DNA of 64,000 nt, taken from assembly GCA_964036195.1 (NCBI GenBank), contig OZ038450.1, forward strand, positions 18,664,701 through 18,728,700, read 5' to 3'. The notes under the pieces were generated by a model. It searched no databases and had not been told where the DNA came from. It worked only from the letters and a program-made list of their open reading frames with translations. Each line of letters opens with the position of its first letter. Within the stretch, counting starts at the first letter, position 1. The DNA is from Sphaerolaimus hirsutus. Taxonomy: Eukaryota; Nematoda; Chromadorea; Monhysterida; Sphaerolaimidae. The position numbers and the translations under genes are program-made. Below, piece by piece: positions 1 through 64,000 of this stretch.

Positions 1-40
1 GGAGGAGTCTGTCAACTAGTATGTTGACAGGGATCAAAAA

Positions 41-485
41 TACCGTATTACCTCGAAATAACCCCATGGGGGTTTATTATTTCGCCAACAAAATTTGAGG
101 GGGGTTACTTCGAGGGGGGTTATTCGAGGGTTTTTTTATTATTTCGTCAAAATTTTTCGTAAGGATCGTAGTAAATCATAGGCATTTGCGTACCCAAAAC
201 AGGTAATAAATGTGTCCGAACAGGATATATTTGGACATAACAACTTAGATGGCTACACAAACTAGTCTATGTGTAGCTGCAATGCAAATTAGCAGTAATA
301 TACATCATATACATTGCATACATGGCGTATTTATTATGTACATGACCTATATCATTCCGAAGGGGGGGGGGGTATTTCGTGCGGGGTTATTATAATTTCC
401 CCACCCCATTTTTTTTTTTTGGGGGGGGGGGAGGTTAATTCGAGGGGGGGTAATTCAAGGGGGAATAATTCGAAGTAATACGGTA
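41..485. mobile_element. TA-flanked MITE, CCGTATTTCCTCG family, copy 1
   Basis: Left end TACCGTATTACCTCG and right end CGAAGTAATACGGTA are inverted copies. The 445-bp interior is non-coding and carries runs of 8-12 G next to both ends, with GGGGTTATTCGAGGG-type motifs. Its middle (about 200-350) reappears reversed in the copy at 52134-53679, so this copy shows the uninterrupted arrangement. TA at both ends fits a TA target duplication. Confidence 0.8.
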
Positions 486-590
486 GTTCATTCTGGGCTC
501 TCGTAACTAAAATTTGTTAAAAAATATTTATCAGTCGCGGTCGGATAGATAGCTGGTGGGATGGTGTTTTTTCGGCCCGTCATTGGACAC

Positions 591-1719
591 CAGAGTTGTT
601 AAAAGTACTGAACTTTTTCCAAGTAAACGTAAAGTATTTATTTTTTACTCACCACTAGGGTGTCAAATTTCCGTTTTCCGTTTTCCGTTTCCGTTTTCCG
701 CAGGCAAATTTTTTCCGTTTTCCGTTCCGTTTTCCGGCTGCTGAATTTTTTTTTCCGTTTTCCGTTCCGTTTTCCGGCAACTTTTTTTTCCGTTTCCGTT
801 TTTCCGGCTCATTTTCCGTTTTCCGGCTAAATTTTCAGTTTTTCCGCCTTTTTTCCATTTTCCGCCTCAATTTCCAGTTTTTCCACTTTTTTTCCATTTT
901 CCGCCTCAATTTTCCATTTTTCCGCCTCATTTTACCTTTTTCTGGCTCAACTTTCTGTTGTCTGATCAGCCAAACTGGTAAAAATTCATGCAGATTGTCA
1001 ATGATGTACAAAAAATTCCGTTTCCAGCAAAATTACTGCAAATTTTTCCCACTTCCAGCAAAATTTCAGCAAATTTTATCAGTTTTCCAGCAAAATTTCA
1101 CGATGTTTTTCCATTTTCGTGCAAATTTGATTTTTCCGTTTCCGTTTTTCCGGCCTCTTTTTCCGTTTTCCGGCTGCTGAAATTTTTTTTCCGTTTCCGT
1201 TTCCGTTTTCCGCCAAGTGCAAATTTTTTTCCGTTTTCCGTTCCGTTTTCCGGCTGCTGAAAAAAAATTTCCGTTTCCGTTTCCGTTTTCCGTAAAAAAA
1301 ATTTTTTGACACCCTACTCACCACTGTGTACAGAAAACGTAACGTAAATACTTTTTACTTTTACACTGCGTAAAACATGAGTAAAATACTTTTTATGGGA
1401 AAACGTAAAACGGAGTAGTTTTTCTCACAGAAAACGTAACATTCAGAAATTTTGTCAATTTTTATTCTAGAATACATCAAAGATGTCGTTTTTGTCCCGA
1501 TAAGTATTTCTCAGGAAAATGCCCTTTGAAAAAATTTCTGGCTGTCAAAATGTCACTTTGATTCTAGATTCAAATACGTTTTCGGTACACGCGTACTTTC
1601 AAAAAGTACACGAGTAAGTGCGCAGCGGTACTTTGTTCGAGAGGAAACGTAAACGTATTTAAGCAGTGCTTGAGTATACGTATTTATCAAGTAAACGTAA
1701 ATACGCTTTAACAACTGTG
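591..1719. mobile_element. hAT-like non-autonomous element, CAGAGTTGTTAAAA family, with a nested insertion
   Basis: The TIR is CAGAGTTGTTAAAAG on the left and its near-complement ending TTAACAACTGTG on the right. The 8-bp TSD TTGGACAC flanks it exactly (583-590 and 1720-1727). The interior repeats short motifs of the GTAAACGTAA and AAACGTAAATAC type. The element is split by a younger hAT-like insertion at 656-1316, so its own length is about 460 bp. It has no coding capacity. Confidence 0.85.
656..1316. mobile_element. hAT-like non-autonomous element, TAGGGTGTCAAA family, nested copy
   Basis: The TIR TAGGGTGTCAAA is perfect at both ends. The 8-bp TSD CTCACCAC is exact (648-655, 1317-1324). 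The interior is almost wholly pyrimidine-rich on this strand, with dozens of TTTTCCG/TTTCCGT units at both ends and a short unique centre (about 950-1110). Uninterrupted ORFs here (988-1260, 1079-1324) are products of the short repeat, not genes. Sister copies lie at 33554-34005 and from 63005 on. Confidence 0.9.
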
Positions 1720-1727
1720 TTGGACAC

Positions 1728-3441
1728 CCCAGGCCAGTCGAAGTATCTACATTACAATATTGCCACCGCCCACAAAACCCAACCGACTCACCCTCCTCAG
1801 AGAATATCAGGAAATCACCGCCATGAATGGAAAAAGGCCAGCTCTGGTAAATGGCAGATGTCGAGAAACAGCCCCAGCGCGTATAATACCTGAGGTCGTG
1901 AAGTGTCAAGTCAACTCGTGTCAAGTCGTGAACTCGAGTCAAGTCAAATGTACCTACACCATAAATTGTGCCTGCGCACACTAGTTCACAACCAAAATTT
2001 CAAAAACACACATATCCGCTTTGAACGCAGAATAAGTTATTTAAATCTCCGTCAACTATAGTTGACGGACACCTCATTCGAGAAAACTCAAATGCGTTCA
2101 AAACCAATTTAGGAGGTTTTGTAATTTCGGTTGAAAACTACCTACCTAGTTAAATAGTGTGCGCATAGTAGGGTATAAATAGCACATTACGATACATATT
2201 TATTTTAAGGATACCTGATCAGCCCATGAACGGGTATTACGATCGTAAACATAAAAATAGAATTGAACCCGCACAGGAAAAATTGAGACATTCAATGGCA
2301 AAATACTTACTCGAAGTAAAATCCAATCGATAATTCTATCAGGTAAATCGATGGACCAGTAGAAGCACAACTAGGTAAATAGATAGTGGAAAATTGTAGC
2401 TGGGCGTGTCTCCACCATCGCTTACTACTCAGTCCTCAGTAATCAGGAGCACAGTGGCTAAAGGGCTCAAATAAGCCTGGCTCTGATTAGAGCTCGGCTT
2501 GGACGTGGAAATACATTAATTATTCATCGCAAAAGTCGATTTTTATTATTTTACTAGCAATGCTGCAGCTTCGAACGCACACAATAATCGGAGTCGACAG
2601 ATGTTTTATGGGGAGTTTTAAGGCAAAATTGAACATTTTAACGTCTGATCGTACCTATTAAGCGACAAAATGATGTTCTCGTCACTAATCACGGGCCAAG
2701 CAGTAAGCAGGCACGATATTCTACCATCCGATGAAATAAATTGAGATAAAAAATGCCTGAATATCAAGGCGATCAAATAGACGAAACACGCATTTCCGGT
2801 TGAAATAGAAATTAGTCAACGCCATTTCTAACTGAGAGCACATCCGCGTGCCGCATCTAGAAAAAAAAGTGAACAAGCTTGCGCAGTATGGACGGCAGTG
2901 TGGACCCAGATGGCAATAACGTCAGTTTAAATTATTATTTTTTTGTGAATTCTATCTGTAATTGGTTGGTTGGTTCTGGAATTAGTGAGACACTGGAATT
3001 TCCCAGCCAGTGAATACCACCATAAACAGCATTTACTTAGTAGCCGCCATCCACTATTTTCTCCAGCGGAAAATAATATTTTAATTGAAATTTACCGTGG
3101 CATTTTTGCATATCTGATTACCTATTATTATTTTATTGCGTGTTGCATTAAAATTTACCATATCTCACCTGAAAAATGAACCAAACAAATATAACATTTT
3201 TCACTCACAACAATGAAAGCAACAACCAGGCACCAATTCTGCGAATAGACAGATAGAAACTCAAATATCAAGATAAACATTTTACAATTTTACAAAAATA
3301 TGAATTTCTATACAGTTGTACTAAAATTTTACAAAATTTCCTATTTTTATACAAATTTTGTATTTATTTTGAAATTTTCCATTTTACTTTATTTTATTCT
3401 TAAATTTTCCATTTTCTTATATTTTTCTGAGATTTTCTCAA
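1728..3441. other. No gene recognised; AT-rich sequence
   Basis: I see no convincing gene or element across this stretch. Minor structure includes a short cluster of GTCAAGTC-like words (about 1905-1950) and a small palindrome GTCAACTATAGTTGAC (2051-2066). From about 3285 to 3440 the sequence is very T/A-rich with repeated ATTTTCCATTTT words, like the tract at 55905-56225. Confidence 0.5.
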
Positions 3442-3670
3442 CCTGGTGCCAGTTCCGCAAATTGAGAAGTGAGAAGTAAAATGGAAAATGCGAAGTGAAA
3501 TGAGAAGTGAAATGGCAAGTAAATTGGCAAAAGCGAAGTAAAAATAAAATATAAAAAAGTAATTTTCCTTCGCTTTTGCCTATTTTCTTCTCAATTCACT
3601 TCTCATTTTTCATTTCACTTTGCATTCAGCATTTTATTCTCACTTCCCGATTTGCGGAACTGGCCCCAGG
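3442..3670. mobile_element. Foldback MITE with CCTGGTGCCAGTTCCGCAAAT ends
   Basis: The outer about 25 bp at each end are near-perfect inverted repeats (left CCTGGTGCCAGTTCCGC, right GCGGAACTGGCCCCAGG). The interior repeats GAGAAGTGAAATG-like words on the left and their complement (CACTTCTCATTT) on the right, so most of the element can fold on itself. Similar CACTTCTCATTT words open the TTGACATTT satellite near 13490. Confidence 0.75.
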
Positions 3671-3791
3671 TGGTAACAAATATAAAAATATATATAAATA
3701 TATATTTACACATATGTAAATGGATTTGCAACTAGGTACATATAAATGAATAAATATACATCCATTTTTGTTATCATTGGTTGCAGTTGAA

Positions 3792-4210
3792 TACCGTACA
3801 TCCTCGAATAAAACCCCGCTGAGTTATTTTCTCAACAGAGGTTTTTGACAGGAGAGTTAGTCTAGGGGAGGAGTTTTTTCCATAAGAATTTTCAATAGAA
3901 TGTATGATTAATTTACTGCAGAAAGGGGGTGAAATTGGCTACATAAATGGTTTCTATGAATGCAAATTCCATAATTCAAGCAGTGAAATCAACGTGAAAA
4001 AATTTTATGCATGAACAAATTGGCACGTGTGTACACTCAACCAGTAAGTATATGTACATCACTGCTTTTTGTTGCAGATGTGGAACTTTTTCACTTCTTT
4101 TTTTGTCAACACAAAATGCAGTGTAAACAGTGGCTATACATAAAAAGATATTTGTGCACAAATAAGGGGGAGTTATTCAAGGAGGAGGATTTTTTTGAGG
4201 ATATACAGTA
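3792..4210. mobile_element. Degenerate MITE of the CCGTATTTCCTCG family
   Basis: The left edge TACCGTACATCCTCGAATA and the right edge GAGGATATACAGTA resemble the TA-flanked family but carry substitutions. GGGGGAGTTATTCAAGGAGG lies just inside the right end, as in better copies. This looks like an old copy. Confidence 0.45.
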
Positions 4211-4289
4211 TTTAGATTCAAGGAGTGTCTACAGAATTTAAAACAAATGTTTTAAATGGTGGAAAATTTCAATGCATGTAAACTCTCAG

Positions 4290-4890
4290 TAGGGATGGAG
4301 AAAAGTTTTTCAATGACCCTGAGGTAAAAAACAACTGTTTTGTTTAAATAACGAGTCAACATCAGGGACGTACGCAGGATTTTTGAGCGGGGGGGGGCGG
4401 ATTGTATACGGAGCCTGGCGAACGGGGGGGGGGGCTTTGGCCCTTAAGTAAAGAAATGGAGCCATGGCGCTGGCGCCATTTGTAGGCGCCAACGCCATGG
4501 CAGTATTGGCGCTGGCGTTGGCGCCAACGTCTACTATATAGGTATCTTTATATACCTATATTTCGTACTAGAATCATGTTGGGTGCTTTTCATACGCTGC
4601 TAGGTACCTAAAAAATACATAGTAATCATTGGGTGGGTATATGCGCGCTTGCGCGCAACAAATTTTTAGAAGTGCCTATAAAATCGCTTTAGAAAAGTGC
4701 CATTTCTGGCAAATTTTTATGTCCGGCCCGGGAACGGGGGGGGCGCCCCCCCCCCCTGCGTACGTCCTTGGTCAACATATACAGGTCCTTTGTGAGAAAA
4801 GTGACGGTACTTTGTGATGTTAAATAGAGCCATACAATGGCTGTGGAGCCTGGGATAGCATTATACATAGTGATTTCCGTCAAAAATATC
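4290..4890. mobile_element. hAT-like element remnant (TAGGGATGG end) interrupted by another element
   Basis: It starts TAGGGATGGAG with T-rich, AAAACAACTG-type sequence inside. After the insertion at 4363-4770 the body continues with sequence (about 4815-4890) that matches, reversed, the interior of the complete element at 20217-20858 (CCATGGCTCCACAGCC and nearby words). I could not place its right end; the MITE at 4891 interrupts or abuts it. Confidence 0.5.
4363..4770. mobile_element. hAT-like non-autonomous element with CAGGGACGTACGCAGG ends
   Basis: The left TIR is CAGGGACGTACGCAGG. The right end reads CCTGCGTACGTCCTTG. The 8-bp TSD GTCAACAT is exact (4355-4362, 4771-4778). Inside both ends are runs of 8-12 G or C. 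A GGCGCC-rich block (4461-4532) forms several GGCGCCA palindromes. Fragments of the same family appear near 11258 and 18830-18905. Confidence 0.85.
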
Positions 4891-5056
4891 TACCATATTT
4901 CCTCAAATGGTATTAATGATGTTTCCCCCAGGGGGTTATTTTTTCAGAGTGCAAATTTTGAGGTGGTATTGCGCGGGGTTTATTCGAGGCGGTACTATTT
5001 CGCCAGAATTTCGATGAAAAAATGAACGGTGTTATTCTAATACAAGAAATACGGTA
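4891..5056. mobile_element. TA-flanked MITE, CCGTATTTCCTCG family, short copy
   Basis: The ends are TACCATATTTCCTCAAAT and AAGAAATACGGTA, with CCCCCAGGGGGTTATT inside the left end. It sits against the hAT-like remnant at 4290-4890. Confidence 0.65.
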
Positions 5057-5319
5057 TTATGAATATAGCGTTATTTCTCGCTGTTTGGATTTTACTTTTT
5101 TACATTTTTCAACTATATAGTCGTGTGAACAGTTAAACAAAGAGATTAGAATATTTGGCAACCCCCATTAATTCCAATTAAGCTACGCACGCCAAATAAA
5201 TACACCATACACAATGCACATCTGAGCCACACGTATTTCTCACGAATGCGTCGTACCCAACGGACCCGAAATTCGCGCAGACCGGCCAGGGTGACGACCG
5301 TCCGTACTCGCGCGCAATA

Positions 5320-5667
5320 ATGACCCATTACATAAGAAGGCGACGCACCAGGATCGACTCGCTGACCACCACCAGCGAGCGATCGTACAACACGACCGTC
5401 CACACCACCTACAGGGACGGGGCGACCAGGACGGTGAGCGTGACCGACATCGTCGCCACCACCACCAGGATCTCCGGGCCGCACAGGAACCCGCTCGACC
5501 GGCTGCCGGTGCCGGCCGTGCAGTGTGCGCCCGGCCCCATGGACACCGCGCCCGAACAAGACCGGGTGCCGGCGGACGCGCAGCAGGCGGGGCCGTCGAC
5601 GGCCGCCGCGGTCGACACGCCGCTCCGCCGCAAGCGACAAGCGGAGTGGCGAGCCGCGCGCGACCAG
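5320..5667 (+). CDS. Candidate gene, exon 1 (nuclear-type Arg/Ala/Pro-rich protein, unrecognised)
   Basis: This is the first exon I can support of a four-exon gene. The frame opens at ATG 5320 and runs 116 codons to a donor CCAG|GTGCGT at 5667/5668, in phase 0. GC content is far above the flanks. The protein starts with a basic stretch (THYIRRRRTR), then a Ser/Thr-rich part, then a Pro/Ala-rich tail ending LRRKRQAEWRAARDQ. The frame is open back to about 5200, and a possible acceptor CGCGCAG|ACC at 5280 would add 13 codons, so 5320 may not be the true start; ATG 5539 (MDTAPEQ) is another possibility. I do not recognise the family. The long antisense frames here are GC-driven shadows. Confidence 0.5.
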
Positions 5668-5822
5668 GTGCGTGCAACCGGCCGCTGCAACTTCGGCAAC
5701 TCGAAGCGTACTATGAACCACTGGTTTGGTGGATCGCAAGTAGCGTTACAAACGTATCGGCGGATTTAGATTTCAAAAATAAGTAAGAAATTTAGAAAAT
5801 ATAGGGGGGTTCAGGGGATAGA

Positions 5823-5890
5823 TATACTCGGCGGACCGCCAAGTATGCACAGAATCCTACCGTAATTTGATGAATAAAATCTGGTGATGA
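5823..5890. mobile_element. MITE fragment with TATACTCGGCGGAC end
   Basis: TATACTCGGCGGACCGCC followed by a CCTACCGTAATTTGATGAATAAAAT-like body matches the left half of the elements at 40409-40598 and 57159-57349. No right end was found. It lies in intron 1 of the candidate gene. Confidence 0.45.
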
Positions 5891-5914
5891 TTGTCGTATT
5901 GCCAACACACACAC

Positions 5915-6051
5915 TAGTTTACCAACATGAAATGCTCGACCATTTTGGTAAACTGTTTTGAAAAAGCAGTACGGAACACTGTACAGAGCTGTACGGTGTT
6001 TCGTACTGTTTTGTTTTGTTTTGTGGTCGAGCATTTCACGTTGGTAAACTA
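5915..6051. repeat. Inverted repeat (foldback)
   Basis: TAGTTTACCAACATGAAATG on the left pairs with CATTTCACGTTGGTAAACTA on the right, continuing into GCTCGAC/GTCGAGC. An inner second inverted repeat uses CAGTACGGAACACTGTAC and its complement. This is a MITE-like hairpin in intron 1 with no coding sequence. Confidence 0.65.
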
Positions 6052-6804
6052 ATTTTGGCGCCAAGCGCCGCGGCGCTTTTCCGATGGTGCCACAGAGAAA
6101 TAGCGACAAGCGCCAGCGCAAAAATTTTATCTGTAATTTGTCCCTAGAATGATCATTGCCTATATTTATAGCTAAGTATTACTAAATATACAGAGTGTGC
6201 CAAGCTGAAGTGTCAAACAAACTTATTTATTTCAAAAAGAATTACACAAAATATATTACACATTTATAGATATTTCCAAAATACGTAAATACATAGTGAA
6301 TTGTCTGTAAATACAACAAGATTTTATACAGTTTGGAAAGCATAGCACAACCGTGTGCACGTACTTAGGTGTACTTTGATGCAATGAAATCAAACAAATA
6401 TACCTATGTATTTACTCGGTATCCAATCCATATACAAATTTAAATACAATTTCAAAGGTAAATTCACATTTAGTTGCTTGCATGAATCTACATGTTTATT
6501 ATGTTCACAACAATTTAGGTAGCCATTTATCACAACTATTCAGCTGTCTTGAAAATTTCTCAAGTGAAGCGAATAAGCCTAGGTTTTCAAAAATTCTGGC
6601 GCCAGCGCCATGGCGCTTTCTGGGACAGCCAATGACGTCAAACAATTTTAGCGCCAAGCCTCAAAAGCACCATGGCGCTTTTACATACCAAATGTATACT
6701 GCCGCCGGGTATTCAAAAATGTCGACACGAGCTTGCTAGCCGGGGCGTTGACCCTACCAGGCTCCCAATTGGGGGTAAACCCCCCCTTAGAATGTATACC
6801 TATC
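6052..6804. other. Intron 1 sequence with GGCGCC words
   Basis: There is no exon here. Short GCGCC/GGCGCT clusters occur at 6057-6116 and 6598-6680 (AGCGCCATGGCGCTTT), resembling the ends of the GGCGCC-type hAT elements farther right. The rest is AT-rich. Confidence 0.4.
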
Positions 6805-6991
6805 GGCGCACCGCACACTCAAACTTGGCAAGGGCGGATTTCTAACGTTTTTTTTGCAATGTCGAAGTTCAAAGTCGGAATTAAAAAGAAGGGTCGAATT
6901 CAAAATCGTCCAAACCGACTTTAGAATTCCGCCCGGGCCTAAATAAAAGATGTTCAAACCGCCCTTGCCAATTTTGAGTGAGCGGTGCGCC
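6805..6991. mobile_element. 187-bp MITE, GGCGCACCGCACACTC family
   Basis: GGCGCACCGCACACTCAAA on the left mirrors TTTTGAGTGAGCGGTGCGCC on the right. Just inside are AAGGGCGG/CCGCCCTT words. Its length is exactly that of the copy at 19792-19978. Flanking triplets are ATC and ATT, so the TSD is not exact here. The right end lies only 54 bp upstream of the exon 2 acceptor. Confidence 0.75.
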
Positions 6992-7045
6992 ATTCACGAT
7001 CATCGCAAGGAAGTATAAAAACGCAATGCGCCAACTGACGTGCAG

Positions 7046-7399
7046 AAGCGACCGCGCCTGTCTGTGGGCGACCAGCCGGGCACCTCGGGCTACCAGCCGC
7101 CAGCCGCCGCCGCGCCGCCGCCACAGGACGCGCCCATGCAAGACCCGGGCGCGCCGCCGCAGCAGGTCGCGCCCCACATCGCCGCCGGCCTGTTCGGACT
7201 GGAAGCGGAGGCGCCCGACGACGCGCCCGACCTGTTCGGGCTGGAGGCGGAGGCTGCGGAGACCAGCTCGCCCAGCGAGTCCAGCCTGTCGTCCTCGCCC
7301 GGCGGAAAAACAGCGGCGCAACACATCGACGAGCGGCCCCTGGACGCGCCGCAAGACCAGCACGAGCGGCGCCAGTGGCTGCTCGATAACATGAAGCAA
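7046..7399 (+). CDS. Candidate gene, exon 2
   Basis: The exon covers 118 codons in phase 0 between acceptor GTGCAG|AAG (7045/7046) and donor GAAGCAA|GTCAGT (7399/7400). It begins KRPRLSVGDQ. Joined to exon 1 this gives KR, ten residues, then KRPR, the pattern of a classical bipartite nuclear localisation signal. Next is a Pro/Ala/Gln-rich low-complexity part, then a twofold repeat of LFGLEAEA (acidic, amphipathic), a Ser-rich linker, and an Asp/Gln/Arg-rich end (DQHERRQWLLDNMKQ). The high GC ends sharply at the splice sites. The pyrimidine tract before the acceptor is weak, which is the main reservation. The product is unrecognised. Confidence 0.55.
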
Positions 7400-7779
7400 G
7401 TCAGTCCATTGTCGATGCGTGCCATCTGCGCGTTTTAACGAGTCTATTCGCTTTAACGTTTCGCGCACCGCACACGGGAAATTCGGGTTCCGATTTCGGA
7501 CGATTTTTGCCAAAGTATGAACTCTTAACTAGAACAAATATCGTTCAAAAATACGTATGGCAGTTACGAAAAAGAGGCCGCCATACAGATTTTTCGTTCG
7601 AGTTCGAGTGATTTTTGAAACGTTCATTTGAGTCTCGATTTTTGGGGGTTCCAGTTATGTGTTCATACTTTGGCAAAAATCGCTCGAGGTTTGGCTGTTT
7701 TAAATGGTGCCCGTTTGACTGATCCTGACAAATTTTTGTGTTTCCAAATCCTGGCTACAGTATCTCCACGTAATACCCA

Positions 7780-8905
7780 CAGTTCGGACGATATGACTTT
7801 TCGATATCGATATTCAGTCAATCAGATAATGCCAAAATAATTTATTAAAATAATAATAATAATTTATACAAAATAATAATAAAACTTTTTATTTTCGAAA
7901 ACTACAAGACATTACCCAATGTTGCACGGCACACTTGAATTTTCAGTTGCAGTTCGAACACTTTTTCAAGGGCGGAATTCAAAAGGGCGGAATTAAAAAC
8001 GGGGGCAGAATCCAAAAACGTTCGAACTGCCCTCGATTTCAATTCCGCACATGAAACGTTCGAACACTTTGCACGATGGCGGAATTTCCCCGGATTGTGC
8101 ATGGGCGGAATTATTTCAGACAGGTAGGAAAGTGCAAAATGTCTGAACCACCCTTGGAATTCCGCCTTGGCGGAACTCAAAAACGTCCGAACCGCCCTTG
8201 ACAATTTTGAGTGTCAGTGCGCCATCTAGGCAAGAAAACATTCGGACACTTACTAGAGGGTGGAATTCAGTTTCGGTTTTCACAAATATGCCACACGGTG
8301 AACTTCAATATCTTTTAAACAAGTGGATATTACAAAAAAATTTCTCTATTCATTTTTGAAGACAAAGCCTAGATCTACCTATAAAATTTTTTTCACAAAT
8401 ATGTTTGGTAAGATAAATAAGATGTGTTTCCCATAACAACCTTCTCTAAAGGGCGTATCTCTTAAGTCAAGGGTGGAATTGAAAGTGTCCCAATGAAACG
8501 TTGAAACGTTTAATGTTTTTGAAACGTTTTGTTATGATATGCAAATGGACAAAAACTGTGTGAATTCATCCGGATTCGTGTGAATTTCATCCGAATGTCC
8601 TAAAAATGCCACATTTTTCCTAAATAAAAATGTTCGAACCGCCCTTGGCGGAACTCAAAAACGTTCGAACCGCCCTTGAAAATTTTGAGTGTGCGGTGCG
8701 CCATTGATGAGTTAAATCCGGCAAGTCTTTGTTCACTCAAAAACGTCAGAACTTCACACTGCCAGTGCTAACAAACGTTTTCTAAAATGAAACGAAATAT
8801 CGAAAAAATGGTCGATATTCTATATCGATAATCGATTTTTCCCCACATATTTCGATATAGACATTCGATATCCTATATTCGATACGATATATCGTCCAAA
8901 CCCTA
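7780..8905. mobile_element. Possible hAT-like element with CGATAT subterminal motif (partial)
   Basis: The right end reads ATATATCGTCCAAACCCTA (ending 8905), so its TIR would begin TAGGGTTTGGACGATATAT. The 130 bp inside it contain repeated TCGATAT/ATATCGAT words. A related stretch GGACGATATGACTTTTCG with ATATCGATAT lies at about 7787-7815, where the left end could be, but no clean left TIR or TSD is visible. Boundaries are tentative. Confidence 0.4.
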
Positions 8906-9024
8906 ACGGTTTATCATTTTACAAGCATTGGCGGGGGGATTCATTGTAATCATTGCCGCTCCACACATTTTTAAAATTGCGCGATTTTTAAAATAAGTTT
9001 GAACGTTTTCTGGCAAAGTATGAA

Positions 9025-9150
9025 TACCATATTTCTTCTAATAGAAGAGCGCCGTTCTATTTTTTACCGTCAACCTCCAATAGACGGCAGGTAAACAAGT
9101 TGACCAAAAAAAAAATAGAACGGCGCTCTTCTATTAGAAGAAATACGGTA
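9025..9150. mobile_element. 126-bp foldback MITE with TACCATATTTCTTC ends
   Basis: About 42 bp at each end are inverted copies (TACCATATTTCTTCTAATAG on the left, CTATTAGAAGAAATACGGTA on the right), with a 40-bp loop. The TA and (C)CRTATTTC ends relate it to the CCGTATTTCCTCG family, but the inner sequence differs. It lies in intron 2. Confidence 0.8.
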
Positions 9151-9351
9151 TTCACACTTTGCCAAAAAACGTTCGAACTAATTTTTAAAAGCGCTGTGTG
9201 TGGAGCGCCATTATCTTCAAGAACACCCGCGAAAATGTTCACACGTCAACCCACAAAAGTTTCAACTCACACACGCGAGTAGCGACCGCAGGCGACCACG
9301 ACGCTGGGACAAAGACTGCACTTACACGGGCGGCGCGCGAGCCCGCAGCAG

Positions 9352-9513
9352 GTGCGCGACGCGGTGGCGGCCTGGTGCGCCGCGATGCAGCAGCAGGTGG
9401 CGCTGGCGGGCGGCGACCTGCGCCGCTTGGCCAGGCACGGCGGCTGGCAGGGCCTTCAGCGCGGGGTGTTCATCGTCGCCTTCGGTGCGATGGTGGACGT
9501 CGCCGCGAGGGAG
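9352..9513 (+). CDS. Candidate gene, exon 3
   Basis: The exon covers 54 codons in phase 0, between acceptor CCGCAGCAG|GTGCGC (9351/9352) and donor GAGGGAG|GTGCGT (9513/9514). The peptide is Ala-rich and probably helical: it starts VRDAVAAWCAAMQQQ, contains LRRLARHGGW, and ends FGAMVDVAARE. GC is again much higher than in the flanks. The frame could continue past the donor to 9570, but the donor matches the consensus and exon 4 is in the same phase. I recognise no family. Confidence 0.5.
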
Positions 9514-9606
9514 GTGCGTTGCATGCGTTCGGGCGGTCATTTCACGTGGGGGGTTGGGCTGTTGGTGTAGAGTATAGTGTGGAATGGCGCCGTCGGCGCT
9601 AGGCAC

Positions 9607-10115
9607 TACGGTTCAAACGGGATCCTGATCCCGAATCCCGAGAAATTTCGGGATTTAGCGGTCCCGAACCCGATCCCGAAACCTCAATCCCGATCCAGAT
9701 CCCGAAATTCCAAAAAGCCAATCCCGATCCAGAAAGTTTTCAAAACACAATCCAGATCCCGAAAAAATTTATACAATCCCGATCCTGAACAAAATTGCTA
9801 ACGTGTTTAAGTGACATTTTTGCACTAATAAATGTGAACGGAAACATCAAATGTCCACTTAATGCCACGTTTCTGGCATCCAGTGTTTTAGGCCATTTTT
9901 GTGAAAAAAATAAGCGAAAAACACGTATGTTAGGACCTTTTCTGAAATGCCAATCCCGATCCCGAAAAAATGCCAATGCCGGTCCCGATCCCGATCCCTA
10001 AACCCCAATCCCGATCCCGAAATCTCAAAAAACTAATCCCGATCCCGATCCCGCAAACTCAAAAATCCCGTTCAAAAATCCCGAAAACTCAAAAGTCAAT
10101 CCCGTTTGAACCCTA
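9607..10115. mobile_element. hAT-like non-autonomous element with ATCCCGATCCCGA subterminal repeats
   Basis: The left end is TACGGTTCAAACGGGAT. The right end reads ATCCCGTTTGAACCCTA (TIR TAGGGTTCAAACGGGAT, one mismatch). The 8-bp TSD CTAGGCAC is exact (9599-9606, 10116-10123). More than a dozen CCCGATCC/CCCGAA units fill about 200 bp at the left end and 160 bp at the right, around an AT-rich centre. It is in intron 3, 94 bp after exon 3. Confidence 0.88.
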
Positions 10116-10437
10116 CTAGGCACCCAGCGCCATTTTTGAGAGGCACCGCGGTGCGGTGCCTTTGGTCGGCAGATTGCAAAATAATATACCTAAAAATAAA
10201 TAAAAGTTGCCAGACACTCTACACTAGGGATGGCCAGCGCTTTTTACAGCTTCTAAAAAACGCCATTAAAAAAAAAAGCAAGGGCAAAAAATTGATGTGC
10301 TCAAAGATCTAGATATTTAGCTCTTTTTTGCGCACAAGGCGTAGAACACAGAAAATTTGGAAAATCGTAAACAATGGGGAAATATATTTCGCTAAAAATA
10401 GGTATACAAGTACATATGTAGCCAAAATACCGTATTT
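10116..10437. other. Intron 3 sequence; possible TAGGGATGG element end
   Basis: TAGGGATGGCCAGCGCTTTTT at 10225 looks like the left end of another hAT-like element related to the one starting at 50575 (TAGGGATGGGTAGCGCTTTT). No matching right end was found before the next MITE. Confidence 0.35.
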
Positions 10438-10686
10438 CCTAGATATACCCCAGGGTGGTTTTCAGAGAGGATATTTTAAGGGGGTATTTCGAGGAGGGGG
10501 GGGGGCTTTTTCAAGGTGGTTATTATTTCGTCAGAAATTTTAGTGAAATCAGTAGTAAAAAATACGTTCTGAGAATGGTAATAAACTACCCAGACCAGTA
10601 ATAAATGTGATGATATAGGCTATATTTGGGCATTTTAACTTAGGGGGGGGGTAATCCAAGGGCAGGTATTTCGAGGAAACTAGGTA
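10438..10686. mobile_element. TA-flanked MITE, CCGTATTTCCTCG family
   Basis: The left end is TACCGTATTTCCTAGATATA. The right end TTTCGAGGAAACTAGGTA has two changes. GGGGTATTTCGAGGAGG and a run of 10 G lie inside the left end, and GGGGGGGGTAATCC lies inside the right. Confidence 0.7.
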
Positions 10687-10689
10687 GCT

Positions 10690-11340
10690 GAAAATAGGCA
10701 ATAACATCCTAGATTTAGATGGAGTATCCTAGATTTTGGCGATCCGGGGGGTTAGAGGAAATCGCTCCTCTAGAGGGATAGATACCTGAAAAAAATTTTT
10801 GGTAAAATTGTGGGGTTTGGGGAGGGGGGGGGGTTACCGGGGTTCAATATACGGAGTTTTTCATGGCATAGAAGTAGGGATGGCCGAGGGGTTTTTTCAA
10901 AGGTTTTTTCAAACATTGTTGTTGTTTTTAAACCCAACCAGGCCGGGTTTTTTTTAAAATCAGGTCGTTGAAAAAAAAAACTTTTTCGACCGTCCCTACA
11001 TAGAAGGAAGAAAAGGGAGAAAAATCGCTAAAAGTAGGTTTAAAATAGGTGCTCAAAGCAGATATACAAGAACATATAGTGCTAATAATAGGCAATAAGG
11101 AACATGAACTAGTGATTTTGGAGGTGAAAATCTGAAAAAACGGTATGAAAATTGGCAATTTCGAGCAAACATTGGGGTATAATTTTTCAAAAATCGCTCC
11201 AGGTTGATAGATACCTAGCTGGGCAATTTGGGGTGGGGGTAGGTGATAGTAGTCAGCAGGGACGACATATGCAGGATTTTTTAACAGGGGCAGATTTTGT
11301 AGCGGCGGCGCCCCTCTGCCTAAAATTTTGCCTCCAGGAC
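10690..11340. repeat. Copy of the GATAGATAGCTG long repeat, left part
   Basis: This matches units of the array at 19203-22560: CCTAGATTTTGG start, GGGGTTCAATATACGG, AGAAAAATCGCTAAAAGTAG, AACTAGTGATTTTGGAGG, AAAAATCGCTCCAGGT and GATAGATACCTAGCTGGGC. The unit is cut at 11340 by the hAT-like insertion starting at 11341. It resumes at 15519. Confidence 0.6.
10875..10998. mobile_element. 124-bp hAT-like MITE, TAGGGATGG family
   Basis: TAGGGATGGCCGA at the left is mirrored by TCGACCGTCCCTA at the right. The TSD CATAGAAG is exact (10867-10874, 10999-11006). The interior is only GGTTTTTTCAAA-type and AAAAACTTTTT sequence. It is the smallest complete hAT-like element in the window. Confidence 0.82.
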
Positions 11341-11831
11341 TAGGGTTGGAAAAAAACGTTGTTTTTTAACTCGATGTTTTTTTTTTAAAAAAAACAACGT
11401 TTTTTTAAAATATCCATTTTCAATAAAAGCATTATAAGTGGTGATTTGTGTCAAAAATATCCACTTTTTGGCGACATGTTTGTATATTGCCTTATAGTTG
11501 AATGTTCGTGTAGTCAAATGTGACTTTAGGTGAAGTTTGGCACGGAATAGTGATGAAACAAGGTTATAAAAGGAGGTTTTTACCTTGGGAGTGAAGTTAC
11601 ACACTGTGGAGGTACATAGTTGTACATTACCTCAATATTATATACTACAGCCACATATGACAGCTTATTAACCCATGGTAGCACATAGAAATGGATGCTT
11701 TGATACTAAAATGCCACAAAACCAATGAAAACAACCACCAATGTCAATTTGTGTGTCAAATTGCGCGCCTGCGCGCAAAAAGTTTGCAAAATACCTAGTG
11801 CTTAGTACTAAAAATTTCGGCCGATGTTTTA

Positions 11832-12832
11832 ATCAGTAAAAAAATGGCTAAAGCCAAACAAAAAGTGGACGCTGCCTCCACAGCAAATAGACATGAAGTG
11901 TGTCTCTCAAATGGACATGAAGTGCATCTCTCAAATGGACATGAAGTGCATCTCTCAAATGGACAGTAATATATATTGGATGCACAAAAAAAATGTATCA
12001 TTGCTTAGAAAATGGAATACACTTCACTGATAAACCCACTTTACTGTGGTTACATATCCCACCTGAAAAAAGAAACTATTTGTATTACATCACAAGAGTT
12101 ACATGTATTGACTGTTAAATGCACAAAAGCAATAAATCATTACATCTGCATTGTGAGAAATGTCTCACATTGAACCCAGACATTTATTTATTCAATAGTT
12201 TTCAAGGCAGATTACAGTGTTAGACATACACATCCATGTAAAAAAAAGTTTCACACCCTTCAACTATCTGAGACAAAAAGGAAAAAATTCACTCAAGTTT
12301 ATCACAGCTGCGTGAGCTGTGCTATGTGTGTGTTTGAAACCAAAAAGCTCACGCTGCTATGATAAACTTGAGTGAATTTTTTTCCTTTTTGTCTCAGATA
12401 GTTGAAGGGTGTGAAACTTTTTTTACATGGATGTGTACGTCTAACACTGTAATCTGCCTTGAAAACTATTGAATAAATAAAAGTCTGGGTTCAATGTGAG
12501 ACATTTCTCAGAATGCAGATGTAATGATTTATTGCTTTTGTGCATTTAACAGTCAATACATGCAACTCTTGTGATGTAATACAAATAGTTTCTTTTTTCA
12601 GGTGGGATATGTAACCACAGTAAAGTGGGTTTATCAGTGAAGTGTATTCCATTTTCTAAGCAATGATACATTTCTTTTGTGCATCCAATATATATTACTG
12701 TCCATTTGAGAGATGCACTTCATGTCCATTTGAGAGATGCACTTCATGTCCATTTGAGAGACACACTTCATGTCTATTTGCTGTGGAGGCAGCGTCCACT
12801 TTTTGTTTGGCTTTAGCCATTTTTTTACTGAT
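11832..12832. repeat. 1-kb near-perfect palindrome
   Basis: Two arms of about 488 bp (11832-12319 and 12346-12832) are almost identical inverted copies around a 26-bp loop. Each arm contains three to four copies of a 24-bp unit (TGTCCATTTGAGAGATGCAC plus CTCA-type end), at 11888-11970 and 12698-12775. ORFs in the arms (12663-12875) are translations of this unit, with repeated CPFERCTS, and do not look like a gene. A single arm recurs at 32911-33475. Confidence 0.85.
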
Positions 12833-12913
12833 ATACTTCTTTTGTGTGGCCAGTGGCCCAGGCTTCCCCAAATGACACCCAGTAGGTGTCTTGCTGAACA
12901 ATGTATATGCTGG

Positions 12914-13082
12914 CGAGTAGATGGCGCCACTCCACAAAAATGGAGCCATTTTGGAGTAGATGGCACTGCCGTTTTGGAGTAGATGGCACCACTCCATGAA
13001 AATGATGCCGTTTTGGAGTAGTTGGCGCCACTCCATGAAAATGGCACCGTTTTGGAGTAGCTGGCACCACTCCATAAAATTG
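12914..13082. repeat. 39-bp minisatellite GGAGTAGATGGCACCACTCC
   Basis: There are about five units. Each starts GGAGTAGNTGGCRCCACTCC, continues with ATGAAAATGRYRCC and ends GTTTT; one unit is shortened. Each unit contains a small inverted repeat (GGAGT/ACTCC). It directly follows the palindrome arm, as in the second copy at 33474-34032. Confidence 0.8.
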
Positions 13083-13554
13083 CACAATTTGAAATCATAA
13101 CCCTTGAAGACCCATATAGTGGCAGTATCACATCAAACAGCACTATATTTTGATCAAAAATATGCAACCCATAACTTGGATGTGGGCCAAGTTTATATGT
13201 GACTGGGTGAATTTCATCCTACAAATATCGGCTGGCATGGTGCCAACGGGTGCCAACAATATTTGCATATGCTATGTGTTAAATGACATATCCAAAACTC
13301 ATTGAGAAATGTCTCTTAAATGAAATTGGTCCACCATTAAGAGTTAAGGAGTGTATCATGCTTCTATGTACAACTCATATTTGTGACAATAGCATGATGT
13401 GTCTGTTCACAAAAAAAATTGACTAGAAATATGGATCACAGTTCAGTATCAATTTATCAAAGTTTTTCAATTTAATTTTTTACTTGCCATTTCACTTCTC
13501 ATTTGACTTTTGCCGATTTTCTTTGCAATTCACTTCTCACTTCTCTTTTTACTT
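13083..13554. other. Unassigned sequence between minisatellite and satellite
   Basis: I see no gene. From about 13478 the sequence becomes rich in CACTTCTCATTTGAC, TTGCCGATTTTC and CTTGCCATTTCAC words, resembling the arms of the foldback MITE at 3442-3670, and merges into the satellite. Confidence 0.4.
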
Positions 13555-14817
13555 GCCATTTGACTTGACTTTAGACTTGACATTTATAACTTGACATTTG
13601 ATATGATATTTGATCACTTGACATTTAACTTGACATTTGATATGACATTTACCACTTGTAATTTGACTTGACATATGACTTGTTATTTGACTTGACTTGA
13701 AATTTGTCACTTGACATTTGACATGACATTTATCAGTTGACATAAAACTTGACATTTGACTTGACATTTGACATGACATTTATCACTTAACATTAAACTT
13801 GACATTTCACTTGAAATTTATCACTTGATGTTAAACTTGACATTTGACATGACATTTATCACTTGACATTAAGCTTGACATTAAACTTGACATTTGACAT
13901 GACATTTATCAGTTGACATTAAACTTGACATTAGACTTGACATTTGACATGACATTTATCACTTGACATTAAACTTGACATTTAACTTGACATTTGACTT
14001 GACATTTCACTTGAAATTTATTACTTGACATTTCACTTGAAATTTATCACTTGGCATTTGACTTGACATTTCAATTGAAAGTTATCACTTAATATTCACT
14101 TTGACATTTATCACTTGACATTTGACTTGACTTGACTTTAGACTTGACATTTATAAGTTGACATTTGACTTGATATTTGATAACTTGACATTAAACTTTA
14201 CATTTGACTTGACATTTATCACTTGAAATTTGACTTGACATTTATCACTTGAAATTTGACTTGGCATATGACTTGATATTTGACTTGACATTTATGAGTT
14301 GACATTAAACTTGACATTTCACTTGAAATTTGTCACTTGACATTTGACTTGAAATGTGTCACTTGACATTTGACTTGACATTTGACATTACATTTCACTT
14401 GAAATTTATCACTTTACATTTGACTTGACATTTGACATGACATTTATCACTTGACATTTAACTTGACATTTCAATTGAAATTTATCAGTTGACATTTGAC
14501 TTGAAAGTTATCACTTGAAATTTGACTTGATACTTTATCACTTGATATTTTATAACTATCTATCACTTGACATTTATCAATTGACATTCCACTTGAAATT
14601 TATCACTTGACAATTATCACTTGACAATTATCACTTGACATTTCACTTGAAGTCTACCACTTGACATTTATCACTTGATATTTGACTTGATATTTTATCA
14701 CTTAATATTTTATCACTAGACATCTATCAATTGACATTTATCACTTGACATTTGACTTGACATTTATAACTTGACATTTGACTTGACATCAACCACTAGA
14801 CATTTATGACCTGATAG
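13555..14817. repeat. TTGACATTTGACTTGAC satellite, short divergent array
   Basis: This is 1.26 kb of 12-14 bp units: TTGACATTTGAC, TTGACATTAAAC, TTGACATTTATCAC and TTGAAATTTATCAC. Order and sequence are more variable than in the 34-48 kb arrays, and no long higher-order period is evident by eye. It lies inside the composite element 11341-15518. Confidence 0.9.
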
Positions 14818-15470
14818 TAATCAGCATGCAAGGTCACATGCTCAGTATCACATGAAGCAGTAGTTCAGGGATGTTTGCGCATTTTACACAAAATAAGCAA
14901 ACTTGAATAACTTTTGTAAATCTGTACCAAAATTGCCAAAAATTGGCTCATTTGAAAGCTATAGTCATGGCACACATCAACAAATTTTTTTTATTGCCCC
15001 GTTTGTATTCAAATTTTAAATTTATTGAGGTTTGAAAATTTCAGACAGATACCGTACCAAAGTGGGCGGAGCCTGTGAAAAAAAATCCCGAAAATAAGAA
15101 ATGGCATCATATTCTCTTTCAAATGAGCCATCAACCATGAAAATCGGTCGTGTTTCAAGGAAGTTATTGCAGTTTGAAGATTTTCGGGAGAACAAGAACA
15201 ACAACAACAACAACAAGAACACTACTTGAAAAAGAAAATGCGTAATAACTTCCTCCGAACTCAACCGTTGGATCTGAAAATTTGCATGGTGGTACTTTTC
15301 GACACGGGCTTTTTAATGGTGTAGTCGGTTCTGCACTAGCGCATTGCGTTCCGAAGTTATTGCGATTTTAAATTTGCGATATCCGCATTTTAGTGTGTCT
15401 GACCATATTATGGGTGGGTCGCTTGCGCCCTCCCTCGGCAGCGAGGGATGGCGCTGGCGCGCCCACCCGA
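14818..15470. other. Right part of the insert in the composite element; terminal hairpin
   Basis: No gene is recognised. 15180-15225 contains an AACAACAACAAC-like microsatellite. At 15411-15468 GGGTGGGTCGC and GCGCCCACCC, with an inner CCCTCGGCAGCGAGGG hairpin, make a GC-rich stem just before the sequence returns to the hAT-like body. A related GTGGGTCAC...CCTCCCTCGGC stretch is at 30942-30970. Confidence 0.4.
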
Positions 15471-15518
15471 AAAAAAACATTTCGGATGTCATGTTTAAAA
15501 AAACATCGGCCAACCCTA

Positions 15519-15958
15519 TCCGGGACAGATAGATAGACGAGCGGCGTCCGAGATAAATAGCTGGGCGGTTTTTTGGGGAGGTTACCGACCCCCCTCCCAT
15601 TGGAAATTCCTGAAGACACATGGAGTAGTGGTTTTAAATGTTAAAATGGGGAATAAGTCATTCAAGTAAGCGATTTTGAGCAAAAATTGTGGCAAATTTT
15701 CTCTAAAAAATCGCTCCAGATAGCTAGATAGCTGCGCAATTGGGGGTTCGGGGGTTAGGGATAGTAGCCAAATATTTTGCTCCGGGATAGATAGATAGCT
15801 GAGCGATGTGGGGCGGGGTAACCCGCCACCCCTCCATTGGAGACTAAAATGTCTTGAAGTGACAAACCGCGCGATTTAACTACAATGTAAAACGCCTGGC
15901 GAATCTAGCGAGAACGATTGTCACCTTACCCCCCAACCCCCCACCGCTCACCTCGCAG
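15519..15958. repeat. GATAGATAGCTG long repeat, continuation; end of intron 3
   Basis: This continues the host repeat cut at 11340: GACAGATAGATAGACGAGC, GATAAATAGCTGGGCGG, AAAAAATCGCTCCAGATAG and GATAGATAGATAGCTGAGC. From about 15860 it gives way to ordinary intron sequence with a long C/T-rich tract (CACCTTACCCCCCAACCCCC) in front of the exon 4 acceptor. Confidence 0.55.
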
Positions 15959-16195
15959 GTCATCGTCAGCCGCCTGCCGGCCTTGCGGCGCCAGGTGTAC
16001 GACACGTTCGGCGTGGCGCCGGGTTCGCGCCCGGCTCTGGGGCGGTTGGTCAACCGGCACATGGCCGAGATGCGCGCCGCCGCCCCGCCCCCCGACCCGC
16101 CGATGGACTTGGACTCGCCGCCGCCCGCCGCCGCGCCCGCACTGGAGCCGGGCCGCCGCGTGACGCGCTCCATGTCGCGCAGGCTGCGTGTGTAA
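15959..16195 (+). CDS. Candidate gene, last exon (exon 4)
   Basis: The acceptor CTCGCAG|GTC (15958/15959) follows a strong pyrimidine tract. The exon runs 78 codons in phase 0 to a TAA at 16193-16195. The peptide starts VIVSRLPALRRQVYDTFGV, passes through LGRLVNRHMAEM and a Pro/Ala/Asp-rich stretch (PPPDPPMDLDSPPPAAA), and ends with a basic tail GRRVTRSMSRRLRV. Together the four exons give about 366 residues with all introns in phase 0. Codons are strongly G/C-ending, unlike surrounding DNA. No clear AATAAA follows within 200 bp. The family is unknown to me, and a viral or transferred origin cannot be judged from sequence alone. Confidence 0.55.
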   Translation, partial: VIVSRLPALRRQVYDTFGVAPGSRPALGRLVNRHMAEMRAAAPPPDPPMDLDSPPPAAAPALEPGRRVTRSMSRRLRV

Positions 16196-17685
16196 GCCAG
16201 TGTTGCCAGTGCGCACGTGCGGGGGTTCAGTGCATACATCTTGGACATCAGAGTGGCTAGATAAGACAGGTGCACTTTTGCACACGGTCGCGAGTTTCAT
16301 CGAAAATTGGCTCGATTCTCGGCACTTATTCTCAGCAAACATAGATCGACAGTGAGATAGCAGCCGGCAGCCCTACTGAACCCCCGCACATCTGACTAGG
16401 GCGAGCGTTTTGCTCACTGTTCTTTCCCGCTATGAGTTGTGGCTTTTGAAATGTTTTTGGAAAATTGTACCCAGTAGTGAGCAAAACGACTCAGGCCAGG
16501 TGTGGGTACGTGCATGCATGTGCGATTATTGGCACATTATGGTTTTACAGCCAGTAATGGTTTTAAAGCCAGTACAATTTAAACTCACTGCAGAGCTGAG
16601 CTCTTGAATTTTGCACATGCAAAATTCATTGAAATTTTTTGATAATGCGAAATGAATGTAAATATATAGGAACGACGCCTCCAAGTGTCTGTGCATATTT
16701 ACAAGTACATACATATGTACTTGTAAAATATTTTACAAGCCCTATGCTCCATGCAGGGAAATTCTACGATATCGATGCATGGTTTACCGTATACCTTTGC
16801 CATAGTCTTCTAGAATTCAAGTATTTACAAAGATCAGTTTACAAAGCATGCCTGTCCACAAAATGGTGCAATACAATGCAACAATGTGCAATCTTCTAGA
16901 CATTCTGATACAATTAAAATGGTGATATCAAGTCAAAAAGAATCATTATCAAAATAATTTTAAATAATTAATGATAATAATAATAATTGTCTGCTTATTT
17001 TCTGTTTATACCACGGGAACATGCCCATGATCCTCTAACAATGGCAAATAGTGTCAACAGAGTCATGGTCATCACATCAGTTTCAATGAAACATTACACC
17101 AGTACATGAATACAGAACTCAATTTGTAGTTGCACAGTGATTTTTTAGGAAACTTTGTAAATAGTTATGAAATTGTCCAAACAGCCACTAAAGCATGTCC
17201 ATCATTTTGTAAATACAGGCATTTATCTTTTAGGTTGCTTTTGCAATGAGTTAGAAAAAAGTGAAAATGCTCAAAAGCAACAACCATCCTAGGTGTGTTT
17301 CCATAAATTAATATTTTAGACTGTTGTATTTAGATTCTGCAATAACACAAATGCATCTCACACGGTTGGTTTGATGGAGCTATTTATAATTACAATTTTG
17401 CTGCTGCCTTCTTGTTTATTCATTGTTGATGGGACAGTGGTACCTGATGGTACAATGGTAAAAAATATCAGCCATATTTCACACCAGCAGGATGCAAGTA
17501 TCTAAAAAGTTTGCAGTTGAAAGTTGTATTTTCATGGGTCTATTTATTTGGTCCTGAATTTTGAGGAACAAAACTGACTATGCCAAGTTTTTACAAGCAT
17601 TATGTACTCTTTTCTATTTTACATCCCTAGATAACATTTTACATTTTACACTGCACTCAATCGTGTTGTTGTTGCATAGTCTATT
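16196..17685. other. No gene recognised; AT-rich
   Basis: The only local structure I see is a short palindrome at 16699-16726 (TTACAAGTACATA then TATGTACTTGTAA) and an AATAATAAT tract near 16960-16985. Confidence 0.5.
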
Positions 17686-18044
17686 GTATCCTGTTCAGAT
17701 TTTGAATAACTTGATACTGGGTGGTCAGATGAAAGTGTAATTTTATGTGAACAATAATTACTAAATAGAAAATGTTTCCATCAAATTTGGCTGCGAACGC
17801 TTCACGCTTCACAAGCAAGCACCAATAATTGTTGCTTTACAATCAATTATGCAAGCACCCATCGATTACCTTACGCGTTTGTGTGGATAACTTGTGAACG
17901 AGTGGAGCTATCTCAGCCATATTTTGTGGAAACCTTTGCTTATTAGTTGATAACGTTCACATAAAATTTGACTTTCATCCAACCACCTACTGCGTAGTTA
18001 TTAGAAATCTAATGTGTACGTCTAAATTGCCGCACCCTGTATAC
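17686..18044. mobile_element. Inverted-repeat element ending CACCCTGTATAC
   Basis: About 60 bp on the left (GATTTTGAATAACTTGATAC, GGTGGTCAGATGAAAGTG, AATTTTATGTGAAC) pair with the right arm (GTTCACATAAAATTTGACTT, TCATCCAACCACC, AGTTATTAGAAATC). The right edge GCCGCACCCTGTATAC looks like a transposon terminus. The left terminus is degenerate. Confidence 0.55.
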
Positions 18045-19202
18045 ATACATATGTGGTACCTTAAAAATGCTACATGCTAACTCCTATCCTAAATATCTAC
18101 CTATTGATCAATACTCAAATGTGAAAAATGTTAAGACTCTTAACAAAACTAAACTTTGTCTAAACATTGTGTGTCTCGCTGCATCTAAAATACCTTGTGC
18201 AATAAAGACATTTCACTTGCAATGCACAAAACTCAGTGGTCCATTCAATCAGACAGGTTTAGCATTTGCTTGCATGTCGTGGTAGGTGTGCAGCTTATGC
18301 TACCTGTTAGCTTGGGCTGGACCCCACTGTTCTGCCCCGCTTGCAGTGAAATGTTCAGGCATGTCATTTAGCTGCTGAATTTCTGTGATATTGTTTTGTG
18401 TGTGGTTGTGGTAGTGTTGGACTGTGTACAAGCTTCTCCTGCAGTAGTGAATGCACATTCTGATGAGACAAACTGTCAAAGCCTAAATATTGATGTCAGT
18501 ATTGGTTTTACTTATTTGGTTGCCACAGTGTCAGTGCAATGCAACTGAATGCAATTACTAGTGCAGTGGTTCGCACATGTAGTATACAGGTGTTACATCA
18601 TTGCTGTGTGTTGTGGTAGGCATGCAGTCGATGCAACACCTCCTCACATGAGCTGAACCCCACTGCACAAATGTACAAGCAGCCAGTTGTGTGCACATGC
18701 AGTGGTATGGTCCACATCACTGGGTATATACGGTGGCTTTTGAAACCAATGCCAATGTCAATGTTGCCATGGCGTGGTTCGTATGATGCGCGCAGGTGCT
18801 ATTATGCTATTCCCTTGCTATAGGGGTAACAAAAAATTTGGGGGGGCACCCCCCCCCTTTCGCCAGGTCCCCAATACAATCCGTCCCCCCACTCAAAAAT
18901 TCCGGCTACCCACTGCATACTATGCCACTAGTAAGGAGCCAGCCAGCTTTGAATAGGGTGCGCGCAGTGTTGTGTCATTTGTCAACGTCATTTGTAGACA
19001 TAAAATATGTCTTAAAATAGGATTATCTTCCACTGGATTATGTTACAAAATTACAGCAAACCATTCATTGCATTGACATTTGTATACAAATATTTATTTC
19101 ACGGCCAAGCATAGAAGAATGCAGCTACGAGTGAGAAAAGCGTGAGAGCACTGCGAAAACCGAATGCCGGCACGGGCACTGCGACAACACAACAACTCGA
19201 CT
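18045..19202. other. No gene recognised; one L-type fragment
   Basis: The short stretch 18830-18905 (GGGGGGGCACCCCCCCCC, CGCCAGGTCCCCAATACAAT) matches, reversed, the interior of the element at 4363-4770. The remainder is unassigned. Confidence 0.4.
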
Positions 19203-19791
19203 ATCCAAAGGTATTCTAGATTTTGGGGTTGGATGATAGCTGAGCGGCCTCCTAGGTATATAAATAGCTGGAAAAAAATTTGTGGGAGGGGGTTGGGGGG
19301 GGGGGGGGGTTGAGAGGGTTCGATGTATAGGCTTTTTCAAGGTGAATAAGGGAGAAAAGGGAGAAAAATTGCTAAACGGTGAAAATGGCCAAAAATGGGT
19401 ATATATAAGCACATATAGTACCAATAATAGCTGAAAATAGGCAGTTAGACACACGAACTAGTGATTTTGCAGGTGAAAATTGTAAAAAAGTTCGAAAAAG
19501 AGCTATTTTTAGCGAAAATTGGGGTATAGTTTCTTAAAAATCGCTCCAGGTAGGTAGATAGCTGGCCGATTTTGAGGAGGGGGGGTTAGGTAGCCCAAAA
19601 TAGTAGGCAAAAGTTTGCCTCCAGGATAGATAGATAGCTGAGTAGCTGCCGGAATAGATAGATAGCTGGGCGGTGTGACCATCTAGGTAACAGGTAATGC
19701 CGGAATGAGATAAATAGTTGGAAAAACTTTGGGGGGAGGGGGTTTAGGAGGGGTTGCGGGGGTTCGATATATAGGCTTTTTCAAGGTGAAT

Positions 19792-19978
19792 GGCGCACTG
19801 CACACTGCAAAGTGTAACGATCAGGTCCGGACGTTTTAATTTCCACCCGGCCAGAATTATAAAGTCAGTTCGGACGATTTTTAATTCGTCCACCCCTCTA
19901 TTTTAATTCCGCCTTTGAATTCCACCCATGCAAAAATCGTCCGAACTTCCCATTACACTTTGCAGTGTGCAGTGCGCC
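19792..19978. mobile_element. 187-bp MITE, GGCGCACTGCACACTGC family, 3-bp TSD
   Basis: The TIR GGCGCACTGCACACTGCAAA is perfect for 26 bp at both ends. The TSD is AAT (19789-19791, 19979-19981). The uninterrupted target AAGGTGAATAAGG, with a single AAT, is present in the same repeat near 19340. The interior has CGTCCGAAC and AATTCCGCC words. Confidence 0.88.
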
Positions 19979-20216
19979 AATAAGGAAGAAAAATCACTAA
20001 AAGTATGTGAAAATAGCCAAAAATAGGTATATAAGCACATATAGTTACAAAAATAGCAGAAAATAGGCAGTTAGACAAAAGCACTAGTGATTTTGGAGGT
20101 GAAAATCATAAAAAGGTAAGAAAAATAGCGATTTTTTAGCGAAAATTGGGGTAGAGTTTCTCAAAAGACACTCCAGATAGGTAGATAGCTGGTCGATTTG
20201 GGGGGGGGGGTGAGGT

Positions 20217-20858
20217 TAGGGTTGGCCGATGTTTTTTTTAAACGTTTTTTTTTTTTAAAACATGACGTCCGAAATGTTTTTTTTTAAAAAAAAACATCGG
20301 CCGAAATTTTTAGTACTAAGCACTAGGTATTTTGCAAAATTTTTGCGCGCAAGCGCGCAATTTCACACACAAATTGACATTGGTGGTTGTTTTCATTGGT
20401 TTTGTTGCATTTTTAGTATCAAAACATCCATTTCTATGTGCTACCATGGGTGAATAAGCCGACATATGTTGCTGTAATATATAATATTGAGGTAATGTGC
20501 TTCCATGTACCTCCACAGTGTGTAACTTCACTCCCAAAGTAACAACCTCCTTTTATAACCTTGTTTGATCACCATTCCGTGCCAAACTTTACCTGAAGTC
20601 ACGAACATTCGACTATAAGGCGATATACGAACGATATGTCGACAAAAAATGGATATTTTTAACACAAATCACCAGTTATAATGCTATCCCATGGCTCCAC
20701 AGCCATTATATGGTCATATTTAACATCACAGAGTATTGCCAGTGTCTGATATACCTATATATGTTGACACTAGGTCATATCTGGGAGCTTTTAAAAAAAA
20801 ACGTTTTTTAAATAAAAAAAACATGGAGTTAAAAAAAAACGTTTTTTTTCCAACCCTA
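20217..20858. mobile_element. hAT-like non-autonomous element, TAGGGTTGG family, complete copy
   Basis: The left end is TAGGGTTGGCCGATG and the right end TTCCAACCCTA. The TSD GGTGAGGT is exact (20209-20216, 20859-20866). Subterminal sequence is made of AAACGTTTTTT/AAAAAACATCGG units that form local hairpins. The interior has GCGCGCAAGCGCGC and CCATGGCTCCACAGCC words shared with pieces at 4815-4890, 11700-11830, 24650-24780 and 50900-50980. This copy shows the uninterrupted structure of the composite at 11341-15518. Confidence 0.88.
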
Positions 20859-21437
20859 GGTGAGGTAGCCCAAAATTTGCCTCCAGGATAGATATAGCTG
20901 GCTGATTTGGGAGGGGTTGTGTAGCCCAAAATTTGCCCCCAGGATAGATAGATAGATAGTTGAGCAGCTTCTGGGATAGATAGATAGCTGAGCGGCCTCC
21001 CAGATAGATAGATAGCTGAGTAGCCTCTGGGATAGATAGATGGCTGGGCGGCATCCAGGATAGACAGATAGCTGAGCAGCCTCCAGGATAGGTAGATAGC
21101 TGGCCGATTTGGGGGGTTTGGTAGCCCAAAATTTGCCTCCAGGTTAGATAGATAACTGAGCGGCCTCTGGTATAGATAGATAGCTGGACGATTTGGGGGG
21201 GGGGTGTTAGGTAGCCCAAAATTTGCCTCCTGGATAGATAGACAGTTGAGTGGCTTCTGGAATCGAGGAATGGAGAAAAATCGCTAAAAGTAGGTGAAAA
21301 TAGCCAAAAATAGGCATATCACCACATATAGTTACAAAAATAGCTGAAAATAGGCAGTTAGACACATGAACTAGTGATTTTGGAGTGAAAATCATAAAAG
21401 GTATGAAAAATACCGATTTTTAGTGAAAATTTGAGTA

Positions 21438-21867
21438 TACCGTATTTACTCGAAATACCCCCAGGGGGTCTATTTTTTCAGAGTGGAAATTTGGAGGGGG
21501 GTTTTTCGAGGGGGGGGGGGGGCTTATTCGAGGGGGGAGGGGTATTTTTTCGTCAGAAATTTTCATGAATATCATAGTAAAGAGTACGCGTTTTCATACC
21601 CAAAACCGGTAATAACCGCGAGAATATAGGATATATTCAGACATATCGGGTATACAGACGTACATCTGTATACATATTATAGTGTATGTGCATCTGCGAT
21701 GAAAATTGGCGTCAATAAATACATCATGTACAGTGCATACATGATGTACATCATTCCAGACGGGGGTATTTCGAGGGGGGTTTATTTTTTCCTCAGCCCG
21801 AAAACACCTAGGGGTATTTCGAGGGGGGTTAATTCAAGGGGGGGGAGTAATTCGAGGAAATACGGTA
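21438..21867. mobile_element. TA-flanked MITE, CCGTATTTCCTCG family, full-length copy
   Basis: The ends are TACCGTATTTACTCGAAATA and TTCGAGGAAATACGGTA. Runs of 9-12 G lie inside both ends. The same repeat without insertion reads GGGGTATAGTTTCTC (near 22393), with one TA where the filled site has TA at both ends. This supports a TA target duplication. The interior resembles copy 1 (41-485). Confidence 0.88.
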
Positions 21868-22560
21868 GTTTCTCAAAAATCGCTCCAGATAGGTAGATAG
21901 CTGGCCGATTTAGGGGGGGGGGGTCAGGTAGCCCAAAGTTTGCCTCCAGGAAAGATAGATAGCTGAGCGGCCTCCAGGATAGATAGATAGCTGGCCCATT
22001 TGGGGGGGGGTTAGGTAGCCCAAAATTTGCCTCCGGGATAGATAGATAGCTGAGCAACTGCCGGAATAGATAGATAGCTGGGCGGTGTGACCATCTAGGT
22101 AACAGGCAATGCCGGAATGAGATAAGGTAAGATAAGGAATAAGATTGGAATAACATTTTGGGGGAGGGGGTTTGGGAGGGGTTGCGGGGGTTCGATATAT
22201 AGGCTTTTTCAAAGTGAATAAGGAGGAAGGGAGAATAATCGCTAAAAGTAGGTGAAAATGGCCAAAATAGGTAGTATATAAGCACATAGTACCAAACATA
22301 GCTAAAAATAGGCAGTTAGACACATGAACTAGTGATTTTGGAGGTGAAAATCATAAAAAGGTTTGAAAAATAGCGATTTTTAGTGAAAATTGGGGTATAG
22401 TTTCTCAAAAATCGCTCCAGATAGGTAGATAGCTGGCCGATTTAGGGGGGGGGGTCAGGTAGCCCAAAGTTTGCCTCCAGGAAAGATAGATAGCTGAGCG
22501 ACCTCCGGGATAGATAGATGGCTGGGCGGCGCGACCATCTAGGTAACAGGTAATGCTGGA

Positions 22561-23627
22561 ATGACATGTGGACAAGTTGGGCGAATTTATGTTTCCGGTG
22601 GTGCGGCCATGAAAATGGCGCAACATTGAGTAATGTATTGAGTAGACGGAATGTTTTGTAAATTTGAAAAGAAATGGTGCCCGAGCACGGCGCCAGCGAG
22701 AGAAATGCTTTTCGAATGACTACAACATGAAGATAGTAAAACGTTGGTGTCGATAGAACATGAGTGCAGTACGGCGCCAAGTGAAAGCTAGACAAGTGTA
22801 GAGTTTCATTCGAAAAATACGCTGAGCGTGGGCACCATTTTTGTACATATTTATAGCCTGAAACTTTTGGAAAGATATGGATGTTTTTTGTTGAAATTTG
22901 TTTGTTTGTTCGTTTTTGCATGAGGAATTCCTGTCGGCTCTTCCAAGAGCGTGTAAAGTTGTGAAAACTTACATAAATTCACCAATTTTCGAAACTAGCA
23001 TCCATGTGTCTCCAAAGTAAGTATGACTATGCGTGATAAGTGATCCACGCTCATGCAGGGCAATGAGACTCTGCACTTGATAAATAAAAAAGGAAATCCA
23101 TCTTCAAAGAAATCGGGCCTTGGGCGCGGCCAGCTACCTATTTACGTGAAGACAATAAGAATGGTAGCGAAAGAAATAATTTATGGCCTTATACTCATAG
23201 TTGTCAATGACACCAAATGTCTACAGGTTTCCACGAAAAAAAATGACTTTTTGAAAAAGCTAGTTAATTCCGATGGGATATGGTAGATTTCACTGTAAAG
23301 TGCGCGGTCGAAGAAAACTGAACGGCGCCTCATACGCGCGGCGCCCGCCAGCACCTACATGCATGAAAAGCACCAGAAAATTTATTTAAAAAACACCGCT
23401 TTCAGACAACCACTAAAACCAAACAATAAGCCAGCATCTGCGGCGGCCCAGGAATAAATGCGGCCAAGGACTGGCGACTGCGAGCGGCCGGACCGAAGGG
23501 ATACCGAAACCGCGGAAAATAATGTGTGTTGGGGGGGGGGGGGGTGATTTTTGTGACGGCAGGAATGGCGCGGGGTGTCACGGTGGAAGGGCGTCAAAAA
23601 ACGGCGCCGTAGAAATGAGTATGGCTT
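22561..23627. other. No gene recognised
   Basis: No convincing exon or element is visible. A run of 12-16 G at 23529-23545 is the only simple repeat. The frame at 23053-23286 (77 codons) has no supporting features. Confidence 0.45.
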
Positions 23628-23874
23628 GGCGCTCCGCACATTGAAATTTTGTAATCAGCGTTCGAACGTTTTTGCGGCGCGCTTAACTACAAACCCTAAA
23701 ATTCAAATCTAAAGAACGCAACGTTTTTGAAGCGTGAAAATTCGGAATCTGCAATCCTTCGCGCAATTTGCTGCGAGCCGACTTTTTTACGCAAACGTCG
23801 TGTTCTTTAGATGTTAATTTCAGCGTGCAAAAACGTTCGAACGCTACACGCAAAACTTCAGTGTGCGGTGCGCC
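23628..23874. mobile_element. MITE, GGCGCACCGCACACT family, diverged copy
   Basis: The left end is GGCGCTCCGCACATTGAA. The right end is CTTCAGTGTGCGGTGCGCC. Inside are inverted AACGTTCGAACG and TTCTTTAGAT words. The flanks (CTT and ATT) do not give a clean 3-bp TSD. Confidence 0.65.
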
Positions 23875-24559
23875 ATTTTCTGCAATAAATAAAAAAAAAT
23901 ATAAAAAAATAAGCGGCCATAAACAAATATTTGCACGCGCGCGAATGCCAAGTGACATTTTATCGATCGGCTTGGCAGTCGTTGGCACTCGTGGACGCGT
24001 CGATAAAGTGGCCCGGCGGCACGCGTGTCAATATTTCTTTAACACCGCGTGCAAACGAGGAAACGTTTAAATTGTGCATTTGCACGCTAGATAGGGACGA
24101 GCAAGCGCAATGCAAATGCGAATGGAATGTAGAAATTGTGTGAAGTAAATGTCTTAAAAAATTCTCCTACTTGTTAAATGACGCCTTTACTTCTAAAAGT
24201 CAAACAAATAATATTTATGTCAAGCACAATTTCCGCTGTAAAAATTGAGAAACTATTTAGAAATTCAATACACTTCTCAGGGTTTCGCGGTTTGCCATCG
24301 TTCCTCTGCATTGTAAAGTTCCAAATCTTAATTTGAAAGTATCAAACTTTCTGCCTCTACTCTCAATCGATTGGTATGAGAGCTGTGTCCGCTTCAAAAA
24401 TACCTTTCTACCAGAAAAGGTATGACAATGAAAATTAGTCTTGTCGATCTAAAATAAGTAGGAAATTTATGTGACAAATGACCTTGAACTACTTATGACG
24501 GAACCTATTCTCAATGCCGTTCCGTTCCTCAGTGACTTTACACCTGTGCGTAGTTATGG
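23875..24559. other. No gene recognised
   Basis: No repeat or exon is visible. ORFs of 70-100 codons here lack splice or coding support. Confidence 0.4.
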
Positions 24560-24954
24560 TAGGGATGGCTGAGGTTTTTTCAAAGGTTTTTGAAACTTTT
24601 TTTAAACGCATGCATCGGAATAGTTTTTTTAAACTCAGCTGAAATTTTAGTACTCAGCGTTTTTAGCACTATGTATTTTGCAATTTTTTGCACGCAAGCA
24701 CGCAATTTCACATACAAATTACTATTGGTGGTGGTTTTCATTGGTTTTGAGCAATTTTTTTAGTGTAACAGCTTACATTCATTCATGATATGGTGTTATA
24801 ATAAGCCGTGTCAAATGTTAGTTTAGTGTATAATATCCAGCCAATGTGCGAGGGTGCATCATTTCAAATTTCATTTCATTTCATATAGTGCCATATTAAA
24901 ATGCTCAATCATGCTTTCTTTTGTCATGAATTTAACACTTTCATATGTATTTCT

Positions 24955-25452
24955 TAAGCCGGCATTACAGCTCAGCATGATTTTCATGTAAAATGACCAC
25001 ATAAAATGACTTCGTAAAATTTATTACATGACTGCGGATGATGCTACAGGTTTACAATTTTTTTATGGATAATATATGTATCAAGACCTTAATCGTGTTC
25101 AATACTGAGTGTTATCAGCCACAGCTAGAGCAAATTTAAAAATTCAATTTTTTTTCATTTTACATCATCATTTTACGTCAGGGAAATAAATTTACATTGA
25201 GTGTATGCAACCATTGACATTAAATGAAAAATTAGTTCCCTGACATAAAATGATGACATAAAATGGAAAAAATTGAATTTTTCAATTCATTCTAGCTCTG
25301 GCTGACAACACTGAGTATTGGCCACAATTTAGGTATACACACATATATTATCCATAATAAATTGTAGACCTGTAGCATCATCCACAGTCATGTAATTAAT
25401 TTTACGAAGTCATTTTACGTCAAAATCACGCTGAGCTGTAATGTCAGCTTAA
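24955..25452. mobile_element. Foldback element with TAAGCCGGCATTACAGCTCAGC ends
   Basis: The arms (TTACAGCTCAGCATGATTTT and its complement at the right edge) extend about 240 bp each, with the centre near 25204. TAAAATGAC/TGATGACATAAAATG words recur. Copies are at 49143-49666 (complete) and 40743-41161 (cut by satellite). Confidence 0.8.
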
Positions 25453-25479
25453 TTGAGATACAATGAGTGCATTTAAAGC

Positions 25480-27930
25480 AACACCTCAGTAGGCAAAGCT
25501 ATTCTATGGCTATATAAACCCACATTCACCTCAGTAGGCACCCTGAAAACATAGAAAAAATTCTAAAACTTCCCGAAATAGGATTGAATCTGGGCATGAT
25601 CCAGATGAAATTGTAGGGCCCAGATGAAATTGTAGGGCAATTCATGCCCTACATTTTGCCATAGTCCATGGGTATATACCTATTCTCTGGGTGATATTAC
25701 AGATTTTTTGGGATGATCATGGGATGTTTTTTAATACATCACTGGATGATCACCTCGGTAGGCACCTCACTCTTCATTGATGCAGAACTCTGCCAATCAA
25801 GGCAGGATTATGCTGCAAATGTGAGAATTGTTCAGAATTGGCATCCAGCCAGCTTGGAGTCCAGTGGCACAATTTGAATCAATGGTTGTAGGGCTACAGT
25901 CATTCTTTTTCTGGAAAATGACTAATGTATGCTAAAAGTGGTTGGGTTTACCATTTTTGAGACTTTTCAGCAGCAAAAAAGACTTGTGATCTATGATCTA
26001 TGAAGCTACACAAATGTGTACATGCCCTATAGGTTCCCATTCCTATGTACAACATTCCCATGATATTTTTTCAAATGTCAAGTTGACATTGCTGAGCTTC
26101 ACTGCCTCATTGCAAATGCCAGCAGGATCAAGCTGACATAGCACAGCCAGACATAGCACAGAAGGCTTTGTGCTTTCAGCTAAAGCAATCTGCTATTCCT
26201 GTGATATTGCAATTTTCAAGAGAACTTTTAAGGCAAAACTAAATTCTTCTTGAGAAGCAGAAAACAGGAACAAAAAAATATAATTTTGCATTTAAGTTCT
26301 CATGATGAACGCAATATGGAGGAAAAGCAGATCACTTTAGCTGAAAGCACAAATCCTCCTGTGCAATGTCTGGCTCTGCCATGTCAGCTTGATGTTGCTG
26401 GCATTTGCAATGAGGCAGCAAAGCTCAGCAATGTCAACTTTGACATTTGCAAATATCATGGAAATGTTACCCAGCAACCTGTCCTCCACTTGTAGGGCAT
26501 CTACACACTTGTGTAGCTTCATAGATGTGGTGCAAAGTCTCAGAAAGGGTAAACCAACCACTTTTAGCCTGATTTGGTTGTTCACCAGAAAAGAATGACT
26601 GTAGCCCTACAGAAGTGATTCAAACTTTGCCACTAGACTCAGAGCTGGCTGTGTGCCAATTCTGAACAGTTCTGATATTTTTAGCACAACCCCGCCTTGA
26701 TTGGCAGAGTTATGTATCAATAAAGAGTGAGGTGCCTACTGAGGTGATCATCCAGAAATGAATTTAAAAATTCTTCTGGCTGTAACATGGCCCACATAAT
26801 AAACACCTTCTCGGTCACGTCCAGCAGCCATTTTTTGATTTTACTTCTTATATCCTATCCCCAGGTCTAGGGTGCCCCTGAGGCTGAAACTTTGGGGAGA
26901 TATTGGCGCAACCCCCCTCTACTTCGCATGAATTGTGGGGGTTGTGGCAACCCCTCTCAGGGTGGGTCGCCCTAAGTGCAAATTTTTTTGTGCAAAAAAC
27001 ACCACTCCCCAATAGATGGATGACAAAAAATTCACTTTTTGGAACTTTTTATTAGACACTTGAAGAGCTGATTTACAATACTTTAAAGGGAGTGGTTTGA
27101 TGTTTAAAGTTATGTAAAAAACCATACCTCTAAAATGCCTGCATTGCAAAATTTACTTGGGGGGAATTTCAAAGTGTAAATTTTGTAAATTTTTGTTCCT
27201 GCAATGATGTCATTATGATGTCATAAAATTCGACCTAAGTAAATTTTGCAATGCAGGCATTTTAGAGGTATGTTTCTTTACATAACTTTAAACATTAAAC
27301 CCTTCCCTTTTATAGTATCATAAACCAGCTCTTCAAGTGTCTAATAAAAAACTTCCAAAAAGTGAATTTTTTGTCATCCATCTATTGGGGAGTGGTGTTT
27401 TTTAGAGAATAAGCACATTTTTGAGAAATCTTTCACATTTATCTCACATTATTGAATAGTGTATAGTAGGGGAGTGGTGTTGGTATCACATCCCCCAAAT
27501 TTTAGATTTATACCCCTCCCACAGCTCAGAAATCAGCGGGTGCCGGACCTGCTGTGGGACACCAAAAAAGCCACAAAAAAATTTGCAGTTAAGGCGACCC
27601 ACCCTGAGAGGGGTCGCCGCGACCCTCCCAATTCATGCGAAGTAGAGGGGGGTTACGCCAATATCTCCCCCAAGTTTCGGCCTTGGGGGCGCCCTAGAAC
27701 TGGGGTTAGGATATAAGAAGTAAAATCAAAAAATGGCTGCTGGACGTGACCGGGAAGGTGTTTAGTTATATGCCCATGAACTACAGCAATTTTTAGGGCA
27801 TGAATTGCCCTACAATTTCATCCAGTTCATGCCTGGATTCAATTCTACTTTTGGAAGTTATGAATCTTTTTCTAAAAATGTAGTCAGGGTGCCTACTGAA
27901 GTGAACAGGGGTTTATAACATAAAGTACTG
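25480..27930. mobile_element. Large foldback element, right arm split by another foldback
   Basis: The left arm (about 25480-26240) and right arm (about 26290-26795 plus 27765-27930) are inverted copies. Shared words include CCTCAGTAGGCACC, AATTCATGCCCTAC, TGTAGGGCTACAGTC, AACTCTGCCAATCAAGGC and GTGCTTTCAGCTAAAG. The right arm is interrupted at 26800-27764. ORFs in the arms are inverted shadows without gene features. Confidence 0.7.
26800..27764. mobile_element. Foldback element, TAAACACCTTC / GGGTCGCC family, copy 1
   Basis: Outer ends TAAACACCTTCTCGGTCACG and CGTGACCGGGAAGGTGTTTA, about 430-bp arms, centre near 27200. Both arms carry ACCCTGAGAGGGGT with GGGTCGCC, GGGGAGTGGTG, and an ATGCCTGCATTGCAAAATTT stretch. 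It sits inside the right arm of the 25480-27930 foldback. Confidence 0.8.
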
Positions 27931-27950
27931 CCAGTTGTCTAATATATGTA

Positions 27951-28278
27951 TACCGTATTTCCTTGAAATACCCCTCCCCATTGGCAGAACACACATTAAA
28001 CCAATGTCGGAATCACGTTAGAACAGTGTTTATACCATCTACGTACTAATATTAGTCTACATGATCTACGTACTAATATTAGTCTATACATGTCAGTTAT
28101 TGATGCATTTTTCTACCCCAGTGCACATCACAAACAACGATTTTGTACTACGATTTCAAAAAATTTCTTGCGAAAAAATCACCCCCCCCCTCAAAATACC
28201 CTCCCTCATTTAACCCCCCCCTCTCGGGAGCACTATGAAACAATGACCCCCTGGGGGGTATTTCGAGTAAATACGGTA
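27951..28278. mobile_element. TA-flanked MITE, CCGTATTTCCTCG family
   Basis: The ends are TACCGTATTTCCTTGAAATA and TTTCGAGTAAATACGGTA. C runs lie near 28180-28230. The interior words GCAGAACACACATTAAACC and TCACGTTAGAACAGTG are shared with the copies at 54478-54773 and 55700-55898, which define a second internal type of this family. Confidence 0.82.
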
Positions 28279-28439
28279 TGTGGGAGCTTGTGAAAACCAT
28301 ATTTGGGAGCTTGTGAAAACCATATATAACCATATTTGGGAGCTTGTGAAAAAAACGGTTTTATAAAAAACACCTTTTTTCTTTAAAATGTTTTTTTTAA
28401 ACAGGTTGTTTGAAAAAAAGACATTTTTTCCATCCCTAT

Positions 28440-28764
28440 GTGTGGTTCACACTGGCGATAAGCCAGTGATATTTGGAGCGTGCCACTGTCAAAAGGGTTG
28501 GCACACAGATAGTGATGTGAAAAGTGCCAGACTTTTGGTGCCAAGCGCCAAAAGCACCATGGCGCTTTTGGCATGTGTAGTGCCAAGCGCTGTTATGCTG
28601 CGGTAACGGCGCCATTTGTTTTTAGTATATTTCTATTCATTTCCTACTGTAGGTTTGAATTTCTGGTTTCATGCCCCCCTCACTTATGCTTCACACACGC
28701 CACAGTGCCATTGCGACATCACGTGTGACTTTAAAATGTGCCTGTGCACAAGGGCGTTTTATAC
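28440..28764. other. Short stretch with a GGCGCC-type cluster
   Basis: No gene. AAGCGCCAAAAGCACCATGG and GCGCTTTTGGC near 28540-28620 resemble the ends of GGCGCC-type hAT elements, but no TIR/TSD pair is visible. Confidence 0.35.
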
Positions 28765-30217
28765 TAAACACCTTCCCAGACAAGTTCACCACCCATTTTT
28801 TTATTTCACTTCGGATGCAATATCTCCATCCATGGGGGTGTTATAAAGCTGAAACTTTGTATATATAAAGGTGTAAGACCGCCCTACTCCCCAACAATGG
28901 GTGGAGGTGCGGCGACTCACTACAGGGTGGGTCGCCCTATATGCAACCATTTTTTTTGGCGTTTTTGGTGTCCCAACCAAGTTCACCACCCACTTGATTG
29001 GCTACACTACAAAAGCCATATCTCCAGTTGTGATGGTGGTAGAAAGCTGAAATTTGGGGGATGTCTTGCCAACAACCCCCCTCACAATACACCAGTGGGG
29101 CGGCTGCCGACGACCCACTAAAGCATGGGTTACTGCAAATAAAGTTGACCATTTTTTTGAAAACAGCCCAGGTGTCCCAAAAATAGTTCACCACCAAACT
29201 GCATTATAAAAATGTTGCAACAACATACCTAATATAAAACTGAATCCTGTTGGAACCCTAGTTCAGCCAAAAAAAAATTTTTCACTGGGGCACCCACCCG
29301 TCCCATAAACAGTTGACTGAAAATTTCACTTTAAACCAATTTTTCCTTTCACACTTAAAAAGTTGGTTTACAAAGTTCACTAGAGAAGGGTCTAATGTTC
29401 AAAGTTATGTAAACAACATATCCTCCAAAATGTATCCATAAGGAAATTTACTTGGGGTGAATTCTATAATGTCAAAATGATATCATTGCAGGAACAAAAT
29501 TTGACAAAATTTTCACGTTTTCATTCACCCCAAATAAATTTCATTATGGTTGCATTTTAGAGGTTATGTTGTTTACATAACTTTGAACCTTAGACCCTTC
29601 TCTAGTGAACTTTGTAAACCAACTTTTCAAGTGTGAAAGGAAAAATTGGTTTAAAGTGAAATTTTCAGTCTACTGTTTATGGGACGGGTGGGTGCCCTAG
29701 TGAAAAAATTTGTTTTGGCTGAACTAGGGTTCCAACAGGATTCAGTTTTATATTAGGTATGTTGTTGCAACATTTTTATAATGCAGTTGGGTGGTGAACT
29801 TGTTTTGGGACACCTGGGCTGTTTTCAAAAAAATGGTCAACTTTATTTGCAGTGACCCATGCTTTAGTGGGTTGTCGGCAGCCGCCCCACTGGTGTATTG
29901 TGAGGGGGGTTGTTGGCAAGACATCCCCAAAATTTCAGCTTTCTACCACCGTTACAACTGGAGATATGGCTCTCGTAGTGTAGCCAATCAAGTGGGTGGT
30001 GAACTTGGTTGGGACACCAAAAACGCCAAAAAAAATTGTTGCATATAGGTCGACCCACCCTGTAGTGAGTAGCTGCACCTCCCCAAATTGTTGGGGAGTA
30101 GGGGGGTCTTACATCTTTATATATACAAAGTTTTAGCTTTATAACACCCCCATGGACGGAGATATTGCATCCGAAGTGAAATTAAAAAGTGGGTGGTGAA
30201 GTCCGGGAAGGTGTTTA
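28765..30217. mobile_element. Foldback element, TAAACACCTTC / GGGTCGCC family, copy 2 (complete)
   Basis: The ends are TAAACACCTTCCCAGACAAG and TCCGGGAAGGTGTTTA. The arms are about 700 bp with the centre near 29490, and stay closely matched throughout (CAAGTTCACCACCC, GTGGGTCGCC, AACCCCCCTCACAATAC and their complements). It is the longest uninterrupted foldback in the window. Paired ORFs at 28937-29197 and 29791-30048 are the same arm read on opposite strands. Confidence 0.85.
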
Positions 30218-31043
30218 TTATGGGTGTTTTTTACATGCATTTGTGGAGGCACGTTTTCGTAGGCCTCACCAGTTCTGTTTCCATCACCAGCCAACTTTTT
30301 CCATTGGCTGGCAGTCAATGTATTCACTTTTTGACTTTTAAATATTTTCTTAAGAATCTACCTATTTATGATTATTTTTCCCCCAAATTTATGATTATTT
30401 TTCCCCCAAATTTCTACTATTTGTGAAACCGATTTCGCTCAATAAATAGCGCCGGTTTAGAAATTGGGCCCTGGAATTCATTTGCAGCACTTGCCTAAAC
30501 TCAATTAAGTGTAGTTCAGCCGCCGCTCATCAATCAACCAACCCCCACCAAGCAAAATTCAATGACCGCAACTACGCAGCCTTAACAGCACCAATGGCGA
30601 CACAGCAAAATAGCGCCAAGCGCCAAAAGTGCCATGGCGCTTTATTAGACCATGGCATCAGGCGCCAATGGTGCCAGAGGATGTTGGCGCCAAGTGCCAA
30701 TAGTGCCAGCACCAAAAAAAATCTGCTGCTCATAAAGTGCACCCATGCTATTGCCGTGGGTCTTATTCATTGAAGATGTAAGTTTTAGTAAATTCCAGTC
30801 AAGTTTTGTTCTTCTTGTCATGTTTGTTTTTACAGCTGGGATTTTGGGTTAATGCTTGAAAAAGAGATAAGAGTTTCATGGATACTGTATATTTCATTTT
30901 TTACTGTGTATTTCAGCATTTTTGTGTGTCAGCTATTATGAGTGGGTCACGTGTGGCCTCCCTCGGCTGTCGCATCACCTCCCCCCAAATTGGTGGGATA
31001 CATTCATCTTCTGTGTGTGCTACACACAATCAAAAGTCGTATT
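30218..31043. other. No gene recognised; GGCGCC cluster
   Basis: At 30595-30715 a set of AGCGCCAAGCGCC, AAAGTGCCATGGCGC and GTTGGCGCCAAGTGCC words occurs without a clear TIR. 30370-30410 has a direct repeat of TTTATGATTATTTTTCCCCC. Confidence 0.4.
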
Positions 31044-31334
31044 GGCCTGACACACTCTAGTTGACAATGACACCCAATGTCAACTGGTTCTGATCCCAAT
31101 TCAAAGCTTGCTCATGAGTAATACTACAAATGTTGTATTCACATATTTATACTTCAAGCCGGCCTTGTACATTGTACATACCATATTTTTTTTACATTAC
31201 AAGCCAACTTCATGTGCAACATTTTTAATGCAACACTCTGCATTTTAACACCATTTGTCAGCTCGTCAGCAAACTTTGAATTGGACTGGGAACCAGTTGA
31301 CACCAGGTGTCATTGACCTAGTGTGTGTAAGGCC
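31044..31334. mobile_element. Foldback MITE, CACACNCTAGTTGACA family
   Basis: GGCCTGACACACTCTAGTTG on the left pairs with CCTAGTGTGTGTAAGGCC on the right. Inner GACACCCAATGTCAACTGG pairs with CCAGTTGACACCAGGTGTC. The central part is longer than in the copies at 49669-49830 and 50165-50337. Confidence 0.75.
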
Positions 31335-32356
31335 ATTTTATGGCAAAAGTGTTGAATAGTCTTGCAATTGCAGAGACATGGTTTTAACAATAAGCAATAA
31401 GATTTGTTTTTCCTGCGATAAACTTACAATAGGACATTTGCTTATGTAAATTATACCCACAAGGCTTTTTTGGATAAAATAATGAGATATTTTTTAACTT
31501 CTTGGCGCTTTTCAATAGCACAGCGCCAAGCGCGCCACAGCAAAAAGGCGCCAAGCGCCAAAAGCGCCATTGCGCTTTTTGCTTTGGCGCTAGCGCCAGG
31601 CGCCAGCGCCATGGCGCTTTTACATCACTACACACAGCTGACGCGTGCTTTGAATGATTGGAATACACATACAGCATGAGACATAAATGAGTGCAAGTGA
31701 AGAATGAAGTCGGCCGAGCTTCACTCATTTTTGAAATTTTGGAGCTAACACTTTTACGGCCACTTTTATTTAAAAATACGGCCACTTTTATTTAAAAAAT
31801 TGCCATTGCATTAATGGCGAAGAGCCAAAGGAAAATGGCGCCCAGATGCATTGAGTGAGCAGTCCATTGTGTTGCCTCTGAATAACTGCCCACACAAAAT
31901 GGCTGTGTTGTGTGTTCTGTTTTAATGCTGGTTGAAGAGAGATGTAAAACCCCAGCTTGTTGGCGTGAACGCTTAAGTGAAATGGCACTGGGGTGGCGCT
32001 AAGCGCCTGAACAAAACTGGCATGTCGCATGAGAGTTGTCAAAAACGCGTTTCTTATTCAAATTTATACCATCCGAACTGCACATAATATTTTTACAGTG
32101 GGAATGAAGTGTTTCGATGAATGAATTCACCTAAAAACTGTATTTGATCAAATATGGTAGATTTCATTGTAAAGCGGGAAGTTCGCCAGTATAATGTCAA
32201 TTCTACAAAAATGTATGCGCAACTTTTGTAGAAGACTAGGTATACATAAATATAATATACAAGTTTCGAATTCTGTAAACTTTTGACAAGTTCGGTACTT
32301 TTAACAACTCTTGAAGATTTGAAGCATCCCCATGTTATGAATGCGTTATAAGCGGA
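31335..32356. other. GGCGCC cluster and a hAT end fragment; no gene
   Basis: 31500-31620 is dense in GGCGCCAAGCGCC words and ends near GGCGCTTTTACATCAC, reminiscent of the TGGCGCTTTTCCATCACTA ends seen later but without a partner. At 32285-32315 GTACTTTTAACAACTCTTG looks like a right end of the CAGAGTTGTTAAAA family. The rest is unassigned. Confidence 0.4.
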
Positions 32357-32582
32357 AATGCAGCATTTGAAACGTGTAAAAAATACGTATGGAACAAAAA
32401 TCAATCAGCATTTGAAGTATAGCACAAAATGGCATTTGAAGTGTGTAAAATGAGTGGTATGACAAAATGACATGATGGTATTTGAACTGTAGCACAGCAG
32501 TATTTGAAACGATGCATTTCAGCATTTGAACTGTGCTTTTTCCTAGCATTTGAAACGGCTGGCATTTGAAACGATGCACCCT
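32357..32582. repeat. Irregular cluster of eight GCATTTGAA motifs
   Basis: GCATTTGAA (or GTATTTGAA) followed by ACG, GTG, GTA or CTG occurs eight times in 225 bp. Spacing varies from about 17 to 50 bp, all on the same strand. Several copies read GCATTTGAAACGATGCA. This is not a regular tandem repeat, so it may be the subterminal block of an otherwise lost element. Confidence 0.55.
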
Positions 32583-32702
32583 CCAATGTAACGCTTGTGT
32601 GGACGCGCGCACCTAAAGTGGCAAAAAGATATATTTAAAACATAAATATTTATGTACTAGCAGTCCTCGCGCCGACCTTCGGTCGGGCCCATCATTTCAT
32701 CA

Positions 32703-32910
32703 TTTAAATTTTTTGAGCCCTGGGGGTACTATTCAAGGGTTATGGTAATTTAGTGTCAAAATGGAGTGCATATTTGAAATCAGTGGCGTCAACTAAACCC
32801 AAATGCATTATTTTTGATTTGAACTTTTTTGGGCTCTGGGGGTTCTATTCAAGTATTTTTGCAATGCAGTATCAAAATGGAGTGCTTAATTGAAATCAGT
32901 GTCATCAAAT
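32703..32910. repeat. Imperfect tandem duplication, about 115 bp unit
   Basis: Two adjacent copies share TTTTGAGCCCTGGGGGTAC/TTTTGGGCTCTGGGGGTTC, CTATTCAAG, TATCAAAATGGAGTGC and TTGAAATCAGTG. Confidence 0.6.
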
Positions 32911-33475
32911 CTATGTGTGTGTTTAAAACCAAACAGCTCACGCTGCTATGATAAACTTGAGTGAATTTTTTCCTTTTTGTCTCAGATAGTTGAAGGTTGT
33001 GAAACTTTTTTTACATGGATGTGTACATCTAACACTGTAATCTGCCTTGGAAACTATTGAATAAATAAAAGTCTGGGTTCAATGTGAGACATTTCTCACA
33101 ATGCAGATGTAATGATATATTGCTTTTGTGCATTTAACTGTCAATACATTTGACTCTTCTGATGTAATACAAATAGTTTCTTTATTCAGGTGGGATATGT
33201 AACCACAGTAAACTTTGTTATCAGTGAAGTGTATGCCATTTTCTAAGCAATGATACATTTCTTTTGTGCATCCAATATATATTAATGTCCATTTGAGAGA
33301 CGCACTTCATGTCCATTTGAGAGACACACTTCATGTCTATTTGCTTGTTCAGCATCCACTTTTTGTTTGGCTTTAGCCATTTTTTTGCTGATATACTTCT
33401 TTTGTGTGGCCAGTGGCCCATGCTTCCCCGAATGACACCCAGTAGGTGTCTTGCTGAACAATATATATGCTGGCG
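32911..33475. repeat. Single arm of the 1-kb palindrome
   Basis: It matches the right arm at 12330-12900 (AGCTCACGCTGCTATGATAA, GGTGGGATATGTAACCACAG, and the 24-bp TGTCCATTTGAGAGACGCAC units, here about two copies). The opposite arm is absent. It leads directly into the 39-bp minisatellite, in the same order as at 12.3-13.1 kb. Confidence 0.8.
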
Positions 33476-34032
33476 AGTAGATGGCGCCACTCCACAAAAA
33501 TGGCGCCATTGTGGAGTAGATGGCACTGCCGTTTTGGAGTAGATGGCACCACTTAGGGTATCAAATTTCCGTTTTCTGTTCCGTTTTCCGGCAACATTTT
33601 TTTCCGTTTCCGTTTTTCCGCCTCAATTTACCTTTTTCTGGCTCAACTTTCTGTTTTCTGATCAGCCAAACTGGTAGAAATTCATGCAGATTGTCAATGA
33701 TGTGAAAAATTTTCTGTTTCCAGCAAAATTACTGCAAATTTTTTCTACTTCCAGCAAAATTTAAGCAAATTTTATCCGTTCTCCAGCAAAATTTTAGCAA
33801 GTTTTTCCATTTCTGTGCAAATTTGATTTTTCCGTTTCCGTTTTACCAGCCTCTTTTTCTGTTTTCCGGCCGCTGAATTTTTTTTGCCATTTCTGTTTCC
33901 ATTTTCCGCCAAGTGCAATTTTTTTCCGTTTTCCGTTCCGTTTTCCAGCTGCTGAAAATTTTTTTCCGTTTCCGTTTTCTGTAAAAAAAATTTTTTGACA
34001 CCCTAGCGCCACTCCATGTAAATGATGCCGTT
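33474..34032. repeat. 39-bp minisatellite, second copy, split by a hAT-like element
   Basis: GGAGTAGATGGCGCCACTCC-type units run from about 33474 to 33553 and resume at 34006-34032. They are interrupted by the element at 33554-34005. The TTGACATTT satellite follows immediately at 34033. Confidence 0.75.
33554..34005. mobile_element. hAT-like non-autonomous element, TAGGGTGTCAAA family, copy 2
   Basis: The ends are TAGGGTATCAAATTTCCG and TTTTTTTGACACCCTA. The TSD is GCACCACT/GCGCCACT (33546-33553, 34006-34013, one mismatch), and it lies within a minisatellite unit whose uninterrupted form is known next door. Subterminal TTTTCCGTTT units match the copy at 656-1316. Confidence 0.85.
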
Positions 34033-37000
34033 CTTGAAATTTATCACTTGGCATTTGACTTGACATTTCAATTGAAAGTTATCACTATATATTCACCTTA
34101 CATTTATCACTTGACATTTGACTTGACTTTAGACTTGACATTTACAACTTGACATTAGACTTGACACTTATAAGTTGACATTTGACTTGATATTTGATCA
34201 CTTGACATTTAGCTTGACATTTGACTTGACATTTACCACTTGAAATTTGACTTGACATATGACTTGTTATTTGACTTGACTTGAAATTTGTCACTTGACA
34301 TTTGACATGACATTTATCAGTTGAAATTTAACTTGACATTTGACTTGACATTTGACATGACATTTATCACTTGACATTAAACTTGAAATTTCAGTTGAAA
34401 TTTATCAGTTGACATTTGACTTGAAAGTTATCACTTGATATTTGACTTGATATTTTATCACTTGATGTTTTATAACTTGACATCTATCACTTGACGTTTA
34501 TCACTTGATATTTATCACTTGACATTTATCAATTGACATTTATCAATTGACATTTGTCTTGACATTCATCACTTGACATTAAACTTGACATTTCACTTGA
34601 AATTTATCACTTGACATTTATCACTTGACATCTATCACTTGACATTTTTACCTGACAATTCACTTGAAATCTACCACTTGACATTTATCACTTGATATTT
34701 GACTTGATATTTTATCACTTAATATTTTATCACTTGACATTTGGCCTGACATTTATTGCTTGACATTTATCATGTAACATTTGACTGGACTTGACTTTAG
34801 ATGTGACATTTACAACGTGACATTTGACTTGACACTTACAAGTTGACATTTGACTTGATATTTGATCACTTGACATTTAGCTTGACATTTGACTTGACAT
34901 TTACAACTTGAAATTTGACTTGACATATGACTTGTTATTTGAGTTGACTTGAAATTTGTCACTTGACATTTGACATGACATTTATCAGTTGACATTAAAC
35001 TTGACATTTGACTTGACATTTGACATGACATTTATCACCTGACATTCAACTTGACATTTCACTTGAAATTTATCACTTGACATTAAACTTGACATTTGAC
35101 ATGTCATTTATCACTTGACATTAAGCTTAACATTTAACTGGACATTTGACTTGACATTACTTGACATTTCACTTGAAATTTATCACATGACATTTGACTT
35201 GACATTTGACATGACATTTATCACTTGACATTAAACTTGCCATTTCAGTTGAAATTTATCAGTTGACATTTGACTTGAAAGTTATCTCTTGATATTTGAC
35301 TTGATATTTTATCACTTGATGTTTTATAACTTGACATCTATCACTTGACATTCATCACTTGATATTTATCACTTGACATTTATAAATTGACATTTATCAA
35401 TTGACATTTGTCTTGACATTCATCACTTGACATTAAACTTGACATTTCACTTGAAATTTATCACTTGACATTTATCACTTGACATCTATCACTTGACATT
35501 TTTCACTTGACATTTCACTTGAAATCTACCACTTGACATTTATCACTTGATATTTGACTTGATATTTTATCACTTAATATTTTATCACTTGACATCTATC
35601 ACTTGACATTTGGCCTGACATTTATTGCTTGACATTTATCACTTAACATTTGACTGGACTTGACTTTAGACATGACATTTACAACTTGACATTTGACTTG
35701 ACACTTATAAGTATACATTTGACTTGATATTTGATCACTTGACATTTAGCTTGACATTTGACTTGACATTTACAACTTGAAATTTGACTTGACATATGAC
35801 TTGTTATTTGAGTTGACTTGAAATTTGTCACTTGACATTTGACATGACATTTATCAGTTGACATTAAACTTGACATTTGACTTGACATTTGACATGACAT
35901 TTATCACCTGACATTCAACTTGACATTTCACTTGAAATTTATCACTTGACATTAAACTTGACATTTGACATGTCATTTATCACTTGACATTAAGCTTAAC
36001 ATTTAACTGGACATTTGACTTGACATTACTTGACATTTCACTTGAAATTTATCACTTGACATTTGACTTGACATTTGACATGACATTTATCACTTGACAT
36101 TAAACTTGCCATTTCAGTTGAAATTTATCAGTTGACATTTGACTTGAAAGTTATCTCTTGATATTTGACTTGATATTTTATCACTTGATGTTTTATAACT
36201 TGACATCTATCACTTGACATTCATCACTTGATATTTATCACTTGACATTTATAAATTGACATTTATCAATTGACATTTGTCTTGACATTCATCACTTGAC
36301 ATTAAACTTGACATTTCACTTGAAATTTATCACTTGACATTTATCACTTGACATCTATCACTTGACATTTTTCACTTGACATTTCACTTGAAATCTACCA
36401 CTTGACATTTATCACTTGATATTTGACTTGATATTTTATCACTTAATATTTTATCACTTGACATCTATCACTTGACATTTATCACTTGACATTTGGCCTG
36501 ACATTTATTGCTTGACATTTATCACTTAACATTTGACTGGACTTGACTTTAGACATGACATTTACAACTTGACATTTGACTTGACACTTATAAGTATACA
36601 TTTGACTTGATATTTGATCACTTGACATTTAGCTTGACATTTGACTTGACATTTACCACTTGAAATTTGGTTTGACATATGACTTGTTATTTGACTTGAC
36701 TTGAAATTTGTCACTTGACATTTGACATGACATTTATCAGTTGACATTAAACTTGACATTTGACTTGACATTTGACTTGACATTTGACATGACATTTATC
36801 ACTTGACATTAAACTTGACATTTCACTTGAAATTTATCACTTGACATTAAACTTGACATTTGACATGTCATTTATCACTTGACATTAAGCTTAACATTTA
36901 ACTGGACATTTGACTTGACATTTCACTTGAAATTTATTACTTGACATTTCACTTGAAATTTATCACTTGACATTTATCAATTGACATTTATCAATTGACA

Positions 37001-39918
37001 TTTGTCTTGACATTGATCACTTGACATTAAACTTGACATTTCACTTGAAATTTATCACTTGACATTAAACTTGACATTTGACATGTCATTTATCACTTGA
37101 CATTAAGCTTAACATTTAACTGGACATTTGACTTGACATTTCACTTGAAATTTATTACTTGACATTCATCACTTGATATTTATCACTTGACATTTATCAC
37201 TTGACATCTATCACTTGACATTTTTCACTTGACATTTCACTTGAAATCTACCACTTGACATTTATCACTTGATATTTGACTTGATATTTTATCACTTAAT
37301 ATTTTATCACTTGACATCTATCACTTGACATTTATCACTTGACATTTGGCCTGACATTTATTGCTTGACATTTATCACTTAACATTTGACTGGACTTGAC
37401 TTTAGACATGACATTTACAACTTGACATTTGACTTGACACTTATAAGTTGACATTTGACTTGATATTTGATCACTTGACATTTAGTTTGACATTTACCAC
37501 TTGAAATTTGATTTGACATATGACTTGTTATTTGACTTGACTTGAAATTTGTCACTTGACATTTGACATGACATTTATCAGTTGACATTAAACTTGACAT
37601 TTGACTTGACATTTGACATGACATTTATCACCTGACATTCAACTTGACATTTCACTTGAAATTTATCACTTGACATTAAACTTGACATTTGACATGTCAT
37701 TTATCACTTGACATTAAGCTTAACATTTAACTGGACATTTGACTTGACATTTCACTTGAAATTTATTACTTGACATTTCACTTGAAATTTATCACTTGAC
37801 ATTTATCACTTGACATCTATCAGTTGACATTTTTCACTTGACATTTCACGTGAAATCTACCACTTGACATTTATCACTTGATATTTGACTTGATATTTTA
37901 TCACTTAATATTTTATCACTTGACATCTATCACTTGACATTTATCACTTGACATTTGGCCTGACATTTATTGCTTGACATTTATCACTTAACATTTGACT
38001 GGACTTGACTTTAGACATGACATTTACAACTTGACATTTGACTTGACACTTATAAGTATACATTTGACTTGATATTTGATCACTTGACATTTAGCTTGAC
38101 ATTTGACTTGACATTTACCACTTGAAATTTGGTTTGACATATGACTTGTTATTTGACTTGACTTGAAATTTGTCACTTGACATTTGACATGACATTTATC
38201 AGTTGACATTAAACTTGACATTTGACTTGACATTTGACGTGACATTTATCACTTGACATTAAACTTGACATTTCACTTGAAATTTATCACTTGACATTAA
38301 ACTTGACATTTGACATGTCATTTATCACTTGACATTAAGCTTAACATTTAACTGGACATTTGACTTGACATTTCACTTGAAATTTATTACTTGACATTTC
38401 ACTTGAAATTTATCACTTGACATTTATCAATTGACATTTATCAATTGACATTTGTCTTGACATTGATCACTTGACATTAAACTTGACATTTCACTTGAAA
38501 TTTATCACTTGACATTAAACTTGACATTTGACATGTCATTTATCACTTGACATTAAGCTTAACATTTAACTGGACATTTGACTTGACATTTCACTTGAAA
38601 TTTATTACTTGACATTCATCACTTGATATTTATCACTTGACATTTATCACTTGACATCTATCACTTGACATTTTTCACTTGACATTTCACTTGAAATCTA
38701 CCACTTGACATTTATCACTTGATATTTGACTTGATATTTTATCACTTAATATTTTATCACTTGACATCTATCACTTGACATTTATCACTTGACATTTGGC
38801 CTGACATTTATTGCTTGACATTTATCACTTAACATTTGACTGGACTTGACTTTAGACATGACATTTACAACTTGACATTTGACTTGACACTTATAAGTTG
38901 ACATTTGACTTGATATTTGATCACTTGACATTTAGTTTGACATTTACCACTTGAAATTTGATTTGACATATGACTTGTTATTTGACTTGACTTGAAATTT
39001 GTCACTTGACATTTGACATGACATTTATCAGTTGACATTAAACTTGACATTTGACTTGACATTTGACATGACATTTATCACCTGACATTCAACTTGACAT
39101 TTCACTTGAAATTTATCACTTGACATTAAACTTGACATTTGACATGTCATTTATCACTTGACATTAAGCTTAACATTTAACTGGACATTTGACTTGACAT
39201 TTCACTTGAAATTTATTACTTGACATTTCACTTGAAATTTATCACTTGACATTTATCACTTGACATCTATCACTTGACATTTTTCACTTGACAATTCACG
39301 TGAAATCTACCACTTGACATTTATCACTTGATATTTGACTTGATATTTTATCACTTAATATTTTATCACTTGACATCTATCACTTGACATTTATCACTTG
39401 ACATTTGGCCTGACATTTATTGCTTGACATTTATCACTTAACATTTGACTGGACTTGACTTTAGACATAACATTTACAACTTGACATTTGACTTGACACT
39501 TATAAGTTGACATTTGACTTGATATTTGATCACTTGACATTTAGTTTGACATTTGACTTGACATTTACCACTTGAAATTTGATTTGACATATGACTTGTT
39601 ATTTGACTTGACTTGAAATTTGTCACTTGACATTTGACATGACATTTATCAGTTGACATTAAACTTGACATTTGACTTGACATTTGACATGACATTTATC
39701 ACTTGCCATTAAACTTGACATTTCACTTGAAATTTATCACTTGACATTAAACTTGACATTTGACATGTCATTTATCACTTGACATTAAGCTTAACATTTA
39801 ACTGGACATTTGACTTGACATTTCACTTGAAATTTATTACTTGACATTTCACTTGAAATTTATCACTTGACATTAAACTTGCCATTTCAGTTGAAATTTA
39901 TCAGTTGACATTTGACTT
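34033..39918. repeat. TTGACATTT satellite, block A (5.9 kb) with higher-order structure
   Basis: Units of 12-14 bp (TTGACATTTGAC, TTGACATTAAAC, TTGACATTTATCAC, TTGAAATTTATCAC) are organised into long higher-order repeats. The marker segment starting GACATTTACAACTTGAC recurs at intervals of about 869, 883, 853, 609, 841 and 609 bp. The pair 609+841 gives a 1450-bp period that repeats exactly (37415 to 38865, 38024 to 39474). Minus-strand frames of 69-77 codons rich in KCQV/MSSQ are translations of the 12-bp unit. Confidence 0.95.
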
Positions 39919-40138
39919 CACACAGTGGGCGGAGCCTGCATGCAAGCTGCTTTCAGGGGGCAGTCCCAGATTCTGTTAACTGCAAAGTAAGATGTCAAAT
40001 GTCATGCAGTGTCAATTATCATGACAAATGCAACATAAAGTGTCAATTGTCACGCAAATTACAGTAATAAAATATTATTTTATTGATTGACATGACATTT
40101 GACATTTGAGATTTGACATTTTACTTTACACTGTACAT

Positions 40139-40276
40139 GGTCTGGAATTGGCACCAGCTGGCTCTGTTTGGACATGTTTGCTGTGGTCTGGAATTGGCAT
40201 CAGCTGGCTCTGTTTGGACATGTTTGCTGTTGTCTGGAATTAGCACCAGCTGGCTCTGTTTGGACATGTTTGCTGA
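40139..40276. repeat. 46-bp tandem repeat, three copies
   Basis: The unit starts GTCTGGAATTGGCACCAGCT and continues GGCTCTGTTTGGACATGTTT. Starts fall 46 bp apart (TCTGG at 40141, 40187, 40233). The same array is at 48539-48676. Confidence 0.9.
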
Positions 40277-40408
40277 TTCATTTGTTTAGACAGGCAGGGC
40301 TTTGTGTGAAATTGTAGGAATACCCTCCCTAAGTCAGCTTGTGTGTGTTGGATTTTTTGGCAGCGGCCCAAGCCTTACGCCCCTATAAGTATTAGGAGGA
40401 AGCAAGTG

Positions 40409-40598
40409 TATACCGAGTGGAGCACATACTTTCGATGCGCAGAAACCTACCATAATTTAATGAATAAAATCTTGTAATAAATTTGTAATTAACTATTCCA
40501 TAGTAAATACCTAATATTAGGTGAACAATTGTAAAAATTTTGGTTCACTATTCAGATCGGTTATGGTAGGTTTCCATATTAAGTGTCCGCGGAGTATA
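40409..40598. mobile_element. 190-bp MITE, ACTCGGCGGACAGC-related
   Basis: The left end TATACCGAGTGGAGCACA and inner AGAAACCTACCATAATT pair with the right TTATGGTAGGTTTCCATATT and GTCCGCGGAGTATA. It is related to 57159-57349 and has the same length. A duplicate lies at 48809-48998. Confidence 0.75.
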
Positions 40599-40742
40599 TG
40601 TTTCACACTCACACCACTGCCCGCGGTTTGAATGTTCTGAACTAGCTGTTCCGATACGTGGTGGCTCAGATTGTATAGAAAAATTCTAATATTGTCAAGA
40701 AAAATATTGTCAATTTTTTTAATTATGAAAATTGTATTAGTA

Positions 40743-41161
40743 TAAAGCCGAGATTACAGCTCAGCCTGATTTTGATGTAAAATGACAACGTAAAATGATG
40801 TCGTAAAATTAATTACATGACTGTGGATGATGCTACAGGTCTACAATTTTTTATGGATAATATATGTATCAAGACCTTAATCGTGTTCAATACTGAGTGT
40901 TATCAGCCATAGCTTGAGCGAATTTAAAAATTCATTTTTTTTTCATTTTACGTCATCATTTTATGTCACGGAACTAATTTTTCATTTCATGTCAATGATT
41001 GCATGCAACCATTTACATAACATGTAAAATTAGTTTCCTGGCAAAAAAATGATGATGTAAAATGAAAAAATTGGATTTTTCAATTCATTCTAGCTGTGGC
41101 TGACAACGCTGAGTATTGGACACAATTAAGGTATTGATACATAAATATATTATCCATAATA
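40743..41161. mobile_element. Foldback element, TTACAGCTCAGC family, truncated
   Basis: The left arm and most of the right arm are present, then the sequence changes at CCATAATAAA to satellite. The complete counterpart is 49143-49666. Confidence 0.8.
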
Positions 41162-44100
41162 AATTTGACTTAACTTAACTATCACTTAACATTTGACTGG
41201 ACTTGACTTTAGACATGACATTTACAACTTGACATTTGACTTGACACTTATAAGTATACATTTGACTTGATATTTGATCATATGACATTTAGCTTGACAT
41301 TTGACTTGACATTTACAACTTGAAATTTGACTTGACATATGACTTGTTATTTGAGTTGACTTGAAATTTGTCACTTGACATTTGACATGACATTTATCAG
41401 TTGACATTAAACTTGACATTTGACTTGACATTTGACATGACATTTATCACCTGACATTCAACTTGACATTTCACTTGAAATTTATCACTTGACATTAAAC
41501 TTGACATTTGACATGTCATTTATCACTTGACATTAAGCTTAACATTTAACTGGACATTTGACTTGACATTACTTGACATTTCACTTGAAATTTATCACTT
41601 GACATTTGACTTGACATTTGACATGACATTTATCACTTGACATTAAACTTGCCATTTCAGTTGAAATTTATCAGTTGACATTTGACTTGAAAGTTATCTC
41701 TTGATATTTGACTTGATATTTTATCACTTGATGTTTTATAACTTGACATCTATCACTTGACATTCATCACTTGATATTTATCACTTGACATTTATAAATT
41801 GACATTTATCAATTGACATTTGTCTTGACATTCATCACTTGACATTAAACTTGACATTTCACTTGAAATTTATCACTTGACATTTATCACTTGACATCTA
41901 TCACTTGACATTTTTCACTTGACATTTCACTTGAAATCTACCACTTGACATTTATCACTTGATATTTGACTTGATATTTTATCACTTAATATTTTATCAC
42001 TTGACATCTATCACTTGACATTTATCACTTGACATTTGGCCTGACATTTATTGCTTGACATTTATCACTTAACATTTGACTGGACTTGACTTTAGACATG
42101 ACATTTACAACTTGACATTTGACTTGACACTTAAAAGTTGACATTTGACTTGATATTTGATCACTTGACATTTAGTTTGACATTTACCACTTGAAATTTG
42201 ATTTGACATATGACTTGTTATTTGATTTGACTTGAAATTTGTCACTTGACATTTGACATGACATTTATCAGTTGACATTAAACTTGACATTTGACTTGAC
42301 ATTTGACATGACATTTATCACCTGACATTCAACTTGACATTTCACTTGAAATTTATCACTTGACATTAAACTTGACATTTGACATGTCATTTATCACTTG
42401 ACATTAAGCTTAACATTTAACTGGACATTTGACTTGACATTTCACTTGAAATTTATTACTTGACATTTCACTTGAAATTTATCACTTGACATTTATCACT
42501 TGACATCTATCACTTGACATTTTTCACTTGACATTTCACGTGAAATCTACCACTTGACATTTATCACTTGATATTTGACTTGATATTTTATCACTTAATA
42601 TTTTATCACTTGACATCTATCACTTGACATTTATCACTTGACATTTGGCCTGACATTTATTGCTTGACATTTATCACTTAACATTTGACTGGACTTGACT
42701 TTAGACATAACATTTACAACTTGACATTTGACTTGACACTTATAAGTTGACATTTGACTTGATATTTGATCACTTGACATTTAGTTTGACATTTGACTTG
42801 ACATTTACCACTTGAAATTTGATTTGACATATGACTTGTTATTTGACTTGACTTGAAATTTGTCACTTGACATTTGACATGACATTTATCAGTTGACATT
42901 AAACTTGACATTTGACTTGACATTTGACATGACATTTATCACTTGACATTAAACTTGACATTTCACTTGAAATTTATCACTTGACATTAAACTTGACATT
43001 TGACATGTCATTTATCACTTGACATTAAGCTTAACATTTAACTGGACATTTGACTTGACATTTCACTTGAAATTTATTACTTGACATTTCACTTGAAATT
43101 TATCACTTGACATTTATCAATTGACATTTATCAATTGACATTTGTCTTGACATTGATCACTTGACATTAAACTTGACATTTCACTTGAAATTTATCACTT
43201 GACATTAAACTTGACATTTGACATGTCATTTATCACTTGACATTAAGCTTAACATTTAACTGGACATTTGACTTGACATTTCACTTGAAATTTATTACTT
43301 GACATTCATCACTTGATATTTATCACTTGACATTTATCACTTGACATCTATCACTTGACATTTTTCACTTGACATTTCACTTGAAATCTACCACTTGACA
43401 TTTATCACTTGATATTTGACTTGATATTTTATCACTTAATATTTTATCACTTGACATCTATCACTTGACATTTATCACTTGACATTTGGCCTGACATTTA
43501 TTGCTTGACATTTATCACTTAACATTTGACTGGACTTGACTTTAGACATGACATTTACAACTTGACATTTGACTTGACACTTATAAGTTGACATTTGACT
43601 TGATATTTGATCACTTGACATTTAGTTTGACATTTACCACTTGAAATTTGATTTGACATATGACTTGTTATTTGACTTGACTTGAAATTTGTCACTTGAC
43701 ATTTGACATGACATTTATCAGTTGACATTAAACTTGACATTTGACTTGACATTTGACATGACATTTATCACCTGACATTCAACTTGACATTTCACTTGAA
43801 ATTTATCACTTGACATTAAACTTGACATTTGACATGTCATTTATCACTTGACATTAAGCTTAACATTTAACTGGACATTTGACTTGACATTTCACTTGAA
43901 ATTTATTACTTGACATTTCACTTGAAATTTATCACTTGACATTTATCACTTGACATCTATCACTTGACATTTTTCACTTGACATTTCACGTGAAATCTAC
44001 CACTTGACATTTATCACTTGATATTTGACTTGATATTTTATCACTTAATATTTTATCACTTGACATCTATCACTTGACATTTATCACTTGACATTTGGCC

Positions 44101-47100
44101 TGACATTTATTGCTTGACATTTATCACTTAACATTTGACTGGACTTGACTTTAGACATAACATTTACAACTTGACATTTGACTTGACACTTATAAGTTGA
44201 CATTTGACTTGATATTTGATCACTTGACATTTAGTTTGACATTTGACTTGACATTTACCACTTGAAATTTGATTTGACATATGACTTGTTATTTGACTTG
44301 ACTTGAAATTTGTCACTTGACATTTGACATGACATTTATCAGTTGACATTAAACTTGACATTTGACTTGACATTTGACATGACATTTATCACTTGACATT
44401 AAACTTGACATTTCACTTGAAATTTATCACTTGAAATTTGGTTTGACATATGACTTGTTATTTGACTTGACTTGAAATTTGTCACTTGACATTTGACATG
44501 ACATTTATCAGTTGACATTAAACTTGACATTTGACTTGACATTTGACATGACATTTATCACTTGACATTAAACTTGACATTTCACTTGAAATTTATCACT
44601 TGACATTAAACTTGACATTTGACATGTCATTTATCACTTGACATTAAGCTTAACATTTAACTGGACATTTGACTTGACATTTCACTTGAAATTTATTACT
44701 TGACATTTCACTTGAAATTTATCACTTGACATTTATCAATTGACATTTATCAATTGACATTTGTCTTGACATTGATCACTTGACATTAAACTTGACATTT
44801 CACTTGAAATTTATCACTTGACATTAAACTTGACATTTGACATGTCATTTATCACTTGACATTAAGCTTAACATTTAACTGGACATTTGACTTGACATTT
44901 CACTTGAAATTTATCACTTGACATTTATCACTTGACATCTATCACTTGACATTTTTCACTTGACATTTCACTTGAAATCTACCACTTGACATTTATCACT
45001 TGATATTTGACTTGATATTTTATCACTTAATATTTTATCACTTGACATCTATCACTTGACATTTATCACTTGACATTTGGCCTGACATTTATTGCTTGAC
45101 ATTTATCACTTAACATTTGACTGGACTTGACTTTAGACATGACATTTACAACTTGACATTTGACTTGACACTTAAAAGTTGACATTTGACTTGATATTTG
45201 ATCACTTGACATTTAGTTTGACATTTACCACTTGAAATTTGATTTGACATATGACTTGTTATTTGATTTGACTTGAAATTTGTCACTTGACATTTGACAT
45301 GACATTTATCAGTTGACATTAAACTTGACATTTGACTTGACATTTGACATGACATTTATCACCTGACATTCAACTTGACATTTCACTTGAAATTTATCAC
45401 TTGACATTAAACTTGACATTTGACATGTCATTTATCACTTGACATTAAGCTTAACATTTAACTGGACATTTGACTTGACATTTCACTTGAAATTTATTAC
45501 TTGACATTTCACTTGAAATTTATCACTTGACATTTATCACTTGACATCTATCACTTGACATTTTTCACTTGACATTTCACGTGAAATCTACCACTTGACA
45601 TTTATCACTTGATATTTGACTTGATATTTTATCACTTAATATTTTATCACTTGACATCTATCACTTGACATTTATCACTTGACATTTGGCCTGACATTTA
45701 TTGCTTGACATTTATCACTTAACATTTGACTGGACTTGACTTTAGACATGACATTTACAACTTGACATTTGACTTGACACTTATAAGTTGACATTTGACT
45801 TGATATTTGATCACTTGACATTTAGTTTGACATTTACCACTTGAAATTTGATTTGACATATGACTTGTTATTTGACTTGACTTGAAATTTGTCACTTGAC
45901 ATTTGACATGACATTTATCAGTTGACATTAAACTTGACATTTGACTTGACATTTGACATGACATTTATCACCTGACATTCAACTTGACATTTCACTTGAA
46001 ATTTATCACTTGACATTAAACTTGACATTTGACATGTCATTTATCACTTGACATTAAGCTTAACATTTAACTGGACATTTGACTTGACATTTCACTTGAA
46101 ATTTATTACTTGACATTTCACTTGAAATTTATCACTTGACATTTATCACTTGACATCTATCACTTGACATTTTTCACTTGACATTTCACGTGAAATCTAC
46201 CACTTGACATTTATCACTTGATATTTGACTTGATATTTTATCACTTAATATTTTATCACTTGACATCTATCACTTGACATTTATCACTTGACATTTGGCC
46301 TGACATTTATTGCTTGACATTTATCACTTAACATTTGACTGGACTTGACTTTAGACATAACATTTACAACTTGACATTTGACTTGACACTTATAAGTTGA
46401 CATTTGACTTGATATTTGATCACTTGACATTTAGTTTGACATTTGACTTGACATTTACCACTTGAAATTTGATTTGACATATGACTTGTTATTTGACTTG
46501 ACTTGAAATTTGTCACTTGACATTTGACATGACATTTATCAGTTGACATTAAACTTGACATTTGACTTGACATTTGACATGACATTTATCACTTGACATT
46601 AAACTTGACATTTCACTTGAAATTTATCACTTGAAATTTGGTTTGACATATGACTTGTTATTTGACTTGACTTGAAATTTGTCACTTGACATTTGACATG
46701 ACATTTATCAGTTGACATTAAACTTGACATTTGACTTGACATTTGACATGACATTTATCACTTGACATTAAACTTGACATTTCACTTGAAATTTATCACT
46801 TGACATTAAACTTGACATTTGACATGTCATTTATCACTTGACATTAAGCTTAACATTTAACTGGACATTTGACTTGACATTTCACTTGAAATTTATTACT
46901 TGACATTTCACTTGAAATTTATCACTTGACATTTATCAATTGACATTTATCAGTTGACATTTGTCTTGACATTGATCACTTGACATTAAACTTGACATTT
47001 CACTTGAAATTTATCACTTGACATTAAACTTGACATTTGACATGTCATTTATCACTTGACATTAAGCTTAACATTTAACTGGACATTTGACTTGACATTT

Positions 47101-48318
47101 CACTTGAAATTTATTACTTGACATTCATCACTTGATATTTTATCACTTAATATTTATCACTTGACATCTATCACTTGACATTTATCACTTGACATTTGGC
47201 CTGACATTTATTGCTTGACATTTATCACTTAACATTTGACTGGACTTGACTTTAGACATGACATTTACAACTTGACATTTGACTTGACACTTATAAGTTG
47301 ACATTTGACTTGATATTTGATCACTTGACATTTAGTTTGACATTTACCACTTGAAATTTGATTTGACATATGACTTGTTATTTGACTTGACTTGAAATTT
47401 GTCACTTGACATTTGACATGACATTTATCAGTTGACATTAAACTTGACATTTGACTTGACATTTGACATGACATTTATCACCTGACATTCAACTTGACAT
47501 TTCACTTGAAATTTATCACTTGACATTAAACTTGACATTTGACATGTCATTTATCACTTGACATTAAGCTTAACATTTAACTGGACATTTGACTTGACAT
47601 TTCACTTGAAATTTATTACTTGACATTTCACTTGAAATTTATCACTTGACATTTATCACTTGACATCTATCACTTGACATTTTTCACTTGACATTTCACG
47701 TGAAATCTACCACTTGACATTTATCACTTGATATTTGACTTGATATTTTATCACTTAATATTTTATCACTTGACATCTATCACTTGACATTTATCACTTG
47801 ACATTTGGCCTGACATTTATTGCTTGACATTTATCACTTAACATTTGACTGGACTTGACTTTAGACATAACATTTACAACTTGACATTTGACTTGACACT
47901 TATAAGTTGACATTTGACTTGATATTTGATCACTTGACATTTAGTTTGACATTTGACTTGACATTTACCACTTGAAATTTGATTTGACATATGACTTGTT
48001 ATTTGACTTGACTTGAAATTTGTCACTTGACATTTGACATGACATTTATCAGTTGACATTAAACTTGACATTTGACTTGACATTTGACATGACATTTATC
48101 ACTTGACATTAAACTTGACATTTCACTTGAAATTTATCACTTGACATTAAACTTGACATTTGACATGTCATTTATCACTTGACATTAAGCTTAACATTTA
48201 ACTGGACATTTGACTTGACATTTCACTTGAAATTTATTACTTGACATTTCACTTGAAATTTATCACTTGACATTAAACTTGCCATTTCAGTTGAAATTTA
48301 TCAGTTGACATTTGACTT
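41162..48318. repeat. TTGACATTT satellite, block B (7.2 kb)
   Basis: Same units as block A. The marker segment recurs at steps 883, 609, 841, 609, 982, 609, 609, 901 and 609 bp. Several long periods overlap: 1450 bp (42105 to 43555), 3041 bp (42105 to 45146, sharing a private substitution), and 2200 bp (44164 to 46364, both followed by the same AAATTTGGTTTGACATATG junction). It starts abruptly after the truncated foldback. Confidence 0.95.
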
Positions 48319-49561
48319 CACACAGTGGGCGGAGCCTGCAAGCAAGCTGCTTTCAGGGGGCAGTCCCAGATTCTGTTAACTGCAAAGTAAGATGTCAAAT
48401 GTCATGCAGTGTCAATTATCATGACAAATGCAACATAAAGTGTCAATTGTCACGCAAATTACAGTAATAAAATATTATTTTATTGATTGACATGACATTT
48501 GACATTTGAGATTTGACATTTTAAGTTACACTGTACATGGTCTGGAATTGGCACCAGCTGGCTCTGTTTGGACATGTTTGCTGTGGTCTGGAATTGGCAT
48601 CAGCTGGCTCTGTTTGGACATGTTTGCTGTTGTCTGGAATTAGCACCAGCTGGCTCTGTTTGGACATGTTTGCTGATTCATTTGTTTAGACAGGCAGGGC
48701 TTTGTGTGAAATTGTAGGAATACCCTCCCTAAGTCAGCTTGTGTGTGTTGGATTTTTTGGCAGCGGCCCAAGCCTTACGCCCCTATAAGTATTAGGAGGA
48801 AGCAAGTGTATACCGAGTGGAGCACATACTTTCGATGCGCAGAAACCAACCATAATTTAATGAATAAAATCTTGTAATAAATTTGTAATTAACTATTCCA
48901 TAGTAAATACCTAATATTAGGTGAACAATTGTAAAAATTTTGGTTCACTATTCAGATCGGTTATGGTAGGTTTCCATATTAAGTGTCCGCGGAGTATATG
49001 TTTCACACTCACACCACTGCCCGCGGTTTGAATGTTCTGAACTAGCTGTTCCGATACGTGGTGGCTCAGATTGTATAGAAAAATTCTAATATTGTCAAGA
49101 AAAATATTGTCAATTTTTTTAATTATGAAAATTGTATTAGTATAAAGCCGAGATTACAGCTCAGCCTGATTTTGATGTAAAATGACAACGTAAAATGATG
49201 TCGTAAAATTAATTACATGACTGTGGATGATGCTACAGGTCTACAATTTTTTATGGATAATATATGTATCAAGACCTTAATCGTGTTCAATACTGAGTGT
49301 TATCAGCCATAGCTTGAGCGAATTTAAAAATTCATTTTTTTTTCATTTTACGTCATCATTTTATGTCACGGAACTAATTTTACATTTCATGTCAATGATT
49401 GCATGCAACCATTTACATAACATGTAAAATTAGTTTCCTGGCAAAAAGATGATGATGTAAAATGAAAAAATTGGATTTTTCAATTCATTCTAGCTGTGGC
49501 TGACAACGCTGAGTATTGGACACAATTAAGGTATTGATACATAAATATATTATCCATAATA
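48319..49561. repeat. Non-satellite spacer, copy B of the 8400-bp duplication
   Basis: It differs from 39919-41161 at only about six places, for example GCATGCAAGC versus GCAAGCAAGC and TTTACTTTACAC versus TTTAAGTTACAC. It contains the 46-bp triplet (48539-48676), the MITE (48809-48998) and the left arm plus most of the right arm of a foldback. Confidence 0.9.
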
Positions 49562-49666
49562 AATTGTAGACCTGTAGCATCATCCACACTCACATAATTA
49601 ATTTTATGACATAATTTTACGTCATCATTTTACATCAAATTCACGCTGAGCTGTAATCTCTGTTTA
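49143..49666. mobile_element. Foldback element, TTACAGCTCAGC family, complete
   Basis: TAAAGCCGAGATTACAGCTC on the left pairs with GAGCTGTAATCTCTGTTTA on the right; the centre is near 49404. The last about 105 bp (49562-49666) are absent from the duplicate at 40743-41161. Confidence 0.82.
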
Positions 49667-49668
49667 AT

Positions 49669-49830
49669 GGCCCCACACACGCTAGTTGACATCGACACCA
49701 AATGTCAACTGGTTACATTCCTAATTCAAAGATTGCGTTTGAATGTCATTGATCCACTTGTCAGCAAGCTTTGAATTGGTATCAGCACCAGTTGACATTT
49801 GGTGTCGATGTCAACTAGCATGGGTGGGCC
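49669..49830. mobile_element. Foldback MITE, CACACGCTAGTTGACA family
   Basis: GGCCCCACACACGCTAGTTG and CAACTAGCATGGGTGGGCC are the ends. ACATCGACACCAAATGTCAA and its complement continue the arms to a central AAGCTTTGAATTGG region. Confidence 0.85.
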
Positions 49831-49837
49831 CATTAAA

Positions 49838-50092
49838 TAGATATTTCAGAATGGGTTGACACACACTAGTTGATATAACTAAATTCAAGTAAATTTTGGT
49901 TAATTATGTGATTTTAATCATTCTATGTAATATCATTCTATCATTCTAAGTTCAGTTAAATTTATATCGCGATTTATATTATTTTAACTTATTGTTCCTG
50001 TTAAGTATGATACTTTAAAAAAATGTTTGTTTTATATAGTTGTCACGAATTTGCGATGTCAACTAGTGTGCGGGCCCATTCTGAAAAATCTA
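49838..50092. mobile_element. Diverged MITE related to the CACACGCTAGTTGACA family
   Basis: TAGATATTTCAGAATGGGTT on the left pairs with GGGCCCATTCTGAAAAATCTA on the right, with ACACACTAGTTGATAT and GATGTCAACTAGTGTGC inside. The centre is AT-rich and unlike the shorter copies. Confidence 0.65.
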
Positions 50093-50164
50093 TTTATTAT
50101 ACTCATGCAATTTTGATAAGTTTAATTTTTCGGAATACAAAAATCTGAGCCATCATGTATCATA

Positions 50165-50337
50165 GGGCCCACACACGCTAGTTGACATCGACACCAAATG
50201 TCAACTGGTGCCGATCCCAATTCAAAGCTTGCGTTTCAACGTCGTTCGTTGGCTCGTCAGCAAGCTTTGAATCGGTATCGGAACCAGTTGACATTTGGTG
50301 TCGATGTCAACTAGAGTGTGGGGGGCCATTATGGCCA
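50165..50337. mobile_element. Foldback MITE, CACACGCTAGTTGACA family
   Basis: GGGCCCACACACGCTAGTTG and CTAGAGTGTGGGGGGCC are the ends. It is very similar to 49669-49830, including GACACCAAATGTCAACTGG and CAAAGCTTGCG with its complement. Confidence 0.85.
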
Positions 50338-51433
50338 TTTCACAACATTCAAACCCCAGTGGAGTGACACATGCGAACTAACGGTTGAATTCCCACGTTT
50401 TTGGGCCAACCTGTATTTGGTGCGGGGCGCTGTTTTTCGATGCATTGAACTTGGAGGAAAGAGGCCCCCAAATACATCCATATCGATTGGCGCACCGCAC
50501 TGATTTTTGCACGTTCAGCGTTCGGAACGTTTTGAAATCCGCTGAATCTGAAACGATTTTTGCAAAGTCGGAACTAGGGATGGGTAGCGCTTTTAAAAAA
50601 AACGCGGCGTTTTTTTAAAAAAGCACAAGGGTTTCAGCACTTTAGAAAAAGAGAGCAGACAAAATTTTGTATTATGTAGTCAGGTATTATGCAATTTTTT
50701 GCGCACAATCTAATATGTGCGTGCACAATATCCAGCCAATGTGTCTCCACATACTTCTACAGAGGAAACATCAGTCTCATGTATTAGCCTTCTCTTATAA
50801 CTTTATTTAAGCACTATTTCATGCCTAATCTCACTTGAAATTCGTGAATCGTGAAAATTTGACAAATGGCGATTTACATAACGAGCCAACATTAAAAGTG
50901 GATTTTTTTGGCAGAAATGACCACTTATAATGTTATTCAATGGCTTCACAGCCATTCTATGGTAATGTATAGCATCACAACTAGGGCTCGAAACTCCATT
51001 TTTTTCAAACTCGAGTTCGAGTCGCAACCCCAAATTTTTTCCGGTCGAGTCGGCGAGTCGAGTCAGGCAAGACACTGAAAAGTCGAGTCAAGTCTGGCAA
51101 AAATTTCGAGTCTCAAGTCGAGTCGGATGCATTACTTTTTGGTATGACCCTTGCAGAAATTTTTGATACTGGTTTCTCTTCCAATTTTTTCACACACACT
51201 TAATGAAGTCTTAATGCCAACAGTTCATTTAAATATCAAGATAACACAAAAATAGAACTTTTTATCACTCATGTTGCTACAAATAAAGTTGCAAAAATAA
51301 AATCAGCCTACGGATGGATAATTAACATCTTTTACAGCATTTTTTTGGATCAGTGCCAACATTGTGCAATGTATTTGAGGTGGTGTTTATATCATGGATG
51401 GTGTGCGTATTTTCATTATGTAGAATTGTATGG
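50338..51433. other. Clustered left ends of several elements; no gene
   Basis: Three left ends follow one another without clear right partners: GGCGCACCGCACTGAT (about 50490, 187-bp MITE family), TAGGGATGGGTAGCGC (50575, hAT-like, with body words shared with 20217-20858 up to about 50980), and TAGGGCTCGAAACTCC (50982). The last is followed by a GAGTCGAGTC/CGAGTCAAGTC array to about 51130. The remainder is unassigned. Confidence 0.5.
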
Positions 51434-51683
51434 TATACTCAGCGGACATGATACTCTGCCATCGCACTCATTTATGTCTCACGTTGGAACCGTGCCAATG
51501 GTGATAAAGCATGCGATTTTGTATAAAATATGAAAAAAATCATTGTTGTGAATAAGCTAACGTTTAGCATTAGAACACCGATTACTTCTTTCAACTTTTT
51601 CTTTCAAAATCGCATGCGTAATAAATCGTTGGATCGCTTCCAGCGGGAACCACGCGTGCAGGGTGTAAAGTAACTGGAGTATA
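51434..51683. mobile_element. 250-bp MITE, TATACTC...GAGTATA family, copy a
   Basis: TATACTCAGCGGACATGATA on the left, with CTCTGCCATCGCAC inside, and CCACGCGTGCAGGGTG then GTAACTGGAGTATA on the right. The body has GCATGCGATTTT and AAATCGCATGCG as an inner inverted pair. Three more copies are at 53238, 60387 and 61432. Confidence 0.82.
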
Positions 51684-51852
51684 ACAAGAAATTTGAGTTT
51701 TAACACCATTCAATACATACGTCAAGCCAATCACAATATATCACACATGTGGTATGGAAATGCGCGCTAGCGCAAAATTTTTGAAAAATATGTTAAAAAG
51801 TTCATATCAAAATTGATTTTTTAGGACAGTATTCAATGGAAACCCCGACTCG

Positions 51853-52070
51853 AAATGGCGCCAAAGAAAAGGGCGCCAAGCGCCAATGGCGCCATGGCGC
51901 TGGCGCCCTTTGGCGCCATTAAAGGGCGCCAACGCCGGCTGCCTGGCGCCCTTATTTCGAATGGCGCCATGGCGCCCTTGGCGCTTGGCGCCATTTTTAC
52001 TGGCGCCTATTTGGCGCCCGGCGCCATTGTTTTGGATGGCGCCAGAAATGGCGCCAAAATTTCGCGAATA
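51853..52070. repeat. GGCGCC-rich cluster
   Basis: About 20 GCGCC/GGCGC words, many as TGGCGCCA palindromes, occur in 218 bp with AAGCGCCAATGGCGCC and GGCGCTTGGCGCC. The composition equals the ends of the GGCGCC-type hAT elements. No TAGTGATGG TIR flanks it, so it is probably a remnant. Confidence 0.6.
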
Positions 52071-52331
52071 AACGTGACCAAACAGGACATTTTTGAACAT
52101 CTTATCGTAGACCGTTACACAAAACACTCAATGTACCGTATTTCCTAGAAATACCCCCTCGAATTAACCCCCCGCCCTCGCCCCCTCGAATTACCCTCAG
52201 GTTTTTTTGAGTTGAGTAAAAGATTACCCCCTCTTTTGAAATACCCCCATCTGGAATAAGGTACATCATGTACACAATGTAATCGATGCCTATATGCATC
52301 ACAGCCACATGACTAGTTTGTGTAGCCATCT

Positions 52332-53222
52332 TAGTGATGGAATGGCGCCATGGCGCTGGCGCCATTTGAGGGCGCCAAAGGGCGCCGCGCCATGGCGCCA
52401 TTGGCGCTTGGCGCCCTTTTTCTGTGGCGCCCTTGGCGCCTGGCGCCCACTTTCTGAAAGGCGCCATGGCGCCCTTTCTCCGTGGCGCCCTTGGCGCCTG
52501 GCGCCCTGCCCTAAAAGGGCGCCAAAATGGCGCCAGCATGGTTTCAAGGTGAGTGCTGCGTGAATGAATAAAAAAGAAAAAAACGGGTATGTGAATGATC
52601 AAAATTCACTGGAAAATAGACAAAGTGGTGTGAGTGGATGTATATGTTTCATCCAATTTTTATCAGATGCGTGTAACGGATCAGAAGCTGAGCACGATAG
52701 ACCGGTGAACTCGCAAACTCGTAAATCGACGGATTAAAATTATCGGAATCCCGTTGTCGTCCGCTTCAAGAAAACATATATTGGAAAATCTATTTGATGT
52801 GCATTCATTGTTTTGTCGAATGAGAATTTTCAAAGTGTTTGAAGTGAATATCACGTGTGAGTACGGTTTTTGCACAAAAGTTTGTTGCTAGTCTCATTTT
52901 TGCTGATTACATCCTGGAGAACATGAATAAAGAAGTGAATGTGTGCACTACAGTGCTGGAGATGCATTTTTAGCACACGCAGGGTATTCTACGCGCTTTT
53001 TTATTCTGGCGCCATTGGCCCTTCTTTTCAATTGGCGCCATGGCGCCCTTGGCGCTTGGTGCCCTCTTTCCGTGGCGCCCTTGGCGCCTGGCGCCCACTT
53101 TCCGAATGGCGCCATGGCGCCCTTGGCGCTTGGCGCCCTTTTTCTGTGGCGCCCAGTTTCCGAATGGCGCCATGGCGCCATTGGCGCCTGGCGCCCTTTT
53201 TTCTGGCGCTTTTCCATCACTA
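52332..53222. mobile_element. hAT-like non-autonomous element, TAGTGATGGAA / GGCGCC family, copy 1
   Basis: The left TIR is TAGTGATGGAATGGCGCCA. The right end reads TGGCGCTTTTCCATCACTA. The TSD AGCCATCT is exact (52324-52331, 53223-53230). Both subterminal zones (about 200 bp each) are crowded with GGCGCC palindromes. The centre (52540-52960) is AT-rich and shares sequence with 63350-63700 (GTTTCAAGGTGA, ATTCACTGGAAA, TGTTTCATC, GATCA/GAAGCTGAG), possibly a relic of transposase coding DNA. Long frames such as 52102-52602 translate only the GCGCC repeats. Confidence 0.9.
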
Positions 53223-53237
53223 AGCCATCTACGTTGA

Positions 53238-53487
53238 TATACTCGGCGTACGTGATACTCTGCCCTCGCACTGATTTATGTCTCGTGTTGGAAGCGTGCC
53301 AATGATTATTAAATCATGCGATTTCCGTAAAAATATGAAAAAAATTCATCGATGTGAATATGTTAATGAATAACATTATAACGACAATCAATTTTGTCAT
53401 CTTTTTATGAAACTCGGACGCGTTAATCATCGTTGGCACACTTCCAGCGGGGACCACACGTGCAGGGTGTAAAGTAACCGGAGTATA
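53238..53487. mobile_element. 250-bp MITE, TATACTC...GAGTATA family, copy b
   Basis: The ends are TATACTCGGCGTACGTGATA and GTAACCGGAGTATA. CTCTGCCCTCGCACTGATTT and CCACACGTGCAGGGTG lie just inside. It lies 15 bp from the hAT-like element, inside the same disrupted MITE. Confidence 0.85.
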
Positions 53488-53679
53488 CATCTACCTAACT
53501 ATATCCTGTTTTGTCACTTTTATTACCAGTTTTGGGTATGTAAAAGCCCATCTTTACTACGATACGATTTGCCTCGGAAATTTTATGGGGAAATAATATA
53601 ACCACCCCTCGAATCACCGCCCCCTCGAAATTTGCACTCTGAAAAAAATCCCCTGTAGGTATTTCGAGGCAATATGGTA

Positions 53680-53852
53680 TAGCTGCGATGTAAATTGGCC
53701 GCCATTAAAACATCATGTTCATTGCAAACATGATGTATGTACCTTATTACAGATGGGGGGTGTTGAGTGGGGTTTTTTTTTCCCCAGATCTCTCAGACCA
53801 AGGGTATTTCTAAGTGGGGTTAATTCAAGGGGTGTTTGGAGGAAATACGGTA
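53680..53852. mobile_element. Right half of a CCGTATTTCCTCG-family MITE
   Basis: TAGCTGCGATGTAAATTGG and ATGATGTATGTACCTTATTA match the second half of copies at 41-485 and 21438-21867. It ends GGTGTTTGGAGGAAATACGGTA. The left half is missing. Confidence 0.6.
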
Positions 53853-53899
53853 ACATATTGCTCTTCTAAAAAGCTTCTGTTATGATATACGTGCTTAAA

Positions 53900-54073
53900 T
53901 AGTGACTTTTATCGTTGGCGCCACTTTGGCGCCCGGCGCCCTTTCTTCTGGCGCCCTTTGGCGCCTGGCGCCATTTTCTCTGGCGCCCTTTGGCGCCCGG
54001 CGCCATTATTTTGAATGGCGCCATGGCGCCATTGGCGCCTGGCGCCATTTTTCCTGGCGCTTTTCCATCACTA
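53900..54073. mobile_element. Short GGCGCC hAT-like element (uncertain left end)
   Basis: The right end TGGCGCTTTTCCATCACTA matches the GGCGCC family exactly. The left may be TAGTGACTTTTATCGTTGGC at 53900. The flanks TGCTTAAA and ACTGCGGC do not match, so this may be a truncated copy. It is filled with TGGCGCCCGGCGCC words. Confidence 0.6.
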
Positions 54074-54155
54074 ACTGCGGCTATGACGTCAGGATGGAGT
54101 GGTTCCTCCGGAAAAATGTAGGCTGTAATGTCACCCGAGTATACTATCCTGACAG

Positions 54156-54968
54156 CAGAGTTGTTAGAATTACTGAACTTTTTTAAAAGTATATGTAAAC
54201 GTAAAGTATTTATTTTTTACTCACCACAAAGTATCGAAAACGTAAAATACTTATTTTTTACTTGTACGCACGCGTAAATGTGAGAACAAAATTTTTTTCC
54301 CATTAAAATGCAAAAGCGAGCACTTTTCTTCATAGAATATGTAGAACTGGGTACGTTTTTGAAATACAACCCTCAAAATGGCCCTACGAATAAAATAATT
54401 GACCCCCTGTCGAAAGCCCCTCCCCCCAAATTGAACGTAAATGGAACGTAAATATTAAAACCTTCAGTTTGTGTTCTGTGAAATGCAGAACACATGTTTT
54501 AACAATGACCAAGTCACGTTAGAACAGGGTATATACCATCTATATTTACATATTACATATATATGTAAGTCAATAAAAAACTCTTATACATGGAGCTTGT
54601 TGTCGCATGTTTATACCTCAGCATATGTTACAAAGAACGAATTAGTGCTTAAGAGTTCTGAAAAATTCTGGCAAAATAAAAAAAACCCTCGAAATACCCG
54701 CCCTTGTTTAACTCCCCTCAAAATTTTCACTATAATACAATCACTCCCAGGGGTATTTCGAGGAAATATAGTAAATTGCAGCGTAGTCACCTTATAAATA
54801 TGTGCCAAATTGAATTCACAGAAATACATTTTCTTTACGCGTATGCCTCAAAAATGTACGCGTACATGTGAGTACGTTACTTTTTTTTCAAGTATATGTA
54901 AACGTATTTACCGCGTACTCGCGTACGCGTATTTTTCGAGTAAACGTACATACCTTTTAACAACTCTG
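54156..54968. mobile_element. hAT-like non-autonomous element, CAGAGTTGTTAAAA family, copy 2
   Basis: The ends are CAGAGTTGTTAGAATTACTG and ACCTTTTAACAACTCTG. The TSD CCTGACAG is exact (54148-54155, 54969-54976). Subterminal GTAAACGTAAAGTATT and GAGTAAACGTAC units match the copy at 591-1719. A MITE (about 54478-54773) lies inside. Confidence 0.88.
54478..54773. mobile_element. CCGTATTTCCTCG-family MITE, decayed, nested
   Basis: GCAGAACACATGTTTTAAC and TCACGTTAGAACAGGGTATA match the copies at 27951 and 55700. The right end reads GTATTTCGAGGAAATATAGTA. The left TIR is not clear, so the start is approximate. Confidence 0.55.
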
Positions 54969-54976
54969 CCTGACAG

Positions 54977-55699
54977 GTCGTACTTAAGCAAACTCTTTAT
55001 AAACTTAATCGTTAAATGCCCTCCGTCTCCACAAGTTTCCTTTTTATCTTTCATTTTATGCACACTCATACAGCCAGCTGTTGTAAAATTATTATTGCTT
55101 TCATGATGTTCTTTTACCGCGTATTGTGTACAAATTCTTCTGCATTCGAAATTAGATGATAGTTCATAAGTTACAAAAACTTAGGACACTAGGATGATAT
55201 TCTAGAAGTGAGCTCCACTTGATTGGCTAATTAACAGCAGTGGACACTCAAAAGGTTTCCCACAGGTAGCCCACTAACGGTTAGTGCAATGGTTGGTATA
55301 GATGTCAGACCCTTTCGCTTAGTTGTGAATTTTCTTCACTGTGTGCTGGTAAAGGAGATGGCAATGGCTTTGGCAATGGCAGCGCTATGGACTTTTCTGA
55401 AGGAAACACCCTGTCAATTATCATGACGTAATTATTTATAAAATAATAATTGTTCAAGTGTAATTGTGAAAACAAAAAAAATATTTGTCTGTTGTATTTA
55501 CGTGACTCCGCCTTTTTCTGTTGAAAATATTTTTTGTGAAAGTGCAGAAGTGTGTCTCGTGTGAAGCAGATGTATTAAATTTTGTAAGTGTTTAAATAAG
55601 AAATAAAATTAAACGTGCACTTTCTAACTAATGGGTACCTATGTGGTTATGAAAGTGTCGCAATGCCATTGTGCTTTTTTATCTGTGTATTTTTCAGAA
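54977..55699. other. No gene recognised
   Basis: AT-rich. TAGTGCAATGG at 55283-55293 fits a Pol III A-box, but no B-box or tRNA fold follows. Nothing else is supported. Confidence 0.4.
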
Positions 55700-55898
55700 T
55701 ACCGTATTTTCTCGAAATACCCCCCAACTCGAAATTGCTGCGGTTTGTGATCCGGGAAACGCAGAACACACGTTTAAAACAATGACTGTGTTATGTTAGA
55801 ACAGGGTTTATACCGTCTATACCCACTCGTGTAACCCCCCTCAAAATTTCCACTCTGAAAAAATAACCCCCCGGGGGGTAATTCGAGGAAATACTGTA
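55700..55898. mobile_element. TA-flanked MITE, CCGTATTTCCTCG family, short type
   Basis: The ends are TACCGTATTTTCTCGAAATA and ATTCGAGGAAATACTGTA. The interior GCAGAACACACGTTTAAAAC and ATGTTAGAACAGGGTTTATA is the same as in the copy at 27951. Confidence 0.82.
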
Positions 55899-55904
55899 TG
55901 TCAT

Positions 55905-56225
55905 TATCAGGGTTAGTTTTAGTAAAATTCTTTTTACTAAAATTGTATTTTATTTTTATTAAAATTGTATTTTATTTTTATTTTATTTGTCAATTTTACA
56001 TTTTATTTTTATTTTATTATTCAATTTTTGATTTTATTTTTATTTTATTTTTATTTTTTATTGTAGTTTATGACCAGGATTGGTTTGAGTAAAATTCTTT
56101 TTACTAAAATTGTATTTTATTTTTATTTTATTCTTCAATTTTCCATTTTATTTTTATTTTATTCTTCAATTTTCCATTTTATTTTTATTTTATTTTTATT
56201 TTTTTCTGAGATTTTGCCAACCCTG
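55905..56225. repeat. TTTTATTTTTATTTT tract, duplicated
   Basis: Two related halves begin GGTTAGTTTTAGTAAAATTC (55911) and GGATTGGTTTGAGTAAAATTC (56076). Each continues with long T/A repeats broken by CAATTTTCCATTTT. The hydrophobic Phe/Ile/Leu-rich ORFs here are composition artefacts. A similar tract is at about 3290-3440. Confidence 0.75.
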
Positions 56226-56371
56226 GTCATTATTACATACGTGCTCGCACAAACATTTACCAAATGCAACACTTAGTGGCCGCGAAAAGAAGTCTATCCA
56301 ATGCTCTTCTGCATCACTTCCAACTGAGAGTTTTCCCCAACTGTTATTCCTATATCATATTGCATGCATTC

Positions 56372-56896
56372 CAGTGTTGGTAAAAACACCGAACGTTTTC
56401 AAAATTAACGGAAACGTAAAGTATTTTAGGTATTTTTACAAACCCTAGAGTACGAAAAATCGAATGTATTATAAAGGATTTTTACTTTTACTTTGCGTAA
56501 AAGCTGAGTAAAATACGTTTTCCTTGGAAAATGTAAAAGTAGGTTTTTTTCAATTCTGTGCTCAGAAAAATGTTAAAGATAGTAAAAGTAGGTTTTTCTG
56601 GAAAATGTTAAAGTGAGTATTCTTTTAATCAATAATTTGCGATGCAATTTCCGCAGCCATTTTGATTTAAGTTTTAAAAAGTTTTCCCGAACATGTATCT
56701 AATATTTAACCCAAGAACTTCTGCAGATAAATATTTTTTTTTTACTTACATGCATTGCGTCAATCTTTTGTGCCCCCATTGATTTTCTTAAATGTAGGTA
56801 CGTTGTCAATTTTTTCCAGCGGAAATGTAAACATGTTTATGCAGTACTCGAGTATACGTATTTTTCAGTAAACATAAATACTTTTCAACAACTGTG
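56372..56896. mobile_element. hAT-like element, CAGAGTTGTTAAAA family, diverged copy 3
   Basis: The ends CAGTGTTGGTAAAAACACCG and ACTTTTCAACAACTGTG resemble the family. Interior words such as GGAAACGTAAAGTATTTTAG, GAGTAAAATACGTTTT and GAGTATACGTATTTTTCAG match the other copies. The flanking 8-mers differ, so it is old or rearranged. Confidence 0.65.
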
Positions 56897-57158
56897 GCTT
56901 TGCCGCCAGTCTTGAGAAACTGGAATAATAAAAAGTAAAACACTTCCAATTACCAATTGTTTGCTGTAACGACAACGGAGAAATTGGTATACATACTGGG
57001 AAACCGTTTCTCACACAGTTTTCAAGTGAATATATCTATTAAAAAAAATACCAATGCATACTGTAATTTGAAGACTAAAGAGTGGATACGAGCTTGGACA
57101 CACGAAACACGACCTTAAGCGGAGTTCAAGCAATCGTTGCCAATGATATTTTTGATTG

Positions 57159-57349
57159 TACTCGGCGGACAGCACACCTAATATGAAAACCTACCATAAC
57201 CCATCTGAATAATGAGCCAAATTTTTTTACAGTTTTTTCATCATACTTTTTCGTTTTTACCATGGAATGATTAATCACGAAATCAATCACAAACTTTTAT
57301 TCATGAAATTATGGTAGGTTTTCATACTAGGTGTGCTGTCCGCCGAATA
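57159..57349. mobile_element. 191-bp MITE with about 40-bp TIRs, ACTCGGCGGACAGC family
   Basis: TACTCGGCGGACAGCACACC on the left and GGTGTGCTGTCCGCCGAATA on the right continue inward as ATGAAAACCTACCATAA and its complement. The TIR has only one or two changes over about 40 bp. Confidence 0.88.
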
Positions 57350-57519
57350 CCTGCGAATAACATCTTTAACATTTATTGACACCGTACATTTTTGAAGAGC
57401 TACCTGTCTAGAAGATGCCTACCCCAGCTGCGAACAACACGCCTATTGTGATCACATTTGGTGCGAAGTCTAATTTGCCCGATATTGTTTTACGGACAGC
57501 TCGATTCATTGTAGATACC

Positions 57520-57631
57520 TACCGTATTTCCTCGAAATACCCCCCAGGGGGTGATTGTTTCATAGTGGTCCCGAGAGGGGGGGGGGGGGGTTAAACGAGG
57601 GGGGGGGGGGGTATTTCGAGGAAATACGGTT
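57520..57631. mobile_element. 112-bp CCGTATTTCCTCG-family MITE, minimal copy
   Basis: TACCGTATTTCCTCGAAATA and TATTTCGAGGAAATACGGTT are nearly perfect inverted ends. The middle is CCCCAGGGGG, GGTCCCGAGAGGGG and runs of 11-14 G. It is the shortest member, essentially two ends. Confidence 0.85.
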
Positions 57632-57682
57632 TGTTTAATTAGATCTGTACCTAATTATAACAAGGGGCAACCCAAACCCAGT

Positions 57683-58010
57683 AAGTGTAAAGCAATGTGT
57701 CTAATTACATGTCATACAAAGTGTCAATTGCCATGTCAAACGTAACGTTAAGTGTCAAATGTCATGCAACGTGTCATTTGTCATGACAAATGTCAAGCAA
57801 AGTGTCAATTGTCATGACAAATGTCATGCAAAGTGTCAATTGTGTATCCAAATCTTATCTCTTTGTATATTTGGATCCAAGAAAAACATAAGATTTGGAT
57901 ACACAATAGATACTTTGCATAACAATTGACACTTTGTTTGACATTTGTGATGACAATTGACACTTTGCGTACCATCTTACATGACATTTGAGATTAACAC
58001 TTTACAGGCA
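57683..58010. repeat. Inverted repeat built from GTGTCAATTGTCATGACAAATGTCA words
   Basis: The left half repeats AAAGTGTCAATTGTCATGAC and AAATGTCATGCAAAGTGTC. The right half carries the complement (GACAATTGACACTTTG). The centre is a hairpin GTATCCAAATCTTAT...ATAAGATTTGGATAC (57845-57903). The words match the spacer segment at 39960-40130. Confidence 0.75.
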
Positions 58011-58558
58011 TGGAACTGCCCACCCTGCCCGACACAAATCGTGTATGATCGGCTGCCAGACGGTATCACATAGAATCGGGCGGCTGACAATCTCATATGC
58101 AATGAATCGGTCTCCCAAAAAAACTCGTCGGTCCAATTAGACATCATCCTTTGTCTCACCGTCTTATACCCCGACTATATGGAGCCTTGCGCCGTCATAA
58201 CTAAACGCGGTTCCAGTGAGATTCACCGCGCGCAAGATTTTGAGCAGGGGCGTGTTGCAAAAAACTTGCACATAGCACGGCTATATTCCCCGATTTATTC
58301 TTCACGATTTGCATAATGTAAACTCAAAACTGTAAAAAGAACTCTAAAAAGTACACAAGAGTATTAGTCGTTGAATGGCCATTGTTTTTGCTCTATTTTG
58401 CAACACACTCCAGGTGTGGTTGCGAAACCGTACCAACAGATTCTGTACTAAGCTGGGAATGATGGTCAGTAAATGTGACAAATGTGGTGTCTTGGGTTTG
58501 ACGCCTGATGTTTTTCACCCACTGCGTGAAATTCATTGCGATTTCACATATTGTGATT
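58011..58558. other. Unassigned; weak coding hints on both strands
   Basis: A minus-strand frame (57977-58159) and a plus-strand frame (58375-58620, with CDKC and CDFTYCDC Cys clusters before the foldback begins) look less repetitive than most. I found no matching splice sites and recognise neither. Confidence 0.25.
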
Positions 58559-58607
58559 GTAAACTGCGTTCGGATCAAGTCCGGCAGTCAGTTTCTGACC
58601 TGACTGC

Positions 58608-59603
58608 TAACGATGGCAAAAAAAGATTCGAAAATTCGAAAACGTTTTCGAATTTTCGAATTTTTTCAGAATTTTCGAATTTTTATTTCACCCCTGGAAA
58701 AAACACTTAAAAATCGATTTTTTTCTTCAAAAAATTCGAAAATTCATAAATTCGAAAATTCGAAAATAATTTTCGAATTTTTCAGGGAATTGGAGGCCAC
58801 AAAACACATTCTTACATTAAATGTGATAATTCAATCAACAATTGATATGAGGTGTGTCTGAAAAACAGTAATCTAAAGAAGAATAACATCAAAAAAGTGT
58901 TGTAATGGTGTCTGCAGTGGACCCGACAAGTCCGTTGAGGAACACTCAGCATACTCTTGCTGTGTGTTAAGCTAGTTCTGCTAAAACAGACACCACTCCA
59001 TCAAAAAAATTGGCCTTGAGTTGTTGTTGCAAGTTGTTGAACAGATCACTGTCTGACAGGTCCATCAGTTGCCACTTTCAGTTCCAGATTCTGTAAAATG
59101 CCCTGTAGAATGTCAAATGTCATGCAAAGTGTCGACAGTAATGTAAAATGTCAAACTTATTTGTGCAAAATTTACTCAACCATACAAAATAACAGTGAAA
59201 ATACTGTATTTCCTCAAAATACCCCCTCAATTTTTTTCAGAGTGACACTCAGACCTGAGGGGTATTTCAAGGGAAAGGGGCTAATGCAAGGAGGGGTGGG
59301 GATATTTCCATCAAATACAGTAAGTTCAAAAAAGTTATCCAAACATGAAAACAGTTCAAATACTGTTTTTAAAGCTTCAATTTCAATATTTTCTCAAAAA
59401 AATTCGAAAATTATTTGAAAAATTTTGAAAACTAGCCAAAAAAATTCGAAAATTGTCCAAAAAGATTTGAAAATTCAAAAATTCGAAAATTAAATTCGAA
59501 ATTCGAAAATTGATTTGAGGAAAAATTCGAAAATTCGAAAATACAGTTTGGAAAAAACACTTAAAAATTTAAATACTTTTTTTCGGAGGGTTTGCCATCG
59601 TTA
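58608..59603. mobile_element. hAT-like non-autonomous element, YAACGATGGC family, TTCGAAAA type
   Basis: TAACGATGGCAAA on the left and TTTGCCATCGTTA on the right. The TSD CTGACTGC is exact (58600-58607, 59604-59611). Both ends carry repeated ATTCGAAAATTCGAAAA units. The opposite arm of the host foldback holds the uninterrupted target (CAGCAGTCAGGTTAG near 62480). A small MITE lies inside. Confidence 0.9.
59202..59322. mobile_element. CCGTATTTCCTCG-family MITE, nested, 121 bp
   Basis: The ends are TACTGTATTTCCTCAAAATA and TTCCATCAAATACAGTA. GGGGTATTTCAAGGG and GGAGGGGTGGGG lie inside. Confidence 0.7.
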
Positions 59604-60386
59604 CTGACTGCTGATGCCATAACTACCGCTGTGGGGGGAATTAAGAGATGAAGTTTGGGTGAGACATAGCCGACATTCCCCCCATACTATACTCCAACGC
59701 AGGGGCGACGGCGACCCGTTTTAGTGTGGGTCGCCGTATACGCGCAAAAAATTTTTACAGAACTTCGCTGTCCGCGTCAAGTTCGGCACCCAGTGGTTTT
59801 CCACCACTTTGGCTGCCTTAACTCTAGAAACGCGGACACGAAATAGATGAAATTTTGGGGGGTTATCGTCAACATCATGTGGCACCATGGACTCACCAAA
59901 AGTGTCGCTCACTGCGTATACCGCACTGTTTTTTTACAGATACAGTGTACGCATCAGGTCCAGGACCAACTTGCGTTTCACCGAGCCAAATTCACTTTAA
60001 ATATATTTTTATAAGACACTTGAAAAGTTGGTTTAGGATGCCCTCTAGGGAAGGGTTTAAGGTATAAAATTGCATAAAAAACCTTACCCCAAAAATGCCC
60101 CACCAAGGAATTTTAATGGGGGTGAATGTGATGAAGTCAGATATGACATCATCACCATATAAATTTGTACTGTGATGATGTCATAGGTGATGTCAGAACA
60201 GTCACCCCCATTAAAATTCCTTAGTGGGGCATTTTTGGGGTAAGGTTTTTTACGCAATTTTATACCTTAAACCCTTCCCTAGAGGGCATCCTAAACCAAC
60301 TTTTAAAGTGTCTAACAAAACAATATTTTTAAAGTGAATTTTTAGGAAGCAACTGAAGGGGCATTAATAAAATATTGCTTAACAGG

Positions 60387-60634
60387 TATACTCCGGTTAC
60401 TTTACACCTTGCCCGCGTGGTTCCCGCTGGAAATCTGCCAACGATGGTTAACGCGTGCGAGTTTCATAAAAACATGATAAAGTTGATTGTTGTAAAAATG
60501 TTTTTCATTAACATATTCACATCGATAAATTTTTCATCTTTTTATGGAAATCGCATGATTTAACAATCATTGGCACGCTTCCAACACGAGACATAAATCA
60601 GTGCGAGGGCAGAGTATCATGTACGCCGAGTATA
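60387..60634. mobile_element. 248-bp MITE, TATACTC...GAGTATA family, copy c
   Basis: This copy is in reverse orientation to the copies at 51434 and 53238: TATACTCCGGTTACTTTACA first and GTACGCCGAGTATA last. It is inserted in the right arm of the foldback 58559-62529. Confidence 0.85.
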
Positions 60635-60774
60635 ACTTCACTGCCGTGTACAGTATCGTATGGGTCTGTAGAATTATCAAACTGTATTACATAACTGCAT
60701 TGAGCATTTTTTAAAAAATTTATAGGGTGCCGGACCTGATGCAGACAGCACATTCATTAAAAACGCGCTATACC

Positions 60775-62137
60775 CAACGATGGCAAAAACACACATATTA
60801 AATACGGAAACTCAATGAGTTTCCGTGTTTTTGTTTAACACGGAAACACGGAAACTCAGCAATTTTGAAAAACACGGAAACTCAAATGAGTTTTTTTTCA
60901 GAGAACACGGAAACACGGAAACACAGAAAATACGGAAATGTTTTTTGAGTTTTTTTCAGGCACATGATTTGAACTGAACAATGTGAGTATGAACATACAT
61001 AATGTATGTGTGTATAGTATTTTTATATGTATTTACATGAGTCAGTTAATCAGGCTCTCAATAAACATGTTTATGATCAGCTGACATGATTTTTGCAAAA
61101 GAATGTGATGATTTGATGAAAAAAAAAGATTTTGCTGCTGTCAAGTTTTGGTGTGGTTTTGGAGACAAGGCGGTGTACTTAGCATGCCAGTGTCCACTGA
61201 CAGTGTGGAGGGTCCCTTAAGCCAGTGCCCAGGATATTGGGCGCTAGGCATCTCCATATGAACCCATTTTCTTTTGAACGTGATTTTTTGTTGAAATTAA
61301 ATATGGGATGGGTAAGTAGTTCAGATACGTTGAAGGCTTCAACGATGTGCATGTTCAAGTATAGTTGCATTTTTATCACACAGTACAACATACAGTGCAC
61401 ATCTATTGAAGTATTTTATTGTATACTCGGCTTACTTTACACCTTGCACGCGTGGTTCCAGCTGGAAGTGTGCCAACGATGGTTAACGCGTGCGAGTTTC
61501 ATAAAAAGATGACAAAATTGATTGTTGTTATAGTGTGATTTATTAACATATACACATCGATGAATTTTTTTCATCTTTTTACAGAAATCACATGATTTAA
61601 TGATCATTGGCACGCTTCCAACACAAGACGTAAATCAGTGCGAGGGCAGAGTATCATGTACGCCGAGTATACAGTGTGAATTGTCATTTTTTTGACATTT
61701 TGTTGATGCTTATGCTGTGGAGTGGACATGCTTATTTTTTGATTTTGTGGACTGTAGTGGACATTTTTGTGGACTTTTTGACACATGAACAAATATGCAG
61801 ATCCTCGATATGTGGAACATCTATATCAGCAAAACCTATAGAAAAACCTATATACAATATGAAAACCCCTGTTTTCACATCAAAATGCTGTAAAATGCAA
61901 CTTTTTGTTAGAAAACTTGAGTTTTACCACAAAAACTTGAGTTTTTACTAAAAAACTTGAGTTTTTACCAAAAAAACTTGAGTTTTTACAGGAAAACTTG
62001 AGTTTTTTCAAAAAACACTGAAATAAAACACGGAAACTCAAGTTTTTTTCATGAAAAAAACTCAAAACACAGGTATTCATGTTTGAAAAACTCAAAACAC
62101 AGAAAGTGTTTTTTATTTGAGAACTTACCCATCGTTG
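60775..62137. mobile_element. hAT-like non-autonomous element, YAACGATGGC family, ACGGAAAC / ACTTGAGTTTT type
   Basis: CAACGATGGCAAAAACAC on the left and GAACTTACCCATCGTTG on the right. The TSD GCTATACC is exact (60767-60774, 62138-62145). The left subterminal zone repeats CACGGAAACTC (60805-60945). The right zone repeats AAAACTTGAGTTTTTAC about every 18 bp (61912-62020), then AAAACTCAAAACACA. A 240-bp MITE sits inside. It shares its TIR with the element at 58608-59603 but has different internal motifs. Confidence 0.9.
61432..61671. mobile_element. 240-bp MITE, TATACTC...GAGTATA family, copy d
   Basis: TATACTCGGCTTACTTTACA and GTACGCCGAGTATA are the ends. The orientation is as in copy c and it is about 90% similar by eye. 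It is nested in the hAT-like element 60775-62137, itself nested in a foldback. Confidence 0.85.
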
Positions 62138-62695
62138 GCTATACCCGCAAGTGACACCTTTGGTGGGTCGCTGGCGCCCGCCATTAAGTGTACAGTAAGG
62201 GGAGGGGTGTCGGCTATATCCCCCGAAGTAAGGGGACCAGTTTCAGCTTTGTCCTGTCTGCGTTTCTGGAGTGACGGCACCCGAAGTGATGAAAAACCAC
62301 TGGGTGCCAGACTTGACGCGGACAGTGAAAATCTGTAAAAAAATTTGCGCGTATACGGCGACCCACACTTAGGGGGGTCGCCATCGCCCCTGCGTTGGAG
62401 TATAGTAGGGGGGAATGTCGGCTACGTCCCACCCAAATTTCATCTCTTAATTCCCCCCACAGCGGGAGTTATGGCGTCAGCAGTCAGGTTAGAAACTGAC
62501 TGCCGGACCTGATCCGAACGCAGTTTATGACGGCCGGAAAATGCTCTCGACCAATGCGAAAAACGAACAAGCGCAGTTGCATTTTTTGAGATAGCTTGGC
62601 GCCAAAATTTTTAGGCTTTCGTAAAAAATTTGTCATGGCAGAAAACCAGCACATATTGTGGTGCCAGAAAACCATCATCTATATGTTCAATTACA

Positions 62696-62983
62696 CTTTA
62701 TTCGCTTTGGTGTAAACGAAACGAAGGGACGACACCCCAAAAACTGTCACAGCCACTGGGCGACGTTTTGACACTGTTGGAAAACTACCTGCGGGAAAAG
62801 AAGCTCGCAACTTTCCGCTACTTGATGATAGGGAACAGATCAGACAATGTCTTGGATTATGTCGCCAATTACAGTGTGGACTGCATCGGTATGAGTTTCT
62901 TCTACACGCCTGAACGTGCCAAAGTGGTGCAATATTCGTACACGGTTATGACGAGTTGGTTTGGGCGCTTAACACGATTTTAA
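62696..62983 (+). pseudogene. Possible ionotropic-receptor-like ligand-binding fragment
   Basis: The frame (open from 62630) reads, from about 62780, as a non-repetitive protein: LLENYLREKKLATFRYLMIG, then DNVLDYVANYSVDCIGMSFF, then YTPERAKVVQYSYTVMTSW, ending with TAA at 62981-62983. The pattern of an acidic residue after a variable loop, then T-P-E-R-x-x-V-V-x-(F/Y)-(S/T), resembles the second half of the ligand-binding domain of ionotropic glutamate receptors and the variant IRs of arthropods. In those families a pore segment should follow; here the frame stops and a hAT-like element begins at 63005. It may be one exon with an unseen donor or a broken copy. A start within the region is not assured. 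Family assignment is by motif memory only. Confidence 0.4.
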
Positions 62984-63004
62984 AGATTGATGTGCAGTAG
63001 GTAG

Positions 63005-64000
63005 TAGGGTGTCAAATTTCCGTTTTACTACCACTGAAATTTGTTTCCGTTTTCCGGCCACTAAATTTTTTTCTGTTTCCGTTTTTCCGACTCATTTTCT
63101 GTTTTCCAGCCAAATTTTAAATTTTTTATACCTTTTTTCATTTTCCAGCTCAATTTTCTGTTTTTCCACAGTAGTGATAGAATGGCGCCATGGCGCTGGC
63201 GCCATTTGAGGGCGCCAAAGGGCGCCGCGCCATGGCACCATTGGCGCTTGGCGCCCTTTTTCTGTGGCGCCCACTTTCTGAAAGGCGCCATGGCGCCCTT
63301 TTTTCCGTGGCGCCCTGCCCTAAAAGGGCACCAAAATGGCGCCAACAGGGTTTCAAGGTGAAGGCCGAGTAAACGGCAAAAAAATAAAAAAAGCGCCCGT
63401 GGATAATCGAGATTCACTGGAAACATGGACGACGTAGTCCCAGTGGATGGAAATGTTTCATCTAATGATTCAGCAGACACGTCTCATGGATCAAAAGCTG
63501 AGAATAATCGACTGTTGAACTTGCAAACTCGTAAATCAACACATTCAAATAATCGTAATTTCGTTTCCAGCCACTTCAAGAAAACATCCATTGGAACCAT
63601 ATGTTTAAAGTGGATGCATCGTTTTGTCAAATGACAATTTCCATTGCGTTTTAGGTGAATGTGTGAATGGCTGAATTTCCATCGTGTATGAATTGATGCA
63701 AAAAAAAATTCTGGCGCTTTTCCATCACTATTCCACAGTTTTTCCATTTTCCGGCTCAATTTTCGGTTTTTCTGCCTCATATCCCTTTCTTCATGCTCAA
63801 CTTTCTATTTTCTGTTTCATTCAGCCAAACTGTTAAACATGCATGCATGTTTTCAATTATGTGATTTTTTCCATTTCCATTTCCAGCAAATTTCAGCAAA
63901 TTTTTTTCCATTTTCCGGCAACAATTTTTTTCTGTTTCCATGCAAATTTCATTTTTCCGTGTTCCATTTTCCGGCATTGATTTCCGTTTTCTGGCTGCTG
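63005..64000. mobile_element. hAT-like element, TAGGGTGTCAAA family, copy 3 (runs off the window)
   Basis: It starts TAGGGTGTCAAATTTCCG, followed by TTTTCCG/TTTTCTG units as in the copies at 656 and 33554, and continues after the nested element (63172-63730) to the window edge. The unique centre (CTCAACTTTCTATTTTCTG, CAGCCAAACTG) matches 940-980. The right end is outside the window. Confidence 0.85.
63172..63730. mobile_element. hAT-like non-autonomous element, TAGTGATGGAA / GGCGCC family, copy 2
   Basis: TAGTGATAGAATGGCGCCA and TGGCGCTTTTCCATCACTA are the ends. The TSD TTCCACAG is exact (63164-63171, 63731-63738). The left 180 bp is crowded with GGCGCC; the right zone is short. The centre includes a 70-codon frame (63425-63634, starting MDDVVPVDGNVSSNDSADTS) that aligns at the DNA level with the broken centre of 52332-53222. 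It may derive from coding sequence of an autonomous parent, but I recognise no transposase motif. Confidence 0.9.

Follow-up and report, generated by a model that had tools for sequence, protein, structure and literature searches.

The window, a stretch of 64,000 nt of Sphaerolaimus hirsutus contig OZ038450.1 taken from a 348 Mb assembly, contains insertions that are best explained as MITEs, non-autonomous elements belonging to several hAT families. Just inside their ends lie arrays of short words at which each family's own hAT transposase probably binds, the sites being clustered as in Ac, Herves and Hermes. The insertions have 8-bp TSDs, arrays are found in independent copies, the same combination of TIR and motif surrounds transposase remnants, and the motif changes under a constant TIR. 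Clustered subterminal motifs are already known in hAT elements; what is new is that the motif switches while the end stays constant, and a limited word search of the open-access literature (titles and the starts of abstracts) returned no description of it.

The termini of hAT elements consist of a short TIR with A at position 2 and G at position 5 (YANNG), and the insertions described here have such ends, the pattern being imposed by the scans. A first scan, in which YANNG termini were paired if they matched at 10 or more of 12 bases, gave 410 pairs, among which flush exact direct repeats were in excess at a length of 8 only: ten pairs had repeats of this length, with 1, 2, 0, 0, 0 and 0 at lengths 5, 6, 7, 9, 10 and 11, and 44 at length 4. 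An 8-bp repeat matching at 7 or more positions flanked 13 of the pairs, where offset registers predicted 1.2. A relaxed scan produced 22 rows, of which 12 with exact and three with one-mismatch TSDs were accepted; the seven dropped candidates, starting at 11723, 25439, 27590, 51351, 53463, 55337 and 60721, had poor termini or an implausible size. The 13 insertions of the preliminary description (11 exact, two mismatched) all fall within this set, although its tally had to be corrected. Assignment to the hAT superfamily, also proposed there, is supported by the 8-bp TSDs together with remnants of the hAT dimerisation domain (PF05699) within elements of the same TIR and motif.

Unless stated otherwise, the elements lie on the forward strand and have exact TSDs. 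An insertion at 591..1719 (TIR CAGAGTTGTTA, TSD TTGGACAC) has sparse AAACGTA words and hosts a nested MITE at 656..1316 (TIR TAGGGTGTCAAA, TSD CTCACCAC) with a TTTTCCG array (40 TTCCG, 0 CGGAA). AAACGTA words recur in the MITE at 54156..54968 (TIR CAGAGTTGTTA, TSD CCTGACAG), and the family of these two insertions has at least 40 genome copies, all 40 scored matches to 54156-54968 being full length. A second TTTTCCG copy occupies 33554..34005 (TSD 7/8; 33607-34005 matches 911-1316 at 90%) and a third, at 63005..64000 with its TIR at 63005, is cut by the window end and split by another insertion, so that family similarity is confined to 63045-63169 and 63761-64000. The splitting element (63172..63730, TSD TTCCACAG) is a nested second copy of the GGCGCC family and matches 52332-52849 of the MITE at 52332..53222 (TIR TAGTGATGG, TSD AGCCATCT), whose arrays hold 30 copies of that word. 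Arrays also occur in the MITEs at 9607..10115 (TIR TAGGGTTCAAACG, TSD CTAGGCAC; ATCCCGA, with genome copies), 58608..59603 (TIR TAACGATGGCAAA, TSD CTGACTGC; TTCGAAAA, with copies at loci L089-L096) and 60775..62137 (TIR CAACGATGG, TSD GCTATACC; ACGGAAAC and ACTTGAGTTTT), the last of which holds a 251-bp insert at 61421-61671 that is spanned in four of 40 scored genome matches. The MITE at 4363..4770 (TIR CAGGGACGTACGCAGG, TSD GTCAACAT) has G/C runs, and relatives carrying their own TSDs are present at genome loci L037 and L044. Two elements share the TIR TAGGGTTGG: one at 11341..15518 (TSD 7/8), interrupted by about 3.5 kb that includes a palindrome and satellite, and a MITE on the reverse strand at 20217..20858 (TSD GGTGAGGT) with weak AAACGTTTTTT-like words; they are linked by a reversed match of 11428-11830 to 20291-20685. 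A probable hAT element on the reverse strand at 28510..31630 (TIR TAGTGATGT, TSD 7/8) has AGCGCC words mostly at its right end, inside which AGCGCC occurs eight times and GGCGCC twice. Least certain are the short hAT-like MITE at 10875..10998 (TIR TAGGGAYGGYCG, TSD CATAGAAG), which is without an array, and the probable MITE at 55908..56225 (TIR CAGGGTTRG matching at 8/12, TSD GTCATTAT) with an AT-rich array, the latter supported by CAGGGTTGG elements at other loci. Rfam had no match anywhere in the window. For an ORF at 62615-62980 nothing matched in PDB, and the one match, to SBP_bac_3, was weak.

Whether such arrays are more than low-complexity sequence arising by chance was judged from the commonest non-overlapping 7-mer in the 2 x 200 bp inside each pair of ends, compared with the maximum of 300 first-order shuffles. 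The top word exceeded every shuffle in five families, namely TTTTCCG (25 vs 10), ATCCCGA (9607..10115; 14 vs 7), GGCGCC (52332..53222; 28 vs 6), TTCGAAAA (the TTCGAA type, 58608..59603; 16 vs 10) and ACTTGAGTTTT/ACGGAAAC (60775..62137; 13 vs 8), which correspond to four of the seven motif entries of the preliminary description. There was no excess for the window copies representing the other three (GTAAACGTAA, AAACGTTTTTT and the G/C-run element), with top words of 5 vs 5 at 54156-54968, 6 vs 6 at 20217-20858 and 3 vs 4 at 4363-4770, where homopolymer words were left out and the G/C runs are thus unscored. The claim that each end type carries one dense private motif is therefore too strong for these three. 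Chance stands as an explanation for them, and two of 400 random window pairs also reached a top word of 13 or more; for the five strong families it is refuted by the shuffles and by arrays common to independent insertions, leaving it very improbable as an account of the arrays at large.

Copies elsewhere in the genome confirm both the duplications and the sharing of arrays. An exact 8-bp TSD flanks 27 of 28 fetched TTTTCCG copies (one being the window's own), all 27 TSDs being different, as well as all seven fetched GGCGCC copies and five of eight TTCGAA copies, the other three having one mismatch; in the ATCCCGA family, both ends were found at 18 of 30 loci, with TSDs exact in five, one-mismatch in six and worse in seven. 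Copies with differing TSDs carry the same arrays, so the refuting condition set in the preliminary description fails. PF05699 has 28 matches in the genome, and 19 of them fall within elements that have paired TIRs and a TSD of at least 7/8: nine of TTTTCCG type, seven of TTCGAA type (two probably representing one duplicated insertion), two of AAACGTA type and one of ATATCGA type. The pairs of end and motif around these remnants (TAGGGTGTC/TTTTCCG in nine, TAACGATGG/TTCGAA in seven) are the same as in the MITEs, and the TTTTCCG word is on the coding strand in all nine elements of that type. As to whether the dimer-domain ORFs are conserved small proteins, pooled pN/pS was 0.50 (six loci) and 0.23 (five loci), values based on too few changes in ORFs picked by profile search, and a third group gave no match. 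None of the eight zf-BED matches in the genome lies within 2 Mb of any PF05699 match, and the zf-BED and PF05699 matches yielded no full-length transposase or DNA-binding domain next to these ends, which counts against the arrays being binding sites.

The pairing of TIR with word is close, TTTTCCG lying inside 61 of 63 TAGGGTGTCAA ends and TTCGAA inside 28 of 29 TAACGATGGCAAA ends, at loci mostly picked by family searches; counting against the binding-site interpretation, the own word of TIR CAGAGTTGTT occurs three or more times inside only one of 12 ends. The end TAGGGTTCAAACG is found with three different motifs, ATCCCGA, ATATCGA and GTCCCG, and the bases just inside the TIR switch together with the array word, bearing out the earlier proposal that the motif changes while the architecture stays. 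Under this TIR both arrays and the TIR-edge word may, tentatively, form an exchangeable cassette replaced as a unit, with CpG kept in each word, such that families split by changed specificity while retaining their cleavage sites. The combination of one tip sequence with three words is unusual and useful. It is known that hAT transposases read subterminal repeats, and the combination bears on how a family might alter its word, given that dozens of sites would have to be altered at once. With some of the three accompanied by transposase remnants in one genome, co-evolution becomes directly testable, the elements amounting to a set of natural end-specificity variants.

In the favoured interpretation each end would have two parts, a short TIR at which cutting occurs and, next to it, a single short word repeated as an array, the latter a cluster of putative sites for the DNA-binding domain of the family's own transposase; many weak contacts would provide family-specific recognition, and selection for mobility would homogenise and maintain the array. 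It is supported by the TIR-motif pairing, the PF05699 elements, the coding-strand word, motif-site conservation, the switching at the TIR edge and the hAT precedents, and is weakened by the single orientation of the TTTTCCG and ATCCCG words at both ends despite inverted TIRs, where simple end symmetry predicts a mirrored layout. Replication slippage or unequal exchange could instead expand any short word near a TIR without a binding role, and copy number does vary, with 14-31 ATCCCG, 6-19 TTCGAA and 29-34 GGCGCC per element. Indels of unit length recur in ATCCCGA copies (6 bp) and in TTCGAA copies, 11 of 16 indels of at least 4 bp in the TTCGAA set fall within arrays (GGCGCC rows, which mix both orientations, being left out of this comparison), and in the ACTTGAGTTTT family the 3' portion measures 406-509 bp in genome copies vs 468 in the window copy. 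The TTTTCCG family behaves otherwise: 25 of 28 copies, fetched as best matches to the query, are 659-663 bp long, with 34-43 TTCCG words per 661-bp element, so that the suggested minisatellite-like free expansion is not supported there. In 27 copies of it, moreover, non-CpG motif cells were substituted in 9/4312 cases vs 271/11031 outside, motif sites being defined from the consensus and cells sharing ancestry. Both ends and the TIR-internal copy also share one word and change together. Slippage is unlikely as the whole explanation of the arrays, though it may well have supplied the mutations from which they arose.

Scarcely more likely is a role in silencing or expression that involves no transposase binding, with the arrays, dense in CpG, acting as a platform on which a host DNA-binding protein sits or DNA methylation is laid down. 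CpG observed/expected ratios are higher in the ends than in the middles of several elements (2.34/0.77, 3.17/0.16, 1.62/0.60 and 2.18/0.82), and of 75 substitutions at CpGs within the motif in TTTTCCG copies, 70 are C>T or G>A, as would be expected if the CpGs were methylated. Nevertheless, GGCGCC ends are not enriched (0.91 vs 1.14 in the middle), and a single host factor fails to explain a different word for each TIR or a word switch inside one. CpG is also not invariant, being present in the top word of eight of 11 element types and absent from three; the comparison with 83 of 400 random pairs is suggestive, the types not being independent. Methylation of the arrays is compatible with transposase binding.

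Among known systems, Ac/Ds has an 11-bp TIR of TAGGG type. The hAT-derived CGG-binding proteins, with BED and Hermes-type domains, are described as differing individually in specificity, often for CGG or GCGC and in some cases AT-rich sequence, and four hAT motifs defined by PBM match their own subterminal regions (PMC8097297); there the proteins were measured, whereas here there are DNA ends and the proteins are missing. In Herves of Anopheles, a short motif at both ends, CG(A)ATTCAT, is reported as necessary and sufficient for transposase binding, and the authors state that motifs differ among hAT transposases (PMC3143072); the short word at both ends is similar, although Herves is a single family with few motif copies. 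Many subterminal repeats are likewise present in Hermes, where BED domains bind AAGT/AAGC repeats scattered in the ends and about 70% of activity is kept when inner repeats are mutated (PMC10368747), but that word has four bases and is scattered, while the words here are packed head to tail. Ac/Ds shares the 8-bp TSD and clustered subterminal hexamers, AAACGG, which are bound by the transposase and kept with the TIR in non-autonomous members, three being reported as needed (PMC3260210). The arrays here are far denser, which counts against the binding-site interpretation, and differ in having one orientation throughout and several families with their own words in one genome. The TTTTCCG family nonetheless has Ac/Ds-like ends, defined by at least three AAACGG within 200 bp, with other families using other words: on the other strand of its array AAACGG occurs 22 times in 2 x 200 bp (11+11).

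The window, whose content is eukaryotic, lies at C1:18664701-18728700 of a source genome of 348 Mb in 762 contigs. A scan of it for terminus pairs, with YANNG ends imposed and a TIR match of at least 10/12, passed 410 pairs, among which flush exact repeats peaked at 8 bp (ten cases), with 1, 2, 0, 0, 0 and 0 at 5, 6, 7, 9, 10 and 11 bp; repeats of 4 bp numbered 44. Duplications matching at 7/8 or more flanked 13 pairs, against 1.2 expected from offset registers. From the 22 rows of a relaxed scan, 12 insertions with exact and three with one-mismatch duplications were accepted, and seven rows were dropped. The insertions with 8-bp duplications of the preliminary description (13; 11 exact, two with one mismatch) are borne out, with revised counts. 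Two elements are nested, at 656-1316 within 591-1719 and at 63172-63730 within the TTTTCCG copy that begins at 63005.

The commonest 7-mer in the 2 x 200 bp inside the ends was compared with the maximum of 300 first-order shuffles. TTTTCCG (25 versus 10), ATCCCGA (14 versus 7), GGCGCC (28 versus 6), TTCGAA (16 versus 10) and the words of the ACTTGAGTTTT/ACGGAAAC element (13 versus 8) all lie above it, as does an AT-rich word at 55908-56225 (7 versus 5); outside the window, ATATCGA at locus L069 (18 versus 11) and AAACGTA at locus L062 (10 versus 6) also pass. There was no excess over the shuffles at 54156-54968 (5 versus 5), 20217-20858 (6 versus 6) or 4363-4770 (3 versus 4, homopolymers left uncounted), and the proposal of a private dense motif for every end type thus holds for the five named window types and goes too far for these three elements. 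GTAAACGTAA occurs in 4/4 ends of a sister family (TIR CAGAGTTGGAAA/CAGAGTTGTGCA), where it is a true array, since AAACGTA at L062 beats the shuffles. In the window's CAGAGTTGTT family it is sparse (1/12 ends with at least three words); two further ends were called TTCCG, most likely owing to the TTTTCCG element that sits inside the window's member of that family.

Whole-genome searches scored the best 40 candidates per query, so that the copies compared are the closest ones, biased towards the query. For TTTTCCG these candidates scored at least 94%, the window's own copy aside; 27 of 28 fetched copies (one being the window's own) carry exact, mutually different 8-bp duplications, the 27 simple copies hold 34-43 TTCCG words each, and CGGAA is absent from all 28, including L003, a TTTTCCG copy within another. 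ATCCCGA candidates scored 76-100%, and both ends were located at 18/30 loci (duplications five exact, six one-mismatch). Eight TTCGAA copies (five exact, three one-mismatch) have 6-19 words and seven GGCGCC copies (7/7 exact) 29-34. Among the best 40 scored, CAGAGTTGTTA matched at full length in 40/40, its single fetched copy having an exact duplication, and the 251-bp insert of the window's CAACGATGG copy was spanned in 4/40. The arrays of TTTTCCG, ATCCCGA, TTCGAA and GGCGCC are thus common to other copies with their own duplications. A repeat of ~250 bp, with TATACTC-type ends adjoining TA, has four copies (51431-51683, 53235-53487, 60387-60634 and 61421-61671), one of them inside the CAACGATGG element and missing from most scored genome copies of that element.

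The word can change under one TIR. The 13-mer TAGGGTTCAAACG accompanies ATCCCGA in 14 copies shorter than 600 bp (188 words, 0 ATATCGA), ATATCGA at L069 (23 words, 0 ATCCCGA) and at L066, L067/L068, L070 (where 80-842 is a copy with an exact duplication) and L081, and GTCCCG in a 139-bp element in L078 (exact duplication GTCACGTA, 7+1 words); this third state is thinly supported, as only one complete GTCCCG element was found. TAGGGTTCAAA is followed by CGGGAT, CGATAT or CGGGAC, the array word on the opposite strand, except at the right end of L069, an ATATCGA type, which has CGAGAT. Across all loci compared, a non-random sample because family searches chose most of them, 41 ends with the TAGGGTTCAAACG-type TIR comprise 29 ATCCCG, six ATATCGA, three GTCCCG and three without a word; TIR TAGTGATGG has GGCGCC at 15/20 ends, AGCGCC at one and none at four, and TIR TAGTGATGT has AGCGCC at 3/6, a called ATATCGA at one and none at two. 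The passage from GGCGCC to AGCGCC is a milder word shift. TIRs TAACGATGGCAAA and CAACGATGGCAA differ in the first base and carry TTCGAAAA or ACGGAAAC/ACTTGAGTTTT. Elements at other loci ended by CAGGGGTCTCC, with 8-bp duplications and GATAGC/AGATAG words lacking CpG, are perhaps one more hAT family.

A profile search of the genome gave 28 matches to the hAT dimerisation domain PF05699, and peptides typed at five loci pass its cut-off. For nineteen of them the surrounding element has a TIR pair and a duplication of at least 7/8: TAGGGTGTCAA with TTTTCCG (L059, L060, L063 at 7/8, L064, L078, L079, L080, L083, L086), TAACGATGGCAA with TTCGAA (L071, L072, L074, L075, L076, L082, L084), CAGAGTTG with AAACGTA (L062, L065) and TAGGGTTCAAAC with ATATCGA (L069, at 7/8). 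Among the other nine, L066 has both TIRs and a 3/8 duplication, L061 a left end only, and around the domain at L067, L068, L070, L073, L077, L081 and L085 a clear TIR pair was not found. The elements are remnants rather than full-length, being ~1.0-1.95 kb long. Their peptides belong to different lineages, at 51% between the TTTTCCG and ATATCGA types and at 27-33% when either is set against the TTCGAA or AAACGTA types. A genome search for zf-BED gave eight matches, none within 2 Mb of a PF05699 match. L074 and L075 (contig C626), two TTCGAA elements ~3.8 kb apart with the identical duplication CATACAGG, are probably a tandem duplication.

Published accounts describe hAT transposases as cleaving at the TIR and as drawing specificity from an N-terminal zinc finger on short subterminal repeats whose sequence varies among hATs (PMC3260210, PMC3143072, PMC8097297, PMC10368747). 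The window's families agree with this scheme, in which the TIR would be cut and the subterminal words read by the finger, and the arrays are probably transposase-site arrays. To the known scheme they add many families in one place, extreme density, TTTTCCG and ATCCCG words in a single orientation at both ends, and word change under a constant TIR. That they serve a host factor or methylation is unlikely. Substitutions were counted over 27 TTTTCCG copies (L003 dropped; motif sites set on the consensus; cells non-independent): 9/4312 cells differ at non-CpG motif sites and 271/11031 at non-CpG sites outside, or 9/4150 versus 82/4716 when the count is limited to T and C of the ends, and 75/2156 differ at motif CpGs (70 as C>T or G>A) and 29/324 at CpGs outside. 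This pattern is compatible with germ-line CpG methylation combined with constraint on the TTTTCCG word.

Neutral slippage as the whole account of the arrays is slightly less likely again, and chance very improbable. The suggested minisatellite-like expansion has no support in TTTTCCG, 659-663 bp long in 25/28 copies, and finds partial agreement in recurrent 6-bp unit insertions and deletions among ATCCCGA copies and in the TTCGAA set, where 11/16 indels of at least 4 bp fall in arrays; in the best 40 scored of the CAACGATGG family the 3' part spans 406-509 bp (468 in the window copy) and the 5' part is stable. The arrays thus alter by units over time, without hypervariability.

Other repeats also occupy the window. 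A diverged 14-kb satellite of TCACTTGACATT-like units (34033-48322; TRF periods 12, 26 and 38) recurs as a 1.2-kb patch at 13547-14805 within an interrupted TAGGGTTGG element, and a 46-bp unit stands three times at both 40138-40275 and 48538-48675. GATAGATAGATAGCTGAGCAGC arrays lie at 20947-22530; grouped with them are loci L033, L034 and L053 and the CAGGGGTCTCC-ended elements. By eye, an ORF at 62615-62980 resembles part of an ionotropic glutamate receptor; SBP_bac_3 matched it only weakly (E 0.0072), and a PDB search found nothing. Near-perfect large palindromes lie at 28785-30200 and 11832-12832, with arms of 678 nt at 95% and 415 nt at 99% complementarity.
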